Assembly: GCF_000253115.1 (NCBI RefSeq)
Contig: NC_014145.1
Span: 682,001 to 746,000, forward strand
Origin: Thiomonas arsenitoxydans
Lineage (GTDB): Bacteria; Pseudomonadota; Gammaproteobacteria; Burkholderiales; Burkholderiaceae_C
Direction: 5' to 3'
DNA length: 64,000 nucleotides
Part shown: one piece after another, positions 1-64,000 of the stretch
Layout of the letters: each line of letters starts with the position of its first letter
How positions within the stretch are numbered: position 1 is the first letter of the stretch
Notes under the pieces: generated by a model
Databases searched by the model: none
Told to the model about the DNA's origin: nothing
The model's input: the letters and a program-made list of their open reading frames with translations, nothing else
Translations under genes and position numbers: made by a program

Positions 1-630
1 CAGGACGAGACGCTGGAATGGTTGGGCCGCTCTCTCGGCAGGCTCCATGCCGTTGGCGCCGCGCGTGTCTACCAAGCCCGCCCCACGCTGGATGTGCAGA
101 CCTTCGGCGTGGCGTCGCGAGACTTGTTGCTCGACGGCGGCTGGCTGCCTGAAGACCTGCGCGCCGCTTGGCTCGCCGTCGTCGATCAGGCGCTTGACGC
201 CGTGCGCCAGGCCTATGCGCGGGCCGGGGACGTGGCGCTGATCCGGCTGCATGGCGATTGCCATCCGGGCAATCTGCTCTGGACCGACGAGGGCCCGCAT
301 TTCGTCGACTTTGATGACAGCCGCAGCGGCCCCGCGATTCAGGATTTGTGGATGCTGCTCTCGGGCGACGAGGCCGATATGCGACGTCAGTTCGCGGCGC
401 TGCTGCGCGGCTACGAGATGTTCCGCGAGTTCGACGATCGCGAGAAACACCTTGTCGAAGCCCTGCGCACCCTGCGCCTGCTGCATCACAGCGCCTGGAT
501 CGCCAGCCGCTGGAGCGATCCCGCATTTCCCGCGGCCTTTCCCTGGTTCGGCAGCGTGCGTTGCTGGCAGGATCGCATCCTGGAGTTGCGCGAGCAAGTC
601 GCGCTGCTGCAGGAACCGCCGCGGATTTAG
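1..630 (+). CDS. srkA: Stress-response kinase A-like protein, 3' part
   Basis: About 209 C-terminal residues of an SrkA/YihE/RdoA-type protein kinase with the aminoglycoside-phosphotransferase fold; the start lies before the window. The motif LHGDCHPGNLLW holds the catalytic Asp and the metal-binding Asn, and FVDFDDSRSGPAIQDLWML supplies the second metal-binding Asp. The helical C-terminal part rich in Arg, Trp and Leu fits the family. Known SrkA proteins are cytoplasmic Ser/Thr kinases that limit cell death under envelope or oxidative stress. The frame is open from base 1. It lies outside the mobile island and is probably a core gene. Confidence 0.85.
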   Translation, partial: QDETLEWLGRSLGRLHAVGAARVYQARPTLDVQTFGVASRDLLLDGGWLPEDLRAAWLAVVDQALDAVRQAYARAGDVALIRLHGDCHPGNLLWTDEGPHFVDFDDSRSGPAIQDLWMLLSGDEADMRRQFAALLRGYEMFREFDDREKHLVEALRTLRLLHHSAWIASRWSDPAFPAAFPWFGSVRCWQDRILELREQVALLQEPPRI

Positions 631-672
631 AAGCCGCATGGAGAAATCAATGCAACCATCGGCGGTCCATCG

Positions 673-2133
673 ATGCTGTTCTTTGCATCCATGCTCGCGT
701 TCCATCATTCCCCCCATGCCCTGCCTTTTCCTGTGAAACCGATACCGTCTCGCCGCGATGCAGCGCCCCATGCGCAGACCGAGACTGGCGACTCCCTCGA
801 ACCCGGGCAGCTCTGGGCGCTGGTCGGCGTGCTGCTCGCGACGGTGCTGGTCGTGCTCGACGGCACCATCGTCAACGTCGCCCTGCCCACGATTTCCACC
901 GAACTGCACGTCAGCGCGTCGCAGGCGATCTGGGTGGTCACGGCCTACCAGATGGCCCTGGTCATGGCGCTGTTCCCCTGCGCGGCCATCGGCGACAAGA
1001 TCGGGCATCGCACGCTGTACGTCGGCGGCGTGGCGGTGTTCACCCTGGCCTCGGCCCTGTGTGTCATGGCGCCGAGCTTCGGCTGGCTGGTGGCCGCGCG
1101 GTTTATTCAGGGTCTGGGCGGTGCGGGCATCATGGCGCTCAACGCCGCTTTGCTGCGCGCCATCGTGCCGCAGCGCATGCTGGGCCGCGCCATCGGCTGG
1201 AGCGCGCTGACCGTGGCCCTGTCCTCAGCGGCCGGGCCGACCCTCGGCGCGGTGATTCTTTCGCTGGCCGACTGGCGCTGGCTGTTTGCCGTCAACCTGC
1301 CGGTTGGCTTGATCACCTTGCTGGCGCTGCGGAGGCTGCCGCAGAGCGCACCGGGCCAGCGCCCGCTCGATCTGCCCAGCATGGCCCTGAACGCCCTGGG
1401 TTTTGCCACGCTCGTCTTGGGCGTCGACCGGCTCGCGGCCTCGCCCGCGCAAGGCGCTGTGCTGATGGCGGTGGCTGTCGCGGCTTTTGCGGCGCTGATC
1501 GCGCGCGAATGGCGGGTTGAAGCGCCGCTCATTCCGCTCGATCTTCTGCGCGTGTCAGCTTTCCGGCTGTCGGTGTTCGCCTCGATCTGCTGCTTCGCGG
1601 CGCAGATCGCGGGCATCGTCGCCCTGGTCTTCGACTTTCAAAACCGCCTCGGCGAAAGCGCGCTGGTCACCGGCCTCGCATTGACCCCCTGGCCCCTGAC
1701 GGTCGCCGTGGCCGCCCCACTCGCCGGACGACTGGCCGACCGCGTATCCACCGCCGCCCTGTGTACCTTCGGCGCCGTCTGCCTGGCCGTGGGCCTGCTG
1801 CTGGCCGCCTGGATGACGCAGGAACAGCGTCTGCTGCCCCTCGTCGCCAGTACCGTGTTGTGCGGCCTGGGCTTCGGTTTCTTCCAGGTGCCGAACAACC
1901 GCAACATGCTGCTCGCCGCCCCCCGCGCACGCAGCGCGGCGGCCGGCGGCATGCAAGCCACCGCGCGGCTCTCAGGCCAGACCGCGGGCGCCGTGGCCAG
2001 CTCGCTGGTGTTTCATCTGGTGGCTGTAGCCCACGCCCCTCAGGTTGGCCTGCTCGTCGCCACCGGCATGGCAGCGCTGGGCGCCTTGTTCAGCGTGATG
2101 CGTGTAGCGCAGGGCGGGACAGCAAAGTCGTGA
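673..2133 (+). CDS. MFS drug-efflux transporter, DHA2 (EmrB/QacA) family
   Basis: A 486-residue inner-membrane proton antiporter. The stretch VLDGTIVNVALPTIS in the first membrane helix is the DHA2 motif, followed by GDKIGHRTLY (MFS motif A variant) and RFIQGLGGAGIMA. Alternating hydrophobic segments continue to the C-terminus and fit 12-14 helices. The first 40 residues (poorly hydrophobic, Pro/His rich) look non-native, so the true start may be an internal codon; ATG at 691 is in frame and no strong ribosome site decides it. The substrate cannot be told. It stands 42 bp after the kinase gene on the same strand. Confidence 0.85.
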   Translation: MLFFASMLAFHHSPHALPFPVKPIPSRRDAAPHAQTETGDSLEPGQLWALVGVLLATVLVVLDGTIVNVALPTISTELHVSASQAIWVVTAYQMALVMALFPCAAIGDKIGHRTLYVGGVAVFTLASALCVMAPSFGWLVAARFIQGLGGAGIMALNAALLRAIVPQRMLGRAIGWSALTVALSSAAGPTLGAVILSLADWRWLFAVNLPVGLITLLALRRLPQSAPGQRPLDLPSMALNALGFATLVLGVDRLAASPAQGAVLMAVAVAAFAALIAREWRVEAPLIPLDLLRVSAFRLSVFASICCFAAQIAGIVALVFDFQNRLGESALVTGLALTPWPLTVAVAAPLAGRLADRVSTAALCTFGAVCLAVGLLLAAWMTQEQRLLPLVASTVLCGLGFGFFQVPNNRNMLLAAPRARSAAAGGMQATARLSGQTAGAVASSLVFHLVAVAHAPQVGLLVATGMAALGALFSVMRVAQGGTAKS

Positions 2134-2160
2134 GACGCCGGGTCAGCACAAGCGCTCGGG

Positions 2161-2554
2161 TTAGCGGCTGCACCACTGCTGCTCGCAGGGAGTGCCGTCC
2201 CTGTTGCCGTCCATCTTCACGCCAGGGCAGTGGGCGAGAAAGTACTTGGCTTCGGCGCAAGAGCGCATCTGCGAGCAATGGATGCGTCCATCGCAGGTGA
2301 AACCGGAAACGGTTGCAGCCGGGGAGCCCGACGGCGATGTGGCGTGTGGTTGCGTGGTTTGCTTTGCGGCTTGCGCTGCGCGCTTCATTTTTTCAGCGGC
2401 GTTCAGTTCTTCGATTGACGGCGGGTTTCGCACTTGACCAGATGGGCAGGGCGTTTGCTGAAAAGTGACTGTGCCATTCACCACGCATTTGTTCATCGGC
2501 GCCGCCTCAACGGCAGAGGTGAACAAAGCAAAAAACAAAGCGGCGCCCAGGAAT
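2161..2554 (-). pseudogene. Excalibur-domain secreted protein, 5' end cut by the island
   Basis: The C-terminal part ends in CPGVKMDGNRDGTPCEQQWC, an Excalibur calcium-binding motif (DxDxDGxxCE type). The N-terminal part has CVVNGTVTFQQTPCPSG, like DUF4124 proteins. The visible 5' end encodes only half a signal peptide (FLGAALFFALFTSAVEAAP) and has no ATG in frame; TTG at 2538 is the only nearby weak start. Joining 2554 to 29337 across the island restores ATG at 29353 and the reading MRKTSIFLGAALFFALF, a complete signal peptide. The gene was therefore interrupted at codon 6-7. The original ATG lay one base after the glmS stop. Confidence 0.85.
2550..2554. repeat. Target-site duplication, left copy (GGAAT)
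   Basis: GGAAT directly before TGTT at 2555. The same five bases follow the right end at 29332-29336. A 5-bp duplication is the size made by Tn7-family transposition. Confidence 0.85.
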
Positions 2555-2705
2555 TGTTTGCATCAAATAAAGTTCTATCTTAAAAAGTTGGCAAGTTGTT
2601 GATATAAATAGACTACATCTTTCGCTCCAAATCGAAAAGTCCTATCCTGACTTGATCAACTGGCGCCGTGCATGCGCCAAACGCACAAAATAAAGTCCTA
2701 TCCTG
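2555..2705. repeat. Left end of Tn7-like island with three TnsB-like sites
   Basis: Three direct repeats follow the terminal TGTT: CAAATAAAGTTCTATCT at 2564-2580, CAAATCGAAAAGTCCTATCC starting at 2628, and CAAAATAAAGTCCTATCCTG at 2686-2705. Spacing is about 60 bp over 150 bp, resembling the three separate TnsB sites of Tn7 left ends. Unit sequence is CAAAWnnAAAGTCCTATCCTG-like. Confidence 0.75.
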
Positions 2706-3051
2706 CGCCGGAAGAAACAGGCGCGCCTTCCAGCCCAAGCCTGTATAGCAGTTTCATCGCCCATAAAGCGGTTTGTCCTTCTGCATCAGCCTTGTTTCTC
2801 GGGGTCAGCATCTTGGGCATTCGCTCGCAAAAGCACACGTTGGACAATTCTTGCTCAATCTCATGATCCCAGTGACCGCTGGCATCGACCAAGCCATCCA
2901 GAGATCGTTGGACCGAAGCCTCGACGACGTCAAAAGTCGCGAGACGGCGGAAGCGCAAAGCAATCAGGGACAGTGCGACATCCCCGGTGCGCTCCACATC
3001 CAGCAGCACGATAGGCGGATACCCCGGCGGCATGATTGTTACTACCAGGCC
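2698..3051 (-). pseudogene. Unidentified ORF fragment, 5' end cut by IS21-family element
   Basis: The frame stays open from the IS boundary at 3052 down to a TAG inside the third left-end repeat. It encodes about 117 residues, including VVTIMPPGYPPIVLLDVERT and ALSLIALRFRRLATFDVV. I do not recognise a family. The first in-frame ATG is at 3033, but the reading continues upstream into the insertion sequence, so this could be the C-terminal part of an interrupted gene reading outward to the island's left end. It may also be a chance frame. Confidence 0.3.
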
Positions 3052-3259
3052 TGTCCGCGCCGATTGAATATTGACCCACCCTGCCGATCCAATATTGACC
3101 CAGGGCGGGTAGCTGCCTTTTGAATTGGCAACTGTGGATAAGTTTAGTCAATTGCTGGTTTTGGTCATCCTGACTTGGCTGCCCTGAATTGATTCATTGC
3201 GCAAGGGGGAAAGGAGCGCAGGACGAAGTCCGTAGCGTATTTCCCCCTTGTTCGGCCTC

Positions 3260-4075
3260 TCAGAATGGCTCTGGGAGCACTGTGGCCTTAACCGCCTTGC
3301 TGCCTTTACGCGACAGCTCACGCTCCTGGATACGCGACTTGGCAGCCATCGAGCTGTGTGCAAACCGATACGACTCGTTGCCTGTCTCCACGATATGGCA
3401 ATGATGCGTGAGCCGGTCCAGCAACGCGGTGGTCATCTTGGCATCGACAAACACGCTGGACCATTCCGAGAAACTCAGGTTGGTGGTGATCGCCACACTG
3501 GTGTGCTCGTACAACTTGGAGAGCAGGTGAAACAGCAAAGCGCCACCGGCCTGGCTAAACGGCAAGTACCCCAGTTCATCCAGAATCACCAGATCCACAC
3601 GCAGTAACGATGCAGCAATCCGACCGGCCTTGCCCTGGGCTTTCTCCTGCTCCAACTGGTTGACCAAGTCGACCGTCGAGTAAAACCGCACCCGCATACC
3701 CTTGGATGTGATGCCCGAGACCGCCACCGCGGTGGCCAGATGCGTCTTGCCGGTGCCAGGCCCGCCAATGAACACCACGTTCTGTGCGGTGTCGGTAAAG
3801 TCCATCGTCGCCAGTGTTTTGACCAGGTTTTCATCGACCGCGCTTGCAGCGAAGTCAAACCGGGCCAGATCACGATGCAGTGGAAACCGGGCGGCCTTGA
3901 GTTGATGGCTCACCGAGCGCATGGCCCGGTCGGTGTGTTCGGCTTGCAGCAAGTGTTCAATCAACCACTTCGATGAGGCCGTGCTGGTCTCACCTTGGGC
4001 CGTCAAGTCTGTCCAGGCACTGACCATGCCATACAGGCGCAGTTCTTTGAGTTCGGTGGTGACATCACAGCGCAT
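3260..4075 (-). CDS. istB: IstB-like ATPase of IS21 element
   Basis: A 271-residue AAA+ ATPase that partners the IstA transposase and selects targets. Walker [12 protein letters not shown] and Walker [19 protein letters not shown] are intact, followed by the sensor region [17 protein letters not shown] and the C-terminal [19 protein letters not shown], all usual for IstB. The ATG at 4075 overlaps the end of istA by 11 bp, the normal translational coupling of this family. A longer frame upstream is only the istA shadow. Confidence 0.95.
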
Positions 4076-5597
4076 GATTGACCTCCTTGGCTGGGCTGGT
4101 TTCAAGCGCTTCACGCAAGCTGTCATAGCGTCTGGTATTGGCCAGCGGTGGCTCTTTGAGCGCCAAAGCGGTTTCAACACAATCAGGCACGGGCTTGGCA
4201 TTGAGTCTGGCCAACACATTGAGAATATGCTCGACGCTGAGCGCGCCCGATTCCACAACCAAGTCAACCGCCACCAGCACGGCCTCCAATCCGGCTGTGG
4301 GTACGGCGGCCAATACCTGTGCCATAACTCGGTCACCACCGGCGCGTTTCATCAGTCCCTGGCGCAGTCGCTGCAGGGGTTCAGGCATGTCAGCAAACGG
4401 GGCGCCGTTTCTCAGCGCTCCTGGTTTACGTTGCACCAGCTCGATGTAGTGCTGCCAGTCGTAGCAGGTGTGGCCCCGGTCTGAGGCTCGGTCGTGGCTG
4501 GCCACCACTGCATCACCAGCGACGACGCAGACCCGGGTGGGATAGAGCCGGGTGCTGACTCTGTGGCCAGCCCACTCGCAGGGCACCGAATAGCGGTTAC
4601 GGTCCACACTGACCAAGCAGGTACTGGACACTTTGGCAGATTTCTCCACGTACCCGTCAAACGCTGTGGGCATCGGCATCATCTCCAGGCGTTCTTGTTC
4701 CAGCATTTCCAGTACGCTGAAGTGTGTGAACTCAGGGTGACGCAGTTCGCTCCAACAATCGCGGCAGCGCTGGCCCAGCCAGGCGTTGAGCTCGTCGAAA
4801 GAACTCCACTTACGCTTTTGTGCATCGAGCCAGATGCGCCTGCGGCTGTCTTGCACGTTTTTCTCAACCACGCCTTTCTCCCAGCCACTGGCGACGTTGC
4901 AGAAGTCCGCATCAAACAGGTAGTGCGCACACATGGCGGTAAAGCGTGCGTTGACAGTGCGCTGCTTACCCTTTTGGACTTTGTCCACGGCCGTTTTCAT
5001 GTTGTCGTAGATGCCCCGTCCGGGGATACCACCCAGCGCCGCAAACGAGCGGGTGTGGGCATCAAACAGCATTTCATGGCCCTGGCTGGGGTAGGCCACC
5101 AACCAGAAACCCCGACTGGCGCACAGCTTCATGTGCGAGAGTTGCACCTTGTTGTAGTAAATGCCACCCACCATCAGACCCTCGGTGCTCCAGTCAAACT
5201 GGAACGCCTCGCCCAGCGCGAACGTGAGCGGCACGAAGGCGTGCGGGGCTTTGCCTGGCGCGCCACGCCAATCTCGAATGAAATCGGTGACAGCGCTGTA
5301 GCCACCCGTGTAGCCCTGGGTTTTGATTTCCGCAAACAAGGCACGGGCGGTGCGTCGGTATTGCTTTGTGCGCAATGCATCGGCCTTGAGTGCCATCTCC
5401 AAGGCCGCGTGAAACGCTGTGAGTTTGCCAGGCACTGTCTTGCGCCGGTACTCGGGCTCGTCCCCCTCTTTGGCATCTCGCACCCATTTGCGGATCGTGT
5501 TTCGCGATAGCCCAGTGCCCTTGGCTATCTCACGCAGCGACTTCTTGTCGCGGGTGTACATCCGCCTGACTTTTCCAAACATTTCCATGGTGATCAC
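4065..5597 (-). CDS. istA: IstA transposase of IS21 element
   Basis: A 510-residue DDE transposase. The N-terminal helix-turn-helix covers [34 protein letters not shown]. The integrase core includes [20 protein letters not shown] (first Asp), [16 protein letters not shown] (second Asp) and [11 protein letters not shown] (Glu). A C-terminal beta-rich domain follows. The GTG at 5597 and ATG at 5588 are both possible starts; AGGAG lies 10-15 bp upstream of the GTG. No internal stops are present, so with istB the element looks potentially active. Confidence 0.95.
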
Positions 5598-5703
5598 CTT
5601 TGTTGCTCCTGCCTAAAAAGTAGGCAGGGCTAGTAAAACACCTGGGTCAGTTTTGGATCGGCACAACCTCGAAAAGTGGGTCAGTTTTCAGTCGGCATCA
5701 ACA

Positions 5704-6339
5704 GGAGGGAACAGCTTTGATCTGATTTTGCGGCGATCCAGCCTGGCGGTCTATTCGCGGCACGTGCAGCAATTGACCGCGCGGGCCAGCGAGGCTGCCG
5801 CGGCCAAGGCGGCGAAAGACGTCATGGCCAAGACGCAAAATGCCATCCAAGACGTCACCGCCTGGATGCGGCACTACGTGCGGGATGCGGCCGCGCATCT
5901 TCAGCGCATGTCCAAATTGTCCGCGGCCTATGCCCGGCTGACGGCAAAGATGCAGGCCGCTTTGGATGATGAGGCAAGAGAACCGCCCAACAGCGTTGCG
6001 CGGGCACAGATCGACGTCGGAATATCGCAAATGTCCGTTGCGTTCCGCCAAGCGCAAATCGGGTTGCAAACCCTGGAATCGTCGTTCGGATATGCCGGAG
6101 GGAAGATCACTTACCCAGAAGCACAGAAGGACATCGCACGTGCGCAGCAATACTGCGGTCGCACTGGTCAGGCGTTGACGCCGATTTGCGGGGATTTTTC
6201 GACGGCATATGCAAATTTCCAGGCGACGGTAAGTGCGCTGCGGCAAGACTTCGCCAACACGGAGAGTGCCTGGAACGCCGAGGACCAAAAGCAGCAGGCG
6301 ATCGAGAGGCAAGCCGATCGCTTGAATCAAGGCGGCTGA
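5704..6339 (+). pseudogene. Unidentified coiled-coil protein, 5' end replaced by IS21 end
   Basis: The frame is open out of the insertion sequence and continues for 211 residues of Ala/Gln-rich helical sequence, for example LTARASEAAAAKAAKDVMAK and QKQQAIERQADRLNQGG, with two Cys near the C-terminus (QQYCGRTGQALTPICGDF). The composition suggests a secreted or periplasmic helical protein, such as a minor component of a conjugation or secretion system, but no family was recognised. ATG codons inside the insertion end (5653) are not native. A real internal start cannot be excluded; ATG at 5824 is in frame. Confidence 0.45.
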
Positions 6340-6751
6340 TTTCCTCCGCTCGCAACCCAATCGCCGAAGCGGTTTCATCGGGTGCATTGAAGGCGCATCG
6401 ATGTGTCCGACGCCTACAGCCCCAACCCTAGGCTGAAAATGCACGATCGCGCTCGCTTCGCACGCTCGCGCTGTCGTCGACCAACCGCATAGGCGGCAAC
6501 GGGCGAAGTGGAAATGTTGGCGTTGTGTCCGCTCCTCGGCCATAGCAGGCATTGGGCAGAACTCCCAGTGAGGGGCTGCAATCCTGTAATCAGCGGTCAT
6601 TGGCAGCATCGGCCTCGTGAACGGCGGCTTTGTGCGTCAGCGAATTGGCGATTTAATTCAAGGGACTGCCCAACACCCCGGAGTATCCGGATTTTGATCG
6701 GCGCCAAAAAACGAGGGGAAAACGGATTTTGAATTTTGCAGGGCCGACGAC
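6340..6751. other. Gene-free stretch with a remnant repeat
   Basis: About 410 bp without a supported gene between the coiled-coil fragment and the sensor kinase stop. It holds the 85-bp degenerate repeat described separately. The rest (6640-6750) is less GC-rich than its surroundings and shows no clear terminator. Confidence 0.6.
6557..6641. repeat. Degenerate 85-bp repeat, copy 1
   Basis: Starts CAGAACTCCC and ends TTTGTGCGTCAGC. It matches 16231-16322 over most of its length, sharing CAGCGGTCAT, GGCAGCATCGGCC and TGTGCGTCAGC. Both copies lie next to decayed mobile-element sequence, so this is probably the remnant of a common IS flank or end. Confidence 0.6.
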
Positions 6752-8191
6752 TTATGCCGGACTATGTGGAAGTTCCAAGATCGCCTCCATTCCGCCATCG
6801 CGGCGATTCTGCAACGTCAACCGTCCCCCCGCCGCACGCGCGATGTCGCGTGCGATACCGAGGCCAAGGCCGGTGCCGCCGGTTTGACGGCTGCGCGACG
6901 CTTCAAGCCGATAGAACGGCTCAAACACCTTTTCCAGTTCTTCCTCCGGAATGCCGGGGCCCTGATCCTGAATGCGCAGTGTCAGGGAGGTAGCGCTATC
7001 GTCGACGACGATGAGGGCCCGTTCGCCATATAAAACGGCATTGTCGAGCAGATTCGCTAAGCAGCGCTTTATTCGTGCTGGATCCCCAACGAAGGGCTTG
7101 TTGGTACGCCCTTGAATCTGCACTTCACGCCCCATCTCTTCTGCGTCGGCCTGCAGACTTTCAAGCAAGGACATGATGTCGATGGGCTGAATATGTTGTG
7201 GCTGGTCGAGACCGCGCATGAAATCCAGCGTGTACTTCACCATCTGCTCCATCTCCAGCAGATCCTTCTCGAACCGCGCGCGCACATCGTCATCATCCAG
7301 CAGTTCTGCGCGCAAACGCATGCGGGTGATCGGCGTTTTCAGATCGTGCGACATGGCCGAAAAAATGCGCGTCCGATCCGTAATAAATCGAATCAGTTGA
7401 GCCTGCATGGTGTTGAACGCGTGTGCAGCGCGCCGTACCTCGGCAGGTCCAGCTTCCGGCAGTGGAGGACGATGGATGTCTTCACCAAGTGATTCAGCGG
7501 CCGAGGCCAGGACCGCCAGCGGCCGCGTCATCCACCGCACGGCAACAAAGGAGAGGAACAACACTGACGCCAAGAGTACGAGCAAGGTCAGCAGCAAATG
7601 CCAGGGGGGCGCCTGGGCGCCTTGGTGAAGCTGGGTTGTAAAGGCCACCCAGCTTCCATCGTGCAGTTGCACCTGGATCAGGAAGCCGAGTTTTTCCGCC
7701 ATGAAGGCTTGCATGGAAGACCGGGATGCCTGTGTCATACCCGACATATAGGCCGCCATCGAGGCCATGCCAGGTAGGGGTCGCCGGTGCATGTCGGGGA
7801 ATCCATTGGCCTCAGAAGGGTTTGCACTGGCCGAGACGATCAGCGGTCTTTCATCCCCGAGTGCGGAATGAAGCGCCTGTGAAAACATCATGGTTTGTGC
7901 GCTGCGCATTGCGGCAGCCGTTGTCTTGATGGGTGAGGGCTCCAAGTCCACGACCTGGGGCGGCACGCTCAAGATTTTTGCGATACGGAGCCGCTCCTGA
8001 TGCGGCATCGAATCCAGAAGTTTGACCACGTCAGCAATGCGTTGCGCAGACTGCATGCCGCTGTTGCGCAGCACCGCTCGGTCGCGCTCGGCGAAGTTAA
8101 TTGAGGCGCTCAGGAGTTGCGCCAAAATCAAGCCGCTCGAGAGGACGAGCATCATGCGGCCGAACAGCGACGCCGGCAGCAACCGTTTCAC
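6752..8191 (-). CDS. Sensor histidine kinase with Met-rich periplasmic domain
   Basis: A 479-residue EnvZ/CpxA-type inner-membrane kinase. Helix 1 is at residues 11-33 and helix 2 at 197-218, enclosing a periplasmic region of about 160 residues rich in Met and His (RSAQTMMFSQALHSALG; PGMASMAAYMSGM). HAMP follows, then the H-box FSAMSHDLKTPITRMRLR with His282, N-box LANLLDNAVLYGE, and G boxes DQGPGIPEEELEKVFEPF and GGTGLGLGIA. The ATG overlaps the response-regulator stop by 4 bp. The Met-rich sensor loop and the neighbouring multicopper oxidase suggest Cu(I) or Ag(I) sensing, which is inference. Confidence 0.92.
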   Translation of the reverse strand: MKRLLPASLFGRMMLVLSSGLILAQLLSASINFAERDRAVLRNSGMQSAQRIADVVKLLDSMPHQERLRIAKILSVPPQVVDLEPSPIKTTAAAMRSAQTMMFSQALHSALGDERPLIVSASANPSEANGFPDMHRRPLPGMASMAAYMSGMTQASRSSMQAFMAEKLGFLIQVQLHDGSWVAFTTQLHQGAQAPPWHLLLTLLVLLASVLFLSFVAVRWMTRPLAVLASAAESLGEDIHRPPLPEAGPAEVRRAAHAFNTMQAQLIRFITDRTRIFSAMSHDLKTPITRMRLRAELLDDDDVRARFEKDLLEMEQMVKYTLDFMRGLDQPQHIQPIDIMSLLESLQADAEEMGREVQIQGRTNKPFVGDPARIKRCLANLLDNAVLYGERALIVVDDSATSLTLRIQDQGPGIPEEELEKVFEPFYRLEASRSRQTGGTGLGLGIARDIARAAGGRLTLQNRRDGGMEAILELPHSPA

Positions 8192-8910
8192 GGCTTTCCT
8201 TCAACGGGCACTGACAACACATAGCCCATGCCGCGCACCGTCTTGATCAGTACCGGGTCGCGCGGATCGTCTCCAAGACGTTGACGCAAGCGACTGACCT
8301 GGACATCGATGCTGCGATCGAGCGGGTCGGCCTCCCGGCCTTGCGTGAGATCCACCAACTGGTCGCGGTTGAGAACCCGGTTGGGATGGCTCAGAAAAAT
8401 GCGCAACAAGCGGTATTCCGCGCCACTCAGCGTCACGACCACGCCTGCGGGAGAAATCAGATGGCGATGCAGGGTGTTGAGCGTCCAGCCTGCAAAATGG
8501 GCCTCGCGCAAATCTTCGGGCTGCAAATTGACGGGCAGGCTGCGAGCGCGTCGCAAGATGACCTTGATGCGGGCGAGCAACTCGCGCGCGCTGAAGGGCT
8601 TGGTCAGATAGTCGTCGGCGCCCATCTCCAGACCGACGACACGATCGGTCTCGTCGCTGCGGGCGGTGAGCATCAACACAGGGATGTCGGATTTGGCGCG
8701 GAGCTGGCGACAGAGCGTCAGACCGTCGTCGCCCGGAAGCATCAGATCGAGCACGATCAAGTCGATGCGCGCGGCGACGAGGGCGCGCTCCATGGCCTTG
8801 CCGTCGCCCACCGCGGTGACGCGCAGCCCGTTCTTTTGCAAATAGGCGCTCAGCAGATTACGGATCTCGCCATCGTCGTCAACGATCAGGATGTGGTCAG
8901 GTGTGTCCAT
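8188..8910 (-). CDS. OmpR-family response regulator
   Basis: 240 residues. The receiver domain has acidic pocket DDD at 11-13, phospho-acceptor Asp55 in LIVLDLMLPGDDG, Thr in VLMLTARS and Lys in TKPFSARELL. The C-terminal winged helix (about 145-235) has GAEYRLLRIFLSHPNRVLNRDQL and DVQVSRLRQRLGDDPRDPVLIKTVRGMGYVL. It is the promoter-proximal gene of an operon with the sensor kinase and is divergent from the Spy-like gene, 219 bp apart. The shared intergenic region is the likely target site. Confidence 0.95.
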   Translation of the reverse strand: MDTPDHILIVDDDGEIRNLLSAYLQKNGLRVTAVGDGKAMERALVAARIDLIVLDLMLPGDDGLTLCRQLRAKSDIPVLMLTARSDETDRVVGLEMGADDYLTKPFSARELLARIKVILRRARSLPVNLQPEDLREAHFAGWTLNTLHRHLISPAGVVVTLSGAEYRLLRIFLSHPNRVLNRDQLVDLTQGREADPLDRSIDVQVSRLRQRLGDDPRDPVLIKTVRGMGYVLSVPVEGKP

Positions 8911-9129
8911 GCCGTGATTTTCAGCGGTCTGCGGCGCGCCTCGTCAAAAACAATGTAACGCAGCATGTCAGCCACAGGTTCGCAGATCATGCGATACAAA
9001 ACAGCCGCTTTTTGACACGGCCTGCTTACACGTCAGCGTTGAAATGGCTTCCATTGCGATGGCGGTCCATCAGATGTCGCTGCGGGAACGTCCCGCCAAC
9101 CGTCTACGCATTTTGATCGGAGATCAATC

Positions 9130-9651
9130 ATGAAATGCAACCAGAGAACACTGGGTCTTGCCGCCGTCCTCTCACTCGCCGCAATCGGCACAGCCTACGC
9201 ACAATCCCCTGCCCAACCGCAGCAATATGGCTGCATGCAGGGGACCGGGCCGGGCTTGGGCATGATGGGCGGCCGCGGCATGGCTGCGGGCATGATGGGG
9301 CGCGGTGATCCTGCTGCCAGGATGGAAAATCGGCTTGGCGCGATGAAGGCGCAATTGCAGATCACGCCGCAGCAAGAGCCTGCTTGGGACGCCTTTACGG
9401 CACAAGCCAAGAAACAGGCCGATGCGATGCAGTCCATGCGGACCAGCCTGTTTGAGGCAAAGGGCAATGCTCCGGAACGCATGGAGCAACGCACCCAGTT
9501 GATGCAAGCGCGCGTGGCAGGCATGGAGACCATGACCGCTGCGATGAAAACGCTCTATGCCGAACTGAGCCCGGGGCAGCAAGCCATACTGAACCAGCAT
9601 TTTGGCGCGATGCGCGGAACCCGTCGCGGAGCGCCTGCGGGCGCGCAGTAA
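9130..9651 (+). CDS. Spy/CpxP-like (LTXXQ) periplasmic protein
   Basis: 173 residues. Signal peptide MKCNQRTLGLAAVLSLAAIG ends at AYAQ. A Gly/Met-rich linker (GLGMMGGRGMAAGMMGRG) follows. The helical body carries LQITPQQEPAWDAFTAQAKKQ and LYAELSPGQQAILNQHF, the two LTXXQ-type motifs of Spy/CpxP chaperones, though Thr is replaced by Ser or Ile around them. The start follows GGAG 7 bp upstream. It is first in a plus-strand group with the SHOCT protein and multicopper oxidase and probably protects periplasmic proteins or buffers copper. Confidence 0.9.
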   Translation: MKCNQRTLGLAAVLSLAAIGTAYAQSPAQPQQYGCMQGTGPGLGMMGGRGMAAGMMGRGDPAARMENRLGAMKAQLQITPQQEPAWDAFTAQAKKQADAMQSMRTSLFEAKGNAPERMEQRTQLMQARVAGMETMTAAMKTLYAELSPGQQAILNQHFGAMRGTRRGAPAGAQ

Positions 9652-9756
9652 ACCGGAGCCGGACGAGCGCGCGCGATCGCACGGATACAACTCGCCGATT
9701 GCGCGTGCAATGCACTGCGGCATGCAGTCGGCGCCAAACACAAAGGAGTACGCATC

Positions 9757-9990
9757 ATGATGGGGTATTGGGGTTGGGGCGCAGGCCCTTGGTTCGGGAT
9801 GTGGATCATTCCAGTCCTGGTGTTGGGTCTGATTCTCTGGATGATTTTCAGAGGAGGACACGGCGTGTCGCATTGCGGGGACCGGCATTCCAGGCAAGAG
9901 TCGGCGCGTGAGGCGCTTGACCGGCGCTATGCGAACGGTGAAATCAGTCGCGAGGACTATCAGCGCATGAAACAGGAGATCAAGTCATGA
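9757..9990 (+). CDS. SHOCT-domain small membrane protein
   Basis: 77 residues. One membrane helix (FGMWIIPVLVLGLILWMIF) follows an aromatic Gly-rich start (MMGYWGWGAGPW). The SHOCT motif is at the C-terminus (ALDRRYANGEISREDYQRMK). AAGGAG lies 9 bp before the ATG. It overlaps the multicopper oxidase start by 4 bp (ATGA). SHOCT proteins of this kind are common next to copper-handling genes, but their role is not known. Confidence 0.88.
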   Translation: MMGYWGWGAGPWFGMWIIPVLVLGLILWMIFRGGHGVSHCGDRHSRQESAREALDRRYANGEISREDYQRMKQEIKS

Positions 9991-11708
9991 CGTCGACGAA
10001 ATCGAACCGCATGCCGGGTTCGGCGGATCACCACAAGCCGCCCGATTGGAAGGACGGCAAACTCAGCCGACGCCAGATCATTGTTGGTGCCATGGCGGGC
10101 AGCTCTCTCTGGTTGGCGGGCCGCGCGCATGCACAGGGCATGGGCGGCATGATGATGGGGTCGATGCCGGGCATGGGTCAGGGCGGCATGGGTGCAAACG
10201 CCGCGCGCGGCGCGACAGTGCCGTCCGGCGTGTTCACCCGCCCCATGCCCATCCCTGGGCAACTCGGCGGACAGCCTCAGGCGGATGGCAGCCTGGCGTA
10301 TGAATTGCGGATTGCACCCGGAACCAGCACCTTGCTCGCGGGTGTGCAGACCCCTACCTGGGGCTATAACGGGGCTTATCTGGGCCCGACGCTGCGCATC
10401 CCGCGCGGCAAACGGGTGCGGATCCAGGTTCGCAACGCGTTGAACCAGCCGACAACAACCCATTGGCACGGCGCCCATGTGCCCGGCACGATGGATGGGG
10501 GCCCGCAAAGCCTCATCGCGCCGGGGCACTCCATGGATTACGCCTACACCCTGGATCAACCGGGTGCCACGCTTTGGTATCACCCCCACCCAGATGGGCT
10601 GACAGGCCCTCACGTCTACGCCGGTATGGCAGGGCTGCTGCTGGTCGATGATGGCGTGGACCGCGCCCTCGGGTTGCCGCATACCTGGGGCGTGGATGAC
10701 TTTCCCGTGATCGTGCAAGATCGGCGCTTCGGGGCTGATGGCACGCTGCGCTATATGAACAGCATGATGGACCGCATGGGCATGAAGGGCGACCGGTTTT
10801 TGGTGAACGGTTGTGAGCAGCCCTATGCCAACGTTCCTGCGCAATGGGTGCGGCTGCGTCTGGTCAACGGATCGAATGCGCGCCTCTATAACTTTGCTTT
10901 CGCCAGCGGCCAGAGTTTTTATGTGGTTGCCAGCGATGCCGGACTTCTGGCTCATCCTGTGGAGAGGCGCAGTTTGCTTCTCGCAGCAGCGGAGCGTGCG
11001 GAGATTCTGGTCGATTTGCGCACACTCCAAGGAAGCACTCTGGTGTTGCGCAGTGACTCGGGCTCCGTTGTTCCAGGGCTGAGCAGCATGCCCATGGACG
11101 CTGATCGATTTGATCGCCAGGGGTTCGATCTGCTGCAGCTTCGGGTTGGCGCCCCTGCCGGAAAATCGGGGCGGCTTCCTGATCATATGGTGGCCATCCC
11201 GTCGCTACGCATCGACGCGCCCCAGCGACTTTTCAGCTTGCAGGGAATGCAAGGGATGCAGGGCGCCATGAGAGGCGGGGCAATGGGCGCAATGGGGGGC
11301 ATGTCGGGGGATCAGGGCATGGGCGCAAACACCGGCCCTGGCGGCATGAGCATGGGCGTGGGCATGGAAAAACTATTTTCTATCAACCACCAGTTCATGG
11401 AGATGGCGGTGATCAATCAGCGCGTGCGCCTAGGCAGCACCGAGGTCTGGCAAGTGAGGAACGAGGGCCATATGGCGCATACCTTCCATGTCCATGGCAC
11501 GTCGTTTCAGATTCTCTCGCGCGATGGCGTGGCTCCGCCGGAGTATGAGCGAGGCTGGAAAGACGTCGTTCTCGTGCGGCGCAACCAAACGGTCCGCCTG
11601 ATTGCCCGATTCGATCAGCCCGCTGGCAAAGACCATCCCTTCATGTACCACTGCCACATCCTGGAGCATGAGGACAATGGCATGATGGGACAGTTCACAG
11701 TGGCATGA
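9987..11708 (+). CDS. Multicopper oxidase (CueO/CopA-like), Tat-exported
   Basis: 573 residues. A twin-arginine signal LSRRQIIVGAMAGSSLWLAG ends near AHAQ. Copper ligands are complete: TTHWHGAHVPG at about 157-167, WYHPHPDG at 197-204, HTFHVHGTSF, and MYHCHILEHEDNGMM near the C-terminus with the type 1 Cys and an axial Met. Two Met-rich segments (residues 51-68 and about 410-450, for example MQGMQGAMRGGAMGAMGGMS) resemble the Met-rich insert of CueO that binds Cu(I). The likely role is periplasmic oxidation of Cu(I) to Cu(II). It is coupled to the SHOCT gene and probably controlled by the divergent two-component system. Confidence 0.93.
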   Translation: MTSTKSNRMPGSADHHKPPDWKDGKLSRRQIIVGAMAGSSLWLAGRAHAQGMGGMMMGSMPGMGQGGMGANAARGATVPSGVFTRPMPIPGQLGGQPQADGSLAYELRIAPGTSTLLAGVQTPTWGYNGAYLGPTLRIPRGKRVRIQVRNALNQPTTTHWHGAHVPGTMDGGPQSLIAPGHSMDYAYTLDQPGATLWYHPHPDGLTGPHVYAGMAGLLLVDDGVDRALGLPHTWGVDDFPVIVQDRRFGADGTLRYMNSMMDRMGMKGDRFLVNGCEQPYANVPAQWVRLRLVNGSNARLYNFAFASGQSFYVVASDAGLLAHPVERRSLLLAAAERAEILVDLRTLQGSTLVLRSDSGSVVPGLSSMPMDADRFDRQGFDLLQLRVGAPAGKSGRLPDHMVAIPSLRIDAPQRLFSLQGMQGMQGAMRGGAMGAMGGMSGDQGMGANTGPGGMSMGVGMEKLFSINHQFMEMAVINQRVRLGSTEVWQVRNEGHMAHTFHVHGTSFQILSRDGVAPPEYERGWKDVVLVRRNQTVRLIARFDQPAGKDHPFMYHCHILEHEDNGMMGQFTVA

Positions 11709-11946
11709 CATGGGGGACAGATACAGGTCAGCCTGATTGCACGGTCATCGGCAACACCTGGGGTCTGAGCGTCGCTTTCCGGTACCCGCGAACGGGTGCT
11801 CCCGACCCGCGGCAGCCGGCCGCCGGGACAATATCTGCAGCCCGAAAGCTGTCCTTCGTCCTCTTGACCGCAGGCGAGTCGGCTGCACGGCAGGTGCTGA
11901 AATTTGGCGTCTTGCGCCCGCAACGCAAACGCAATACATTGCGCAT

Positions 11947-12219
11947 ATGAAATCCGCCGTCATCCCCCAGGTCCGTGTGGAGCCTGAGCTCAGAGCCGAA
12001 CTCGAGTCCGTGCTCAGAAAAGGCGAAACGCTAACCGACTTCGTTGAAGCAACCGTGCGGAGTGCTATCGCGTTCAGGCGTGTTCAAACCGCTTTCCACG
12101 AGCGCGCTCAGGCTGCGTCGGTGGAGTACCACCGCTCTGGCATCGCGGCGCCGGTCGAGGTAGTGCTTGAGCGGCTGCAGGACAAGCTCGATGTGAAGCG
12201 GACGAAACTCGGTCGATGA
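11947..12219 (+). CDS. Antitoxin of a ParDE/RelBE-type pair
   Basis: 90 residues. A beta strand VIPQVRVEPELRAELESVL followed by helix LTDFVEATVRSAIAFRR fits a ribbon-helix-helix DNA-binding fold. The C-terminal part (residues 50-90, FHERAQAASVEYHRSGIAAP) would wrap the toxin. The ATG at 11947 is preferred over longer in-frame starts because the homologous fold begins there. It overlaps the toxin start by 4 bp. The pair probably represses its own promoter in 11709-11946. Confidence 0.8.
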   Translation: MKSAVIPQVRVEPELRAELESVLRKGETLTDFVEATVRSAIAFRRVQTAFHERAQAASVEYHRSGIAAPVEVVLERLQDKLDVKRTKLGR

Positions 12220-12530
12220 GCTTTGACGTTCTGCTGACGCCGACCGCCGAATCGGACCTGGAACGTCTCTTCGATTATCTCCTCGAGCGGGCAGAAACCA
12301 CCGAAGATCTCGACCGCGCACAAGCGGCGATCGATGCGATCAGGGCTGTGATGCAGCGGCAACTTGCACTCACGCCCTACAGTTTTCGCAAGGCAGCCCA
12401 GAGTCCCGCCCAGCGGGAGCTGATCATCCCATTTGGAGGCACCGGATACGTCGCGCTGTACGAGATCGTCAGTCCTTCAGCCGTCGCGGTACTGGCGGTG
12501 CGTCATCAGCGCGAAGAGGACTATCACTGA
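12216..12530 (+). CDS. ParE/RelE-family toxin
   Basis: 104 residues. The N-terminal strand and helix (FDVLLTPTAESDLERLFDYLLERAE), a middle part ending QRELIIPFGGTGYVALYEI and a final strand VAVLAVRHQREEDYH fit the ParE/RelE fold. Arg and His near the C-terminus are where the family places functional residues. Whether it acts on gyrase or on mRNA cannot be told. It is coupled to the antitoxin by ATGA. It may help hold the island in the chromosome. Confidence 0.85.
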   Translation: MSFDVLLTPTAESDLERLFDYLLERAETTEDLDRAQAAIDAIRAVMQRQLALTPYSFRKAAQSPAQRELIIPFGGTGYVALYEIVSPSAVAVLAVRHQREEDYH

Positions 12531-12637
12531 TTCGTCAGTGGCCTGCCCATTCCGCGCTTGACGCTCGGAAACTATCCCTGGCAAACGGCCGGTCATGGCC
12601 GACTCCATCCGACGGCGAAGTCGGCCCGAAGAAAGTA

Positions 12638-13000
12638 TCAGATTTCGGTCTGCTCCGCGATGTCGAGAGCATCTTGACCTCGATACCCAGGTAGCGGACT
12701 GTGCTCTTCAGCTTGGTGTGCCCGAGCAGGAGTTGGACAGCGCGCAGATTCTTCGTCTTGCGATAGATGAGCCGCCTCATCGAGTGCGTGCCATAGGCGT
12801 GACCGTCAAGGCCAATTTCCTCGACCCAGCCGTGAACGATACGGGCGTATTGCCGAGTTCCAAGGTGTGGAGATGCATGCATTCGACTCGGGAAGATGTA
12901 GTCGTTGCCTCGCAGCTCGGCCATCTTGATCCAAGTGCCGACGGCTTCGCGCGTAGCAGCGGTGATCTCGAACTGCACACCGGAGTTCGACAGTTTGAGG
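12638..13000 (-). pseudogene. Tyrosine recombinase C-terminal fragment, decayed
   Basis: The frame reads [17 protein letters not shown], then [29 protein letters not shown], then STVRYLGIEV, clearly the catalytic half of a phage-type integrase. Three defects are visible. The N-terminal half is missing. About four residues are absent after THSMRR, where relatives read TKATLIY. A 1-base loss near 12672 shifts the end out of frame; the other frame restores DALDIAEQTEI and a stop at 12638. It is a dead integrase remnant. Confidence 0.85.
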
Positions 13001-13108
13001 CAAAAATTGGCTGAAAACGCCGACCCCGGCCTTGACGGAACAAAGGGTTAGCGTGGTAATCGGGCCATGGCCGCAAATCGCCCGAAAGTCGCTCAGAAAA
13101 ATCCATTT

Positions 13109-13561
13109 TTAATCAACTACTTGGCGTGAGTGACTTGAGAGCTTGTCCACGTCGATGCCGGGCATGCTGACGGTCTGCAGCCAGCGCAGCACGCCCAGCT
13201 TGGACTCTGGGTCGCACAGTCGGTTGAAGACCATCACGCGGATCGCGTGCTCGACCGCAGTGGTGAACCGGGCGCGCCGGAAGATGGCGCCCAGGCCATG
13301 GAATCCGAGTTCGTGCCACAAGGCGTCCAGGGCCCAAACATCGCCCAACGCCAGCGCTGACTCGAAGCGCACCTGAGACGGATCACTGTCGCCCGAAGGC
13401 CGACCCTTGGCCCGCAGCAGGGCATCGAGCGGTCCGCCCTGTTCGTCCAGACGCCCGAGGGTTGCGTTCGTGCGTTGCCGGGGTTGGCCATCCGCGTTGC
13501 GGAACGACTCCACCAGCCGAACGTAGCGGTGACCGCCCGAGGAGGAGATCTTGAGGAACAT
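13109..13561 (-). pseudogene. IS1634-like transposase, N-terminal fragment
   Basis: 150 residues starting MFLKISSSGGHRYVRLVESF with QRTNATLGRLDEQGG and FNRLCDPESKLGVLRWLQTV, matching the N-terminal domain of IS1634-type (IS4 superfamily) transposases. The family needs over 500 residues; this copy breaks off after MPGIDVDKL and ends in unrelated codons. No DDE residues remain. Confidence 0.75.
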
Positions 13562-13818
13562 GCACCAACTATAGCGCTGCGCACGCGCAGATGAACTACT
13601 TCACCAAAGCACATTGGCACTACAAAGAAATCTGAAAACGCCCTTCCGAGCGCTTGCAAGTGATTGATTCATAGGACCCCGGCGATTGTTTGTGGCTGCG
13701 CAACGGCTTCGAACTGTCGAACTCAGGGACCCCAGTGGTTGCCGTATCTCAAAAAAACACGGTTACACGGAAATTTCCACGCTTATTGGTCGGTTGTGTA
13801 AGAGTCAATATCCGCAGT

Positions 13819-14721
13819 TCAAGATTCTCCGTCCGACGGCTCGGCCACCGCGCTTGGGCGCGGCACTTTGCCCCAGTTCTTGGCCACTCCTGGTCTGCCG
13901 CTGACAACGGTCTTACTTGTCATTCCACACTGGTTGCCAGCCATTGATTCATTTTTCATCGTTTGACTGTTGCCGGACAAGTAAGCCACAACTGCAACGA
14001 TCAACGCCGTCAGGACAAGGCTGACCAAACCGTCACCATAACCGAATCCACCCATGCTCGATGGCTTATCGAACCAGTCCGCAAATGAAGCGCCCATGGG
14101 CCTCGTCATGACATAGGAAAACCAAAAAGTAAAAATTTCATTCCAACCCAAACGGACATAGGCTGTCACGCCAATAGCAAACAATATGGTGAATAACAAG
14201 GCCGCCCCAGAATACCCTAGGTTGAATGTACTTGCCGTCATATCTCCTGTGGCGGTTCCCAGGGCAAATGTGGCGATGACTGTCGCCCAATAGAACAATT
14301 CTCGTCGCGGTGTCGTGATGCTGTGAATCGAAACGGTCTTTTCGGAGTATTTCCAGACTGCGAATGTCAGAACCAAGACCACTACAAAAAATGAAGCGGA
14401 CAGCACATAGGGAATTCCGAGCACGATATGAACGACGTCAGCCGCCATAGTGCCAAATATGCTGACCATGACGACAACCAGCCAGTAAATCCAGGTAATA
14501 TAACGTTTGACCGCGAGTTGCAGCAACAGCGCAGCAAAAAATCCAGCGGCGCCTAGGCCGACCGCCAGGTATGGATTGAGATGCGTCACTAGATAATCTG
14601 ACGTCGCTTCGCCCATTGCCGTCGTTAGCAATTTTGCGACCCAAAACGTCAGGGTTATTTCTGGTACCTTGGAAAAAGCTGCGGAGAGTTTTTTTATTAC
14701 TTCGACATGGGCATTGTTCAT
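13819..14721 (-). CDS. COG4705-type multi-spanning membrane protein
   Basis: 300 residues from ATG at 14721 (MNNAHVEVIKK), preferred over upstream in-frame starts because AGAG lies 9 bp before it and homology begins with KVPEITLTFWVAKLLTTAMG. About eight membrane helices are evident. Three repeated G(E/D/A)xxxD motifs occur: TTAMGEATSDYLV, ALGTATGDMTAST and TRPMGASFADWF, the internal repeat typical of this uncharacterised family. The C-terminal 50 residues are polar and unusual. Function is unknown. It stands alone in a stretch of decayed genes and looks intact. Confidence 0.8.
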   Translation of the reverse strand: MNNAHVEVIKKLSAAFSKVPEITLTFWVAKLLTTAMGEATSDYLVTHLNPYLAVGLGAAGFFAALLLQLAVKRYITWIYWLVVVMVSIFGTMAADVVHIVLGIPYVLSASFFVVVLVLTFAVWKYSEKTVSIHSITTPRRELFYWATVIATFALGTATGDMTASTFNLGYSGAALLFTILFAIGVTAYVRLGWNEIFTFWFSYVMTRPMGASFADWFDKPSSMGGFGYGDGLVSLVLTALIVAVVAYLSGNSQTMKNESMAGNQCGMTSKTVVSGRPGVAKNWGKVPRPSAVAEPSDGES

Positions 14722-14890
14722 TTTGTAATCTCTTGATTCGGCATCGTGTGGTACCCTGTTGAAGCGCCGCATTGTGCAATACATGGGAATTTTTTCAGTA
14801 ATCAAATCCTGGGATTTTTCGTTTACTTAAAATGTTCATGCAACCCCATGTAAAAACCACCTGGAAGTAAGCAGAGTATGAAGGGCGAGT

Positions 14891-15649
14891 TCAACTGGCG
14901 GGAAAATATCCGCTGGCGACGCCAATAACGGCGCCGGCCACGGTATCGGTCATCCAATGGCCGTGCGCCTTGATGCGAGCCGCGATGTCGAACGCCGGTA
15001 TGGCCGCCAGAGCGCCCACCTCTGGGTTGGTTTGGAGATACTCTGAAATGATGGGCGTGACCAAGGCCGTGATGGACTAAACATCGCCGCTGGGAAAGCT
15101 CTGGTTATGCATCCCTTGAAACCATTGATCGGGGTTGTTCGTAGCGGAAGGTCGGGTGCGCTGAAAAGTCCATTTCAGCGCCTGTGTCGAAATGCCGGTC
15201 ATGGCGGCAGCGTCCACGCTCTGCCAGAGCGTTTTGCCCAGACGGTTGTTTCCTCCTTCCCAGATTGCGCCAGCCAAGGTCAGGCCTATCAGTTCGGCGG
15301 GAAACTGCGGCGATTTGGCAATGGACCAGATGTCGGAGGTGTTTTGCTGAATGGGGTGATCCAGATGGTAGAGCCCTGCATAGTCCAGAACCCCGAGCGC
15401 AGCGCCAATCAGATAGCTGTCAGCAATGCCTACGCCAAAAGTATGGCTGAGAGGATAGAGACTCCAATCTGAGCGCGACGCAAGTGACGCTGTTGTGGCT
15501 TCACCGAATGCTGGCGCCAAGGCGATTTTCGGAGTCTGATTGGCAAGATCTGACGGACTTGACTTCAAGGCCATGGCTTGAACTGGGCTGATGCAAACGC
15601 CAAGGGCCAAGCCTCCTACAAGACATTTCAAGCCATCGGGCAGCAACAT
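14891..15649 (-). pseudogene. PAP2-family phosphatase with one in-frame stop
   Basis: The signal peptide (MLLPDGLKCLVGGLALGVCI, ATG 15649) and the first phosphatase motif KWTFQRTRP (KX6RP) are intact. After QSFPSGDV a TAG at 15077-15079 stops translation. The same frame then continues without further stops for about 60 codons: SITALVTPIISEYL, then IKAHGHWMTDTVAGAVIGV (third motif with His and Asp) and TGA at 14891. One base change (TCG to TAG) explains the break. Only a truncated product without the catalytic His is possible. Confidence 0.85.
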
Positions 15650-16035
15650 GGACAAACCTTGAGAACTTTGAACAAAGCCGCTAATCGGCGCAACTGGTCG
15701 GAGTGGCCGAAAGTGCCGACATGTCAGTCTTGTGCGCCACAGCAAGCGTGACTATTTTGGCCGACGAATTCGCACGGCGACATGAACGTCAGATGACGAT
15801 TTCGTCATCACGCGCGGCCATCGACGCAATCGGTGCGACGCTGCGTGACTCCGCGCGGTCGCTGGTCACCGCCTTCGGCACCTTGGGATTGGCTGCACCC
15901 GGTAAACATTGGGGTGTTCACCTCTAAAGGCGGCATCAAATCTGGTGTGCAGGGAAAGCATGCGCTGCCCTCGGAAGTTTGTAGTGTGGAGGTCTAGAGT
16001 CCAATTCATCCGAGAAGGAGATTGGATCGATGGGG
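15650..16035. other. Gene-free stretch
   Basis: About 385 bp between the PAP2 pseudogene and the IS630 remnant. Frames here have no recognisable protein. It may hold the old promoter of the PAP2 gene. Confidence 0.5.
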
Positions 16036-16190
16036 TGGCACTACGTCGACGAACATCCCATTTTATTCCTGTGAGAGGCCCGCGGTTCACTTCATCCCGA
16101 TCTACAGATCCTCGCTCAACCTGATCGAGCGATTCTTCGGTCTGATCACCGACAAGGCTGTTCACCGCGGCTCGCTGTACGTACATCGAG
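16036..16190 (+). pseudogene. IS630-family transposase, C-terminal scrap
   Basis: The translation FIPIYRSSLNLIERFFGLIT, then DKAVHRGSLY, is the C-terminal DDE part of IS630 transposases (usual form HFTPTSSSWLNLVERWF). A short piece in another frame just before it (WHYVDEHPILFL) may belong to the same gene. The rest of the element is absent. Confidence 0.65.
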
Positions 16191-16230
16191 ACATGCCGGA
16201 AGGTCGATTCACGCTTCTCGGACAGAGCAG

Positions 16231-16322
16231 CCAGAACTCCCCTCCCGGTGGCGGCGGCAATCTTGCAGTCAGCGGTCATCATGGGCAGCATCGGCCTTGT
16301 GATCGGCGGTTTTGTGCGTCAG
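16231..16322. repeat. Degenerate 85-bp repeat, copy 2
   Basis: Partner of 6557-6641 in the same orientation. It follows the IS630 scrap directly and ends at the border of the opgH fragment, so it may mark an old element boundary. Confidence 0.6.
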
Positions 16323-16344
16323 CACGCTCGCCGACACGGCTGAC

Positions 16345-16655
16345 GTGGGGGCGCTGATCCTGGAGTTTGCCCCGCACGACATCGTCTGGCTGTTGCCGGT
16401 GATCCGCGGCATGGTGCACTCGGTGCCGATTACCATGTTTGCGAGTCGCATTGCCCCGACGCACTGGCTGCGGCGGCTTCGGTTGTTGCTGACCCCGGAA
16501 GAGACCGATCCGCCAGCAAGCTCGCCGCACTGCAGACCCGTCTGTTTCTGCTTGCGGAGCCGCCTGCGGTCGGCGAAACCACGGCGGAGCGCGAGCTGCA
16601 GCTTGACCGGGAACATCGGGTTTCGGCTCGTGCGCCGCTCGCGATGAAGACGTAG
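16345..16655 (+). pseudogene. opgH C-terminal fragment, frameshifted
   Basis: One frame reads ILEFAPHDIVWLLPVIRGMV then SRIAPTHWLRRLRLLLTPEE and TDPPA, like the C-terminus of OpgH/MdoH glucosyltransferases (the SR...LR...L.PEE..PP pattern). Near 16515 a 1-base loss shifts the frame. The next frame continues KLAALQTRLFLLAEPPAVGE and RVSARAPLAMKT to TAG at 16653. It lies 73 bp before opgD in the same direction, which suggests a former opgH-opgD operon. A complete opgH now lies on the other strand at 18393-20189. Confidence 0.65.
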
Positions 16656-16728
16656 CCCCTGAATGACGCCATCGCTGTGCACCGATGGCGCTGGCCGATC
16701 CCCTGGCGCAAGAACTGAGGACACATTG

Positions 16729-18345
16729 ATGCATCGACGCGACTTTCTGCGCGGCAGTGCGGCGAATTTCGCCGCGCTGGCGCCATGGCCAATGGAATTC
16801 AAGCAAGAAAAGCGTCCGCCGCCACCGGCGCCGACGCGTGGCATCGCGCACTTAGGGGCGCCGCAGCAGTTCTCCTTCGCCTGGCTGAAGGGGCTGGCGC
16901 AGGCGAAGTCGCTTACCGCCTACAGCGAACCGGTCGCGCCGCTGCCGGCTGCGGTGCAGAAGCTCTCCTGGGACCAGTGGCAGTCGATCAGCTACCGTCC
17001 CGAGCGTACGCTGTGGTGTGAGGACGATCTCTTCTTTCGCATCCGCTTCGATCACCTCGGCTACACCATGAAGCGCTCGGTGCGCATGTACGCCGTGGAG
17101 CGCAATACCGCGCGCCAGATCCTGTTCGATCCGACACTGTTCGACTACAGCCGCTCGGGGCTGAAGCCGGGTGAGATTCCTAAGCAATTGGGCTTTTCCG
17201 GATTCAACGTGCTGTTTCACACCAACTGGGAGGACGACCGGGCGGTGTTCCAGGGTGCCTCCTACTTCCGCGCCGTCGACGCCAGTGGCCAGTACGGCAT
17301 GTCACAGCGTGGACTGGCGATCGACACAGGCATGGCCCGGCCGGAGGAATTCCCTGACTTCGTCGCCTTCTACCTGCAGAAGCCCGCACCCGAATCGACG
17401 CTGCTCACCGTGTATGCCCTGCTCGACTCCCCGAGCGTCACCGGCGCTTATCGTTTCATCATCGATGTGGCGAGCACCCTGGTGATGGACGTGGACTTCA
17501 CGCTCTACCCGCGCCGTCGGATCGAGCGGCTGGGCATCGCGCCGGGCACCAGCATGTATCTGGTCGGGGAGAACGACCACCGCGTGGCCGACGACTGGCG
17601 CCCGCAGATCCACGACTCGGACGGCCTGCAGATGCACACCGGCGTCGGAGAGTGGATCTGGCGGCCGCTTACCAACCCGGCGCATCTTCAGGTCAATTCC
17701 TACCTCGACGACAATCCGCGCGGTTTCGGCCTGATGCAGCGCGACCATAACTTCGCCGACTACCAGGACGACGGGGTCTGGTACGACCGGCGGCCGAGTT
17801 GCTGGGTCGCCCCGAAGGGCGCCTGGGGCAAGGGCGCGGTCATGCTGGTGGAAATCCCCACCATCGATGAGACGATGGACAACATCGTGGCGTTCTGGAA
17901 TCCGGCCGAGGAAATCGTTCCAGGCCGCGACTACAGCTACGGCTACCGCCTGTACTGGTGCCGCGAGAATCCCTTCGCATCCCGACTCGGACACGTCCAA
18001 GCGACCCGCGACGGCATCGGCGGAATCGTCGGTCAGAAGCGCAGTGAGTTCTCCTGGCGCTTCGTGATCGATTTCGTCGGCGGTGATCTGCCGATGCTGG
18101 TCGCCAGCGACAAAGTCCGCGCCGTGGTCAGCACCTCGCAGGGCCAGGTACAACTCGTGTCGGCCCGCCCGTTGCTGCCCCTCAAGGGCTGGCGCGCGAT
18201 GTTCGACCTGGTGCCCGGTGAGGCCGTAGAGCCGATCAACCTCAGGCTGTTCCTGCAGCTCGACGGCCAGGCGCTCACCGAAACTTGGATCTACCAATAC
18301 ACGCCGCCGCCGCTCGCCGTGCAGCGCAGTTACGTCCAGACCTGA
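16729..18345 (+). CDS. opgD: Glucan biosynthesis protein D (OpgD/MdoD)
   Basis: 538 residues, close to the usual length of OpgD. Start ATG 16729 follows GAGG by 9 bp and gives a twin-arginine leader (MHRRDFLRGSAANFAALAPW). The OpgG/D fold follows: QQFSFAWLKGLAQAKSLTAY, ASYFRAVDASGQYGMSQRGL, EFPDFVAFYLQKP, GVGEWIWRPLTNP, PRGFGLMQRDHNFADYQDDG and PKGAWGKGAVMLVEIPT. OpgD acts in the periplasm on the linear beta-1,2-glucan backbone made by OpgH. It is convergent with the opgH-containing operon, ending 47 bp from opgH. Confidence 0.88.
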   Translation: MHRRDFLRGSAANFAALAPWPMEFKQEKRPPPPAPTRGIAHLGAPQQFSFAWLKGLAQAKSLTAYSEPVAPLPAAVQKLSWDQWQSISYRPERTLWCEDDLFFRIRFDHLGYTMKRSVRMYAVERNTARQILFDPTLFDYSRSGLKPGEIPKQLGFSGFNVLFHTNWEDDRAVFQGASYFRAVDASGQYGMSQRGLAIDTGMARPEEFPDFVAFYLQKPAPESTLLTVYALLDSPSVTGAYRFIIDVASTLVMDVDFTLYPRRRIERLGIAPGTSMYLVGENDHRVADDWRPQIHDSDGLQMHTGVGEWIWRPLTNPAHLQVNSYLDDNPRGFGLMQRDHNFADYQDDGVWYDRRPSCWVAPKGAWGKGAVMLVEIPTIDETMDNIVAFWNPAEEIVPGRDYSYGYRLYWCRENPFASRLGHVQATRDGIGGIVGQKRSEFSWRFVIDFVGGDLPMLVASDKVRAVVSTSQGQVQLVSARPLLPLKGWRAMFDLVPGEAVEPINLRLFLQLDGQALTETWIYQYTPPPLAVQRSYVQT

Positions 18346-18392
18346 CCATGGCGCCGCGGGGGCCTGACGCGCAGCGGCTGGTCTGGGGACGC

Positions 18393-20189
18393 TCAGGAAT
18401 CCGGCTCCGGCGTCTCTTCCCCCAGTTGCGGAGCTGGCACCCAGAAAAAGCCCAAGGCATGGGCTAGGCTTCCCAGGCGCTCGCTGGAGGTCCAGCTAAT
18501 CAGCCAGGGCGAACTCAGCAGCCCGAGCGTGATCGGCGAGAACCACAGGCCGACCACCGGGTCGAACCAGGCCAGCGCGGCGAAGGCCAGACCGAGCACG
18601 AGGTGCTCGCGCAGGTCGGCAAGGGTCGACAGCACCGGGATGCGGCGAGCCTCGCGCACCTGGGCCGACCAGCCGGAGGGAATTCCCAGCGCCATTGCCA
18701 GCAAGCTCTTGGTCTGGGTCATCATGATCACCGGCGCCATCAGCATCGCCAGGGGAATATCGAGCGCCACGGATCGCACGATGCGCGCAGCGCCGCCGAA
18801 GCTGCGCCTGCGGGCGGCGGACGACAGCATCCAGGTCAATCCCATCAGCTTGGGGCCGAACAGCAGCAGCAGCGTGAGCCACAGCACCCAGGAAGTCGAG
18901 ATCCCCATCAGCGTGGCCTCGCGGGAAAAGATCACCTGCAAGGCGCTGGTCAGCAGCAGCAACAGCCAACCCGGCGAGGTCAGGTAGGCCGAGGCGCCGA
19001 GCAGCAGGTGCAGCCGGCTGGCCCAGTGCAGCCCCGAGGTGCCGAGCAGCCGCAGGTGTTGGAGGTTACCCTGCATCCAGCGCCTGTCGCGCTTGGCGTA
19101 GTCGATGATCGACGGCGGGAATTCCTCGTAGCTGCCGTCGATCATCACCATGTGAACCGCCCAGCCACGTCGGCGCAGCAGAGCCGACTCGAACATGTCG
19201 TGGCTCTGAATATGGCCGCCTAACGGATGCTTGCCCGGCAACTCGGGCAGGCCGCAGCTCTGCGCGAACGCGCGCGTGCGCACAATCGCGTTGTGGCCCC
19301 AGAAATTGGCTTCCGAGCCCGACCACCACAGCAGGCCCGCTGTGGCGATGGGGCCGTAGGCTTCGCTGGCGAACTGCATCCAGCGCTGGAACAGGGTGTG
19401 CGCGTTAGTGATCATCGGCACCGTCTGCAGCAATCCGATCGACGGCCGTTCCTCCATGATCGACGCCATGCCCACGATGGCGTCACCGCTCATCAGGCTG
19501 TCGGCGTCGAGCACCAGCATGCACTCGTAGGCGGCGCCGAACCGGCGCACCCAATCGGCGATGTTGCCCGGTTTGCGTGCGGTGTTGTGCTCGCGCCGTC
19601 GGTAGTACACCGCGATGGGGGCCTCGCGCGCCAACGCGAGCCACGCCGCCTGCTCGCGCCCGCCGTTGTCCTCGCTCGAGTCGCTCAGCACGAAAAAGTC
19701 GATCCAGGCGGCTCCCCCTGCCGCAGCGATGGAGCGCGCCATGGTGCGCACGCGGCCGAAGGTGGCGTCGACATCCTCGTTGTAGACCGGCATCAGTACC
19801 GCGACGCGATGGCGCAGCGGCTGCGCCGGGCTGGGCACCGGCGTGAAGCCCGGATGATCCCCGCTGATCAGCTTGTAGAAGCCGATGGCCGAATTCACGA
19901 AGCCGAAGGAGATCCACCCGAACAGCGGCACGAACATCACCAGCAGCACGATGTCGAGCGCGTTGACCTGTTCGCGCGCGAGCACCATGCGCAGTTGCGT
20001 GGACGCCGCCAGCGCGAGCACGGCCGTCAGCGCGATGAGCAGCAGGCGCTTGATCAGCAGGCCGTGCGGCTGGGTCTTCACCTCGATCGCCCCCGGAGGT
20101 GGGCCGTCCAGTCGCTGGATAGGCATGTCGAGCGCGGCCTCGGGAGGCAGCATCGGGGGCGCGGGGTTTATCGCGTGATTAGCGGACAT
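18393..20189 (-). CDS. opgH: Glucan glucosyltransferase H-like (OpgH/MdoH), short form
   Basis: 598 residues against roughly 850 for E. coli OpgH; N- and C-terminal extensions are reduced. GT2 motifs are present: VAVLMPVYNEDVDATFGRV, FFVLSDSSED, CMLVLDADSLMSG (DxD), GHIQSHDMFESALLRRRGW and the processive signature KRDRRWMQGN. Two helices precede the catalytic domain and about five follow. OpgH polymerises UDP-glucose into beta-1,2-glucan across the inner membrane. It is last of a four-gene minus-strand operon, 21 bp after the OpgG-family gene. Its C-terminus (TSSERLGSLAHALGFFWVPA) diverges from the usual PEE..PP ending kept in the fragment at 16345-16655. Confidence 0.9.
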   Translation of the reverse strand: MSANHAINPAPPMLPPEAALDMPIQRLDGPPPGAIEVKTQPHGLLIKRLLLIALTAVLALAASTQLRMVLAREQVNALDIVLLVMFVPLFGWISFGFVNSAIGFYKLISGDHPGFTPVPSPAQPLRHRVAVLMPVYNEDVDATFGRVRTMARSIAAAGGAAWIDFFVLSDSSEDNGGREQAAWLALAREAPIAVYYRRREHNTARKPGNIADWVRRFGAAYECMLVLDADSLMSGDAIVGMASIMEERPSIGLLQTVPMITNAHTLFQRWMQFASEAYGPIATAGLLWWSGSEANFWGHNAIVRTRAFAQSCGLPELPGKHPLGGHIQSHDMFESALLRRRGWAVHMVMIDGSYEEFPPSIIDYAKRDRRWMQGNLQHLRLLGTSGLHWASRLHLLLGASAYLTSPGWLLLLLTSALQVIFSREATLMGISTSWVLWLTLLLLFGPKLMGLTWMLSSAARRRSFGGAARIVRSVALDIPLAMLMAPVIMMTQTKSLLAMALGIPSGWSAQVREARRIPVLSTLADLREHLVLGLAFAALAWFDPVVGLWFSPITLGLLSSPWLISWTSSERLGSLAHALGFFWVPAPQLGEETPEPDS

Positions 20190-20210
20190 GGCGTATGCGT
20201 GCGCGGTGAC

Positions 20211-21740
20211 TCAATCCTCGAGCGTGACCACGACGGTCTCACTGAGCGCCTGCGTCCCGCGGCGCAGGAACAAGCGGAACTCCTTTTGCGCCAGCCCCGT
20301 CAGGCGCAGGTCCAGCACGACGCGCCAGGAATTTTTGCGGCCGTACAGGCGATGGGCGCGCAGGCCCATGACCGCGGAGGCCGGCAGGTTGGTCAGCGCC
20401 TGCACGCCGCTGGCATCATCCAGCCCGGCCAGCACATCGCCGCGGAAGTCGAACACGTACTTGCGCGTGGACGGATCGGGCGGGGTGTCGGCCTGGCCGG
20501 CCGGCCCGATCAACAGATTGCAGCAGTGCGCGTTGGCGTCGGTGCTGGGATCGGCGGATGTCCACGTCAACCGGTACGCCACGTCGCGGCGCTGTCCGGC
20601 GCGCGCCGGTTCGTCGGCAACCCAGAATGCGCCGATGTTGTCCACGGTCTCCGAGATCGACGCCATCTCGTAGAGCATCACGCTGCCTGTGCCCCAGTCG
20701 CCCTGGGGCTGCACCCACAGCGAAGGCCGCAGTTCGTAGAACAACGTGTCGTCCTCGTAGTTGGTGAAATCGCGATCGCGCTGCATGAGGCCGAAGCCGC
20801 TCGGGTGATCGGCGCGGAAGGCGCTCATGCGCGCCTGAGCCGGGTTGTGGAGAGGGCGCCAGATGCGCTCGCCGGCTCCGGTGCGGATGGCCAGCCCCCC
20901 CGAGTCGTGCACCTGCGGACGCCAGTCGCCGATGGGGCGGGCATGCGGCATGCCGTCGGCGCGCGTCTGGTCGTAGAGGAACATGCTGGTCTGCGGGGCG
21001 ATGCCCAGGCGCTGCACATCGCGTCGCAGGAATAGCGCACAACGCACGTCCTGCACCACGTCCACGCCTTCGTGACGCCAGGTGTCGATGGCGTAGGCGC
21101 CGGCCAGCGAAGGGCCGTCGAGTAGGGCGTGGGTGATCACGTGGTCGTCCGACGGCTGCTCGATCCAGAAGTCGGTGAAGGCCGGGAACTCCTCCGGCCC
21201 CGGCAAGCCGGTGTCCACCGAGATGCCCCGTGCCGAAAGGCCGTAGCGGTTGGACGTCCCCGAGCAGCGAAAGTACGAGGCCCCGAGAAAAGCCATCCAG
21301 TCGGTGCGCGCGTCGGGCGCCAGCACGCGCCAGCCGGCCGGATCGGCGGTCTGTCCGCCGCCGAACAGCCCATGCGTGTCGATCAGTCTCCTGGCCACGC
21401 CGTGGTCGACGACATGGATGGACACGGCCAGCGGCGCCACGCCGCGGCGCGGCGGGAACAGGCGCACCGTACCCGTCACCGCGTCGGCGGCGCCGTAGGC
21501 CAGGCGCACGAAGGCGTCGGAGTCCGATACCGCGTGCGCCGACGGCCGGGGCGCCACGTAGGACCGGCCCGCGAGCCGGCGCGCGCGCTCGACCAGCAGA
21601 TCCCAGGAAAACGGCCGCGGCGGGCCCAAGCGGCCGCCGCCTGCGGCGAAGGCCATGCCGGGTTGCAGCAGCCCGGCGGCCAGCGAAGCAAGCGCGCCGC
21701 TGGCCTGGCGGCGGGTGAACTTGGGAGCGGAGGGGGTCAT
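20211..21740 (-). CDS. Periplasmic glucan protein of OpgG/OpgD family
   Basis: 509 residues, the length typical of OpgG. The leader contains FTRRQASGALASLAAGLL, a possible Tat signal. Conserved blocks include RPFSWDLLVERARRLA, ASYFRCSGTSNRYGLSARGI, EFPAFTDFWIEQP, GAGERIWRPLHNP, PSGFGLMQRDRDFTNYEDD and WGTGSVMLYEMASISETVDN. It parallels OpgD at 16729 along its whole length, so the locus has two diverged members. Its ATG overlaps the HlyD-like stop by 4 bp. It probably shapes or branches the glucan made by the OpgH encoded next. Confidence 0.88.
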   Translation of the reverse strand: MTPSAPKFTRRQASGALASLAAGLLQPGMAFAAGGGRLGPPRPFSWDLLVERARRLAGRSYVAPRPSAHAVSDSDAFVRLAYGAADAVTGTVRLFPPRRGVAPLAVSIHVVDHGVARRLIDTHGLFGGGQTADPAGWRVLAPDARTDWMAFLGASYFRCSGTSNRYGLSARGISVDTGLPGPEEFPAFTDFWIEQPSDDHVITHALLDGPSLAGAYAIDTWRHEGVDVVQDVRCALFLRRDVQRLGIAPQTSMFLYDQTRADGMPHARPIGDWRPQVHDSGGLAIRTGAGERIWRPLHNPAQARMSAFRADHPSGFGLMQRDRDFTNYEDDTLFYELRPSLWVQPQGDWGTGSVMLYEMASISETVDNIGAFWVADEPARAGQRRDVAYRLTWTSADPSTDANAHCCNLLIGPAGQADTPPDPSTRKYVFDFRGDVLAGLDDASGVQALTNLPASAVMGLRAHRLYGRKNSWRVVLDLRLTGLAQKEFRLFLRRGTQALSETVVVTLED

Positions 21741-22972
21741 GGTGCCGTGGGGGTCGATGGCGCGATGGCTGGGTCACGGATCGGAAGACCGGGTTTCGGG
21801 CCTGACGCGCCCGGCGCCTCGCGCCAGCCGATGATCGCCAACTGTCCCGGACGCACCGGCCCGCCGAGGATCTGCGTGCGATTGCCGTCGCTGGGACCGG
21901 CGATGATGGACACGCTGCGCGCCGTGCCGTCGACGTCAAGCAGGCAGAGGCTGCTGCGTTCGAGTTCGGGTTGCGCCGAGCAATGGGGGGCGAAGGCCAG
22001 CGCCGTGTTCGGCGCCAGCAGCACATGGTGGCGAACCGGCAGGGTCATTTTGAGCGTGGCTGCGGCGGCCGGCGGAATGCGCGGGTCGGCTGCCAGCGCG
22101 AACACGGCCTGGCGCACACCCGCCGGGTCGGTGGTGGTACGCAGCAAAGTGGCGGCGCGCTCTGCGCCATCGATGCCGGAGATGACCACGCGTGCCGACT
22201 GCCCCGCGGGCAGCGACTCGATACCAGGGGGCAGCGGCACGATCACGCGCGCGGGGGCGTCCAGCGGCGCCAGTTCGAGCAGCGGCTGTCCGGCCCGGAC
22301 CTGACTGCCCGGCGCCACCAGCGGCCGGACCACCACCCCGGCGATGGGAGCGCGCGGCAGCGTGGCCTGCAGATTGGCCATGTCGTCGTCGAGGCGGCGC
22401 TGGGCCGCAGCGAGCAGCACACGATCCCGCCGCACCGCGAGTGCCGCGCTGCGCACCGCAGCGCGCGCGGTGTCCATCTCGTCCAGCGAGGGCACGCGGT
22501 GGGCCGACTCGCGCCACACCTTGTCGTACCGCGCGATCCGGGCGTCGGCCAGCCTGGACTCCACGAAGGCACGCGCCAGTTGGTCGCGCGCGGCGGCCAG
22601 CGCCAGGCGGTCGGCATCGATAGCCTGTGCAAAAGCGCTGGTATCCACCACGGCCAGCGCCTGGCCGGGTGCCACCGTGTCGCCCGGAGCCACCGGTACT
22701 GCGGTGATCAAGGCATCTCGCGGCGCACGCACCGTGATTTCGCCGACCAGGTAGGCCCGGCCTTTGATGGACAGTTGCGGACGCAGGTCGCCGCGAATAA
22801 TCGGCGCCATGTAGTACGGGGTCGTGTTGCCCTCGAGAAAACGCAGCAGCAAGCTGCCCGCCACCCCCAGCGCCAGCAGCAGCAGCGTGATGCTGATCCA
22901 GCGCCGCGCGCGACTGCGTGGGCGTGCGTCCAGCAGCGCATCGACCTGCGAGGCGTCGTTCGGCTTAGCCAC
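21737..22972 (-). CDS. HlyD/RND-type periplasmic adaptor (membrane fusion protein)
   Basis: 411 residues. One N-terminal membrane helix (WISITLLLLALGVAGSLLL). The first lipoyl half is ITAVPVAPGDTVAPGQALAV, then an alpha hairpin (QAIDADRLALAAARDQLARA through QRRLDDDMANLQATL), then the second half PIAGVVVRPLVAPGSQVRAG. Beta-barrel and membrane-proximal regions follow. The start is a GTG at 22972 overlapping the upstream gene by 8 bp; no ATG fits. Such adaptors link an inner-membrane machine to an outer-membrane channel. No RND, ABC or MFS pump is encoded here; the only multi-spanning partner is OpgH. Confidence 0.88.
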   Translation of the reverse strand: MAKPNDASQVDALLDARPRSRARRWISITLLLLALGVAGSLLLRFLEGNTTPYYMAPIIRGDLRPQLSIKGRAYLVGEITVRAPRDALITAVPVAPGDTVAPGQALAVVDTSAFAQAIDADRLALAAARDQLARAFVESRLADARIARYDKVWRESAHRVPSLDEMDTARAAVRSAALAVRRDRVLLAAAQRRLDDDMANLQATLPRAPIAGVVVRPLVAPGSQVRAGQPLLELAPLDAPARVIVPLPPGIESLPAGQSARVVISGIDGAERAATLLRTTTDPAGVRQAVFALAADPRIPPAAAATLKMTLPVRHHVLLAPNTALAFAPHCSAQPELERSSLCLLDVDGTARSVSIIAGPSDGNRTQILGGPVRPGQLAIIGWREAPGASGPKPGLPIRDPAIAPSTPTAP

Positions 22973-23993
22973 GGCAGTCTCCGGCTGCCAGCGGCATGTC
23001 TCCGACCGAGCTGCGCGTCGGCTCGCGCAGCCTGGCCTGGTTCCTGCGCAGACCGACGTCGGTCCACAGATCGATCGCCGCGCGCGCCAGCCGCGCCCGG
23101 GTGTCGATGCGCGCCTCGCGCACCGCCAGTTGCGCGGTTTGCGCCACGTACAGAGTGGCGAAATCACCGGTCCCCAGGCGGTAGGCAGCGCGCGCATCGT
23201 CCGCGGTGCGCTCAGCGTCGCGCTCGAGCTCGGGCAGTGCGGCCTCGCGCGCCCGCACCTCGGCCAGCACGGCGCGCAGGCCAGCCGCTTGCGCGTCGTC
23301 GCATGCCGCCGCAGCCGCGCCGTCGACGTCGAGCCAAGGCACTTGAGCGCCGTCGGCGACCCACAATCCCAGTTGCCATGGCGCGACCGCCGCACGCCGT
23401 GCCAGCGTCGCTTCGGCCGCGGCCAGGTGAGCGCGCGTGTCGGCAAGCGCGCTCGCATTGGTGCCGATCAGCGACGCCGCCAGTCCGCTGTCAACCCCCG
23501 AGACCAGCCCGGCCTCGTAGCGCCAGCGCGCGAAGTCGGCATTGTCGTGGAACCGATCCTGGAACGCCTGGCGCAAGGCCAGGTTCCATTGCAGGCGGCG
23601 CACCTCGACGTAAGCGCGCGCGATGCGCGCGGCCTTGCGCTGGCGCGCGTCGGCCAGCCGCACGGCCTGCACTTCGGGGGAATCGGGCATCTGCTGCAGC
23701 ATGCGGCCGACCCAGCGGGCGAGGCGGAAGCGCCACTGCTGCGAGCGCGCCTGCAGGTCGCCCAGGGCGCGGGCTTCGCGGACCAGGAGCGGGTTCGCCG
23801 CCAGCCCGTGGTCGATCAGCCGAGCCAGCAAGGGGTCGTCGACCTCTGTCCACCACGGCACACTGGGAGCCGAGTCGGCGCTCACTGCGGCTTCGGATAT
23901 CTGTGCACCGGCGGGGCTTTGCAGCGAGGCGCAACCGCCCAACGTGCACAGCACGAGTAACCCGATCCAAAGGGCTTGGAATGTTCTGAACAA
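22965..23993 (-). CDS. Outer-membrane-factor-like lipoprotein (TolC/NodT relative), short
   Basis: About 342 residues from TTG 23993 (start uncertain; no good ribosome site). A lipoprotein signal FQALWIGLLVLCTLGGCASL is clear. The N-terminal NodT block follows (VPWWTEVDDPLLARLIDHGL, then AANPLLVREARALGDLQARS), and the C-terminal helix repeat has AYRLGTGDFATLYVAQTAQL. The family usually has 450 or more residues; the stretches that form the beta-barrel strands in NodT-type proteins (around YELDLWG and the second repeat) are hard to find. It may be a shortened channel or a barrel-less periplasmic tube. First gene of the operon. Confidence 0.75.
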   Translation of the reverse strand: MFRTFQALWIGLLVLCTLGGCASLQSPAGAQISEAAVSADSAPSVPWWTEVDDPLLARLIDHGLAANPLLVREARALGDLQARSQQWRFRLARWVGRMLQQMPDSPEVQAVRLADARQRKAARIARAYVEVRRLQWNLALRQAFQDRFHDNADFARWRYEAGLVSGVDSGLAASLIGTNASALADTRAHLAAAEATLARRAAVAPWQLGLWVADGAQVPWLDVDGAAAAACDDAQAAGLRAVLAEVRAREAALPELERDAERTADDARAAYRLGTGDFATLYVAQTAQLAVREARIDTRARLARAAIDLWTDVGLRRNQARLREPTRSSVGDMPLAAGDCRG

Positions 23994-24409
23994 GGGACGT
24001 CGGAATCTGAAACAGGAGGCAAAAATAGATGCCGTGATGGGAGAATGGTACGAAGTGTCGCGGTCTGCACCCGCGCCGCCGACGCTTTCATGTGCCAACC
24101 GGAACACGCTCACGGTACGGCATGAGTCTACCCACCGCCGCCTACCCGCCCGGCGATTGCGCCTCGGAGCGGTCGGCCATCGGGCTGGCTCGGTCGCCTT
24201 CGCGCCGGCACCATGGACGGCATGACCAGTTCCGCAGGCTCCGGGGCCACGGCCAGTCGACCTCAATCGTTCGAGCGGGCCCGCGCGCACGCCATGCGCT
24301 GTCCGCGCCAGCCCCGTCGTCGGCAAGGTCGATGTCGTCCTTCATAGCTATGAGGGCCATCAGGGCGGCATCGGCAACCGCGGGTCCAGAGGTCGGTCCG
24401 GCCATGAAG
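23994..24409. other. Gene-free stretch upstream of the efflux-glucan operon
   Basis: About 415 bp between the OMF-like start and the beta-propeller stop. No supported ORF. It should hold the promoter of the minus-strand four-gene operon. No operator was recognised. Confidence 0.5.
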
Positions 24410-25489
24410 TCAATTCTTGAGTTTGAAGACTTCAACACAGCCGCGGGGACACGTCTTGTCGCCCGCGGCCACTGGTACGAAAGCACGGCCATTGCCCGGA
24501 TCTGCGGCCACCGAATGGGCGTGTCGACCGCTGGGGATGTTCTCGACCCAATGTGGTCGGCGCGCGTCGATCACGCCCAATACCGGGCCACCTGGATTAG
24601 CCACCGCCGCGAGCATAAAGTCACCACTGGCGGAGTCGAACCAGACTTCGTCGGAGCCGCCGACCTGATGGAAAGTCCGCAGGATCTTGCCCGAAACGGG
24701 ATCGAGCAGTAATGAAACTGCCTTGAAGCCGGCGGCGACCGCGTCGTCGCTGCAGCCCACCAGCAGCTTGCCGCCGGGGCCGAGCGCCAGCCCCCCCGGC
24801 ATGCAGCGCGCCAAGTCGTGCACGCCTGTCAGCCGGGCGCTGCGCGGGTCGATTACCGCGATGCCTCCTCGCGCCGCGACGCCGTCGAGTTCCGGAACGG
24901 CGACGTACACCATGCCGGTTCGCGGGTCCCACAAGGGCTGCTCCAGCCCGCCTGTGGCTTGCGGCAGCCTCAGCCTGGCGCGCACGCGGTAGGGGGCCCT
25001 TGAAGAGATGAAACTGAGAAAGGGCGGGTCGTCTGCGTTGTTCGCTGCGATCACCAGGTGGTCGCGGGGGTCGTAGGCGAGTTCATCCACCTGTTTGCTT
25101 CCGCCAGTGGCGACGGTCGCGACGATGCGCCGCGAGCGCATGTCGGCGACGCGCACCAAGCTGCCGCCATCACCCGCCCAGAGCCGTGTGCCATTGATCA
25201 TGACCACGCCGTTCGGCCCGCCCTGGCCTGCGCCGACCGGCCCGGCGAACCCGGGTATGCGCCCGAGAAACTGCAGCGTTCGGGTGTCGATCAGATCCAC
25301 GCCGTGGTTGGAGCGATCGGCGAGGGCGTACACCCCGTCCTGGGCATAGCCGATGTCGAAACTGCGCAAGGCGTTCCCGGGAATGTTGATGGTTCGCGGG
25401 GGTTGGAACATGGACTCGGCGTGCGCTGAACCTGTCGCGCAAATCAGCAATGCCAGACAGGAGAGAAGACGGGAAACCGGCGGCGTCAT
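24410..25489 (-). CDS. YncE-like secreted beta-propeller protein
   Basis: 359 residues. Signal peptide MTPPVSRLLSCLALLICATG ends at AHAE. The body holds repeated blades of about 40-45 residues with GVDLIDTRTLQFLGRIPGF, VRVADMRSRRIVATVATGG, GIAVIDPRSARLTGVHDL and VLGVIDARRPHWVENIPSG, as in YncE/YVTN-type seven-bladed propellers. Four Cys are present in the mature part, two of them near the end (CPRGCVEVF). The ligand is unknown. It is transcribed toward the efflux-glucan operon, 416 bp upstream of it, and may belong to the same functional island segment. Confidence 0.82.
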   Translation of the reverse strand: MTPPVSRLLSCLALLICATGSAHAESMFQPPRTINIPGNALRSFDIGYAQDGVYALADRSNHGVDLIDTRTLQFLGRIPGFAGPVGAGQGGPNGVVMINGTRLWAGDGGSLVRVADMRSRRIVATVATGGSKQVDELAYDPRDHLVIAANNADDPPFLSFISSRAPYRVRARLRLPQATGGLEQPLWDPRTGMVYVAVPELDGVAARGGIAVIDPRSARLTGVHDLARCMPGGLALGPGGKLLVGCSDDAVAAGFKAVSLLLDPVSGKILRTFHQVGGSDEVWFDSASGDFMLAAVANPGGPVLGVIDARRPHWVENIPSGRHAHSVAADPGNGRAFVPVAAGDKTCPRGCVEVFKLKN

Positions 25490-25583
25490 ACGGGGCCCTA
25501 TCAGGGTTCAACATGGAAGCGTGCAGCGGCTCGGCAGGCACGGCGGTATTGAAGCAATGCGCCAACACGATAGCAACGCCGAC

Positions 25584-26346
25584 TTAGTTCGGCCTTAGCC
25601 TCGTAATCTGTGACCTCGCTACATGAGGCAATCTCAGGAAGTGCTCGCTACGGCGCCGTCGCAGCAGCATATCTGCCAGAGCCAGTGCGTCGCCCGGCGT
25701 GAACGCTGCCTCGAAAGCCGGGTGGAGCCGCGCCAAAGCCTCGGCGGTGGCGTCGAACACCTCAGGGAATCCCAGCGCATCGAGGCCAATCAACTCGCCA
25801 TCCCTTTGCATTGCGGCGCAGCAGCCGTAGGTTCTGCGCTAAGAAAAGCAGGTCGGCTCCGGCGTCCCGGAGTGAGGCGAGAGCACCGGAGAGGCCTGCG
25901 TCCTCCAGGATCTTGCCGAAGTCGGATCGCCACCGCGGCCGGATGTAGGGCGGATTGCAAACCGCAACGTCCACGGTGCCCAGGCGAAGTCCGATCTTGT
26001 CCGAGAGCGCTTCATCAAGCGCATCATGCACAAAGTGGCTGTGCTTCAAGCTCGGCCCATTGTGTTCCGCATCCAGTCGTTTCGGGGCTTGGCGATCAAC
26101 ATCGACCGTGACGAGCCGAGCGTCGTGCCAACGGCTGGCGGCAGCCGAACATAGTGCTCCGGAGCCTGAACCCAGCTCCAGCACCACTTTTGGCTTGCTT
26201 ACTTCGATGCGCTCGATAAGCGAGTGGCTGACTTCATCCGAGGTGTAGTACCGCCCCCATGGGTCGGAGTGCTGACCCGACCGGGTCAGGTGTTGCCTGA
26301 GGCCACTTGGTGACGCCGTCATCTCTCCCGCCTTACGCAACGCCAT
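25584..26346 (-). pseudogene. N6-adenine DNA methyltransferase, broken
   Basis: Reading from 26346, the N-terminal frame gives PKVVLELGSGSGALCSAAAS (SAM motif I) and VDVAVCNPPYIRPRWRSDFG with the NPPY catalytic motif of N6-adenine methylases. After NLRLLRRN near 25815 it runs into unrelated codons and stops at 25762. An overlapping frame (25811 to 25584) continues GELIGLDALGFPEVFDATAE and ends SQITRLRPN, so a frameshift or a fusion to another gene's end has occurred. The whole is shorter than the family and lacks a target-recognition domain. An orphan remnant of a modification system is the best reading. Confidence 0.65.
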
Positions 26347-26443
26347 TGTTATAGAGCGTCGGTCGCCCCAACGTAAGCGTTTGCCGAACCCATCTTTTCA
26401 ATGAGTCTGAGCTGAGCGAAGCTTGGGTTTTTTCGGGGGCTCC

Positions 26444-26812
26444 ATGCGATCAGACAAACTCAGTGAAGAGCGGATTGATGAGATTCTGGCGATCCTCGAT
26501 GAACTCAAAGCCAGCGGGATGAAGGCCGAAGCGTTTGCGCAAAGCAAGGGGCTGGGCTACGGGCAACTGCGCGGCTGGCTGTCGAGCGCGCCGCGCTGGC
26601 GCGCCCAACGCGCGGGTCTGGCCCTGCCGCCTCGGCGCAGCGCCTTCGTGCGCGCCCACTGCAACCCGTCCCCCGCTGCGGCTGCGGAGGGAAGCCCCCA
26701 TCCCGGACACGCCCGCATCACCTGCGAGGGGGCCCAGCGCCGCGCCCAGATTGACTGGCCCGTGGCCCACGCAGCCGAGTGCGCGCAGTGGCTGCAGGCC
26801 TGGCTGGGATAA
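26444..26812 (+). CDS. tnpA: IS66 accessory protein TnpA
   Basis: 122 residues from ATG 26444 (MRSDKLSEERIDEILAILDE). A helix-turn-helix-like segment KAEAFAQSKGLGYGQLRGWL matches IS66 Orf1 proteins. The C-terminal half is Pro/Ala-rich. It ends 4 bp before tnpB. Needed for IS66 transposition, probably by DNA binding. Confidence 0.85.
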   Translation: MRSDKLSEERIDEILAILDELKASGMKAEAFAQSKGLGYGQLRGWLSSAPRWRAQRAGLALPPRRSAFVRAHCNPSPAAAAEGSPHPGHARITCEGAQRRAQIDWPVAHAAECAQWLQAWLG

Positions 26813-26815
26813 GCC

Positions 26816-27157
26816 ATGCTGCGCATTGAGGCCATCTGGCTGGCCGTGGGCGCCAGCGATCTGCGCGGCGGCATGGATAGCCTGCTGGGCCAGGTTGTGG
26901 CCCGGTTTGGCTCGGCCCAGCGCCACCATGCCTACGTGTTTGCCAACCGCCGCGCCACCCGGCTGAAGGTGCTCGTCTTTGATGGCTCGGGGATCTGGCT
27001 GTGCACGCGCCGACTGCAAGAAGGCCGGTTTGCCTGGCCGCAGGAGGACCGTGAGGCGCTGCACCTGAGTGCCGAGCAATGGAGTTGGCTGGCCGCCGGG
27101 CTGCCGTGGCAGCGCATGACCGCGCACGCCACCGCCAGCGCCATTGCCGTGGTGTAG
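26816..27157 (+). CDS. tnpB: IS66 Orf2 protein TnpB
   Basis: 113 residues. The family signature is complete: VGASDLRGGMDSLLGQV, then ANRRATRLKVLVFDGSGIWL and CTRRLQEGRFAWP. Length is standard for IS66 Orf2. It lies between tnpA and tnpC as in all three-gene IS66 elements. Confidence 0.95.
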   Translation: MLRIEAIWLAVGASDLRGGMDSLLGQVVARFGSAQRHHAYVFANRRATRLKVLVFDGSGIWLCTRRLQEGRFAWPQEDREALHLSAEQWSWLAAGLPWQRMTAHATASAIAVV

Positions 27158-27226
27158 TCCCCCGGACGTTTGTCGATCGGGGCAACTCCCGATTCTCGCG
27201 CGCGCGTGCGCGCGAGAGAATTCGGC

Positions 27227-28787
27227 ATGGTCAGCGCCATCGACGACGACAAACTCCAGTCCCTGGGCGACGATCCGGCGGCGCAGTACGCGCGCACGGT
27301 CATTGCGCAGTTCGGTGCACAGATCGCGCACCAGCGTGCCGAGCTCAAATTTCAATCGACCAAGATTGCGGCCCTGAGCTTCGAGCTGGCGCGCCTCAAG
27401 CAATGGCGCTTCGGCCAGTCCAGCGAGAGCCTGGACACGCAAGGCCAGCTCTTCGACGCCAAGACGCAGGCGCTGCTGCAAGCCGAGGAACAGGCCGAGG
27501 ACCGCGCCGCCGATGCGGAGCGCACCGCCCCAGGCAAACGTCGCCCCAAACGCCAGCCCCTGCCCAGCCAGTTGCCGCGCATCGAGCATCGCTACGAGAT
27601 CGACTCCGGCCTGTGCCCGCAGGGCCACACCCTGCGCCGTATCGGGGAGGAGATCAGCGAGCAACTCGACTGCGAGCCCACGCGTTTCTTCGTGCACCGG
27701 CACATCCGCGGCAAGTATGCCTGCGCCTGCTGCCAGACGGTGTTGGCTGCACCCCTGCCAGCGCAACTCATTGACAAAGGCATTCCCGCCCCCGGCCTGC
27801 TGGCGCAGGTGGTGCTGGCCAAGCACGACGATCACCTGCCGCTGTACCGCCAGGAGGAGATTTACCGCCGCAGCGGCGTGCACCTCCCGCGCTCGAGCCT
27901 GGCGCAGTGGGTGGGCCTGTGCGGGGTGCGCCTGGAACCGCTGGCCCAGGCCCTCAAAGACCATCTGCTGGAGCAACCCGTGCTGCATGCCGATGAGACC
28001 CCCGGTAGCCGAGCTGGCGCCGGGCACGGGCAAGACACACCGCGCTTATGTCTGGGTCTACCGCAGCGCGGCTACGCCGGCGGTGGTGTTTGACTATTGC
28101 GCCAGTCGTGCCGGTGCGCATGCGCGCGACTTCCTGCAGGATTGGTCAGGCACCTTGCTCACCGATGACTTCAGCGGCTACAAGGCGCTGTATGCCCAGG
28201 GGAGCATTGTGGAGGCGGGGTGCTGGGCGCATGTACGCAGAAAGTTCTTCGAGGCGCACAAGCTGGCGGGCAGCGCCATCGCGCAGGAGGCGCTTGAGCG
28301 CATCAAAGCCTTGTATGCCATTGAGCAGACCCTTCGGGAGCATCCGCCCGATGCGCGCACCGCGCTGCGCCAGCGCCAAAGCCAACCCCTGCTCGAGGCC
28401 TTGCACGCCTGGCTGATCGAGCAACGCCCGCTTCTGGCCAAGGCCGACGCCACGGCGCGGGCCATCGACTATGCGCTGGGCCGCTGGCGGGCGTTGTGTG
28501 TGTTTGCCACCGATGGGCGCGTGCCGATCGATAACAACGCGGTGGAAAACGCCATTCGGCCTCTCGCACTCGGGCGCCGAAACTGGCTCTTCGTGGGCTC
28601 GCCCCAGGCCGGCCGCCGAGCCGCCGTGCTCATGACGCTGATCGAATCGGCCAAGCTCTGCGAGGTCGACCCCTGGGCCTATCTCAAGGACGTGCTGACG
28701 AAGCTGCCCACCTGGCCCAACAGCCGTCTGGGCGAATTGCTGCCCCACAACTGGGCGAAAACCAATCCCCCTGCACTCAGCACCTGA
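27227..28787 (+). pseudogene. tnpC: IS66 transposase TnpC, +1 frameshift in a C tract
   Basis: The first frame (ATG 27227, MVSAIDDDKLQSLGDDP) includes the coiled coil, a zinc-finger-like region (CPQGHTLRRIG, CACCQTVLA) and QPVLHADETP, the first catalytic Asp. At a run of five C (27999-28003) the reading must lose one base to continue as VAELAPGTGKTHRAYVWVYR, GTLLTDDFSGYKALY (second Asp) and PIDNNAVENAIRPLALGRRN (Glu). Everything else is intact. Either the copy is dead, the extra C is a sequencing slip, or slippage at the C run restores full-length protein. Confidence 0.9.
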
Positions 28788-28828
28788 CCTTCACTTCGGG
28801 TGTCAAGAGGGGTTCCCTGCACGCTTAC

Positions 28829-29233
28829 GCCCCAACGTCCCGATTACGCCTCCCAAAATTGTATCTAAGGCTGGGCCTTCGGAAGTCCGCTCTCGCTGCA
28901 AAGCGGCCACTGGGCGGGACAGGCCTTGTGACTGGAACGGGTCGTGACCGGCCTCTAGGCCGAATCTGGCGAGAGTCCGTTCATGCCGATGTCCGGGCCT
29001 TTGGCGGTTTCGGTCAAAAGTACCCTCGGAGCTGGAAAGCTCCTCGCGACTGGAGTGTCGGGCCTAATCCTTGGGTTGTCACTCAAGGGTCAGCAAAATT
29101 GCATGCTCGATAACGCGTGGTTATAGCCTGCGCGACATCCAGTCCCCGTATCGCCCGCGATGTCCAGTGCCGTGCCAGCAGCGCAATGCGTGGGGCCAAA
29201 TCGGCCCTCAGGCCGCGACGCTGCGTGGTCGCT
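28829..29233. other. Gene-free stretch between IS66 and the island's right end
   Basis: About 400 bp without a recognisable gene. It is rich in short inverted segments such as GGCCTCTAGGCC. In an autonomous Tn7-like element tnsA would be expected here; none is visible. Confidence 0.5.
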
Positions 29234-29331
29234 GTTTGCGACTTCATGTGCATGCCTCGCGAGCCCGCATTCTGCCTTGATCGTTGTTTGCGACTTTAAT
29301 GTACCGTTTGCGACTTTAATTGCACGGAACA
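29234..29331. repeat. Right end of Tn7-like island with three TnsB-like sites
   Basis: GTTTGCGACTTTAAT occurs at 29286-29300 and 29306-29320, exactly 20 bp apart, and GTTTGCGACTTCATG at 29234-29248. The terminal ACA is at 29329-29331. The terminus is 23 bp from the glmS stop. Tight spacing of TnsB sites is characteristic of Tn7 right ends. Confidence 0.85.
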
Positions 29332-29336
29332 GGAAT
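29332..29336. repeat. Target-site duplication, right copy (GGAAT)
   Basis: Same five bases as 2550-2554, directly after the terminal ACA. It lies within what was codons 6-7 of the gene following glmS. Confidence 0.85.
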
Positions 29337-29354
29337 ATCGAAGTCTTTCTCATC

Positions 29355-31190
<1,836 letters not shown>

Positions 31191-31332
31191 GAACAGACTC
31201 CCTTGGGTTGCGTTGGGCGCCATGATAGGCAGGCGCCCGTGAAATGAGTCGGCAATATTTCACGAAAAATGATTACAGATTCCACCACTATTAGTGCATG
31301 GAATAAAATTACAAAAATGACTAGGAAATGGA

Positions 31333-31818
31333 ATGAAAATGGAACCGATTGAGCTCGACGAAGCCGACCGGCGCTTGCTCGATGTGCTGCAGCAGGATTG
31401 CGCGCTGAGCAACCAAGAGCTGGCGCAGCGCGCCCACCTCACCCCGCCCACCTGTCTGCGCCGGGTGCGGCGGCTGGTGGAGGCGGGGGTGATCGAGCGG
31501 CGCATCGCGGTGCTCAACCCCGAACGGGTGGGGGCGGGGCTGACCGTGATTGTCGAGATCACCCTGGCCGAGCAGGCGGCCGAGCGCATGGCGGCATTCG
31601 AGGCGCTGGTGGCCGAAGTGCCCGAGGTGCAGCAGTGCTACCGCGTGTCGCCCGGGCCGGACTTCGTGCTGGTGTTGCTGGTCGTGGACATGGCGGCTTA
31701 TCACGCCCTGGTGCACCGGTTGTTTACCGCGGCGAATCAGGTGCGCAATGTGCGCGCGTTTTTTTCGGTGCACCGCAGCAAGTTCGCGCCGCGCGTGCCT
31801 GGACTTATTTCTTCTTGA
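31333..31818 (+). CDS. Lrp/AsnC-family transcriptional regulator
   Basis: 161 residues. An N-terminal helix-turn-helix ([20 protein letters not shown] then [20 protein letters not shown]) is followed by a RAM ligand domain with [20 protein letters not shown]. It is divergent from glmS with a 142-bp gap to the glmS start, so it may control glmS or itself. Its 3' end overlaps the convergent glmU end by 14 bp. Confidence 0.92.
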
Positions 31819-33196
31819 CCGGGCGGCTCCAGCCGTCGAGGGTGACGGCCTTGGCGCGTGCGACCGTGAGCTTGCCGGCCGGCACGTTTTTGCTCACCGT
31901 GGAGCCCGCGCCCACCGTAGCGCCCGCACCGATGGTGATGGGCGCGACCAGCACCGAGTTGGAGCCGGTGTGTGCATCGTCTTCAATCACGGTGCGGTGT
32001 TTGTTGGCGCCGTCGTAGTTGGCCACGATGGTGCCCGCGCCGATATTGACCCGCGAGCCCACCGTGGCGTCACCCACATAGCTCAAGTGGTTGGCCTTGG
32101 AGCCCGGGCCCAGCGTGCCGTTTTTCACTTCGACGAAGTTGCCGATGTGTACGCCATCGGCCAGGGCAGTTGCGGGCCGCAGCCGGGCGAAGGGGCCGAT
32201 GATCGCGCCCGCGCCGATGCTCGCGCCGTCGAGATGGCAGAAGGGATGCACCACCGTGCCCGCGCCCACACGCACATCGCGCAGCACGGCGTAGGGCCCC
32301 ACGCGGGCGCCGTCGGCCAGATGCACTTCGCCTTCGAACACGCAGCCCACGTCGATGAACACATCGCGGCCACAGTGCAGCGCGCCGCGCACGTCGATGC
32401 GGCTCGGGTCGGCCAGGGTGACGCCCGCGTCGAGCAGGCGGCGCGCAGTGCGCAGTTGCACCACGCGCTCCAGATGCGCGAGCTGGCTGCGGTCGTTCAC
32501 GCCGAGCACATCGTCCGCGTCGGCCACGGTGGAGGCGCGCACCGGCACACCGTCGGCCACGGCCAGGGCCACCACGTCGGTGAGGTAGTACTCGCCCTGC
32601 GCGTTGTCGTTGCGCAACTGGCCCAGCCAGCGGCGCAGGGCGGGCAGCGGCGCGCACAGAATGCCGGTGTTGCATTCGCGCACCGCGCGCTGCGCCGGCG
32701 TGGCGTCTTTGTGTTCGACGATGCCCTGCACCGCGCCGTCGGCACTACGCAGAATGCGGCCATAGCCTGTCGGGTCGTCCAGCTCGACGGTGAGCAGGGC
32801 GAGCGCGCCCGTCTGCGCCTGCGCCACCAGCGGCGCTAGGCTAGCGGCGGGCGCCAGCGGCACGTCGCCATAGAGCACCAGGCACACGCCGTCACCCGGC
32901 AGGTCCGGCAGGGCTTGCTGTACCGCATGGCCGGTGCCGAGCTGCGGCTCCTGCAGCGCAAAGCGCAGGTGTGCCTGATGGGCAAAAGCCTCTTGCACCC
33001 GCTGCGCGCCGAAACCGGTGACCACCACTACGCGCTCGGCCGATAGGTGATGCACGGTATCGAGCACATGGCCGAGCAGCGGTTTGCCCGCCAGCGGCTG
33101 CAGCACTTTGGGAGCGTCGGAGCGCATGCGCGTGCCCTTGCCTGCGGCAAGGACGACGACGGAAAGGGCGGAGGAGGGGGTTTGGGCGATCGTCAT
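31805..33196 (-). CDS. glmU: Bifunctional UDP-GlcNAc pyrophosphorylase/GlcN-1-P acetyltransferase
   Basis: 463 residues from ATG 33196. The N-terminal nucleotidyltransferase domain starts [20 protein letters not shown] with [11 protein letters not shown] and YGDVPL. The C-terminal left-handed beta helix carries hexapeptide repeats ([20 protein letters not shown]) and the active-site block [20 protein letters not shown] then [20 protein letters not shown]. It makes UDP-GlcNAc from GlcN-1-P, two steps after GlmS. It is in the same strand and neighbourhood as glmS, with the Lrp gene between on the other strand. Confidence 0.97.
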
Positions 33197-33251
33197 GCCG
33201 CGCATTCTAAGGAGCGCCGGTGACGCCGCTGCGCCGTTTGCCGCATGAAAA

Positions 33252-33269
33252 ACCCCGCATCAGCGGGGT
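33252..33269 (-). terminator. Rho-independent terminator of the heme-motif membrane gene
   Basis: ACCCCGC and GCGGGGT form a 7-bp stem with a 4-base loop. On the minus strand TTTTT follows, 20 bp after the stop at 33289. Confidence 0.8.
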
Positions 33270-33288
33270 CGGTAAAACGTAAAAATGA

Positions 33289-34080
33289 TCAGGCTGTGGC
33301 CGGGCGCACCGCCGTGTTGGGCACTTCGGTCACGATGCGCTGCATAAGGAATTTGGGCAGGCCGATCCACATGTCGAACAGGGCCACGCCCATCTCCAGC
33401 ATGGCGATCGGGCACGAGAGCGCACCGCCGATGAGCACGAACCAGGCGAAGTCGGGGTTCTGCTTGGTGAGGAACCAGCCGGAAAAATCGAGCAGCATGG
33501 CGATGAACGGCGTGATGACCGAAATGGCCTTGATCTGGCTGTGCACCCTTGTTTGCAAAAACAGCCAGCCGGCCACCCAGAAAATCAGCCCCAGCATGGT
33601 CAGGTGCACCATACCGGTCATCAGCATCGAGTTGTACGACATGCCGGTGTCGACCTTGGCCACCGCCTTCACGTCTTCATACGAAGCCAGCGGCGGGTTG
33701 TGCAGCTGCTTGCTCATGGCCACGCTATGGCACATCAGGCAGTGTTGCGCGAGGATGGGCTTGATCTCGGTCTCGTAGCCGGCCTTGGTCTGCCCGCCGA
33801 CCACCCAGGTGTCGATGGTCTTCTGCAGTTGCGGCCACTGCTCTTTCGGCACGCCCGCGTTGGTGAGCATGGTGGGCAGCACGGTTTGCAGCTTGCTGCT
33901 GTCGCGGTTGCCGTAGTACGAAATCTGGATGTCCTTGAGGGTCACCCCAGTCTTGCCGTCCAGCCCGGCGTGGGTGACGTAGAGATAGGCTTCGGCACAA
34001 AGCAAGCCGATGCAGACCAGAAAAATGAAGCCGGTATGCAGCAGTTTTTCCGGCACGGTGAGCAGATGAAGGGAACGCAT
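33289..34080 (-). CDS. Membrane protein with one c-type heme motif
   Basis: 263 residues from ATG 34080 (MRSLHLLTVPEKLLHTGFIF), with GAGAAAG 8-14 bp upstream. Helix 1 (LLHTGFIFLVCIGLLCAEAY) leads into a periplasmic part with ILAQHCLMCHSVAMSKQLHN, where C-L-M-C-H is a CxxCH heme site. Three or four C-terminal helices follow, starting MVHLTMLGLIFWVAGWLFLQ. It is probably an electron-transfer or respiratory membrane protein; no exact family name is secure. Confidence 0.75.
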   Translation of the reverse strand: MRSLHLLTVPEKLLHTGFIFLVCIGLLCAEAYLYVTHAGLDGKTGVTLKDIQISYYGNRDSSKLQTVLPTMLTNAGVPKEQWPQLQKTIDTWVVGGQTKAGYETEIKPILAQHCLMCHSVAMSKQLHNPPLASYEDVKAVAKVDTGMSYNSMLMTGMVHLTMLGLIFWVAGWLFLQTRVHSQIKAISVITPFIAMLLDFSGWFLTKQNPDFAWFVLIGGALSCPIAMLEMGVALFDMWIGLPKFLMQRIVTEVPNTAVRPATA

Positions 34081-34445
34081 AGGTAAGGCTTTCTCGCAAG
34101 GTGTCAGCGGTTGTGAACGCGCTTGTGTTTTAACTTTTGTCAAAAATGCGGGGTTATCCTAGTGCGTAAAAACCCTTAAGTGCAATGCCTGAGTTGCACG
34201 AAGGGACACAGGCAACGTTCTGTTTCTATTGAGCGCCCCCAGGGTCGGCTTGCCGACCCGCCCCCCGTGGGGGGTCAAGAAAACTTGGGGCGGCCCTGCG
34301 TTTTTTTGAGAGATTTACCCCGTGCAGTATGGTGACGAGTTGCGCGCCATTACGCTTTGTCTGCTTTGCCGCTTCATCCGTACGCGTATTCCAGAGGCCT
34401 TGCTCTTCATGGCCAGTGCGCGCTGCCCCGCTATTCTTGTTCCCT
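34081..34445. other. Divergent promoter region with repeat
   Basis: 365 bp between the divergent heme-motif gene and the ClC gene. It contains the GGGGCGGCCC-type repeat (34231-34310). The remainder probably holds both promoters; none is identified with confidence. Confidence 0.5.
34231..34310. repeat. Intergenic repeat family B, copy 1
   Basis: Begins GAGCGCCCCCAG, has an internal CCCCCCGTGGGGGG hairpin and ends GAAAACTTGGGGCGGCCCTG. Related copies are at 35889-35970 and 45798-45876. Confidence 0.75.
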
Positions 34446-35843
34446 ATGCATGCTCGTTACCGCCCCGCTGCGATTTGGCGACTCACACGAAAAGAACTTC
34501 GCAGATCGTGGCTGAATTACGGCGTGCTCTGGGTGGGGGCGATCCTGGTGGGGTTGGCAGCGGTGCAGTTCGCCAATTGGACCAACGATGTGCTGGCGAT
34601 TTTTCTCGGCTGGATCGACGGCCGGGCGTGGCTGGCCCTGCTCATCACCCCGGCGTTGACCGGCGGCGCGGTATGGATGACCCGCAAATGGTTCAGCGGC
34701 AGTGAGGGCAGCGGCATTCCGCAGGTGATTGCGGCGCTGCATGGCCAGCCAGACCCGACCCGCATCCGCCGCCTGTTCGGTCTGCGCATCTTGATCGGCA
34801 AGATCGGTCTCGGGCTGCTGGGCATGCTCGGCGGCCTAACGCTGGGCCGCGAGGGGCCGACGGTGCATATCGGCGCGTCCATCATGATCGAGATGCGGCG
34901 GTTTTATCCCCGCGTCTCGCTGCGCATGGAGCGCCTGTTGCTGCTCGCGGGCTCGGCGGCGGGTCTGTCGGGCGCGTTCAACACCCCGCTGGCCGGGATT
35001 CTGTTTGCCATCGAGGAGCTCACCCGCAGCTTCGAGGTGCGAACCAACGGCGTGCTCATCACCAGCATCGTGTTCTCCGGCCTGGTCTCTTTGGCGCTGG
35101 CGGGCAACTATCTGTATTTCGGCCAGATCACCGCGCCGGACATTTTTCCGCTGGCCTTCGTCTTGCCGGTGGTCATCGCCGCGGTGGTCTGCGGTCTGGC
35201 CGGGGCGGCGTTCAATCTGGCCTTGCTCAAACAGGTGCGATGGATTCCTGCGAAGGTGCTGGCTTGGCGCGAGCGTTCGCCGCTGGCGTGGGGCGCGGGG
35301 CTGGGCCTGCTAGTGGCCATCATCGGCATCGCCTCGGCCGGGCAGACCTGGGGCAGCGGCTACGAGCAGGCGCGGCATTTGCTGATGAATCACGGCGAGC
35401 AGGTGAGCTGGTATTACCCGCTGGTGAAGTGGCTCACCATGGTGCTGTCCTACATTACCGGCCTGCCCGGCGGGCTGTTCTCGCCCTCGCTGTCGATCGG
35501 CGCAGGGTTCGGGCAGTGGGTCAGCCAGTGGTTCGGGCAGTATCCGCGGTCGGCCTTGGTGGCCATTTGCATGGTGGGTTATCTTGCAGCGGTGACGCAG
35601 TCGCCGCTGACTTCGTTTGTTATCGTGATGGAAATGATCAACGGCGGCGGGTTGGTGATTCCGCTCATGGCCACGGCGCTGATCAGTAGCCGGGTGGCGA
35701 ATTTGTTCACCCCGCCGCTGTATGAGGCGCTGGCCGAGCAGAAGTACTTTGCGCCCTTGGGGGATGCGTCGCAGCGCAAGGCGCAGCCCGAGGCGCAAGC
35801 CGCCGAACCGGTTGCCGTGACGGTGGATGAAAAGCCGCGTTGA
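34446..35843 (+). CDS. ClC-family chloride channel/transporter
   Basis: 465 residues from ATG 34446 (MHARYRPAAIWRLTRKELRR). The three selectivity motifs are present: GSEGSGIPQ, GREGPTVHIGAS with the gating Glu, and GGLFSPSLSIGAG. A short helical linker and membrane spans to residue about 440 fit a bacterial ClC without CBS domains. It moves Cl- (probably in exchange for H+) across the inner membrane. The C-terminal 30 residues are Ala/Glu/Pro-rich and cytoplasmic. Confidence 0.93.
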   Translation: MHARYRPAAIWRLTRKELRRSWLNYGVLWVGAILVGLAAVQFANWTNDVLAIFLGWIDGRAWLALLITPALTGGAVWMTRKWFSGSEGSGIPQVIAALHGQPDPTRIRRLFGLRILIGKIGLGLLGMLGGLTLGREGPTVHIGASIMIEMRRFYPRVSLRMERLLLLAGSAAGLSGAFNTPLAGILFAIEELTRSFEVRTNGVLITSIVFSGLVSLALAGNYLYFGQITAPDIFPLAFVLPVVIAAVVCGLAGAAFNLALLKQVRWIPAKVLAWRERSPLAWGAGLGLLVAIIGIASAGQTWGSGYEQARHLLMNHGEQVSWYYPLVKWLTMVLSYITGLPGGLFSPSLSIGAGFGQWVSQWFGQYPRSALVAICMVGYLAAVTQSPLTSFVIVMEMINGGGLVIPLMATALISSRVANLFTPPLYEALAEQKYFAPLGDASQRKAQPEAQAAEPVAVTVDEKPR

Positions 35844-35853
35844 TGACGCGCTG

Positions 35854-35876
35854 ATCCCGGCTTTGAACCGGGTTTA
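35854..35876 (+). terminator. Weak terminator after the ClC gene
   Basis: CCCGG/CCGGG stem with a 7-base loop, then TTTAAT, starting 13 bp after the stop at 35843. The short stem makes it only a probable terminator. Confidence 0.45.
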
Positions 35877-35888
35877 ATGGGTAGAGAG

Positions 35889-35970
35889 GAGTGCCCCCAG
35901 ACCTGCCGCGAAGCGTCAGGCCCCCCGAGGGGGGATGAGAAAACTTGGGGCGGCCCGGCGTTTTCTCATG
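35889..35970. repeat. Intergenic repeat family B, copy 2
   Basis: Starts AGTGCCCCCAGACCTGC, internal CCCCCCGAGGGGGG hairpin, ends GAAAACTTGGGGCGGCCCGG. Lies between the ClC and MFS genes. Confidence 0.75.
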
Positions 35971-36009
35971 AGCCCTCATGTTTGAACTACGACGACAAGG
36001 AGACTTCCC

Positions 36010-37299
36010 ATGGCAACACATCCTGCAACGCCCGCAGCCCCGCCAGCCGAAGCGGTCTATCGCCGCATCGGCTGGCGCATCATTCCCTTCCTGATCTTGT
36101 GCTATTTCGTCGCCTATCTCGACCGGGTGAACATTGGCTTCGCCCAGTTGCAGATGAAGGGCGACCTCGGGTTTTCCGATGCGGTGTACGGGCTCGGCGC
36201 GGGCATCTTTTTTCTCGGCTATTTTTTGTTCGAGGTGCCGAGCAACCTCATTCTTCACCGGGTTGGCGCGCGGGTGTGGATCGCCCGCATCATGATCACC
36301 TGGGGGCTGATTTCCGCGCTCACGCTGTTCGTCACCACGCCGACGCAGTTCTATGTGATGCGGTTTCTGCTCGGCGTGGCCGAGGCCGGGTTCTTTCCGG
36401 GCATCATCCTCTATCTCACTTATTGGTATCCGGCGGCGCGGCGCAGCCAGATGACCGCCTGGTTCATGAGCGCGGTGCCGCTGTCCGGCTTGATCGGCGG
36501 GCCGGTGTCGGGCTGGATCTTGCATCACTTCCACGGCCATCACGGCTGGGCCGGGTGGCAGTGGTTGTTCGTGCTTGAAGGCCTGCCGGCCGTGGTGCTG
36601 GGCATCGTCACCCTGTTCTATCTCGACAATGGCATCAAGCATGCCAAGTGGCTGAACGCGGACGAGAAAAACGCGCTGCAGCACGCGCTCGACCAGGAGG
36701 CGCAGACCAAGCCGGCGCACTCGGCGCTGCAGGGCATGGCCGATCCGCGCGTGTGGCTGATGGCGCTGATCTACTTCTCCGTGGTCATCGGCCTGTACGG
36801 CCTGAGCTTCTGGCTGCCGCTGCTGATCAAGTCCACCGGCGTGACCGATCCGCTGACCATCGGCTGGCTTGTCGCGCTGCCTTACGGCGTGTCGGTGGTG
36901 GCGATGATTCTGGTGGGCCGCAGCTCGGACAAACGCCATGAGCGCCGCTGGCACGTGGCCATTCCCGCGCTGATCGGCGCCGTGGGCCTGGCGCTCTCCA
37001 CGTTGTGGAGCACCGACACCACGCTGGCGATGGTGGCGCTGACGCTGGCGACCGTGGGCATCATGGTGGTGCTGCCGCTGTTCTGGGCGCTGCCCAACGC
37101 CTTCCTCGCGGGCACCGCGGCGGCGGCAGGCATTGCGCTGATCAACGCGCTGGGCAATCTGGCCGGGTTCTTCGGCCCGTCCATCATCGGTTGGGTGAAG
37201 CAGACCACGCAGAGCACCAACGGCGGCATTCTGGTGCTCGCCGCCTTCATGGTGCTGTGCGCCGTGCTGGTACTGCTCACGCCGAAACTGCAAAAATAA
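36010..37299 (+). CDS. MFS transporter, anion:cation symporter (ACS) type
   Basis: 429 residues, twelve predicted helices. The N-terminal AVYRRIGWRIIPFLILCYFV and YLDRVNIGFAQLQMKGDLGF are the ACS-family signature; FEVPSNLILHRVGARVWIAR and RFLLGVAEAGFFPGIILYLT follow. Relatives carry organic anions such as tartrate, phthalate or glucarate. AAGGAG lies 9-14 bp before ATG. It is convergent with an Lrp/AsnC gene and shares a terminator with it. Confidence 0.93.
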   Translation: MATHPATPAAPPAEAVYRRIGWRIIPFLILCYFVAYLDRVNIGFAQLQMKGDLGFSDAVYGLGAGIFFLGYFLFEVPSNLILHRVGARVWIARIMITWGLISALTLFVTTPTQFYVMRFLLGVAEAGFFPGIILYLTYWYPAARRSQMTAWFMSAVPLSGLIGGPVSGWILHHFHGHHGWAGWQWLFVLEGLPAVVLGIVTLFYLDNGIKHAKWLNADEKNALQHALDQEAQTKPAHSALQGMADPRVWLMALIYFSVVIGLYGLSFWLPLLIKSTGVTDPLTIGWLVALPYGVSVVAMILVGRSSDKRHERRWHVAIPALIGAVGLALSTLWSTDTTLAMVALTLATVGIMVVLPLFWALPNAFLAGTAAAAGIALINALGNLAGFFGPSIIGWVKQTTQSTNGGILVLAAFMVLCAVLVLLTPKLQK

Positions 37300-37300
37300 A

Positions 37301-37336
37301 AAAGCGCGCGCGAACCAGTCAGATTCGCGCGCGCCT
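37301..37336. terminator. Bidirectional terminator
   Basis: A perfect stem GCGCGCGCGAA/TTCGCGCGCGC with a 9-base loop sits between two convergent genes, with A-rich sequence on the left that serves as a U tract for the minus strand. Confidence 0.75.
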
Positions 37337-37362
37337 TGCTGCAGCTCTCGGCCGCAAGACGG

Positions 37363-37842
37363 TCAGAGTTCGACTTGCAGCCGGGTGGTGTTCTTCACCT
37401 CGTCGATCACGGCGAACGAGCGGGTTTCACGCACGGCGGGCAGGTTGGCGATGACGTTGGCCACAAACGTCTTGTAGGCCGCCATATCGGCCACGCGCAC
37501 CTTGAGCAGATAGTCGAAATTGCCGGCCACCATATGGCATTCGAGAATTTCCGGGCGCACCTTGATGGCGGACTGGAATTTCTCGAAGCTGTCGGCCACC
37601 GAGCGGTCTAGCTGCACTTCGACGAACACCATCAGCCCCGCGCCGAGCAGGTTGGGGTTGAGCCGACCTTCGTAGCCGAGAATGAAGCCGTCACGCGTGA
37701 GCCGCTTGACGCGCTCCAGCACGGCGGTGGGCGAAAGATTGACCAGTTGGGCCAGACGCAGATTGGCAATGCGGCCATCTTCCTGCAGCAGATCGAGCAG
37801 GCGACGGTCGATGCGGTCGATGCCGCCAATTTTTTCAGACAT
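37363..37842 (-). CDS. Lrp/AsnC-family transcriptional regulator
   Basis: 159 residues: helix-turn-helix (RIDRRLLDLLQEDGRIANLR then LSPTAVLERVKRLTRDGFIL) and RAM domain (ILECHMVAGNFDYLLKVRVA). The spacing and sequence are closer to general Lrp than the copy at 31333 (for example GNFDYLLKVRV against [11 protein letters not shown]). It ends near the MFS gene; its targets are unknown. Confidence 0.93.
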   Translation of the reverse strand: MSEKIGGIDRIDRRLLDLLQEDGRIANLRLAQLVNLSPTAVLERVKRLTRDGFILGYEGRLNPNLLGAGLMVFVEVQLDRSVADSFEKFQSAIKVRPEILECHMVAGNFDYLLKVRVADMAAYKTFVANVIANLPAVRETRSFAVIDEVKNTTRLQVEL

Positions 37843-38157
37843 GGCGAGCCTCCGCGGTGGGGGTGGGAGACTGCAAGCAGGGCAGTAGAGAGTTCATCAT
37901 GGCCTCGGTGTGAACGGTTGTATTAGTAGAGGTTTGAAATTTAGCGCATCAGTGTCATGCGGGTCGAAGTCTAGCGACAATTGCCTGACAATCACTCCGG
38001 TTTATAGAGGGCAACACCCGTAAACAGTGCTTCATTGCCGGGGAATCGGCGCCATTTCCGGATTGACGCGCAACTTGATTTTATACACCGCTAATACGAA
38101 CTGTTCACTGGCCCCCGAGCCGTCAGGTTGACGGGTTTGGCCCGGGGCTCAAAACAT
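37843..38157. other. Gene-free stretch
   Basis: 315 bp between the Lrp start and the acetoacetate decarboxylase stop. It contains the Lrp promoter region and a hairpin at about 38112-38145 (GCCGTCA/TGACGG within CCCCCGAG/GGCCCGGGG) that may end the decarboxylase transcript, although no U tract is present. Confidence 0.5.
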
Positions 38158-38898
38158 TCACGGTTTGAGATAGTTGTGCGCCACCCGTCCCAGACCCAGG
38201 GTGAGGTCGGTGATGATGTGAACACCCGAAACCACTTCGAGCACCGGCAGCGATGCCAGCGGAGCCAGCGCGTGGGCGTGCAGCTCCAGCGCAGCGGGGC
38301 CTTCCCAGGCGCCTTTCACCACCATGTCCTCCAGGTCGTACTGCACCAGCTCGCAGATGCGCGGGGTGCAGTCCACATCGGGAATGATCTTGAGCAGGAA
38401 GTTGGGCTGCTGCAGCGAGGCCAGCACTTTGGCGGTATCGAGCGCGCGGTGTTTGTAGCCCATGGTGCCGGTGGCAATGCGCACCGGGCCATAGTCGAGC
38501 GTGCCCAGCAGGGTGTCGGCGACCACGCTGAGATGCGGCTTGGCGAGCTTTTTCGGAAAGCCCCAGATCTCGCGCCCACCGGCAATCGGCGCTTCGTCGT
38601 CGAGATACATCGCAATCTGATAGGTGGCGGGCTTGCCCTTGTAGAGCACGGGTACGACCTGGCCGGATTCGGTGTACGCACCAAAACCAGTGGAGTCGGG
38701 CATGTGGATGAACTCGAACTTCACCAGATCGCCCGCGGGCTCCAGCGGCTCGGGAATCATGGCGCGCAGCACCTTGGGATCGGTACGGTAGGTCACCACG
38801 AAAAACTCGCGGTCGATGAAACGATAAGGGCCGGGCGGGTAGGCGGGGCTGGTGAGGGGCATGGAAAAGGCGGATTTGGCAACGTCGGCGGCTTTCAT
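38158..38898 (-). CDS. adc: Acetoacetate decarboxylase
   Basis: 246 residues, the usual size. Converts acetoacetate to acetone and CO2. The Schiff-base lysine motif [18 protein letters not shown] carries the paired Lys of the active site; [16 protein letters not shown] and [20 protein letters not shown] are conserved. The ATG follows AGGACACC by 5 bp. No CoA-transferase genes lie beside it, so it may serve ketone-body or acid-stress metabolism. Confidence 0.92.
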
Positions 38899-39076
38899 GA
38901 GGTGTCCTTTGGTCAGGGCTGCGGGATGTCGTTCTGAAATTGGGCGCGCCCGATCTCACCGGGCCCGTCTTACTGTCAGTGTGAAGACGAGGTCATCGGT
39001 TCCGCGCAAGGCGGTTTGCTTCAGCCTCGGTTCAGTTGCCCGCATAATGAACCTGATCAGCTGAAACCACCACCTC

Positions 39077-39244
39077 ATGTCCAGACTCTTGATTGCATTG
39101 ATCTTTGCGGCCCCGGCGCTTGCCGGTTGCGGTGTCGTGGCCGCGCCCTGCCGCATCGCATCGGCGGGCCTGAAAATGGTGCCCGTCGTCGGCCATGTGG
39201 CCGCAGCGCCGACCGATGTCTGCGCCGACGTGATCGACCCGTGA
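39077..39244 (+). CDS. Small lipoprotein, 55 residues
   Basis: [20 protein letters not shown] is a textbook lipobox leader (LAGC). The short mature part has two more Cys ([22 protein letters not shown]). It resembles small DUF6726-type entericidin-like lipoproteins of Burkholderiales. It ends 10 bp before glpK and could be co-transcribed. No function known. Confidence 0.7.
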
Positions 39245-39254
39245 CGGAGGTGTC

Positions 39255-40760
<1,506 letters not shown>

Positions 40761-40882
40761 TTTTTGCCTGCGGCGCAGATGTTGCGTTTGCTTTCACCTG
40801 AAGGGGTGAACCTGGGGAGACAATTTCACCCTAAACAGAGTCGAACCTGCCCGCCACGCGGCGGACGCACAGGAGAACCGCA

Positions 40883-41161
40883 ATGGGTGAATTCAGTATT
40901 TGGCATTGGCTGATCGTGCTGCTGATCGTGATCATGATCTTCGGCACCAAGAAGCTCAAAAACATGGGCAGCGATTTGGGCGAAGCCGTTCGCGGCTTCA
41001 AACAAGGCATGAAAGAGACCGACGCCCCGGCGGAAAAAACCGCCGAAACCGACGCTGCGGCAACGGCGGCCACACCGCCGCCCCAGGTCACGGCTTCGGC
41101 CAAATCGCCACTGGGCACGCGCGCCGAGCAGGCCGAAGACATCGCCTTCAAGGCGAAGTAA
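40883..41161 (+). CDS. tatA: Twin-arginine translocase subunit TatA
   Basis: 92 residues. N-terminal membrane helix [20 protein letters not shown] with the invariant FG hinge, then the amphipathic helix [19 protein letters not shown] and an Ala/Thr/Pro-rich tail. AGGAG precedes the ATG by 8 bp. tatB and tatC are not adjacent, which is unusual for betaproteobacteria. This is an orphan tatA or tatE-type copy. Tat substrates encoded here include the multicopper oxidase and OpgD. Confidence 0.92.
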
Positions 41162-41209
41162 AACGTCAGAGGGCGCAAACGAATCCGGCGTGGCTGAGCT
41201 GCGCCGCGC

Positions 41210-42460
41210 CTACCCCCGCGCGCTGCCCGCGACCATGTCGATGAGCATCAGGCGGCATTCGATCGTGCCGTTGAACAGCACGATGCGGCGTCGCGGTTTG
41301 AGGCGCAGCGCCTTGTCCCAATGCAGATCGGCGGCCAGTAGCGCCACATGCCAACCGGCGAAACGCTGCTTGAGGGTGCGGGCGAGTTGCGGGGCGAAGT
41401 CATCCGCGGCCTCGCCTTCTGGTGCAATGCGCTCGTTGTAAGGCGGGTTGCTGATGAGCCAGGCCGCTTGTCCGGCCGGCAGGGCGGCGGCGTCCACCGG
41501 GGGAACGGCCGCGATCACGTCGCCCGCTTGCGCGGCAATTGCGCCGTCCACCCCGGCGCGGCGGGCGTTGTCCAGCGTCATGCGCACATTCGCCGGGTCG
41601 ATGTCGGCGGCGAAAAACTGGCCCGGCGTCAGCGGGCGCACGGCCTGCCGGGCCTGCTCACGCAGCGCGTTCCAGGCGTCCATGTCGAAACCTTGCAGGG
41701 CTTCGAAGCCGAAGCTGCGATCCAGCCCCGCCGCCCGGTTGGCCGCCATTTGCGCGGCCTCGATGACCAGCGTGCCCGAGCCGCACAGCGGGTCGAACAG
41801 CACGTCGTCCGGCGTCCAGCCCGAGAGCTTGAGCAGGCCGGCAGCCAGATGCTCTTTCAGCGGCGCCGCGCCGTGCTCGCTGCGCCAGCCGCGCTTGAAC
41901 AGCGGCTCGCCGCTGGTGTCGAGGTAGAGCAGGGCGTCGGCCTCGCGCAGATGCAGGTGGATGCGCACATCGGGGTGCGCGGTGTCCACGTCCGGGCGCT
42001 CGCCCGTCAGCGCGCGAAAGCGGTCGCAGATGCCGTCTTTCACCCGCAGCGCGGCGAACTTGATGCTCGCAAGCGGGCTGTGCTCGGCGGTCACGTCCAC
42101 GCGCAGCGCCTGGGTCACGTCGAACCATTTTTCCCAAGCCAGATCGCGCGCCAGGTGATAGATGTCTTCGGCGTCGGCATAGCTGCAACTGCCGCCCAGC
42201 AGCAACACCCGGCTGGGCAGGCGGCAGTGCAGGTTCAGCCGCATGGCATCCGTCAGGCTGCCTTGCACGGGCAGGCCGCCGGGCGTGGGCATACCCGCTC
42301 GCAGGGTGGGGCTGTGCTCGGCTAGCGCCTTCACTTCGTCGGCCAGTGCGGCCTCGACGCCGCGCGGGCAGGGCAGGAAAAAATCGAAGGCGTTGGGCGC
42401 CGCTGGCGGCTGTACGGCCGCGCTGCGCTTTTTGTAGACGGAGGAATAGGGCGATTGCAT
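41210..42460 (-). CDS. THUMP-domain class I RNA methyltransferase (RlmL-type)
   Basis: 416 residues from ATG 42460 (MQSPYSSVYKKRSAAVQPPA); longer frames read through a repeat and are not native. FFLPCPRGVEAALADEVKAL begins the ferredoxin-like/THUMP part (residues about 28-190). The Rossmann methylase has DVLFDPLCGSGTLVIEAAQM, FFAADIDPANVRMTLDN and WLISNPPYNERIAPEGEA with NPPY for N2-guanine. It resembles the N-terminal half of RlmL, which methylates 23S rRNA G2445. Confidence 0.93.
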   Translation of the reverse strand: MQSPYSSVYKKRSAAVQPPAAPNAFDFFLPCPRGVEAALADEVKALAEHSPTLRAGMPTPGGLPVQGSLTDAMRLNLHCRLPSRVLLLGGSCSYADAEDIYHLARDLAWEKWFDVTQALRVDVTAEHSPLASIKFAALRVKDGICDRFRALTGERPDVDTAHPDVRIHLHLREADALLYLDTSGEPLFKRGWRSEHGAAPLKEHLAAGLLKLSGWTPDDVLFDPLCGSGTLVIEAAQMAANRAAGLDRSFGFEALQGFDMDAWNALREQARQAVRPLTPGQFFAADIDPANVRMTLDNARRAGVDGAIAAQAGDVIAAVPPVDAAALPAGQAAWLISNPPYNERIAPEGEAADDFAPQLARTLKQRFAGWHVALLAADLHWDKALRLKPRRRIVLFNGTIECRLMLIDMVAGSARG

Positions 42461-42490
42461 GCCGCCATCGTATGACCGATGGCAGCAAGA

Positions 42491-42579
42491 CTCCCCCTCC
42501 CGGCCTCCCCCACTTCGTGGAGGAGGTGATTTCTGCTCCCTCCCCACTCGTGGGGAGGGTAGGGTGGGGAGCTTGCGGG
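42491..42579. repeat. GC-rich paired-hairpin repeat family A, copy 1
   Basis: Two back-to-back hairpins: CCTCCCCCACTTCGTGGAGG and CTCCCCACTCGTGGGGAG, joined by about ten bases and ended by GGGTAGGGTGGGGAG. It lies between the THUMP methylase start and the GIDE-like stop. Confidence 0.85.
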
Positions 42580-42585
42580 CGTCGA

Positions 42586-43470
42586 TCAAACCAGCATCAT
42601 CAGCCCCGCGCCACCGTAAGCCAGCCCCAGCACGCCCGCTGCCAGCCAGGCCCACGCTTGCCAGCGCAGCTTGCCGCCGAGATCGTCATGCGGTTCGGTG
42701 GTGAGCAGAAACAAGCGGCGGTCTTTCGGCTTTTTCAGCACATGCGTTTGCGGCAGCGCGGCGCGTTCGCGGCGGTCGGCTTCCACGGCGGCGGCGGCCT
42801 GCTGGCGCAACTGCTCGAACTCGGCCATGCTCAGCTCGCCGTCCGCATTGGCGTCGAAGCTGCGGCGCTTTTGCGGGTCGGCTTTCCACGCGGCGATGCG
42901 CTCTCGCACTTCCTCGTGGGCCGAGGCCTGCAGCGGCGAAAGGCTGGCAAACCAGCCCAGGGCATAGAGCGTCTGGCCCGGCAGGATGAGATGCTCGGTG
43001 TAACGATGGTCGCTGTCGCCCGTCATCAGCACCTCGCTCGTGCCGGGAATGAGTTGCGCGGCGGCGCCCGTCCAGGTGTTGCGAGAGCGGGCGCGCACCT
43101 CGGCGCCCTCGGGATCGACGATGCAGCGGCCTGTGTCGTCATCGAGCCAGAACTGGGTCGTGCTCTTGCCCTGCTCCTGCACCGACCAACTATTTTTGTT
43201 GTCGTCGTCGCGTTTTTCGATTTTGTAGCGATACCAGCAGCACGGCGTGCGGGTGATGGGCGAAAACAGCGGCGCGTCGGGCGGCAGCGCCCGGCCGATC
43301 AGCTCCACATAGCCCTGCGCCGCCGAACGGATGCGCGCCGTGGGCATGTCCTCCATCACCCGGCGGCGGCGCTGCAAGCGGAAAAACTGCACCAGCCCAA
43401 CCGCGCCCAAAGCCAGCGCCATGAACAGCACCTGCGGCGCCGCGCCGCTGGGCGACAAGCCGCTCAACAT
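42586..43470 (-). CDS. GIDE-domain membrane protein with EF-hand-like loop
   Basis: 294 residues. An N-terminal helix (APQVLFMALALGAVGLVQFF), then a GIDE-type domain with PTARIRSAAQGYVELIGRA, CCWYRYKIEKRDDD and YTEHLILPGQTLYALGW, and a C-terminal helix pair. Residues about 200-215 contain DANADGELSMAEF, an EF-hand loop. It lies 37 bp after lemA. The LemA-GIDE pair is conserved in many proteobacteria; its role at the membrane is unknown. Confidence 0.85.
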   Translation of the reverse strand: MLSGLSPSGAAPQVLFMALALGAVGLVQFFRLQRRRRVMEDMPTARIRSAAQGYVELIGRALPPDAPLFSPITRTPCCWYRYKIEKRDDDNKNSWSVQEQGKSTTQFWLDDDTGRCIVDPEGAEVRARSRNTWTGAAAQLIPGTSEVLMTGDSDHRYTEHLILPGQTLYALGWFASLSPLQASAHEEVRERIAAWKADPQKRRSFDANADGELSMAEFEQLRQQAAAAVEADRRERAALPQTHVLKKPKDRRLFLLTTEPHDDLGGKLRWQAWAWLAAGVLGLAYGGAGLMMLV

Positions 43471-43507
43471 CGGACGGCAACCCGATCAACTGCCTGAGAG
43501 AGGGTTT

Positions 43508-44083
43508 TCACGACGCGGCGAACAAGCCCTTGAGATCGACATCGGCCCGCTCGCCCGAGGCCACCTTGAACAGCTCCGCCGGGCCGAAGGCCAGCAGCCG
43601 CGCCACGATCACATCGGGAAACTGCTCGATGCGCACATTGTTCGCATTCACCGCCGCGTTGTAGAACTCGCGCCGGTCGGCAATGCTTTCCTCCAGCCCG
43701 CTGATCCGCGCCTGCAAATGCTGGAAGGTCTCGTTGGTTTTCAGGTCGGGGTAAGCCTCGGCCACCGCGAACAAAGCCCCCAGACCGCTGCGCATCGCCC
43801 CCTCGGCGCGGCCCAGGCTGCGCACATTGCCCGCCTCACGCGCCTCCTGCACCTGAGAGCGCGCACGCACCACGCGCTCCAGCGTCTCCTGCTCGAAATG
43901 CATCGACTGCTTGCAAACCTCCACCAGCTTGGGCAACTCGTCGTGACGTTGCTTGAGCAGTACATCGATATTCGCCCAGGCCTGCGAGATCGCATGCTTG
44001 AGATTCACCAGATTGTTGTAAATCATCACGCCGTAAAACAGCAGCGCGACGAGCAGAACGATGACGACGAGGGTGACGATCAT
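43508..44083 (-). CDS. lemA: LemA-family membrane protein
   Basis: 191 residues from ATG 44083, with AGGAG 8 bp upstream. One N-terminal helix (MIVTLVVIVLLVALLFYGVM) is followed by the LemA helical bundle: YNNLVNLKHAISQAWANIDV, LLKQRHDELPKLVEVCKQSM, RLGRAEGAM-type turn and SIADRREFYNAAVNANNVRI. Extracytoplasmic; function unknown. Operon with the GIDE protein. Confidence 0.94.
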   Translation of the reverse strand: MIVTLVVIVLLVALLFYGVMIYNNLVNLKHAISQAWANIDVLLKQRHDELPKLVEVCKQSMHFEQETLERVVRARSQVQEAREAGNVRSLGRAEGAMRSGLGALFAVAEAYPDLKTNETFQHLQARISGLEESIADRREFYNAAVNANNVRIEQFPDVIVARLLAFGPAELFKVASGERADVDLKGLFAAS

Positions 44084-44189
44084 GAGCGACTCCTGAGCGG
44101 GCCGGGAAAATGACAACGTGACAAGACAAAACGCAACTCAATGTTGCCAAGTTTACGTTTTGTGCATGACGCCCGGCCGAGGAGTGCGT

Positions 44190-44798
44190 TCAGCGCGTAC
44201 TGGCGGCTTGCTGTTCCGCCTCGGCCTGTGCGCCCTGGGAGAAAACCACCTCCTCATAAATCGCCGCCACCGGCAGCGATAGCCCCACGCTGTCCAGCGT
44301 CGCCATCTCGCCCTCGGTGTAGGGGTAGAGCACCCAGCGGCCCTCGGCATTGCGGCGAAAAACGTCCACCGCGACGCGCTCCGAGTCGATCAGCACATAC
44401 TCTTGCAAGGTCGCCATGTGCCGGTACTGCGCAAACTTCTGGCCCAGATCGTAGGCAGCCGTGGACGGCGACAGCACCTCAACCACCAGCAGCGCCTCGC
44501 GCTTGAACAGCGGCGACTGCGCGTCCGCCGCCGAGCAGGTGACGAACACATCGGGGTAGAAAAACGCCTGCGCTGCGTCAATGCGCAGCTTCATGTCGGC
44601 AATAAATGCCCGGCACGGCCCGCCGCGTAGATGTGCGCGCAGCGCGGCGAATACGTTGCCAGAGATGGTGACATCCGCATCGCTGGCCCCGGCCACGGCA
44701 AACACCTCGCCCGCGAGGTACTCGTGCTTGTCGGGCTGCTGCATTTCCCAGGCGAGAAAATCGTCGGCGGAAAAAACCGGCTTTTCCGGCGCACTCAT
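44190..44798 (-). CDS. Uma2-family (DUF820) putative endonuclease, copy 1
   Basis: 202 residues from ATG 44798. PD-(D/E)xK-type fold: FSADDFLAWEMQQPDKHEYL, GEVFAVAGASDADVTISGNV, FYPDVFVTCSAADAQSPLFK (Asp) and LLVVEVLSPSTAAYDLGQKF (Glu), QEYVLIDSERVAVDVFRRNA. The family is widespread and expanded in some genomes, with nuclease activity predicted but little tested. It is one of five copies between 44 and 54 kb. Confidence 0.88.
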   Translation of the reverse strand: MSAPEKPVFSADDFLAWEMQQPDKHEYLAGEVFAVAGASDADVTISGNVFAALRAHLRGGPCRAFIADMKLRIDAAQAFFYPDVFVTCSAADAQSPLFKREALLVVEVLSPSTAAYDLGQKFAQYRHMATLQEYVLIDSERVAVDVFRRNAEGRWVLYPYTEGEMATLDSVGLSLPVAAIYEEVVFSQGAQAEAEQQAASTR

Positions 44799-44889
44799 GG
44801 CGTGGGCTCCGTGGCGATAACGCCGCAAGAATACTTCTGCCGCGCCATGTCGAATGACAGCAGGCCGCCGCGCTCAATCAAATGACGGA

Positions 44890-45054
44890 TCACTCCTCCC
44901 GCTGCCGCGAACGCGCTCGCCGCCGCAGCGCCTTGTTGCTCTTGCGATGCGCCCCCGCCTTGCGCTGCAGCGCAGGCGCCACCAGCGGGTTGCGCGGTGT
45001 GGAGGCGGGAAGTTTGAGCGTTTGCGCCCGAGCGCGTTTGCGCGAGAGTTTCAT
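44890..45054 (-). CDS. Small basic protein, 54 residues
   Basis: MKLSRKRARAQTLKLPASTP is followed by NPLVAPALQRKAGAHRKSNK and an Arg-rich tail. About a third of residues are Lys or Arg. The core NPLV..A.QRKAGAHRKS is the kind of motif kept in small conserved proteins of Burkholderiales. It could bind nucleic acid or the ribosome. Role unknown. Confidence 0.5.
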   Translation of the reverse strand: MKLSRKRARAQTLKLPASTPRNPLVAPALQRKAGAHRKSNKALRRRARSRQREE

Positions 45055-45163
45055 GGCTTGGCGCGATGGCGCTTATCGGGTTCTGTCGAGGAGGAGGGGT
45101 GAATACGCAAAGGCCCTAAACTGACGCAGGCCGCTGATACAGGCCGACCAGGGAGGATGACTC

Positions 45164-45797
45164 ATGACGCCACAACCTGCACATCAAGGCGGCTGCACCG
45201 TCGAAGAATATCTTGCGCTCGAAGAAACCAGCATCGAGCGGCATGAGCTCATTCATGGCGAAATCTACGCCATGGCCAGGGGCACGGCGGCCCATGCCAG
45301 CGTTTGCCTCAACATAGCGAGTGCGCTCAAAAGCCACCTGCGCGGCACGCCCTGCCAGAGTTTCATGGCCGAAATGCGGCTGAATGTGCAGGCCAGCGAG
45401 GCCTATTTTTACCCCGATGTCTTCGTCACCTGCGGCGCAGAGCAACGCGCTGCAGCAGGCCAAAACCGATGCCGTCCTGGTGGTGGAAGTGCTCTCGCCC
45501 TCCACAGCCGCCTTCGATCGCGGCGCCAAATTCGCACATTACCGCCTGCTTCCCAGCCTGACGGAATACCTCATCATCGACCTCGAAACCCGCACCGCCG
45601 ACCACTACCGCAAGGCCGAAAACAACACCTGGGTACTGCATCCCTGCAGCGGAAACGACATCGTCGAACTCACCAGCACCGGCCTCAAACTGCCGCTGGA
45701 TACGGTGATTTTTGAAGATGTTGACAATGCGGATACGGATAGCGCGGATAGGGGGCCGGCTCTCAAGGAAACGACGAGCCGCCCCAAGTTTCCTTGA
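45164..45797 (+). pseudogene. Uma2-family gene, copy 2, frameshifted
   Basis: The first frame gives MTPQPAHQGGCTVEEYLALE through SEAYFYPDVFVTCG, then derails at about 45430. The next frame carries on with SNALQQAKTDAVLVVEVLSP, STAAFDRGAKFAHYRLLPSL and LPLDTVIFEDVDNADTDSAD to 45797. A single-base loss in the TGCGGCGC run explains it. The N-terminal Asp and C-terminal Glu of the active site are in separate frames. Confidence 0.85.
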
Positions 45798-45876
45798 GAG
45801 CGCCCCAGACCAGCCGCTGCGCGTCAGAACCCCAAGGGGCATGAGAAAACTCGGGGCGGCCCGGCGTCTTCTTATG
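45798..45876. repeat. Intergenic repeat family B, copy 3
   Basis: GAGCGCCCCAGACCAGC to GAGAAAACTCGGGGCGGCCC. It lies directly after the Uma2 pseudogene stop. Confidence 0.75.
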
Positions 45877-45918
45877 CGTCAACTAGATCTGACCGCATTC
45901 TCGGTGGGCGATCATTGC

Positions 45919-46350
45919 TCAAAGAATCGCCAGTGCCGCCTGTCCATCCACTACCGCATCGGCCACCAGTTTTCTGTCAAAGCTGGCAAGTTTTCCGCTG
46001 TGATGCCGCGCGAGCGCGAGCAAGTAGCTGTCGGTGATCTGGGTGTGGCTGAGCAAGCGGTCTGTCAATATCAACTCCGGGTTCAACAAACTGATGTCGT
46101 CTGGCCAGAAATGGTGACCTGGCAGGGCCCGCAACGCCTGCAACACGACAGCCACAGTCGCAGGTGTGCCTGGTGTGTTGGGATAACGCGGGTGGCCGAC
46201 GATCCGCAACAAACCGTTTTCCGTTAGCGGGCAGGTGGCCCAGCTTGCGCTGCCTGTCTCAGCGAACCAATGGTGCGCGGCGTCATGCTGCACATGTGCA
46301 GGGTCGATCAGCGCGATGAGCACATTCACATCGAGCAAGAAGGTGGTCAT
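45919..46350 (-). CDS. vapC: PIN-domain toxin (VapC family)
   Basis: 143 residues. Acidic PIN residues: FLLDVNVLIALIDPAH (Asp), PLTENGLLRIV (Glu), LTDRLLSHTQITDSYLLALA (Asp) and GKLASFDRKL (Asp). Probably an RNase that cleaves tRNA or rRNA. The start overlaps vapB by 4 bp. Confidence 0.92.
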   Translation of the reverse strand: MTTFLLDVNVLIALIDPAHVQHDAAHHWFAETGSASWATCPLTENGLLRIVGHPRYPNTPGTPATVAVVLQALRALPGHHFWPDDISLLNPELILTDRLLSHTQITDSYLLALARHHSGKLASFDRKLVADAVVDGQAALAIL

Positions 46351-46574
46351 GACAACTCATCGCGCAGTTGATTGACGAGTTCCAAAGTCACCGGCTTTGC
46401 ATCGGGTTGGCTGGCGAGCAGCGGCACGCCATTGCGCTCAGCCAGTGCTGGCTCACGCCGCAGCGCCTGCCGCGCTAGAGCCGATAACACTTCGCCCACG
46501 CTTTTATGTTGCCTGGCCGCCAAATGACGGGCCGCGTTGAGCACATCATCATCGATTGAAACAGTGGTTCTCAT
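46347..46574 (-). CDS. vapB: Antitoxin of VapBC pair (ribbon-helix-helix)
   Basis: 75 residues from ATG 46574 (MRTTVSIDDDVLNAARHLAA). RTTVSIDDDVL is the DNA-binding strand of a ribbon-helix-helix protein; the tail PVTLELVNQLRDELS would bind VapC. ATGA overlap with vapC. A heptamer tandem repeat lies just upstream. Confidence 0.88.
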   Translation of the reverse strand: MRTTVSIDDDVLNAARHLAARQHKSVGEVLSALARQALRREPALAERNGVPLLASQPDAKPVTLELVNQLRDELS

Positions 46575-46588
46575 GGTGTTATCCCCCA

Positions 46589-46612
46589 GCATCAAGCATC
46601 AAGCATCAAGCA
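46589..46612. repeat. Heptamer tandem repeat (AGCATCA, about 3.4 copies)
   Basis: AGCATCA repeated three times and then partly, 15 bp upstream of the vapB start codon, in the likely promoter or leader. Confidence 0.8.
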
Positions 46613-46716
46613 CCGTGCATCATAGTCTGAAATTTTGCCTGAGAACCAATGAGCGCAGCAACACATGGGCATGCGGCCGCACTCCGGGCGTGAACAGGGT
46701 TCCCTCTGGGTACAAA

Positions 46717-46738
46717 AAACCCGCCTCGCGGCGGGTTT
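46717..46738 (-). terminator. Terminator after the PglL-type gene
   Basis: AAACCCGCC/GGCGGGTTT stem with TCGC loop; TTTTTT continues on the minus strand. It is about 100 bp downstream of the oligosaccharyltransferase stop at 46841. Confidence 0.8.
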
Positions 46739-46840
46739 CGGGGTGAAGACGGAGGAAGGGGTGCTACGAAGCTAGACCTGACCCCATTCTTCTCGCTACG
46801 AAAGTAAGCCAAAGTCGGCTGCGCTTGGCGCACGAGGCAT

Positions 46841-48832
46841 TTACGGATTTGGCGCGGTATGAGGGGCAGATTGGGCCGCGTTTGTTGGCGTTGCCAGAAA
46901 AGTCCCGCTCTTCATTCCCGCCTGGGCCAAACCAGAGGCATAAAGCGCCAAATCGAATCCGAATAATGTTTTTGATGGATCAATAGTAACGACTGTGCCG
47001 TCGGTATTTTTGTCCCAGGGTCGCAGAACATTGGCCACTTTAGACTGGATGCCGTACTGCGGCGATGCACGAAACTGCTGGAATGTCGGCTTAAATCGTT
47101 TGGGATGCAACTGAGTCATATGCGCCACATCGTGTCGGATGGCCTCGCACTGCGACGGCCCGAGCGCACAGGCTTTGGCAAATGTCTGCGCGGCCAGGGC
47201 CGGTTGGTTATTTAATGCGTACAACATGCCAAGATTGGTTATGAAATATGAATTCGGCATCGCCAGCACCACTCGCTCGCCAAGCGTTATTTTATCTTTC
47301 AGCATGAAATCATCCACACCCAAACCATAAAAATTCAATGCCTCGGTATAAAGGGAAAATCCGGGGCTGAAAAACAGTTTTGATAGTTCTGTATTGAATT
47401 GTTCGCGATGGGTTTGGTAATTCTTGAAACCATAAACATAGTCATACAATTTAGCGATTTCGTAATAGCGAACCCCGGCCCATCCCAGAAAAGCAATCAT
47501 CAATACAGGCACTAATCCAAGCACTATTTTTATGCTACGCGATATTTTCAAATGGATTGCAGTAGAGTCCATTGCACCCCAAAGCAATGCTGTTGGAATT
47601 AGAAAATAGGTGTGCCACAAAGGATATTCGGTCATACTGTAACCGGCGATCATCAGCAGAATTCCAAGGCTGGCGATCTGCCACGCGGGCCAGCGGGAGA
47701 TACCTGCGGCGAATAACCTGCGCACAATGCCTGTAAAACTAATGGCGGCTGGAACGATGAGTGCCAGCAGGCCAACTATGCCCAGTTCGGCGCCGATTTG
47801 TGCAAACAGATTATGCGCATTGGTTGAATAAAGCGGTGCGCTGTTCTGCAGCGCCAATTTATATTCCCAGCCTCCGAAACTGCCGAAGCCGCCGCCAAAA
47901 AACGGGTGTGCACAAAACTCGGCCCAGGCCACCTGCAGCATGCCCAGGCGCTGACCTACTCCCCGGTCCACTAGGCGCTGCGTGCCAGGGGGGAACAATT
48001 GGCCCAGACCAAAGGCATCATAGACAAGCCATTGAAGGGCAAGATAGCCCAGGGCGAACACCACAATACCCGCAGCGAGGCCGCGCAACCTCTTGTCTGG
48101 GGCTGCCCACATCAGACCAACGGCGGCACCCGCCGTTAAGGTGAAGGCCAGTCCGATACGACTTTGGGTCAGCGCAACAGCGCTGAGCAACAAAATCGCC
48201 ACTCCAGAGGCCAGCACTCTTTTCCAAACTAGGCCAGGCAAACCTTGCCGGGTGAAAAACCCCAGCGCCACCAAGCCGAAGGCCAGCACCAAGGCAGCCT
48301 CGTTGCGTTGTGCCAGATTGCCAAACGGCGCTGCCAAAACCGACCTAGGGAACAGCCAAAGCGTTTGGTAAGCCGGGTAGAAAATCTGCAGCCAGCAGAT
48401 GACTGCAGTGCCCACGGCGCTTACTGCAAAGGCTGACATGAGCGCAACCGACAGCGTTTGCGCCCTTTTGGCCTGTGCCAGAGCATGCCCCATCCATGCG
48501 GCCATCGCGGCAGTCGCCAGGGTGCCGATGGGCCAAATCATCATATCGGCCATGCTGTGCGGATGAATCGCCACGCCTGCTGTGATGACCAGCGCGAGTA
48601 ACCCAGCAGTCAGCCAGGTCCAGGGCAACTGCCAGTCTCCTTTTAGCGCGCCGGATAACAGAATGATGACAGCGGCCAGCCATAGCGAGATGGCGATTGC
48701 GCTCTGCTGATAAAAACTGGAGATCGGGGCAAAATGTTGTGCGCTGAGAATGGCCAGGATGAAGCCAATGGCAATCGAGCCCAGGGCCATATAGACACCC
48801 ATGCTTTTGAGAGACTGATTTTCCATTGACAT
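46841..48832 (-). CDS. PglL-type O-oligosaccharyltransferase / Wzy-C membrane protein
   Basis: 663 residues with about twelve membrane helices. LAAPFGNLAQRNEAALVLAF, AWAEFCAHPFFGGGFGSFGG and STNAHNLFAQIGAELGIVGL form the O-antigen ligase-like (Wzy_C) loop with the conserved NxHN. SMTEYPLWHTYFLIPTALLW is typical of PglL. A soluble C-terminal domain (about 440-663) follows. It lies just downstream of a type IV pilin gene, so pilin O-glycosylation is likely. Confidence 0.88.
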   Translation of the reverse strand: MSMENQSLKSMGVYMALGSIAIGFILAILSAQHFAPISSFYQQSAIAISLWLAAVIILLSGALKGDWQLPWTWLTAGLLALVITAGVAIHPHSMADMMIWPIGTLATAAMAAWMGHALAQAKRAQTLSVALMSAFAVSAVGTAVICWLQIFYPAYQTLWLFPRSVLAAPFGNLAQRNEAALVLAFGLVALGFFTRQGLPGLVWKRVLASGVAILLLSAVALTQSRIGLAFTLTAGAAVGLMWAAPDKRLRGLAAGIVVFALGYLALQWLVYDAFGLGQLFPPGTQRLVDRGVGQRLGMLQVAWAEFCAHPFFGGGFGSFGGWEYKLALQNSAPLYSTNAHNLFAQIGAELGIVGLLALIVPAAISFTGIVRRLFAAGISRWPAWQIASLGILLMIAGYSMTEYPLWHTYFLIPTALLWGAMDSTAIHLKISRSIKIVLGLVPVLMIAFLGWAGVRYYEIAKLYDYVYGFKNYQTHREQFNTELSKLFFSPGFSLYTEALNFYGLGVDDFMLKDKITLGERVVLAMPNSYFITNLGMLYALNNQPALAAQTFAKACALGPSQCEAIRHDVAHMTQLHPKRFKPTFQQFRASPQYGIQSKVANVLRPWDKNTDGTVVTIDPSKTLFGFDLALYASGLAQAGMKSGTFLATPTNAAQSAPHTAPNP

Positions 48833-48880
48833 GATTTCGTTTCTCGGTATAGAGGGCGCTGCGACGCGAAAAAAAACAAA

Positions 48881-48900
48881 AACCCGCCTTGCGGCGGGTT
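48881..48900 (-). terminator. Terminator after pilin gene 1
   Basis: AACCCGCC/GGCGGGTT stem with a 4-base loop; on the minus strand it is followed by TTTTTGTTTTTTTT. It starts 19 bp after the pilin stop, so pilin and pglL are separate transcripts or coupled by read-through. Confidence 0.85.
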
Positions 48901-48918
48901 AGGTTCTGTTTAGAGCGA

Positions 48919-49374
48919 TTAGTTGCTCGTGCAGGAGCTGGGCAGATACTTTTGCGGCAGTTTTGAAGTGCAGGTCCAGGTTATCGAGCCTGCGCCACCT
49001 GTGCCGGTCAGCACAAGGGGTTGAGTCAAGGCCGTATTGGCTTTGAAGGGGGGTGTGCTACTAAACGCCGCAGTGATGGTGCCAGAGCTGGCGTTAACTT
49101 GAGCAATAGTCACGCTCGATACATAATTCCCTTTGATGTCGTTGGCAGCTGCGACACCGGCAGTGCTATTGTTCGTCGGAAAACTGCCGCTGTTGGTGAA
49201 ATACTCCGACACGGCAGTCTTGGCGCCGTCAGCCAGAGACAGACCTTCCGTCACCTGGGCGCGAATGGTGTAGTCTTGATACGCCGGAATGGCGATCGCC
49301 GCCAAAATACCGATAATCGCAACAACGATCATCAATTCGATCAGCGTGAAGCCTTGTTGCAGTTGCTTTTTCAT
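48919..49374 (-). CDS. Type IV major pilin, copy 1 (PilA/PilE-like)
   Basis: 151 residues. Short leader MKKQLQQG then [20 protein letters not shown]: class IVa prepilin site with Phe1 and Glu5. [20 protein letters not shown] continues the N-terminal helix. Two Cys near the C-terminus ([14 protein letters not shown]) form the D-region disulfide. Many Ser/Thr in the globular part are candidate glycosylation sites for the adjacent PglL. AGGAG lies near the start. Confidence 0.95.
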
Positions 49375-50038
49375 CTGAAACTCCTGAGATTGGAAAGTAA
49401 GAAAATCAATAACGGTTGGGCAAAAAAATCACCACAGCCTGGGGCGGAACTAAATCTGGAGATGCTTCGTGCCCCAGACTGCGGTGGACTGACATCACCC
49501 CCCGATGGGCATGACAGATAGAGCACATGCCGTGCCAGCCATTTTGTGTCTTGCTCTCCTCGTTTTTCGTGAACTGGTTCACGAAATCCGGCGAATCGGC
49601 TCTCTCAGCCGCCGACAATCCTTGCCGGGCCTGCCAATTTTTGTCAGGTGAGGCGATAATTGGCGATGCCCGCAGGCACGCAGGCTGCCGCGAGTGGCGA
49701 TTCGGCATAGGTCAGATTGCTGACGCTGCTGGAAACCAAGTGGGTGTTGCGCGGCGGGGCCAAAGTGGGCAGGCCGGAGGTCGTCGGGCTCTTTAAAAGA
49801 CTGCTGGAATGCGCCGACCTGCTGATTGAAATCGAGGATGGGTGGATCGCTGCGTGCGCAACCCCCTCCCGGCCTCCCCCACGGTGTGGAGGAGGCGCAA
49901 ACACGCCCTCTCCACTTGTGGGGAGGGTTGAGGAGGGGAAGGTTTTTACGCGGAGGCCCAGATGCCCTGGAGACTCAAATTCGCACCCGTCAGCAGCCGC
50001 GTCGAGGTGAAGCCTCTCGCATCATGGACAGTCTGGGT
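49375..50038. other. Gene-free stretch between two pilin genes
   Basis: About 660 bp. It holds a near-palindrome TTCGTGAACTGGTTCACGAA (49567-49586) and repeat A copy 2. A plus-strand frame at 49717 (MLTLLETKWVLRGGAKVGRP) is open for 97 codons but runs into the repeat and resembles nothing I know; I do not call it a gene. Confidence 0.55.
49862..49942. repeat. GC-rich paired-hairpin repeat family A, copy 2
   Basis: CCCTCCCGGCCTCCCCCACG and GGTGTGGAGGAGG form the first hairpin; CCCTCTCCACTTGTGGGGAG and GGTTGAGGAGGGG form the second. Same layout as copy 1. Confidence 0.85.
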
Positions 50039-50503
50039 TTAACTGCACGAAGTCGGCAGATAGACGCGAGGAACGCCGTTGGCGTTTGGTGTGCCACCGG
50101 GCGCGGTGGTGCAAACCCAGCTCAGCGCGCCCTGCGAGCCGGTGCCTGCGAGGTAGAGGGTTTTGCCGCTGAGGTTGGCATTGGCATGGTTGCCGTAGGT
50201 GATGGTGACCAGCCCGGCTGATGCGTTGCCTGATACGGCGATGCTGCTGACATAGTTGCCGGAGATGGTGGCTGGGTTGGTCAACCCGGCAGAGGCATTG
50301 GAATTGGGAAAGACGCCGTGCTGCGCGTAGTAGTCCCACATGGCATTTTTCGCCCCCCCCGCCAGCACCAGCCCCTCGGAGACTTGGGCGCGCATGGTGT
50401 AGTTTTGATAGGCGGGAATGGCGATGGCCGCCAGGATGCCGATGATGGCGACGACGATCATCAGCTCGATGAGGGTGAAGCCGCGTTGGGTGTTGGGGCG
50501 CAT
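50039..50503 (-). CDS. Type IV major pilin, copy 2
   Basis: 154 residues. Leader MRPNTQRG then [20 protein letters not shown], identical over the hydrophobic helix to copy 1. The globular part differs ([40 protein letters not shown]), with two C-terminal Cys (WVCTTAP; PTSCS). A neighbouring pair of divergent pilins may give alternative fibres. Confidence 0.95.
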
Positions 50504-50746
50504 GGCTTGGGTTTTTCAGTGTGCAGAATGGCGGATTTGTAAACAATCTCGATTCTGACTTTGCAAACCGCAGGCCAGCGCACCGCGCTTTGATGAGGGG
50601 CCGATTGTGTGAAATGCTTCACAGTTTTTGCGGCAAGTCCGTGTGGAACGGTGACGGTTTGTGCCGCAACCCGGCAGGTTTTGTCAGCCTGGCGCTTGCG
50701 ATTGACATTTTTTGCGCGCAGCAGCGCTTTCCGGCTCGCCGCCCGG

Positions 50747-51307
50747 CTATTCGATGTCGGCGTAAATCTCGGACAGGGGAAGGTCCAGCTCAAGGCAGTC
50801 GAGGCGCAGTACGCCTTCGACGACGCGATCATGCGCCCAGCCTTGGGGCGTGCGGTGGTAGCGGTCGATGCACAGGGCGTCCTGATCGACCAGCACATAT
50901 TCCTGCAGGCTGGGAAGCAGGCCGTAAGCGAGGCGCTTTTCCCGGCGGTCGATGCGTTCGGTGCCCTTGGAGAGCACTTCGATGATGAGGCAGGGGCGGG
51001 TGCAGTAGAGGTTGTGCCGATCTTCCGGATCGCAGGTGAGGACGAGGTCGGGGTAGTAGAAGAAGGTTTCTCCTTCATGCTCAACACGCACCTTCATATC
51101 GGCGATGAAAAGCTGGCAACGGCGGGCGCGAGCCTGTGCGCCCAGGGCTAAGGCAAGTGCGGCGGCGATCAGGCCGTGCTTGCGACTTGCCCCGCCCATG
51201 GCGACGACCTGGCCGTCGAGGTATTCGTGCTTGATGTCAGTGAGCTGTTCGCCTTCAAGGTAGTCTTCAACGCTGGCGGCGAGCTTGAGCGCGGGTATGG
51301 GGGGCAT
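50747..51307 (-). CDS. Uma2-family putative endonuclease, copy 3
   Basis: 186 residues. SVEDYLEGEQLTDIKHEYLD, GQVVAMGGASRKHGLIAAAL, FFYYPDLVLTCDPEDRHNLY (Asp) and CLIIEVLSKGTERIDRREKR (Glu), LQEYVLVDQDALCIDRYHR. Closer to copy 4 (52704) than to copies 1 and 5, so at least two sublineages are present. Confidence 0.88.
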   Translation of the reverse strand: MPPIPALKLAASVEDYLEGEQLTDIKHEYLDGQVVAMGGASRKHGLIAAALALALGAQARARRCQLFIADMKVRVEHEGETFFYYPDLVLTCDPEDRHNLYCTRPCLIIEVLSKGTERIDRREKRLAYGLLPSLQEYVLVDQDALCIDRYHRTPQGWAHDRVVEGVLRLDCLELDLPLSEIYADIE

Positions 51308-51460
51308 GGTGATGTCCTGTACCTTTAGGGAAGACCATCGTATTCTGCACGAGTTGAGGGGAATTGACTTCAGGCGGAAACTCCCCAGAAAACGCCGGGT
51401 CGCCTCCCTTAGGGAGAGTCGGGCAAATCCTGCCTATGGGGCTACTCAGAGGACACTGCC

Positions 51461-52684
51461 ATGCAACTCATCGACACCATCGTGACCGAAGCCGCCGCGC
51501 TCACCGCGCTGCGGCGTGATCTGCACGCGCATCCCGAACTGTGCTTTGAGGAGCAGCGCACGTCTGACGTGGTGGCGGCGCGGCTGGCGGCCTGGGGCGT
51601 GAAGGTGCATCGCGGCCTGGGCAAGACCGGGGTGGTGGGGGTGATCCACGGCCGCGACGCGGGGAGGAATGGCCGCATGATCGGCCTGCGCGCCGACTTC
51701 GACGCCCTGCCGGTGACCGAGTTCAACACCTTCGCCCACGCCAGCCAGCACCCCGGCAAGATGCACGCCTGCGGCCACGACGGCCACACCGCCATGCTGC
51801 TGGCGGCAGCGCAATTCCTGGCCCGCACGCGCGATTTCGACGGCACGGTGGTGTGCATCTTCCAGCCGGCCGAAGAGGGCGGCGGCGGCGCGCGCGAGAT
51901 GATCAAGGACGGCCTGTTCGAGCGCTTTGCGGTGCAGGCGGTGTTTGGCATGCACAACTGGCCGGGCATTCCGGCGGGGCACTTCGCGGTGAAGGCCGGG
52001 CCGGTGATGGCGTCGAGCAATGAGTTTCACATCCGGCTCACAGGCAAGGGGGCGCATGCGGCCATGCCGCATCTGGGCATCGACCCGGTGCCCGCCGCCT
52101 GCCAGATGGTGCAGGCGTTTCAGACCATCGTCACCCGCAACCGCGCCCCGCTGGACCCGGCGGTCATTTCGGTGACGATGATTCATACGGGCGAGGCGAC
52201 CAATGTGATTCCCGAATTCGCCGAAATTCAGGGCACGGCGCGCACCTTTACCCCCGAGACGCTCGACCTGATCGAGGCCCGCATGCGCGACATCGCCACC
52301 CACACCGCAGCGGCGTTCGGCGTGGGCTGCGAGTTCGCGTTCAAGCGCAACTATCCGCCGACGGTCAATCACGCGGCCGAAGCCGAGTTTGCCCAGCGGG
52401 TGATGGTGGAAATGGTGGGCGCGGAGGCGGTGCACGAGTTTGTGCCGTCGATGGGGGCGGAGGATTTTTCCTTCATGTTGCAGGAGAAGCCGGGCGCTTA
52501 TCTCATCATTGGCAATGGCGACGGCGACCACCGCGTGCCCGGCCACGGCGAAGGGCCGTGCACTCTGCACAACCCGAATTACGACTTCAACGACGACCTC
52601 ATTCCGCTGGGCGGCAGCTTCTGGGTGCGACTGGCGCAGGCGTGGTTGAAAACCGGGGGCGTGCCGGGGAACAATCGGTACTGA
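51461..52684 (+). CDS. M20-family amidohydrolase (hippurate hydrolase-like)
   Basis: 407 residues, normal length. LRRDLHAHPELCFEEQRTSD, GKMHACGHDGHTAMLLAAAQ (metal ligands), FQPAEEGGGGAREMIKDGLF (catalytic Glu pair), VFGMHNWPGIPAGHFAVKAG and EFVPSMGAEDFSFMLQEKPG are conserved. Cleaves N-acyl amino acids or similar amides; the exact substrate is not predictable. GAGG lies 8 bp before ATG. Confidence 0.93.
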   Translation: MQLIDTIVTEAAALTALRRDLHAHPELCFEEQRTSDVVAARLAAWGVKVHRGLGKTGVVGVIHGRDAGRNGRMIGLRADFDALPVTEFNTFAHASQHPGKMHACGHDGHTAMLLAAAQFLARTRDFDGTVVCIFQPAEEGGGGAREMIKDGLFERFAVQAVFGMHNWPGIPAGHFAVKAGPVMASSNEFHIRLTGKGAHAAMPHLGIDPVPAACQMVQAFQTIVTRNRAPLDPAVISVTMIHTGEATNVIPEFAEIQGTARTFTPETLDLIEARMRDIATHTAAAFGVGCEFAFKRNYPPTVNHAAEAEFAQRVMVEMVGAEAVHEFVPSMGAEDFSFMLQEKPGAYLIIGNGDGDHRVPGHGEGPCTLHNPNYDFNDDLIPLGGSFWVRLAQAWLKTGGVPGNNRY

Positions 52685-52703
52685 CCGGGCCTAGGAGAGC
52701 GTG

Positions 52704-53333
52704 ATGGCAGCGAACTTGCAAGATTTTGCACCGCGAATGAGCGTGCAGGAGTATCTGGACACCGAGCCGCTTTCGGAGGTGAAGCGCGAATACCTCGATG
52801 GCATGGTGGTGGCGATGGCGGGGGCGAGCGACCGGCATGGGCTGATTGTGACCGCGCTGGGGATTGCACTGGGGCCGCTGGCGCGCAAGGCGGGCTGCCA
52901 GTTGTTCATCGCCGACATGAAGGTGCGGGTGCAGGCGTTGCGGGGCACTTATTTCTATTACCCGGATTTGGTGCTGAGCTGCGAGGCGCAAGACCGCGAG
53001 TCGCCGTATTACCGCCGCCAGCCCTGCCTGGTGGTGGAGGTGACGTCGCCCAGCACCGAGCGCATCGATCGGCGGGAAAAACTGTTCGCCTACCAGCAGG
53101 CGCCGGGGCTGCGGGAATACTTGATCGTGGACAGCGCGAGCGCGACGGTGGATCGCTATCACCGCGCCCTTGGCGAACCGGGCGAGGAGTGGGACTGCAC
53201 CCGCTGCACCGCAGGCGCGCTGCGGTTGGACTGCCTGAATGCCGATCTGGCGCTGGCTGATATTTACGCCGATGTGCCAGAACTGGCGGCAGCCGTCTCG
53301 GCAGTCGCTGCGGAAAAATCGACCCCGGCGTAG
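52704..53333 (+). CDS. Uma2-family putative endonuclease, copy 4
   Basis: 209 residues from ATG 52704, directly after a GTG, with AGGAG upstream. MSVQEYLDTEPLSEVKREYL, GMVVAMAGASDRHGLIVTAL, YFYYPDLVLSCEAQDRESPY and CLVVEVTSPSTERIDRREKL are the active-site blocks. It starts 19 bp after the amidohydrolase and may be co-transcribed. Its 3' 70 bp overlap the convergent copy 5. Confidence 0.88.
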   Translation: MAANLQDFAPRMSVQEYLDTEPLSEVKREYLDGMVVAMAGASDRHGLIVTALGIALGPLARKAGCQLFIADMKVRVQALRGTYFYYPDLVLSCEAQDRESPYYRRQPCLVVEVTSPSTERIDRREKLFAYQQAPGLREYLIVDSASATVDRYHRALGEPGEEWDCTRCTAGALRLDCLNADLALADIYADVPELAAAVSAVAAEKSTPA

Positions 53334-53884
53334 AGATCGGCCAGCGAGAAAATGAACGAACGCTCGGCGGCGATGCAGGTGAGTTGGGCGTCGAGCCCGC
53401 TGGCTTCATGCAGCGTCCACGAGCCGTCGGCGTTGCGGCTGAAGGCTTCGACGTGAGGCTGGCCCTGCGCGACGAAAAGCACGGTCTGCAAACTGGGCAA
53501 TAGGCGGTAGGCGGCGAATTTGTCGCCGCGGTCGTGGCCTTCGGTCGAGGGCGAAAGCACCTCGACGATGAGCCGCGCGTCTTGTTGCACGGTACGCCGC
53601 TCGGCGTCTGCTGCCGAGCAGGTGACGAACACATCGGGATAGAAGCTGGCGTCTGCGGCTTCGACTTGCAGTTTGACGTCGGCCATATACACCCGGCAAG
53701 GCGTGCCGTGGGTTTGGCTACGCAGGGCGATATAGGCGTTGCCCGAAAGCGTGTTGTGCACGGTGCTGCCACCGGCCATGGCGAAGACTTCGCCGCCGAT
53801 GTATTCGTGGCGCTCGGTCTGGGTTTCTTCCCAGGCGAGATAGTCTTCAAAGGTGAAATGAGCTCGGGACAGCACGGCGGACAT
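53264..53884 (-). CDS. Uma2-family putative endonuclease, copy 5
   Basis: 206 residues. FTFEDYLAWEETQTERHEYI, GGEVFAMAGGSTVHNTLSGN, FYPDVFVTCSAADAERRTVQ and LIVEVLSPSTEGHDRGDKFA. Most like copy 1 and the broken copy 2. The C-terminal 23 codons overlap copy 4 on the other strand, which restricts both tails. Confidence 0.88.
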   Translation of the reverse strand: MSAVLSRAHFTFEDYLAWEETQTERHEYIGGEVFAMAGGSTVHNTLSGNAYIALRSQTHGTPCRVYMADVKLQVEAADASFYPDVFVTCSAADAERRTVQQDARLIVEVLSPSTEGHDRGDKFAAYRLLPSLQTVLFVAQGQPHVEAFSRNADGSWTLHEASGLDAQLTCIAAERSFIFSLADLYAGVDFSAATAETAAASSGTSA

Positions 53885-53926
53885 GGCGTTTCCTTGGTGA
53901 GCGTGACCAGTATGAGCGTGAGAAGT

Positions 53927-54697
53927 TTACGGCGCAGACCCTTCGGTCGCGCAGGTCTTGACGATCTGCCCGCCTAGTTGCCCTGACACTTTTTCCAGCG
54001 CACCGAGTTGCTCGGGCGTGAGCGCCGGCAGGCGCAGTACGGTGCGGCTCAGTCCGGCATTGCGCTGCACTACCTTGGCGCCCTGTACGCCTTGCTTGCG
54101 CACGATCTGCAACTGCTGCTGCGCCGCGGCTTCGTTGGCAAACACGCCCAGCGAAATGCCGGGCTCGTAGCGTGGGCGGTCGGTCACCGGGGCGAAGACC
54201 TTGACCTTGCCTTGCTGGGTGATTTCGTCGAGCGCGGCGCGCATGGCGGTTTGGCTGGGATAGGGGCCGAGCAGCACCATCCATTGCGCGGGCACAGGCG
54301 TGTTGAGGACTGTGGGCTTGAGCCCGACCTGCGCCAGTGCGGACTGCGCCTGCGCGAGCGCCTCGGCTTCGAGCGCGCCGTAGGGGCCGATCTGTCGGCA
54401 GACGGCATTGGCGGTACGGGCGGGCTCGGCGCTGGCCGGGGCGGACGCGTCGATCGGGGCGGACGGCAGGCTGGACGGAATGGCAGGTGCGGAAGGCGTG
54501 GGCTGCGGCGGGATGGCGGGCGTGGCGGAGGCGCTGGCCAACGGGGTGATCTGCACCTGCTCGGGGTGGATTTGCAGCGCCAGGCGCTGCGGCTCGCGCT
54601 GCGTCACTGGCCCGAGCCCGACCCCCGTCATCCAGCCCTGCGACCAGGCGAAAAACACGAGGTTGACGAGCAGCAGGGCAAGGAGCAGGGTGCGCAT
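53927..54697 (-). CDS. SPOR-domain membrane protein
   Basis: 256 residues. An N-terminal helix (MRTLLLALLLVNLVFFAWSQ), a Pro/Ala-rich linker (residues 50-90) and a C-terminal SPOR-like domain: CRQIGPYGALEAEALAQAQS, QWMVLLGPYPSQTAMRAALD and GISLGVFANEAAAQQQLQIV. SPOR domains bind denuded peptidoglycan at the septum. It lies 55 bp after birA on the same strand, as in related genomes. Confidence 0.85.
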   Translation of the reverse strand: MRTLLLALLLVNLVFFAWSQGWMTGVGLGPVTQREPQRLALQIHPEQVQITPLASASATPAIPPQPTPSAPAIPSSLPSAPIDASAPASAEPARTANAVCRQIGPYGALEAEALAQAQSALAQVGLKPTVLNTPVPAQWMVLLGPYPSQTAMRAALDEITQQGKVKVFAPVTDRPRYEPGISLGVFANEAAAQQQLQIVRKQGVQGAKVVQRNAGLSRTVLRLPALTPEQLGALEKVSGQLGGQIVKTCATEGSAP

Positions 54698-54752
54698 GGG
54701 TCAGTGGGATTCAGGGCGTTCGGGAGGACGTTATGGAGGGCGTTCGGCCCCG

Positions 54753-56012
54753 TCATTTTGCCGCGTCCGCCATACCTGCGGCGTGCAGGCGCAGCGACAC
54801 GTCGGCGCTGAGCACGCGGCGTTCACCCTCGGGCGTGCTCACGCGCAGCGCGCCATCGGCGGCTATGCCCAGCGCGACGCCGGAAAACAGCGTTTGCCCA
54901 TGATCGAGCACCGCAACCGTCTGGCCGCTCCAGGCGTGCAGCGCGTTCCAATGGGCGAGCGCCTCGCTCACGCCGCGCGGGCCTTGCTGCAGGCCGTCGA
55001 GCAAGGCGGGGGCGAGGGCGGCGAGTAGCTGGCCCCGCGAGAGGTCGAGCCCGGCGACGTTCAGTCCCGTCGCCTGCGGCTGATCGGCCGGGGCGCGCAG
55101 GTTGAGGCCGAAGCCGATGACGGCCCAGCGCGCCTGCGGCGTGTCGGCCATTTCCACCAGAATGCCGCCCAACTTGCGCCAGCCACTGGAGGCGTCCGCC
55201 GCGGGCAGGAGCAGATCGTTGGGCCACTTCAGGCGCACTTGCGCAGCGCCGAGCGCGTGAAGCGCCTGCGCCAGCCAGACGCCCACGGCCAGACTCAGCG
55301 GGCCCGGTTCACGCTTGCGCGGATCGGGCCAGGCCAGCGAGCACAGCACGCTGCTTTGCGCATCGTCGGCCCAGGGGCGGCCCTGACGCCCGCGGCCCGC
55401 GGTTTGCTGGCCGGTGGCGAGCAGCGTCGGCCCGTCGAGCCGCCCGGCTCGCGCCTCGGCCAGCAGATCGGCATTGGTCGAGCTGGTGCGGGGGGTCCAG
55501 CGCGCGGTGCAGGCGGGGTGGCTGACGGCAAGCTGGGTGCGCAGCGGGGTAAGGGGGTCGGAGCTGGCCGCTCTCCCCTCCCCAACCCTCCCCACAAGTG
55601 GAGAGGGAGTGAACGCGCATTTCTCCTCCCCCTCTTGCTGGGGGAGGTTGGGAGGGGGGGATTGGCCTGCGCGTTGTTCAACCGCAGATTGAATCGTCAG
55701 CAACACGCCCGCGATATTGGCCAGCACATCGTTATTCCAGAAGCGCAAAACCTCATAGCCTTTTTGCCGAAAAAACGCATCGCGTAGCGCATCGTGGGGG
55801 CATTCGTTGTGCTGTCCGCCGTCGAGTTCCACAACCAGGCGTGCAGCAGCGCAGGTGAAGTCGGCGATGTAGGGGCCAATGGGCACTTGGCGGCGAAATT
55901 TGCTGCCCAATTGCCCATTGCGCACACGGCTCCAAAGCAGGCGTTCCGCGTCGGTCATGTCGCGCCGTAATTGGCGTGCGCGGAGGGTGAGGAGATGGAT
56001 CACAACCAGCAC
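54753..56012 (-). CDS. birA: DUF559 nuclease-like domain fused to biotin-protein ligase
   Basis: One 419-codon frame. Residues about 10-116 are a DUF559 (Vsr/PD-DExK-like) domain: RARQLRRDMTDAERLLWSRV, SKFRRQVPIGPYIADFTCAA, ARLVVELDGGQHNECPHDAL and GYEVLRFWNNDVLANIAGVL. Residues about 117-150 are translated repeat (SPPPNLPQQEGEEK; SPLVGRVGEGRA). Residues about 151-419 are BirA: TSSTNADLLAEARAGRLDGP, GQQTAGRGRQGRPWADDAQS and VRLKWPNDLLLP, the biotinyl-AMP site. BirA here has no ATG of its own; a GTG inside the repeat or the fused start must serve. Possible starts are GTG 56012 and 56003. Confidence 0.85.
   Translation of the reverse strand: MLVVIHLLTLRARQLRRDMTDAERLLWSRVRNGQLGSKFRRQVPIGPYIADFTCAAARLVVELDGGQHNECPHDALRDAFFRQKGYEVLRFWNNDVLANIAGVLLTIQSAVEQRAGQSPPPNLPQQEGEEKCAFTPSPLVGRVGEGRAASSDPLTPLRTQLAVSHPACTARWTPRTSSTNADLLAEARAGRLDGPTLLATGQQTAGRGRQGRPWADDAQSSVLCSLAWPDPRKREPGPLSLAVGVWLAQALHALGAAQVRLKWPNDLLLPAADASSGWRKLGGILVEMADTPQARWAVIGFGLNLRAPADQPQATGLNVAGLDLSRGQLLAALAPALLDGLQQGPRGVSEALAHWNALHAWSGQTVAVLDHGQTLFSGVALGIAADGALRVSTPEGERRVLSADVSLRLHAAGMADAAK
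55571..55659. repeat. GC-rich paired-hairpin repeat family A, copy 3 (inside the fused ORF)
   Basis: CTCTCCCCTCCCCAACCCTC, CCCACAAGTGGAGAGGGAG and then CTCCTCCCCCTCTTGCTGGG with GGAGGTTGGGAGGGGGG. It separates the DUF559 and BirA coding parts and is translated in frame. Confidence 0.9.
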
Positions 56013-56154
56013 CCCTCCCCAGCCCTCCCCACAAGTGGAGAGGGAGCAAACACCCCTCCTCCACGCAGTGGGGGAGGTCGGGAGGGGCGGCCTACAGCCC
56101 GCGCAGCGCAGTTCTCACCTCCCCCACGGCGTGCGGGAGGCCGGGAGGGGGATG
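56013..56154. repeat. GC-rich paired-hairpin repeat family A, copies 4 and 5
   Basis: Copy 4 (56013-56090) has CCCCTCCCCAGCCCTCCCCA, CAAGTGGAGAGGGAG and CTCCTCCACGCAGTGGGGGA. Half-copy 5 (56117-56154) has CCTCCCCCACGGCGTGCGGG. They abut the DUF559 start, so repeats bracket the domain on both sides. Confidence 0.9.
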
Positions 56155-56163
56155 GGTCTTTGC

Positions 56164-56661
56164 TCATTTGCCTTTGCGCCTCTTGGGCGCGAGCAGGGTG
56201 CCGCGGCAGTTGGGGGCGCCGCAGCGGCAGGCATAGTCGCGCTTGAGTTTGGCGGTGTAGCGGGCGTCGAGTTCGAGGGCGTAGTCGAAGAACAATTCTT
56301 CGCCGGGGGCGATGTCGCGCAGGGCGTCGATGAACACGCGGCTGCCGACTTGCTGCGCTTCGCAGTTGGGCGCGCAGGAGTGGTTGATCCAGCGGGCGCT
56401 GTTGCCTTTCACGCCGCCGTCGATCACGGTGTCGTCGCCCAGCGAGAAGTAGAAGGTGTGATTGGGCTGGGCCGGGTCGCGCGGGTGGCGGCGCAGGGCC
56501 TCGGGCCAGTCGATGCGCTCGCCCTTGTATTCCAGCAGACGCTGCCCGGCGTGGATGGGGCGGCGGGCGAACACCCCGCGGCCGTGGATGGGAGAATCTT
56601 GCACCTGGGTGTAGGGGCCGCCGGAGGGAGCAACGGCGGGGGCGGGGCGGCTTTTGGGCAT
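56164..56661 (-). CDS. SET-domain protein (putative lysine methyltransferase)
   Basis: 165 residues. SPIHGRGVFARRPIHAGQRL opens the SET domain; NSARWINHSCAPNCEAQQVG (NHSCxPN) and GEELFFDYALELDARYTAKL (ELFFDY) form the SAM and substrate site; a post-SET cluster CRCGAPNCRGTL supplies the zinc Cys. Bacterial SET proteins of this type may methylate ribosomal or chromatin-like proteins; the target is unknown. Confidence 0.9.
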   Translation of the reverse strand: MPKSRPAPAVAPSGGPYTQVQDSPIHGRGVFARRPIHAGQRLLEYKGERIDWPEALRRHPRDPAQPNHTFYFSLGDDTVIDGGVKGNSARWINHSCAPNCEAQQVGSRVFIDALRDIAPGEELFFDYALELDARYTAKLKRDYACRCGAPNCRGTLLAPKRRKGK

Positions 56662-56808
56662 CGGTGGTCAGGGCGAGACGGGTGGGAATGCGCGGCGGCG
56701 AAGAAACTCGGTAAAGTAAAAAAAGAGAACGCGAGAGGTGGAGGAGACAAACCGCCCGTGATCGTTCTCGTTATGGTCGAAATCGAGGCATTCTAGGGAG
56801 CCGTCATC

Positions 56809-57360
56809 ATGGATCAATCTCGTCGTACTCAGTTGAAATGGTTTGGCGCCGCGCTCGGCGCCGTGGCCGTGCCCGCCTGGGCGCAAAACGTGGCCGAGCA
56901 GGCCAACGCGCTGGAGAAAAAAGACAAGAAGGCCGTGCCCTTGCCGAAGGAGGGCAGCGTGTTTGCGCTGCCGCCCACGGTGGAGTTGCTGGGCGGCAAG
57001 ACGCTGCACACCAAGGACTGGGCGGGCAAGGTGATCGTGCTGGAATACTGGGCTACCTGGTGCCCGTTCTGCGCGCGGCAGATGCCGCATGTCGAGGCGC
57101 TTTACAAGAAGGAGCACAGCCGCGGGCTGGAAGTGCTGGCCCTGTCCATCGACAAGAAGGCGGCCGATATTGCGCCGTTTCTCAAGAGCAAGAACTACAC
57201 CTTTCCGGTGGCGTGGCTGTCGCCCGCGCTGGCCAAGGTGCTTCCCAAACCCGCGGGTCTGCCGGTCACCATTGTCATTGGCCGCGACGGCCGGGTGAAG
57301 ATGGCCGATTCGGGCGAATTGTTCGCCGAAGACATCGCGGGCATCGCCAAATTTCTTTGA
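56809..57360 (+). CDS. TlpA-like periplasmic thioredoxin
   Basis: 183 residues. Leader MDQSRRTQLKWFGAALGAVA has a twin arginine and ends at AWAQ. Redox site YWATWCPFCARQMPHVEALY (CPFC), with the cis-Pro region PKPAGLPVTIVIGRDGRVKM. It reduces or oxidises periplasmic thiols, for example in cytochrome c maturation or respiratory enzymes. topB follows 18 bp later and may be co-transcribed. Confidence 0.92.
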   Translation: MDQSRRTQLKWFGAALGAVAVPAWAQNVAEQANALEKKDKKAVPLPKEGSVFALPPTVELLGGKTLHTKDWAGKVIVLEYWATWCPFCARQMPHVEALYKKEHSRGLEVLALSIDKKAADIAPFLKSKNYTFPVAWLSPALAKVLPKPAGLPVTIVIGRDGRVKMADSGELFAEDIAGIAKFL

Positions 57361-57378
57361 TCGCATCCATTCCGTCCT

Positions 57379-59910
57379 ATGAGTAAAACCCTGGTCATCG
57401 CCGAAAAGCCCAGCGTGGCACAAGACATCGTGCGCGCGCTGACGCCGCAGTCGGGCAAGTTCGACAAACATGATGAGTATTTCGAGAACGAACAGTATGT
57501 CGTGACGTCGGCGGTCGGCCATCTGGTGGAAATCAAGGCGCCGGACGACTTCGAGGTCAAGCGCGGCAAATGGAGCTTCGCCCATCTGCCGGTCATTCCG
57601 CCGCACTTCGATCTCAACCCGATCGAGAAGACCAAGAGCCGACTGGCGGCGGTGGTCAAGCAACTCAAGCGCAAGGATGTGACCGCGCTGGTGAACGCCT
57701 GCGACGCGGGGCGCGAGGGCGAGCTGATTTTCCGCCTCATCCTGCAATACGCCGAGGGCAAGAAGGCGCTGGACAAGCCGGTGAAGCGGCTGTGGCTGCA
57801 GTCGATGACGCCGCAGGCCATCCGCGAAGGGTTCGAGCGTCTGCGCGGCGATGCCGACATGCGGCCGCTGGCCGATGCCGCGCGCAGCCGCAGCGAGGCC
57901 GACTGGCTGGTGGGCATCAACGGCACGCGAGCGATGACCGCGTTCAACTCGAAGGACGGCGGCTTTTTCCTCACGCCGGTGGGCCGGGTGCAGACGCCGA
58001 CGCTGTCCATCGTGGTGACACGCGAGGAGCAGATCCGCAAGCACATTGCCCGCGAATACTTCGAGGTGCACGCGCAGTTTGGCGCGCCCGCCGGGGCGTA
58101 TGCGGGCAAGTGGTTCGATCCGGCGTTCAAGCGAGGGGAAGATGCAGACGCCCGCGCCGACCGGCTGTGGGACAAGACGCGCGCTGAGGCCATCGTCGCC
58201 GCCTGCAACGGACAGCCCGCCACGGTGCGCGACGAATCCAAGCCGTCCACCCAGCTCTCGCCCGCGCTGTTCGACCTCACCTCTTTGCAGCGCGAGGCCA
58301 ACGGGCGCTTTGGCTTTTCCGCTAAGACCACGCTCGGCTTGGCGCAGGCGCTGTACGAAAAGCACAAGGCGCTGACCTATCCACGAACCGACTCGCGCCA
58401 TCTGCCCGAAGACTATCTCGCCGTGGCGCGGCAGACCGCGCAGGCGCTGGCCGAGGCGGGCGGGGCCATCGCGCCGCACGCACGCCGCGCGCTGGAGGCC
58501 GACTACATCCGCCCGAGCAAGCGCGTGTTCGACAACGCCAAGGTGTCGGATCACTTCGCCATCATCCCCACCACGCAAACGCCCGGCGCACTCACCGAGG
58601 CCGAGGCCAAGATTTACGACCTGGTGGCGCGGCGCTTTCTCGCCGTGTTCTTCCCGGCGGCGGAATCTCTGGTGACCACGCGCATCAGCACCGTGGGCGC
58701 GCATCAGTTCAAGACCGAGGGCAAGATTCTGGTCAAACCCGGCTGGCTGGAAATCTACGGCAAGGAAGAGCAGGGCGCAGATGACAACCTGCCCGCCGTG
58801 AAAGAGGGCGACGCGGTGCAGGCCGAGACCGTGGAACTCAAAGCCCTCAAGACCCGCCCGCCCGCGCGCTACTCCGAAGCGACCTTGCTGGGCGCGATGG
58901 AAAACGCGGGCAAGATGGTGGAAGACGAAGAACTCGCCGAGGCGATGTCGGGCAAAGGGCTGGGCACGCCGGCCACCCGCGCGGCCACCATCGAAGGCTT
59001 GCTGGCCGAGGCGTATATGGTGCGCGAGGGCCGTGAGCTCATTCCCTCCGCCAAGGCCTTCCAGCTCATGACCCTGCTGCGGGGACTGCAGGTGGAAGAA
59101 CTCACCAAGCCCGAGCTCACCGGCGGCTGGGAGCACAAGCTGGCGCAAATGGAGCGCGGCCAGCTCTCGCGCGAAGCCTTCATGCGCGACATTGCCGGCA
59201 TGACCGAAACCATCGTGCGCCGCGCCAAGGAATTCGACCGCGACACCGTGCCCGGCGACTACGCCACACTGCAAACGCCCTGCCCGAACTGCGGCGGCGT
59301 GGTCAAGGAGAACTACCACCGCTACGCCTGCACGCAGTGCGATTTTTCCATCGGCAAACATCCGGGCGGACGCAGCTTCGAGCTGGCCGAAGTGGAGCAA
59401 CTGCTGCGCGACAAGCACCTCGGCCCGCTTACCGGTTTTCGCAGCAAAATGGGCCGCCCGTTCGCCGCCGAACTCAAGCTGGCGCAGGAAGACGGCAAAG
59501 GGCAGTGGAAACTCGAATTCGACTTCGGTGACAGCGCGCCCGGCAGCGACGGGGGCGAAGCGCCCGACTTCAGTTCGCAACAGCCGCTGGGCGCTTGCCC
59601 CAAATGCGGCAGCGCGGTGTATGAAGCTGGCAGCAGCTATGTGTGCGAAAAGAGCGTGGGCCCGGCGCCGAGCTGCGACTTTCGCAGCGGCAAGATCATT
59701 TTGCAGCAGCCCATCGAGCCCGAGCAGATGCGCAAACTGCTTCAGACCGGCCGCACCGATCTGCTCGACGGCTTCGTCTCGGCGCGCACCAAGCGCAAGT
59801 TCAAGGCGTTTCTGGTGAAACAAACGGGTGGCAAAATCGGCTTCGAGTTCGAGCCGCGCCCGGCCAAGGCGCCAGCGAAAAAAGCGGCCGCCAAAAAGGC
59901 AACGGCGTGA
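57379..59910 (+). CDS. topB: DNA topoisomerase III
   Basis: 843 residues. TOPRIM MSKTLVIAEKPSVAQDIVRA and VNACDAGREGELIFRLILQY (acidic triad). The catalytic Tyr is in KHKALTYPRTDSRHLPEDYL. C-terminal zinc-ribbon repeats: CPNCGGVVKENYHRYACTQC, CPKCGSAVYEAGSSYVC. The tail is Lys/Ala-rich (KAPAKKAAAKKATA). A type IA enzyme that resolves single-strand links during replication and recombination. Full length for the betaproteobacterial form. Confidence 0.97.
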   Translation: MSKTLVIAEKPSVAQDIVRALTPQSGKFDKHDEYFENEQYVVTSAVGHLVEIKAPDDFEVKRGKWSFAHLPVIPPHFDLNPIEKTKSRLAAVVKQLKRKDVTALVNACDAGREGELIFRLILQYAEGKKALDKPVKRLWLQSMTPQAIREGFERLRGDADMRPLADAARSRSEADWLVGINGTRAMTAFNSKDGGFFLTPVGRVQTPTLSIVVTREEQIRKHIAREYFEVHAQFGAPAGAYAGKWFDPAFKRGEDADARADRLWDKTRAEAIVAACNGQPATVRDESKPSTQLSPALFDLTSLQREANGRFGFSAKTTLGLAQALYEKHKALTYPRTDSRHLPEDYLAVARQTAQALAEAGGAIAPHARRALEADYIRPSKRVFDNAKVSDHFAIIPTTQTPGALTEAEAKIYDLVARRFLAVFFPAAESLVTTRISTVGAHQFKTEGKILVKPGWLEIYGKEEQGADDNLPAVKEGDAVQAETVELKALKTRPPARYSEATLLGAMENAGKMVEDEELAEAMSGKGLGTPATRAATIEGLLAEAYMVREGRELIPSAKAFQLMTLLRGLQVEELTKPELTGGWEHKLAQMERGQLSREAFMRDIAGMTETIVRRAKEFDRDTVPGDYATLQTPCPNCGGVVKENYHRYACTQCDFSIGKHPGGRSFELAEVEQLLRDKHLGPLTGFRSKMGRPFAAELKLAQEDGKGQWKLEFDFGDSAPGSDGGEAPDFSSQQPLGACPKCGSAVYEAGSSYVCEKSVGPAPSCDFRSGKIILQQPIEPEQMRKLLQTGRTDLLDGFVSARTKRKFKAFLVKQTGGKIGFEFEPRPAKAPAKKAAAKKATA

Positions 59911-59969
59911 CAACAGGGCGTCATGCTGCAAGCGCAAGATGCACGGGATGATCAACGCCGCTCACCATC

Positions 59970-60728
59970 ATGACGACTCGAATTCCATTTGATCTGCGCT
60001 GGTTCGCGCACCGCGGCGGGGGCGATGCCGCGCCCGAGAACACGCTGGCGGCGTTCGAAGTCGGCTTCAAGGCCGGTTTTCGCGCGTTTGAATGCGATGT
60101 GAAACTCAGTGCCGACGGCGTGCTCTGGCTGCTGCACGACGACACGCTCGACCGCACCACCGATGCGCGCGGCCCGGCGGCGCCCTGGCGCTGGGAAAAC
60201 CTGCAACTGGTGGATGCCGGAAGCTGGCACAGCGCGACCTTCAAGGGCGAGCCTCCGGCCTCACTCGATCAGGTGCTCGACTTCGCCGCGCGCCATGCGG
60301 TCTGGCTGAACCTGGAAATCAAGCCCAACCCGGGGCAGGATGCACAAACCGGCGAGGCCGTGGCGCGCCGCGTGGTGCAGTGGCTGGCCGATCAGCCCTC
60401 AGCTCAGCGGCCCTTGCTGTCCTCCTTTTCGCTTGCCGCGCTGCAGGCGGCACGCGCGGTGCTCGACGCCCTGCAGGCCGATGTGCCGCTGGCTTATTTG
60501 GTGGAAACCTACGACGCTGCGGCGCTGGAGCAGGCCGTGGCGCTGGGCGCCGAGGGGCTGCATACTGATTGGCAACAGGTGACGCCTGCGGTCGTGGCGG
60601 CGGTGCATGCGCGCGGACTGAAGCTGCGCGCCTATACGGTGAATGACGCCAATCAGGCGAGAGCGCTGCTGGCTGACGGGCTGGACGGTCTGTTTACCGA
60701 CCGCCTGGATCTGCCTTCTCGTTTATAA
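59970..60728 (+). CDS. ugpQ: Glycerophosphodiester phosphodiesterase
   Basis: 252 residues. WFAHRGGGDAAPENTLAAFE, RAFECDVKLSADGVLWLLHD and DTLDRTTDARG carry the catalytic His pair and Glu/Asp ligands of the GDPD TIM barrel; LNLEIKPNPGQ and LKLRAYTVNDANQARALLAD complete it. No signal peptide, so cytoplasmic like UgpQ. Releases sn-glycerol-3-phosphate from deacylated phospholipids. Its 3' end overlaps the convergent nucleosidase by 35 bp. Confidence 0.94.
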   Translation: MTTRIPFDLRWFAHRGGGDAAPENTLAAFEVGFKAGFRAFECDVKLSADGVLWLLHDDTLDRTTDARGPAAPWRWENLQLVDAGSWHSATFKGEPPASLDQVLDFAARHAVWLNLEIKPNPGQDAQTGEAVARRVVQWLADQPSAQRPLLSSFSLAALQAARAVLDALQADVPLAYLVETYDAAALEQAVALGAEGLHTDWQQVTPAVVAAVHARGLKLRAYTVNDANQARALLADGLDGLFTDRLDLPSRL

Positions 60729-61488
60729 GTCCGGCGTGCCACAGCTCGGACAGCAACGCCCGGCTGTACTGGCTGGCCACGGCGTGGATGAAGCGGCCGA
60801 AGTCGATGTGCGCGGTGTCGTCGGCGCGGTCGGAAATGGTGCGCACCAGCGCGAAAGGCACGTCGTAATCGCGGCAGACCTGCGCCACTGCGGCACCCTC
60901 CATCTCTACCACTAGCGCGTCGGGCAGCGCGTGGCGCAGCGCGTCGCTGTCGGCGCGGGTGGAGATAAAGCGGTCACCGCTGACAATCAGCCCGCGATGC
61001 ACGCACGGGGCGTGCAGCCCGAAGGCCTGGCGGGTCTGGGCATCAATCAAGGGCTCGGCCTGCGGTGACAAAAGCCGCTGCGCAGCGGCGTGCAGGCGGT
61101 CGGTGAGCGCGCGGTTCGCGGCGAAGTGCGTCAACCCCGTGTCGGGCACTTCGTATTGCGGATAGAGCGGTCGGGCATCGAGGTCGTGCTGCAGCAGCGT
61201 GTCGGCAATCACCAGATCGCCCACTGCCACGCCGTCTCCCAGGCCGCCAGCCACGCCGGTGAACAGCAGCGCGTCGCAGCCGAATTCGACAATCAGGCTG
61301 GTGGTCGTGGCGGCCGCCGCCACTTTACCGATGCCGCACAGCACCAGCACCACTTCGCTGCCCCACAGCGTGCCCAGGGTGTAGTCGCGGCTGCCGTGAC
61401 GCACGCAGCGCGGCTGCTGCAAACATTCCAGCAAACCCTGTTGCTCCTGCGCAATGGCGCTGACGATGCCGAAACGCGCCGCGTTCAT
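60694..61488 (-). CDS. mtnN: 5'-methylthioadenosine/S-adenosylhomocysteine nucleosidase
   Basis: 264 residues. FGIVSAIAQEQQGLLECLQQ, VLCGIGKVAAAATTTSLIVE, GVAGGLGDGVAVGDLVIADT and DALVVEMEGAAVAQVCRDYD with FALVRTISDRADDTAHIDF are the PNP/UDP phosphorylase-family signatures including the catalytic Asp. It removes adenine from MTA and SAH. Somewhat longer than E. coli MtnN, with an insert near residues 145-165. Confidence 0.92.
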   Translation of the reverse strand: MNAARFGIVSAIAQEQQGLLECLQQPRCVRHGSRDYTLGTLWGSEVVLVLCGIGKVAAAATTTSLIVEFGCDALLFTGVAGGLGDGVAVGDLVIADTLLQHDLDARPLYPQYEVPDTGLTHFAANRALTDRLHAAAQRLLSPQAEPLIDAQTRQAFGLHAPCVHRGLIVSGDRFISTRADSDALRHALPDALVVEMEGAAVAQVCRDYDVPFALVRTISDRADDTAHIDFGRFIHAVASQYSRALLSELWHAGLINEKADPGGR

Positions 61489-61605
61489 CGCTTGCGCCCG
61501 ATGCGGCTTAGCCGGGTCAGGCCGAACGCTGTTTGCTCTGTGTCAAACCGTAAACTGTGTACGGATTTATTCTCACGCATCGTCAACAACAGGGAGAAAG
61601 ACATC

Positions 61606-61800
61606 ATGGGATCTGCTTGGCAAGGATTGCTCGGCACCGATTATGGTCTGTTCAGCTTGATTGGCAGCATTTTCATGCTGGGCATCGGCGTATTTTTTAT
61701 CTGGTTTTTCAGCCGCAAAATTCAGCAGAGCGCCGACGAGCATGCGCGCGAACTGCGCAAAGGCGCAAACAAGCCGCCAGTCAACAACGGCCGTGGCTGA
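61606..61800 (+). CDS. DUF3149 small membrane protein
   Basis: 64 residues from ATG 61606, AGGGAG 7-12 bp upstream. MGSAWQGLLGTDYGLFSLIG starts the DUF3149 signature, followed by a single helix GSIFMLGIGVFFIWFFSRKI and a basic cytoplasmic tail. Widespread in betaproteobacteria; function unknown. Confidence 0.88.
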   Translation: MGSAWQGLLGTDYGLFSLIGSIFMLGIGVFFIWFFSRKIQQSADEHARELRKGANKPPVNNGRG

Positions 61801-61985
61801 GGGCGTCTGTTTTTGGCTGACGCTGCCTATTCGGCGACCCCTTCGGCGAATCCCTCGGCAACCCCTTCGGCTGGCTGATCCCCCGGGCTAACCCTGCGCG
61901 CTTCAGCCGCGGGTTGACGTATGCTCTCGCCGGTTACAAAAAAAGACAAGTCATTTCACAACACAACAAATCAACGGAGATCGCC

Positions 61986-63002
61986 ATGCAGCGTCGTCAA
62001 GCAGTCATTGGTCTGGGGTTGGCCGCAGCCGGTTTGGGTCTGAGTCCCCTGGTGCGGGCGCAACAGCCCATCGTCATCAAGTTCAGCCATGTGGTCGCGC
62101 CCAACACCCCCAAAGGGCAGGCCGCCGAATACTTCAAAAAATTGGCGGAAGAGCGCACCAAGGGCCGGGTGAAGGTGGAGGTCTATCCCAACAGCCAGCT
62201 CTATAAAGACAAGGAGGAAATGGAGGCGCTGCAGCTCGGTTCTGTGCAGATGCTCGCGCCTTCGCTGGCCAAGTTCGGACCGCTGGGGGCCAAGGAATTC
62301 GAATTGTTCGACCTGCCCTACATCTTCGACGACTACACCGCCCTGCACAAGATCACGCAAGGCCCCATCGGCGCCGGGCTGCTGAAAAAGCTCGAATCCA
62401 AGGGCATTCTCGGTTTGGCCTATTGGGACAACGGCTTCAAGGACATGAGCGCCAACAAGCCGCTGCGCAATCCCGCAGACGCCAAGGGCCTGAAGATGCG
62501 CATCCAGTCGAGCAAGATTCTTGAGATGGAAATGCGCGCCATCGGCGCCATCCCTCAGGTACTGGCGTTCTCCGAGGTGTATCAGGCGCTGCAGACCGGG
62601 GTGGTGGACGGCACCGAGAATCCGCCGTCCAACTTCTACACCCAGAAATTCTATGAAGTGCAGAAGGCCATGACGCAGACCCAGCACGGATATTTGGGTT
62701 ACGCAGTCATCGTCAACCAGAAGTTCTGGGATGGCTTGCCGGCCGACATCCGCAAAACCCTCGACCAGGCCATGGTCGAAGCCACCGATTTCGCCAACAA
62801 AGTGGCGAAGAAGGACAACGACGACGCCACCGAAGCGGTGCGCAAGTCGGGCAAGTGCGAGGTCATCGCCCTCACTCCGGCCGAGCGTCTGGCTTGGAAA
62901 AAGGCGATGGTGCCGGTTTACAAACAGGCCGAGTCGCGCGTGCCCAAGGCGCTGATGGACTCTGTGTTCAAGGCGACCGGTTTCGATCCCGCCAAGCTCT
63001 GA
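61986..63002 (+). CDS. dctP: TRAP transporter solute-binding protein, DctP family
   Basis: 338 residues from ATG 61986 (GGAG 7 bp upstream). Leader MQRRQAVIGLGLAAAGLGLS ends near RAQQ. VIKFSHVVAPNTPKGQAAEY, YPNSQLYKDKEEMEALQLGS, GLKMRIQSSKILEMEMRAIG (substrate Arg) and LQTGVVDGTENPPSNFYTQK are conserved in C4-dicarboxylate-binding DctP. Captures an organic acid in the periplasm and hands it to DctQM. Confidence 0.94.
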   Translation: MQRRQAVIGLGLAAAGLGLSPLVRAQQPIVIKFSHVVAPNTPKGQAAEYFKKLAEERTKGRVKVEVYPNSQLYKDKEEMEALQLGSVQMLAPSLAKFGPLGAKEFELFDLPYIFDDYTALHKITQGPIGAGLLKKLESKGILGLAYWDNGFKDMSANKPLRNPADAKGLKMRIQSSKILEMEMRAIGAIPQVLAFSEVYQALQTGVVDGTENPPSNFYTQKFYEVQKAMTQTQHGYLGYAVIVNQKFWDGLPADIRKTLDQAMVEATDFANKVAKKDNDDATEAVRKSGKCEVIALTPAERLAWKKAMVPVYKQAESRVPKALMDSVFKATGFDPAKL

Positions 63003-63024
63003 GTCGTTCAGAATCGATGTGCGA

Positions 63025-63051
63025 AGCCCGTGCCCAGCGGCATGGGCTTTT
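63025..63051 (+). terminator. Intercistronic hairpin between dctP and dctQ
   Basis: AGCCCGTGCC/GGCATGGGCT stem with one mismatch and a CAGC loop, followed by TTTTG. Probably a partial terminator that lowers dctQM expression relative to dctP. Confidence 0.6.
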
Positions 63052-63096
63052 GTCGTTCTGCGCGCCTGACAACCCCCTTCCTGATCGGACCCTCCC

Positions 63097-63720
63097 ATGT
63101 CTGCTCTTGCCCTGTTCAACCGCGTGCTCGACCGGTTGGAAGAGACGCTGATCGCCATTCTGATGGCGGCGGCGACCTTGCTCATTTTTGTTGCCGTCGT
63201 GCATCGCTATATGGCGGGCTTCGCTATTCCCGGCCTGCAGGACTGGCTGTTGTCGCTCAACTTGAGCTGGGCGCAGGAACTCTGCATCTATATGTTCGTG
63301 TGGATGGCCAAGTTCGGCGCGGCGTATGGCGTGCGCACCGGCATCCATGTGGGCGTGGACGTGTTGGTCAACCGCCTTGCGCCGGAAAAACAAAAAACCG
63401 TCATTCTATTCGGCCTGCTAGCCGGAGCGCTGTTCACCGGCACGGTTGCGGTCATGGGGGCGAACTTTGTCTGGCATGTCGGCCATACCGTCCAGACTTC
63501 GCCCGATCTCGAAGTGCCGATGTGGTGGGTGTACCTGGCGATTCCGCTCGGATCGTCGTTGATGTGCTACCGCTTTTTGCAGGTCGCTTGGCGCTTCAAC
63601 CGCGACGGGCAATTGCCGCACCACGATCCGGGAGCGGTTGAAGGGCTGGATGAGCCGATGGAGATTGCGCCCGGTGCGGACAACATTCATCCGGTGCCGC
63701 AGATGGGAGGTGCGAAATGA
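63097..63720 (+). CDS. dctQ: TRAP transporter small permease, DctQ family
   Basis: 207 residues, four helices. LDRLEETLIAILMAAATLLI, LNLSWAQELCIYMFVWMAKF, GAAYGVRTGIHVGVDVLVNR and DLEVPMWWVYLAIPLGSSLM are typical of DctQ. The C-terminal 45 residues are acidic and cytoplasmic. It overlaps dctM by 4 bp (ATGA). Confidence 0.93.
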   Translation: MSALALFNRVLDRLEETLIAILMAAATLLIFVAVVHRYMAGFAIPGLQDWLLSLNLSWAQELCIYMFVWMAKFGAAYGVRTGIHVGVDVLVNRLAPEKQKTVILFGLLAGALFTGTVAVMGANFVWHVGHTVQTSPDLEVPMWWVYLAIPLGSSLMCYRFLQVAWRFNRDGQLPHHDPGAVEGLDEPMEIAPGADNIHPVPQMGGAK

Positions 63721-64000
63721 GCGCGCTGATCATTTTCGCCCTGCTGCTCGTCCTGATGCTCACGGGCATGCCCATTTCCATCGCCCTCGGGCTGACGGTG
63801 CTCACCTTCTTGTTCACCATGACCGATGTGCCCATCCAGGCCGTGGCGCTCAAGCTGTTCACCGGGATCGAGAACTTCGAGATCATGGCGATTCCGTTCT
63901 TCATTCTGGCCGGCAACTTTCTGACCCACGGCGGCGTGGCGCGCCGCATGATCACCTTCGCCAGCAGCCTCATCGGACATTGGGCGGGCGGGCTGGGGCT
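63717..64000 (+). CDS. dctM: TRAP transporter large permease DctM, 5' part
   Basis: The first 94 residues are visible; the gene continues past the window. MSALIIFALLLVLMLTGMPI, SIALGLTVLTFLFTMTDVPI and LFTGIENFEIMAIPFFILAG, then NFLTHGGVARRMITFASSLI match the start of DctM. Third gene of the dctPQM operon. Confidence 0.95.
   Translation, partial: MSALIIFALLLVLMLTGMPISIALGLTVLTFLFTMTDVPIQAVALKLFTGIENFEIMAIPFFILAGNFLTHGGVARRMITFASSLIGHWAGGLG

Follow-up and report, generated by a model that had tools for sequence, protein, structure and literature searches.

The window analysed here comprises 64,000 nucleotides of Thiomonas arsenitoxydans, an acid-mine bacterium (NC_014145.1, positions 682,001 to 746,000), and contains an island of 26,777 bp at 2555–29331 enclosed by two copies of GGAAT (2550–2554 and 29332–29336). 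The right copy lies 18 bp from the stop codon of glmS (29355–31223, minus strand; Pfam domains SIS and glutamine amidotransferase), the gene that marks attTn7 by its 3′ end. On the left, the island cuts off the 5′ end of an Excalibur/DUF4124 gene (2161–2538, minus strand; Pfam 5.6e-9 and 1.2e-6, respectively). Joining the flanks with one GGAAT removed makes the signal peptide of the split Excalibur gene, MRKTSIFLGAALFFALFTSAVEAAPMNK, whole again, and an uninterrupted glmS–Excalibur junction is present in a sister genome (G416 / L151), representing the empty site. The GGAAT-bounded island in attTn7 claimed by the first-pass annotation was thus confirmed by reading both copies, and the comparison with the empty glmS locus of sister strains that it had proposed supports insertion. 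The 5-bp target duplication of a glmS-directed Tn7-like transposon is present, as seen from GGAAT together with the L151 junction, and the interpretation of the island as a Tn7-type insertion in attTn7 by TnsABC + TnsD transposition is supported.

Adjoining the left end is a small hypothetical ORF (2698–3033, minus strand) whose homologue in Thiomonas sp. X19 is 91% identical; it was considered as a tns relic and rejected, having no Pfam match and named homologues that are all 'hypothetical protein'. Beyond an IS21-family element follow a two-component system of a sensor kinase and a response regulator (6752–8910, minus strand; Pfam), with 88% identical DNA in G420, an LTXXQ (Spy/CpxP-like) periplasmic protein (9130–9651, plus strand; PF07813, 1.3e-16), a multicopper oxidase (9987–11708, plus strand; Pfam Cu-oxidase domains), and a toxin–antitoxin pair (11953–12530, plus strand) made up of a putative antitoxin ORF with no Pfam match and a ParE toxin (ParE_toxin, 1.3e-10). 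DNA 82% identical to the toxin–antitoxin pair occurs in L042, 0.65–1.27 kb inside the right end and in the opposite orientation, and DNA related to the C-terminal fragment of a tyrosine integrase (12535–12978, minus strand; Phage_integrase, 6.4e-9) occurs in L033 and L061, 2–3 kb from ends of this type. Further genes encode a DUF347 membrane protein (13819–14805, minus strand; Pfam), a PAP2-family ORF with an incomplete domain (15077–15745, minus strand; 3.7e-4, under the curated cut-off and to a partial profile), a putative beta-propeller-like periplasmic protein named by eye, with no Pfam match (24410–25489, minus strand), and a methyltransferase-like ORF (25762–26346, minus strand; Pfam MTS, 3.4e-8). 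A periplasmic-glucan and export block (16663–24326) consists of MdoG (16663–18345, plus strand), an MdoH-like glycosyltransferase (18393–20189), a second MdoG (20211–21740) and HlyD (21737–23458), assigned by Pfam, and a putative efflux-like ORF (22965–24326) named by eye with no Pfam match, the last four on the minus strand.

Copies of cargo modules exist elsewhere in Thiomonas. The glucan block has a second, 98% identical copy at G000:C2:1823147-1830630, adjoined by 125 bp of the DNA of the beta-propeller-like ORF. The first-pass annotation had held that the same genes lying elsewhere without these ends would speak against its reading; such a situation exists for the glucan/efflux and two-component modules, at whose other copies neither end motif was found in six stretches, but not for the island itself.

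The IS21-family element occupies 3052–5703 (minus strand) within limits given by its inverted repeats, with Pfam matches to IstB (3260–4339) and IstA (4065–5597). No direct repeat was found at these limits; moving them by two bases gives a 4-bp match, CAGG, of a kind that chance would produce in about 31% of random flanks, and a related IS21 element in L098 is likewise limited by TGT...ACA and shows no clear direct repeat either. The IS66-family element (26373–28828, plus strand; Pfam IS66 proteins) is flanked by a perfect 8-bp duplication, GCCCCAAC, and is a simple later insertion. An IS66-linked loss of tns genes was rejected because of this perfect duplication.

The right terminus of the island, TGTTCCGTGCAATTAAAGT, starts at 29331 on the minus strand. 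This end (29234–29331), recognised from the sequence and a repeat search, combines a TGTT terminus with AAAGTCGCAAAC repeats at +14, +34 and +86 (29306–29317, 29286–29297 and, with one mismatch, 29234–29245). Four matches to AAAGTCGCAAAC with at most one mismatch occur in the window, three of them at this end and the fourth at 61759, compared with 0.27 expected from shuffles. As the first-pass annotation had stated, the end lies 23 bp past the glmS stop, with the denser repeat array proximal to glmS. The right end belongs to a mainly betaproteobacterial Tn7-like family; its double motif was found in at least 119 stretches, and glmS lies within 400 bp outside the family end in 76 of the 112 examined loci; L011, L051, L065, L077, L084, L100 and L114 had been omitted as taxonomically odd, and the linkage becomes 76/119 if these seven count as misses. 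Probing with nothing but the ends recovered a large glmS-linked family. The distance from the glmS stop to the motif is 39–43 in 61 of these 76, and the island, at 41 by the same measure, shows the commonest family distance. The right-end segment 28979–29331 (minus strand) is >99% identical to the right end of REEB268 (L148), and no further DNA match between the two was found past it.

The presence of two IS elements and a remnant of an integrase would suit a non-Tn7 island, made by an integrase or an IS and lying beside glmS by chance. The exact duplication, the restored reading frame and the empty-site junction make such an origin highly improbable, as do a family end at the commonest glmS distance, the occurrence of these right-end repeats in tns-bearing relatives, and the simple insertion of IS66.

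The left terminus, TGTTTGCATCAAATAAAGT, starts at 2555, and the left end (2555–2705, plus strand), identified from the sequence, a repeat search and the family profile, carries a TGTT terminus and AAAGTYCTATCYT motif repeats at +14, +81 and +137. Within the window, AAAGTCCTATCCTG is matched with at most two mismatches only by the repeats at 2636 and 2692 (0.08 expected), and the third, diverged repeat begins at 2569. CAAWTAAAGT occurs at an equal offset in both TGTT ends, as had been claimed, and the arrays of three repeats per end with Tn7-like asymmetry are also present; their units differ, however, being AAAGTYCTATCYT on the left and AAAGTCGCAAAC on the right. What the two ends have in common is restricted to the CAAWTAAAGT core and the spacing plan, and the tail of the left-end repeat is CTATC as against CGNAAAC in the family. 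The left spacing resembles that of the family, +14/+82 being seen in four of seven bounded relatives and +136 also in one. The island has TGT termini and arrays of putative TnsB-type repeats denser at one end, but not the one motif at both ends by which a single TnsB would pair them. The family end profile was built without the window and required a TATT or TGTT terminus, so that odd ends are absent from it. Over its first 19 positions the island termini are the top two of about 128,000 window positions (31.3 right and 16.1 left; third, 7.6), whereas over all 28 positions the left end, with a tail of −17.4, scores −1.3 and ranks third, outscored by the right end and by a single unrelated position. 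The CTATC-type left motif with right-end-like close spacing gave no matches in 399 genomes of the order, and the left-end motif with left-end spacing gave none in viral contigs; neither search found an element flanked on both sides by CTATC-type repeats. On plasmids, three blastn matches to the left-end motif (E about 6) were taken as chance. The single left-end 17-mer occurs at 79 loci in viral contigs, among which only L242 has a second copy within 200 bp, and this locus was rejected because it sits in a phage gene.

The absence of recognisable tns genes reported by the first-pass annotation was borne out: the island showed no match to five family HMMs and no Tns family among its Pfam-scanned ORFs, and TnsA, TnsB, TnsC and TnsD/TniQ were not found to be encoded there. 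Cognate machinery was not detected elsewhere in the organism's own genome (G000) either, where the A1 profile of TnsB, which matched strongly in nine further genomes (three had contributed rows to the profile), had no match; searches of G000 with the L148 TnsB, TniQ and TnsA_N, run with no positive control, also gave none. A search of related genomes with the ends, likewise proposed by that annotation, showed that the right-end repeats recur in tns-bearing relatives, seven of which carry TnsABC, TnsD and TniQ. The TnsB search covered 36 of the 76 glmS-linked loci, namely those whose contig continues inward from the end for about 12 kb or more, and found TnsB on the same contig in seven cases; in G008, a distance of 34 kb separates TnsB from the end, and the two may belong to different elements. 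TnsB matches in G454 are on contigs other than that of the island, and G426 has a strong match on another contig and a weak one (1.8e-7) on the island's contig.

Left ends and tns genes were sought in 37 sequences, over 10–60 kb inside the right end of each. A left-end candidate within this distance was lacking in 23 of the 37, the reach of at most about 60 kb favouring small bounded elements, and the G439 stretch ends just past a TnsD gene. Seven relatives were delimited by an exact 5-bp duplication, and six of these have no complete tns set. Because five of the six have no detected tns gene and one (G450) has a TnsA remnant, tns-less islands recur. G452, which is bounded and tns-bearing, has its tns genes close to the left end, with tnsA at the end away from glmS, whereas the layout of Tn7 places tnsA at the glmS-proximal end. 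One motif class is found at both ends in six of the seven bounded relatives; the exception, G430, has dissimilar ends (GTAAAC on the right, GAAAAC on the left), and its island, of 5.9 kb, is bounded by an exact duplication. Stacking is directly visible in G454, where two successive elements adjoin, left end against right end. G421, a sister Thiomonas, has a right-end array of GTTGAC type immediately after glmS, and a decayed CGCAAGC/GCAAAC-type end lies about 150 bp further in. In REEB268, the near-identical copy of the right end has as its neighbour a different element, in which TnsD and TnsA matches are accompanied by TnsB- and TnsC-like genes. A plasmid search with three bounded tns-less elements returned no full-length copy (best coverage 15% and 26%, one element having no match) and no second site for any of them.

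According to the first-pass annotation, the island was moved by a Tn7-like machine that is now absent or acted in trans. The Tn7-type insertion stands, but it is doubtful that one Tn7-like machine worked on precisely this pair of ends, because they have no common repeats. A single non-autonomous element may have been moved in trans by TnsABCD on a plasmid or a tandem neighbour through the TGTT-N5-CAAWTAAAGT core, as the terminus, offset and spacing plan common to both ends would allow. The six bounded elements with exact duplications and no complete tns set, TnsB off the island's contig in G454 and the strong match likewise in G426, and the same right-end segment followed by unrelated DNA in REEB268 are consistent with such movement. 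We nevertheless consider it somewhat unlikely, since the tails differ whereas bounded relatives other than G430 keep one motif class, and since the plasmid searches of three elements showed no tns-less element at two sites. A history in which one autonomous Tn7-like element inserted once, was stripped of its tns genes in place through an IS-linked deletion and drifted in its left repeats is distinctly unlikely: three left repeats with the same altered tail would hardly result from independent drift, and the right end has hardly decayed, because it is >99% identical to that of REEB268. Such a loss would agree with the lack of tns genes and an IS21 near the left end, with the TnsA remnant of G450, which suggests tns loss in the family, and with an IS-mediated deletion reported inside a glmS-located Tn7 element in the available part of that article (PMC8190619).

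We tentatively prefer, at slightly less than an even chance, a scenario in which the island is a fusion of two stacked Tn7-like elements with different end specificity. Element 1, with CTATC-type ends, would have gone into attTn7 first; element 2, with CGCAAAC-type ends, would have followed on the side facing glmS, entering at an identical base pair and duplicating GGAAT once more. A subsequent deletion reaching from the interior of element 2 to the left part of element 1 would have eliminated both the tns genes and the inner ends. This entire loss could have come about in a single step if two IS21 copies had recombined or if a deletion had been linked to IS21; near the left end, where G452 has tns genes, the island carries an IS21 copy. 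The fused island would be immobile unless a TnsAB accepting both ends were supplied. Counted for fusion were the GGAAT duplication and the empty-site junction; the right-end family with its glmS linkage (76/112), the tns genes of relatives and the lack of a TnsB match in the own genome; the left-end score of 16.1 against −17.4 for its tail; stacking in G454, G421 and REEB268; the unlike ends of G430; and the IS21 element having no duplication at its inverted-repeat limits as against the perfect one of IS66. This IS21 argument is weak, given the CAGG match and the L098 element. Counted against fusion, no inner-end remnants were found inside the island with the right-end or the left-end motif, the limited searches described above brought up no element with two CTATC-type ends, and the left end may belong to the right-end family and have drifted. 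If stacking and deletion yield hybrid islands with identical duplications, a bounded appearance is no proof of one-step transposition, and attTn7 can assemble gene islands that are fixed in place. That the betaproteobacterial attTn7 is, more broadly, a trading post where bounded, tns-less Tn7 satellites with shared asymmetric ends arrive in trans through resident or passing TnsABCD, stack and recombine into islands whose ends differ in specificity, with the Thiomonas island as the most divergent example here, is a doubtful generalisation.

The island shares with Tn7 and glmS-directed Tn7-like elements the attTn7 position, TGT termini, a 5-bp duplication and asymmetric repeat arrays with the denser end next to glmS, and relatives with its right-end repeats encode TnsA, TnsB-like, TnsC-like, TnsD and TniQ proteins; unlike those elements, it has no detected tns genes and its two ends have different repeat tails. 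As far as the available text of the source goes, the Tn6171/Tn6552 family of Acinetobacter is similar in being a glmS-adjacent Tn7-family element with a 5-bp duplication, one variant having an IS-mediated internal deletion, and differs in the tns genes and siderophore cargo of Tn6171 (PMC8190619). Enterobacterial Tn7-like pco/sil elements resemble the island in their metal-response cargo (PMC3401170, PMC6211086) and differ in carrying tnsABCD at a site other than glmS (PMC3401170), again from partial texts. The accessible parts of Benler et al. (2021), who described 6,549 bounded Tn7-like transposons, include ParE toxins and IS elements among the cargo, as in the island (PMC8649781). The suggestion that cargo such as that of the island had never been described for Tn7 elements was therefore not borne out, copper and silver genes (PMC3401170, PMC6211086) and ParE toxins (PMC8649781) having been published in what is available of these papers; the cargo is not new in kind. 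The survey of Benler et al., to judge from its available text, was probably seeded by core transposition genes and would then have missed a tns-less island, and Tn7-like surveys seeded by tns genes would overlook islands of this kind. No description of tns-less or in-trans attTn7 elements was found in titles and abstract openings of a largely open literature. The published islands of 3As number 19 (2010) and 30 (2015); the main text of the 2010 paper does not mention Tn7, and that of the 2015 paper mentions neither Tn7 nor glmS. The island offers natural end pairs for testing what TnsB reads. The L047 insertion has odd bases preceding its right end.

The island between glmS and the Excalibur gene resembles a glmS-directed Tn7-like transposon in its workings and derives from one, and it carries neither a transposase of its own nor matching ends. 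We call it a hybrid Tn7-like island, which is probably immobile. Two copies of GGAAT enclose it (2555 to 29331 of the window), and when the island is removed together with one GGAAT, the 5′ part of the Excalibur gene rejoins the gene body, giving MRKTSIFLGAALFFALFTSAVEAAPMNK, by appearance a normal signal peptide. GlmS was found in 10 of 13 genomes of the genus, that of Thiomonas arsenitoxydans included. The uninterrupted junction ACTTCGATATTCCTGGGCGCCGCTTT was found in locus L151 (genome G416), where the sequence past the junction differs. In L150 (G417), a right end lies at an almost identical position, with 94.7% identity over 282 bp of right end and glmS tail, while L152 (G415) has a different right end, still of the family, the repeats of the array in L154 (G421) bear a third type of tail, and an MFS gene directly follows glmS in L156 and L159. 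This varied occupancy shows the attTn7 site to be in repeated use within Thiomonas. The right end of the T. intermedia MAG (L047/L150) is preceded by ATATTTGT, compared with ATATTCC in the empty site.

For the right end, a Polaromonas JS666 plasmid supplied the first relative. The double motif AAAGTCGNAA-N9-TAAAGTCGNAA, used as a family probe, matched at least 119 stretches, mostly from Betaproteobacteria as judged by title. Among the matches listed, the glmS terminus lay within 400 bp outside the end in 76 of the 112 examined, with a spacing of 39–43 between glmS stop and motif in 61 of these 76; the corresponding window value, derived from coordinates, is 41. The nearest relative among the matches listed, MAG REEB268, is 99.7% identical over 347 bp of the right end; inward of this segment, no DNA matching the island was found. 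The left-end repeats of Thiomonas lie at +14, +81, and +137 from the terminus, and those of relatives at +14 and +82 in four of seven bounded elements, with an additional repeat at +136 in Hydrogenophaga. Against the end profile, the first 19 bases of the Thiomonas left end scored as an end, whereas the tail did not. Given this spacing and score, we take the left border for a Tn7-type left end with a different specificity and not for a random border. The searches made, which covered left-end spacing in the fetched genomes, yielded no second copy of this specificity.

In Rhodoferax U11, Pfam matches were obtained for TnsD (PF15978, 4e-49), TniQ (2e-13), and TnsA (PF08722, 5e-7), an AAA ATPase occupies the TnsC position, and the large protein at the TnsB position matched no transposase Pfam (neither rve nor Mu-transposase). 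The TnsB-position proteins of the family, of which that of Rhodoferax U11 alone was scanned with Pfam, thus look very divergent. Those of L137 (Rhodoferax U11), L147, L140, and L130 are open frames of 765–809 aa, with a DDE-like pattern in their alignment as judged by eye. The 37 sequences searched with Tns HMMs included the five elements from which these had been built; each HMM had four rows, except that for the second TniQ, which had three. Complete tns sets were detected in seven of the 37, three of them HMM seeds; Acidovorax 210-6 had a TnsABC set and a partial TniQ, two sequences had TnsD alone, one had a TnsA remnant, REEB268 had TnsD and TnsA matches outside the right end, and 25, including the window, had no match. 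A TnsB profile matched 14 of 39 genomes searched, nine strongly, and did not match the island's own genome, G414, or G415. Among the matches listed, 36 glmS islands had at least about 12 kb of contig; a strong TnsB match lay inside the end on the same contig in seven of these, and a weak one in G426.

The 37 sequences yielded 15 left-end candidates in 14 elements. Seven candidates are followed by 5 bp identical to those ahead of their own element's right end, compared with 5-bp agreement in two of 540 cross-element control pairs. By HMM search, no tns genes were detected in five of these seven bounded elements, namely those of Rhodoferax U2 (14.8 kb), groundwater Polaromonas (6.4 kb, not at glmS), Rugamonas (13.2 kb), bin34 (35.9 kb), and Hydrogenophaga (5.9 kb); Uliginosibacterium (24.5 kb) kept a TnsA remnant, and the Nitrosomonadales MAG (31.1 kb) was the sole one with a full set, at its left side. 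Cargo varies between these elements, that of Rhodoferax U2 comprising esterase, zinc alcohol dehydrogenase, histidine-kinase-like, ferric-reductase-like, and YcaO proteins.

Stacking at attTn7 is visible in bin34, where one element's left end directly adjoins its neighbour's right end, and in the sister Thiomonas G421, where arrays of two specificities occur within about 270 bp of glmS. At L169:1594–1840 (G421), two end arrays that differ in repeat tail lie stacked downstream of glmS, within 250 bp. REEB268 shows stacking beside the right end that it shares with the Thiomonas island, with no glmS within reach. A second, different tns set lies directly outside this shared end (L148:307–9299), with TnsD and TnsA matches, TnsB- and TnsC-like neighbours, and a GmrSD restriction gene; two AGTCTGTCC repeats (minus-strand reading) near 9700 may be its left end. 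TnsD sets the insertion position, so each of two successive insertions at attTn7 would duplicate the same 5 bp, and a deletion fusing two stacked elements would therefore leave a boundary that looks perfect. Inverted repeats bound the IS21, which lies 0.5 kb inside the left end, but there is no target duplication at the limits they set; the IS66 of the island has a perfect one. However, moving the IS21 limits by two bases gave a 4-bp match, and a related IS21 in L098 likewise has no clear duplication, both of which count against the IS21 argument. A single deletion ending at the IS21, a step that we infer, would explain at once why the ends differ, why the duplications are equal, and why tns genes are missing.

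The island carries a two-component system, a Spy-like protein, a multicopper oxidase, ParDE, a DUF347 protein, and a glucan/efflux block. The 7.5-kb periplasmic-glucan/export block has a second copy with 98% identity at 1.82 Mb on the same chromosome (G000:C2:1823147–1830630), next to a gene that by eye resembles glnD; G422 and G419 carry copies at 96% identity, and the two-component module recurs in G420 (88%) and G425 (82%). The cargo is thus a composite of modules also living elsewhere, and the island end motifs were absent from all six stretches fetched around such copies. DNA relatives of ParDE were found in L042 (2704–3314, 82% identity, 0.65 kb inside the right end) and L104 (7194–7351, 70% identity), as if ParDE were recurrent cargo near this right end. 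Both relatives lie within about 0.3–1.3 kb of the right end.
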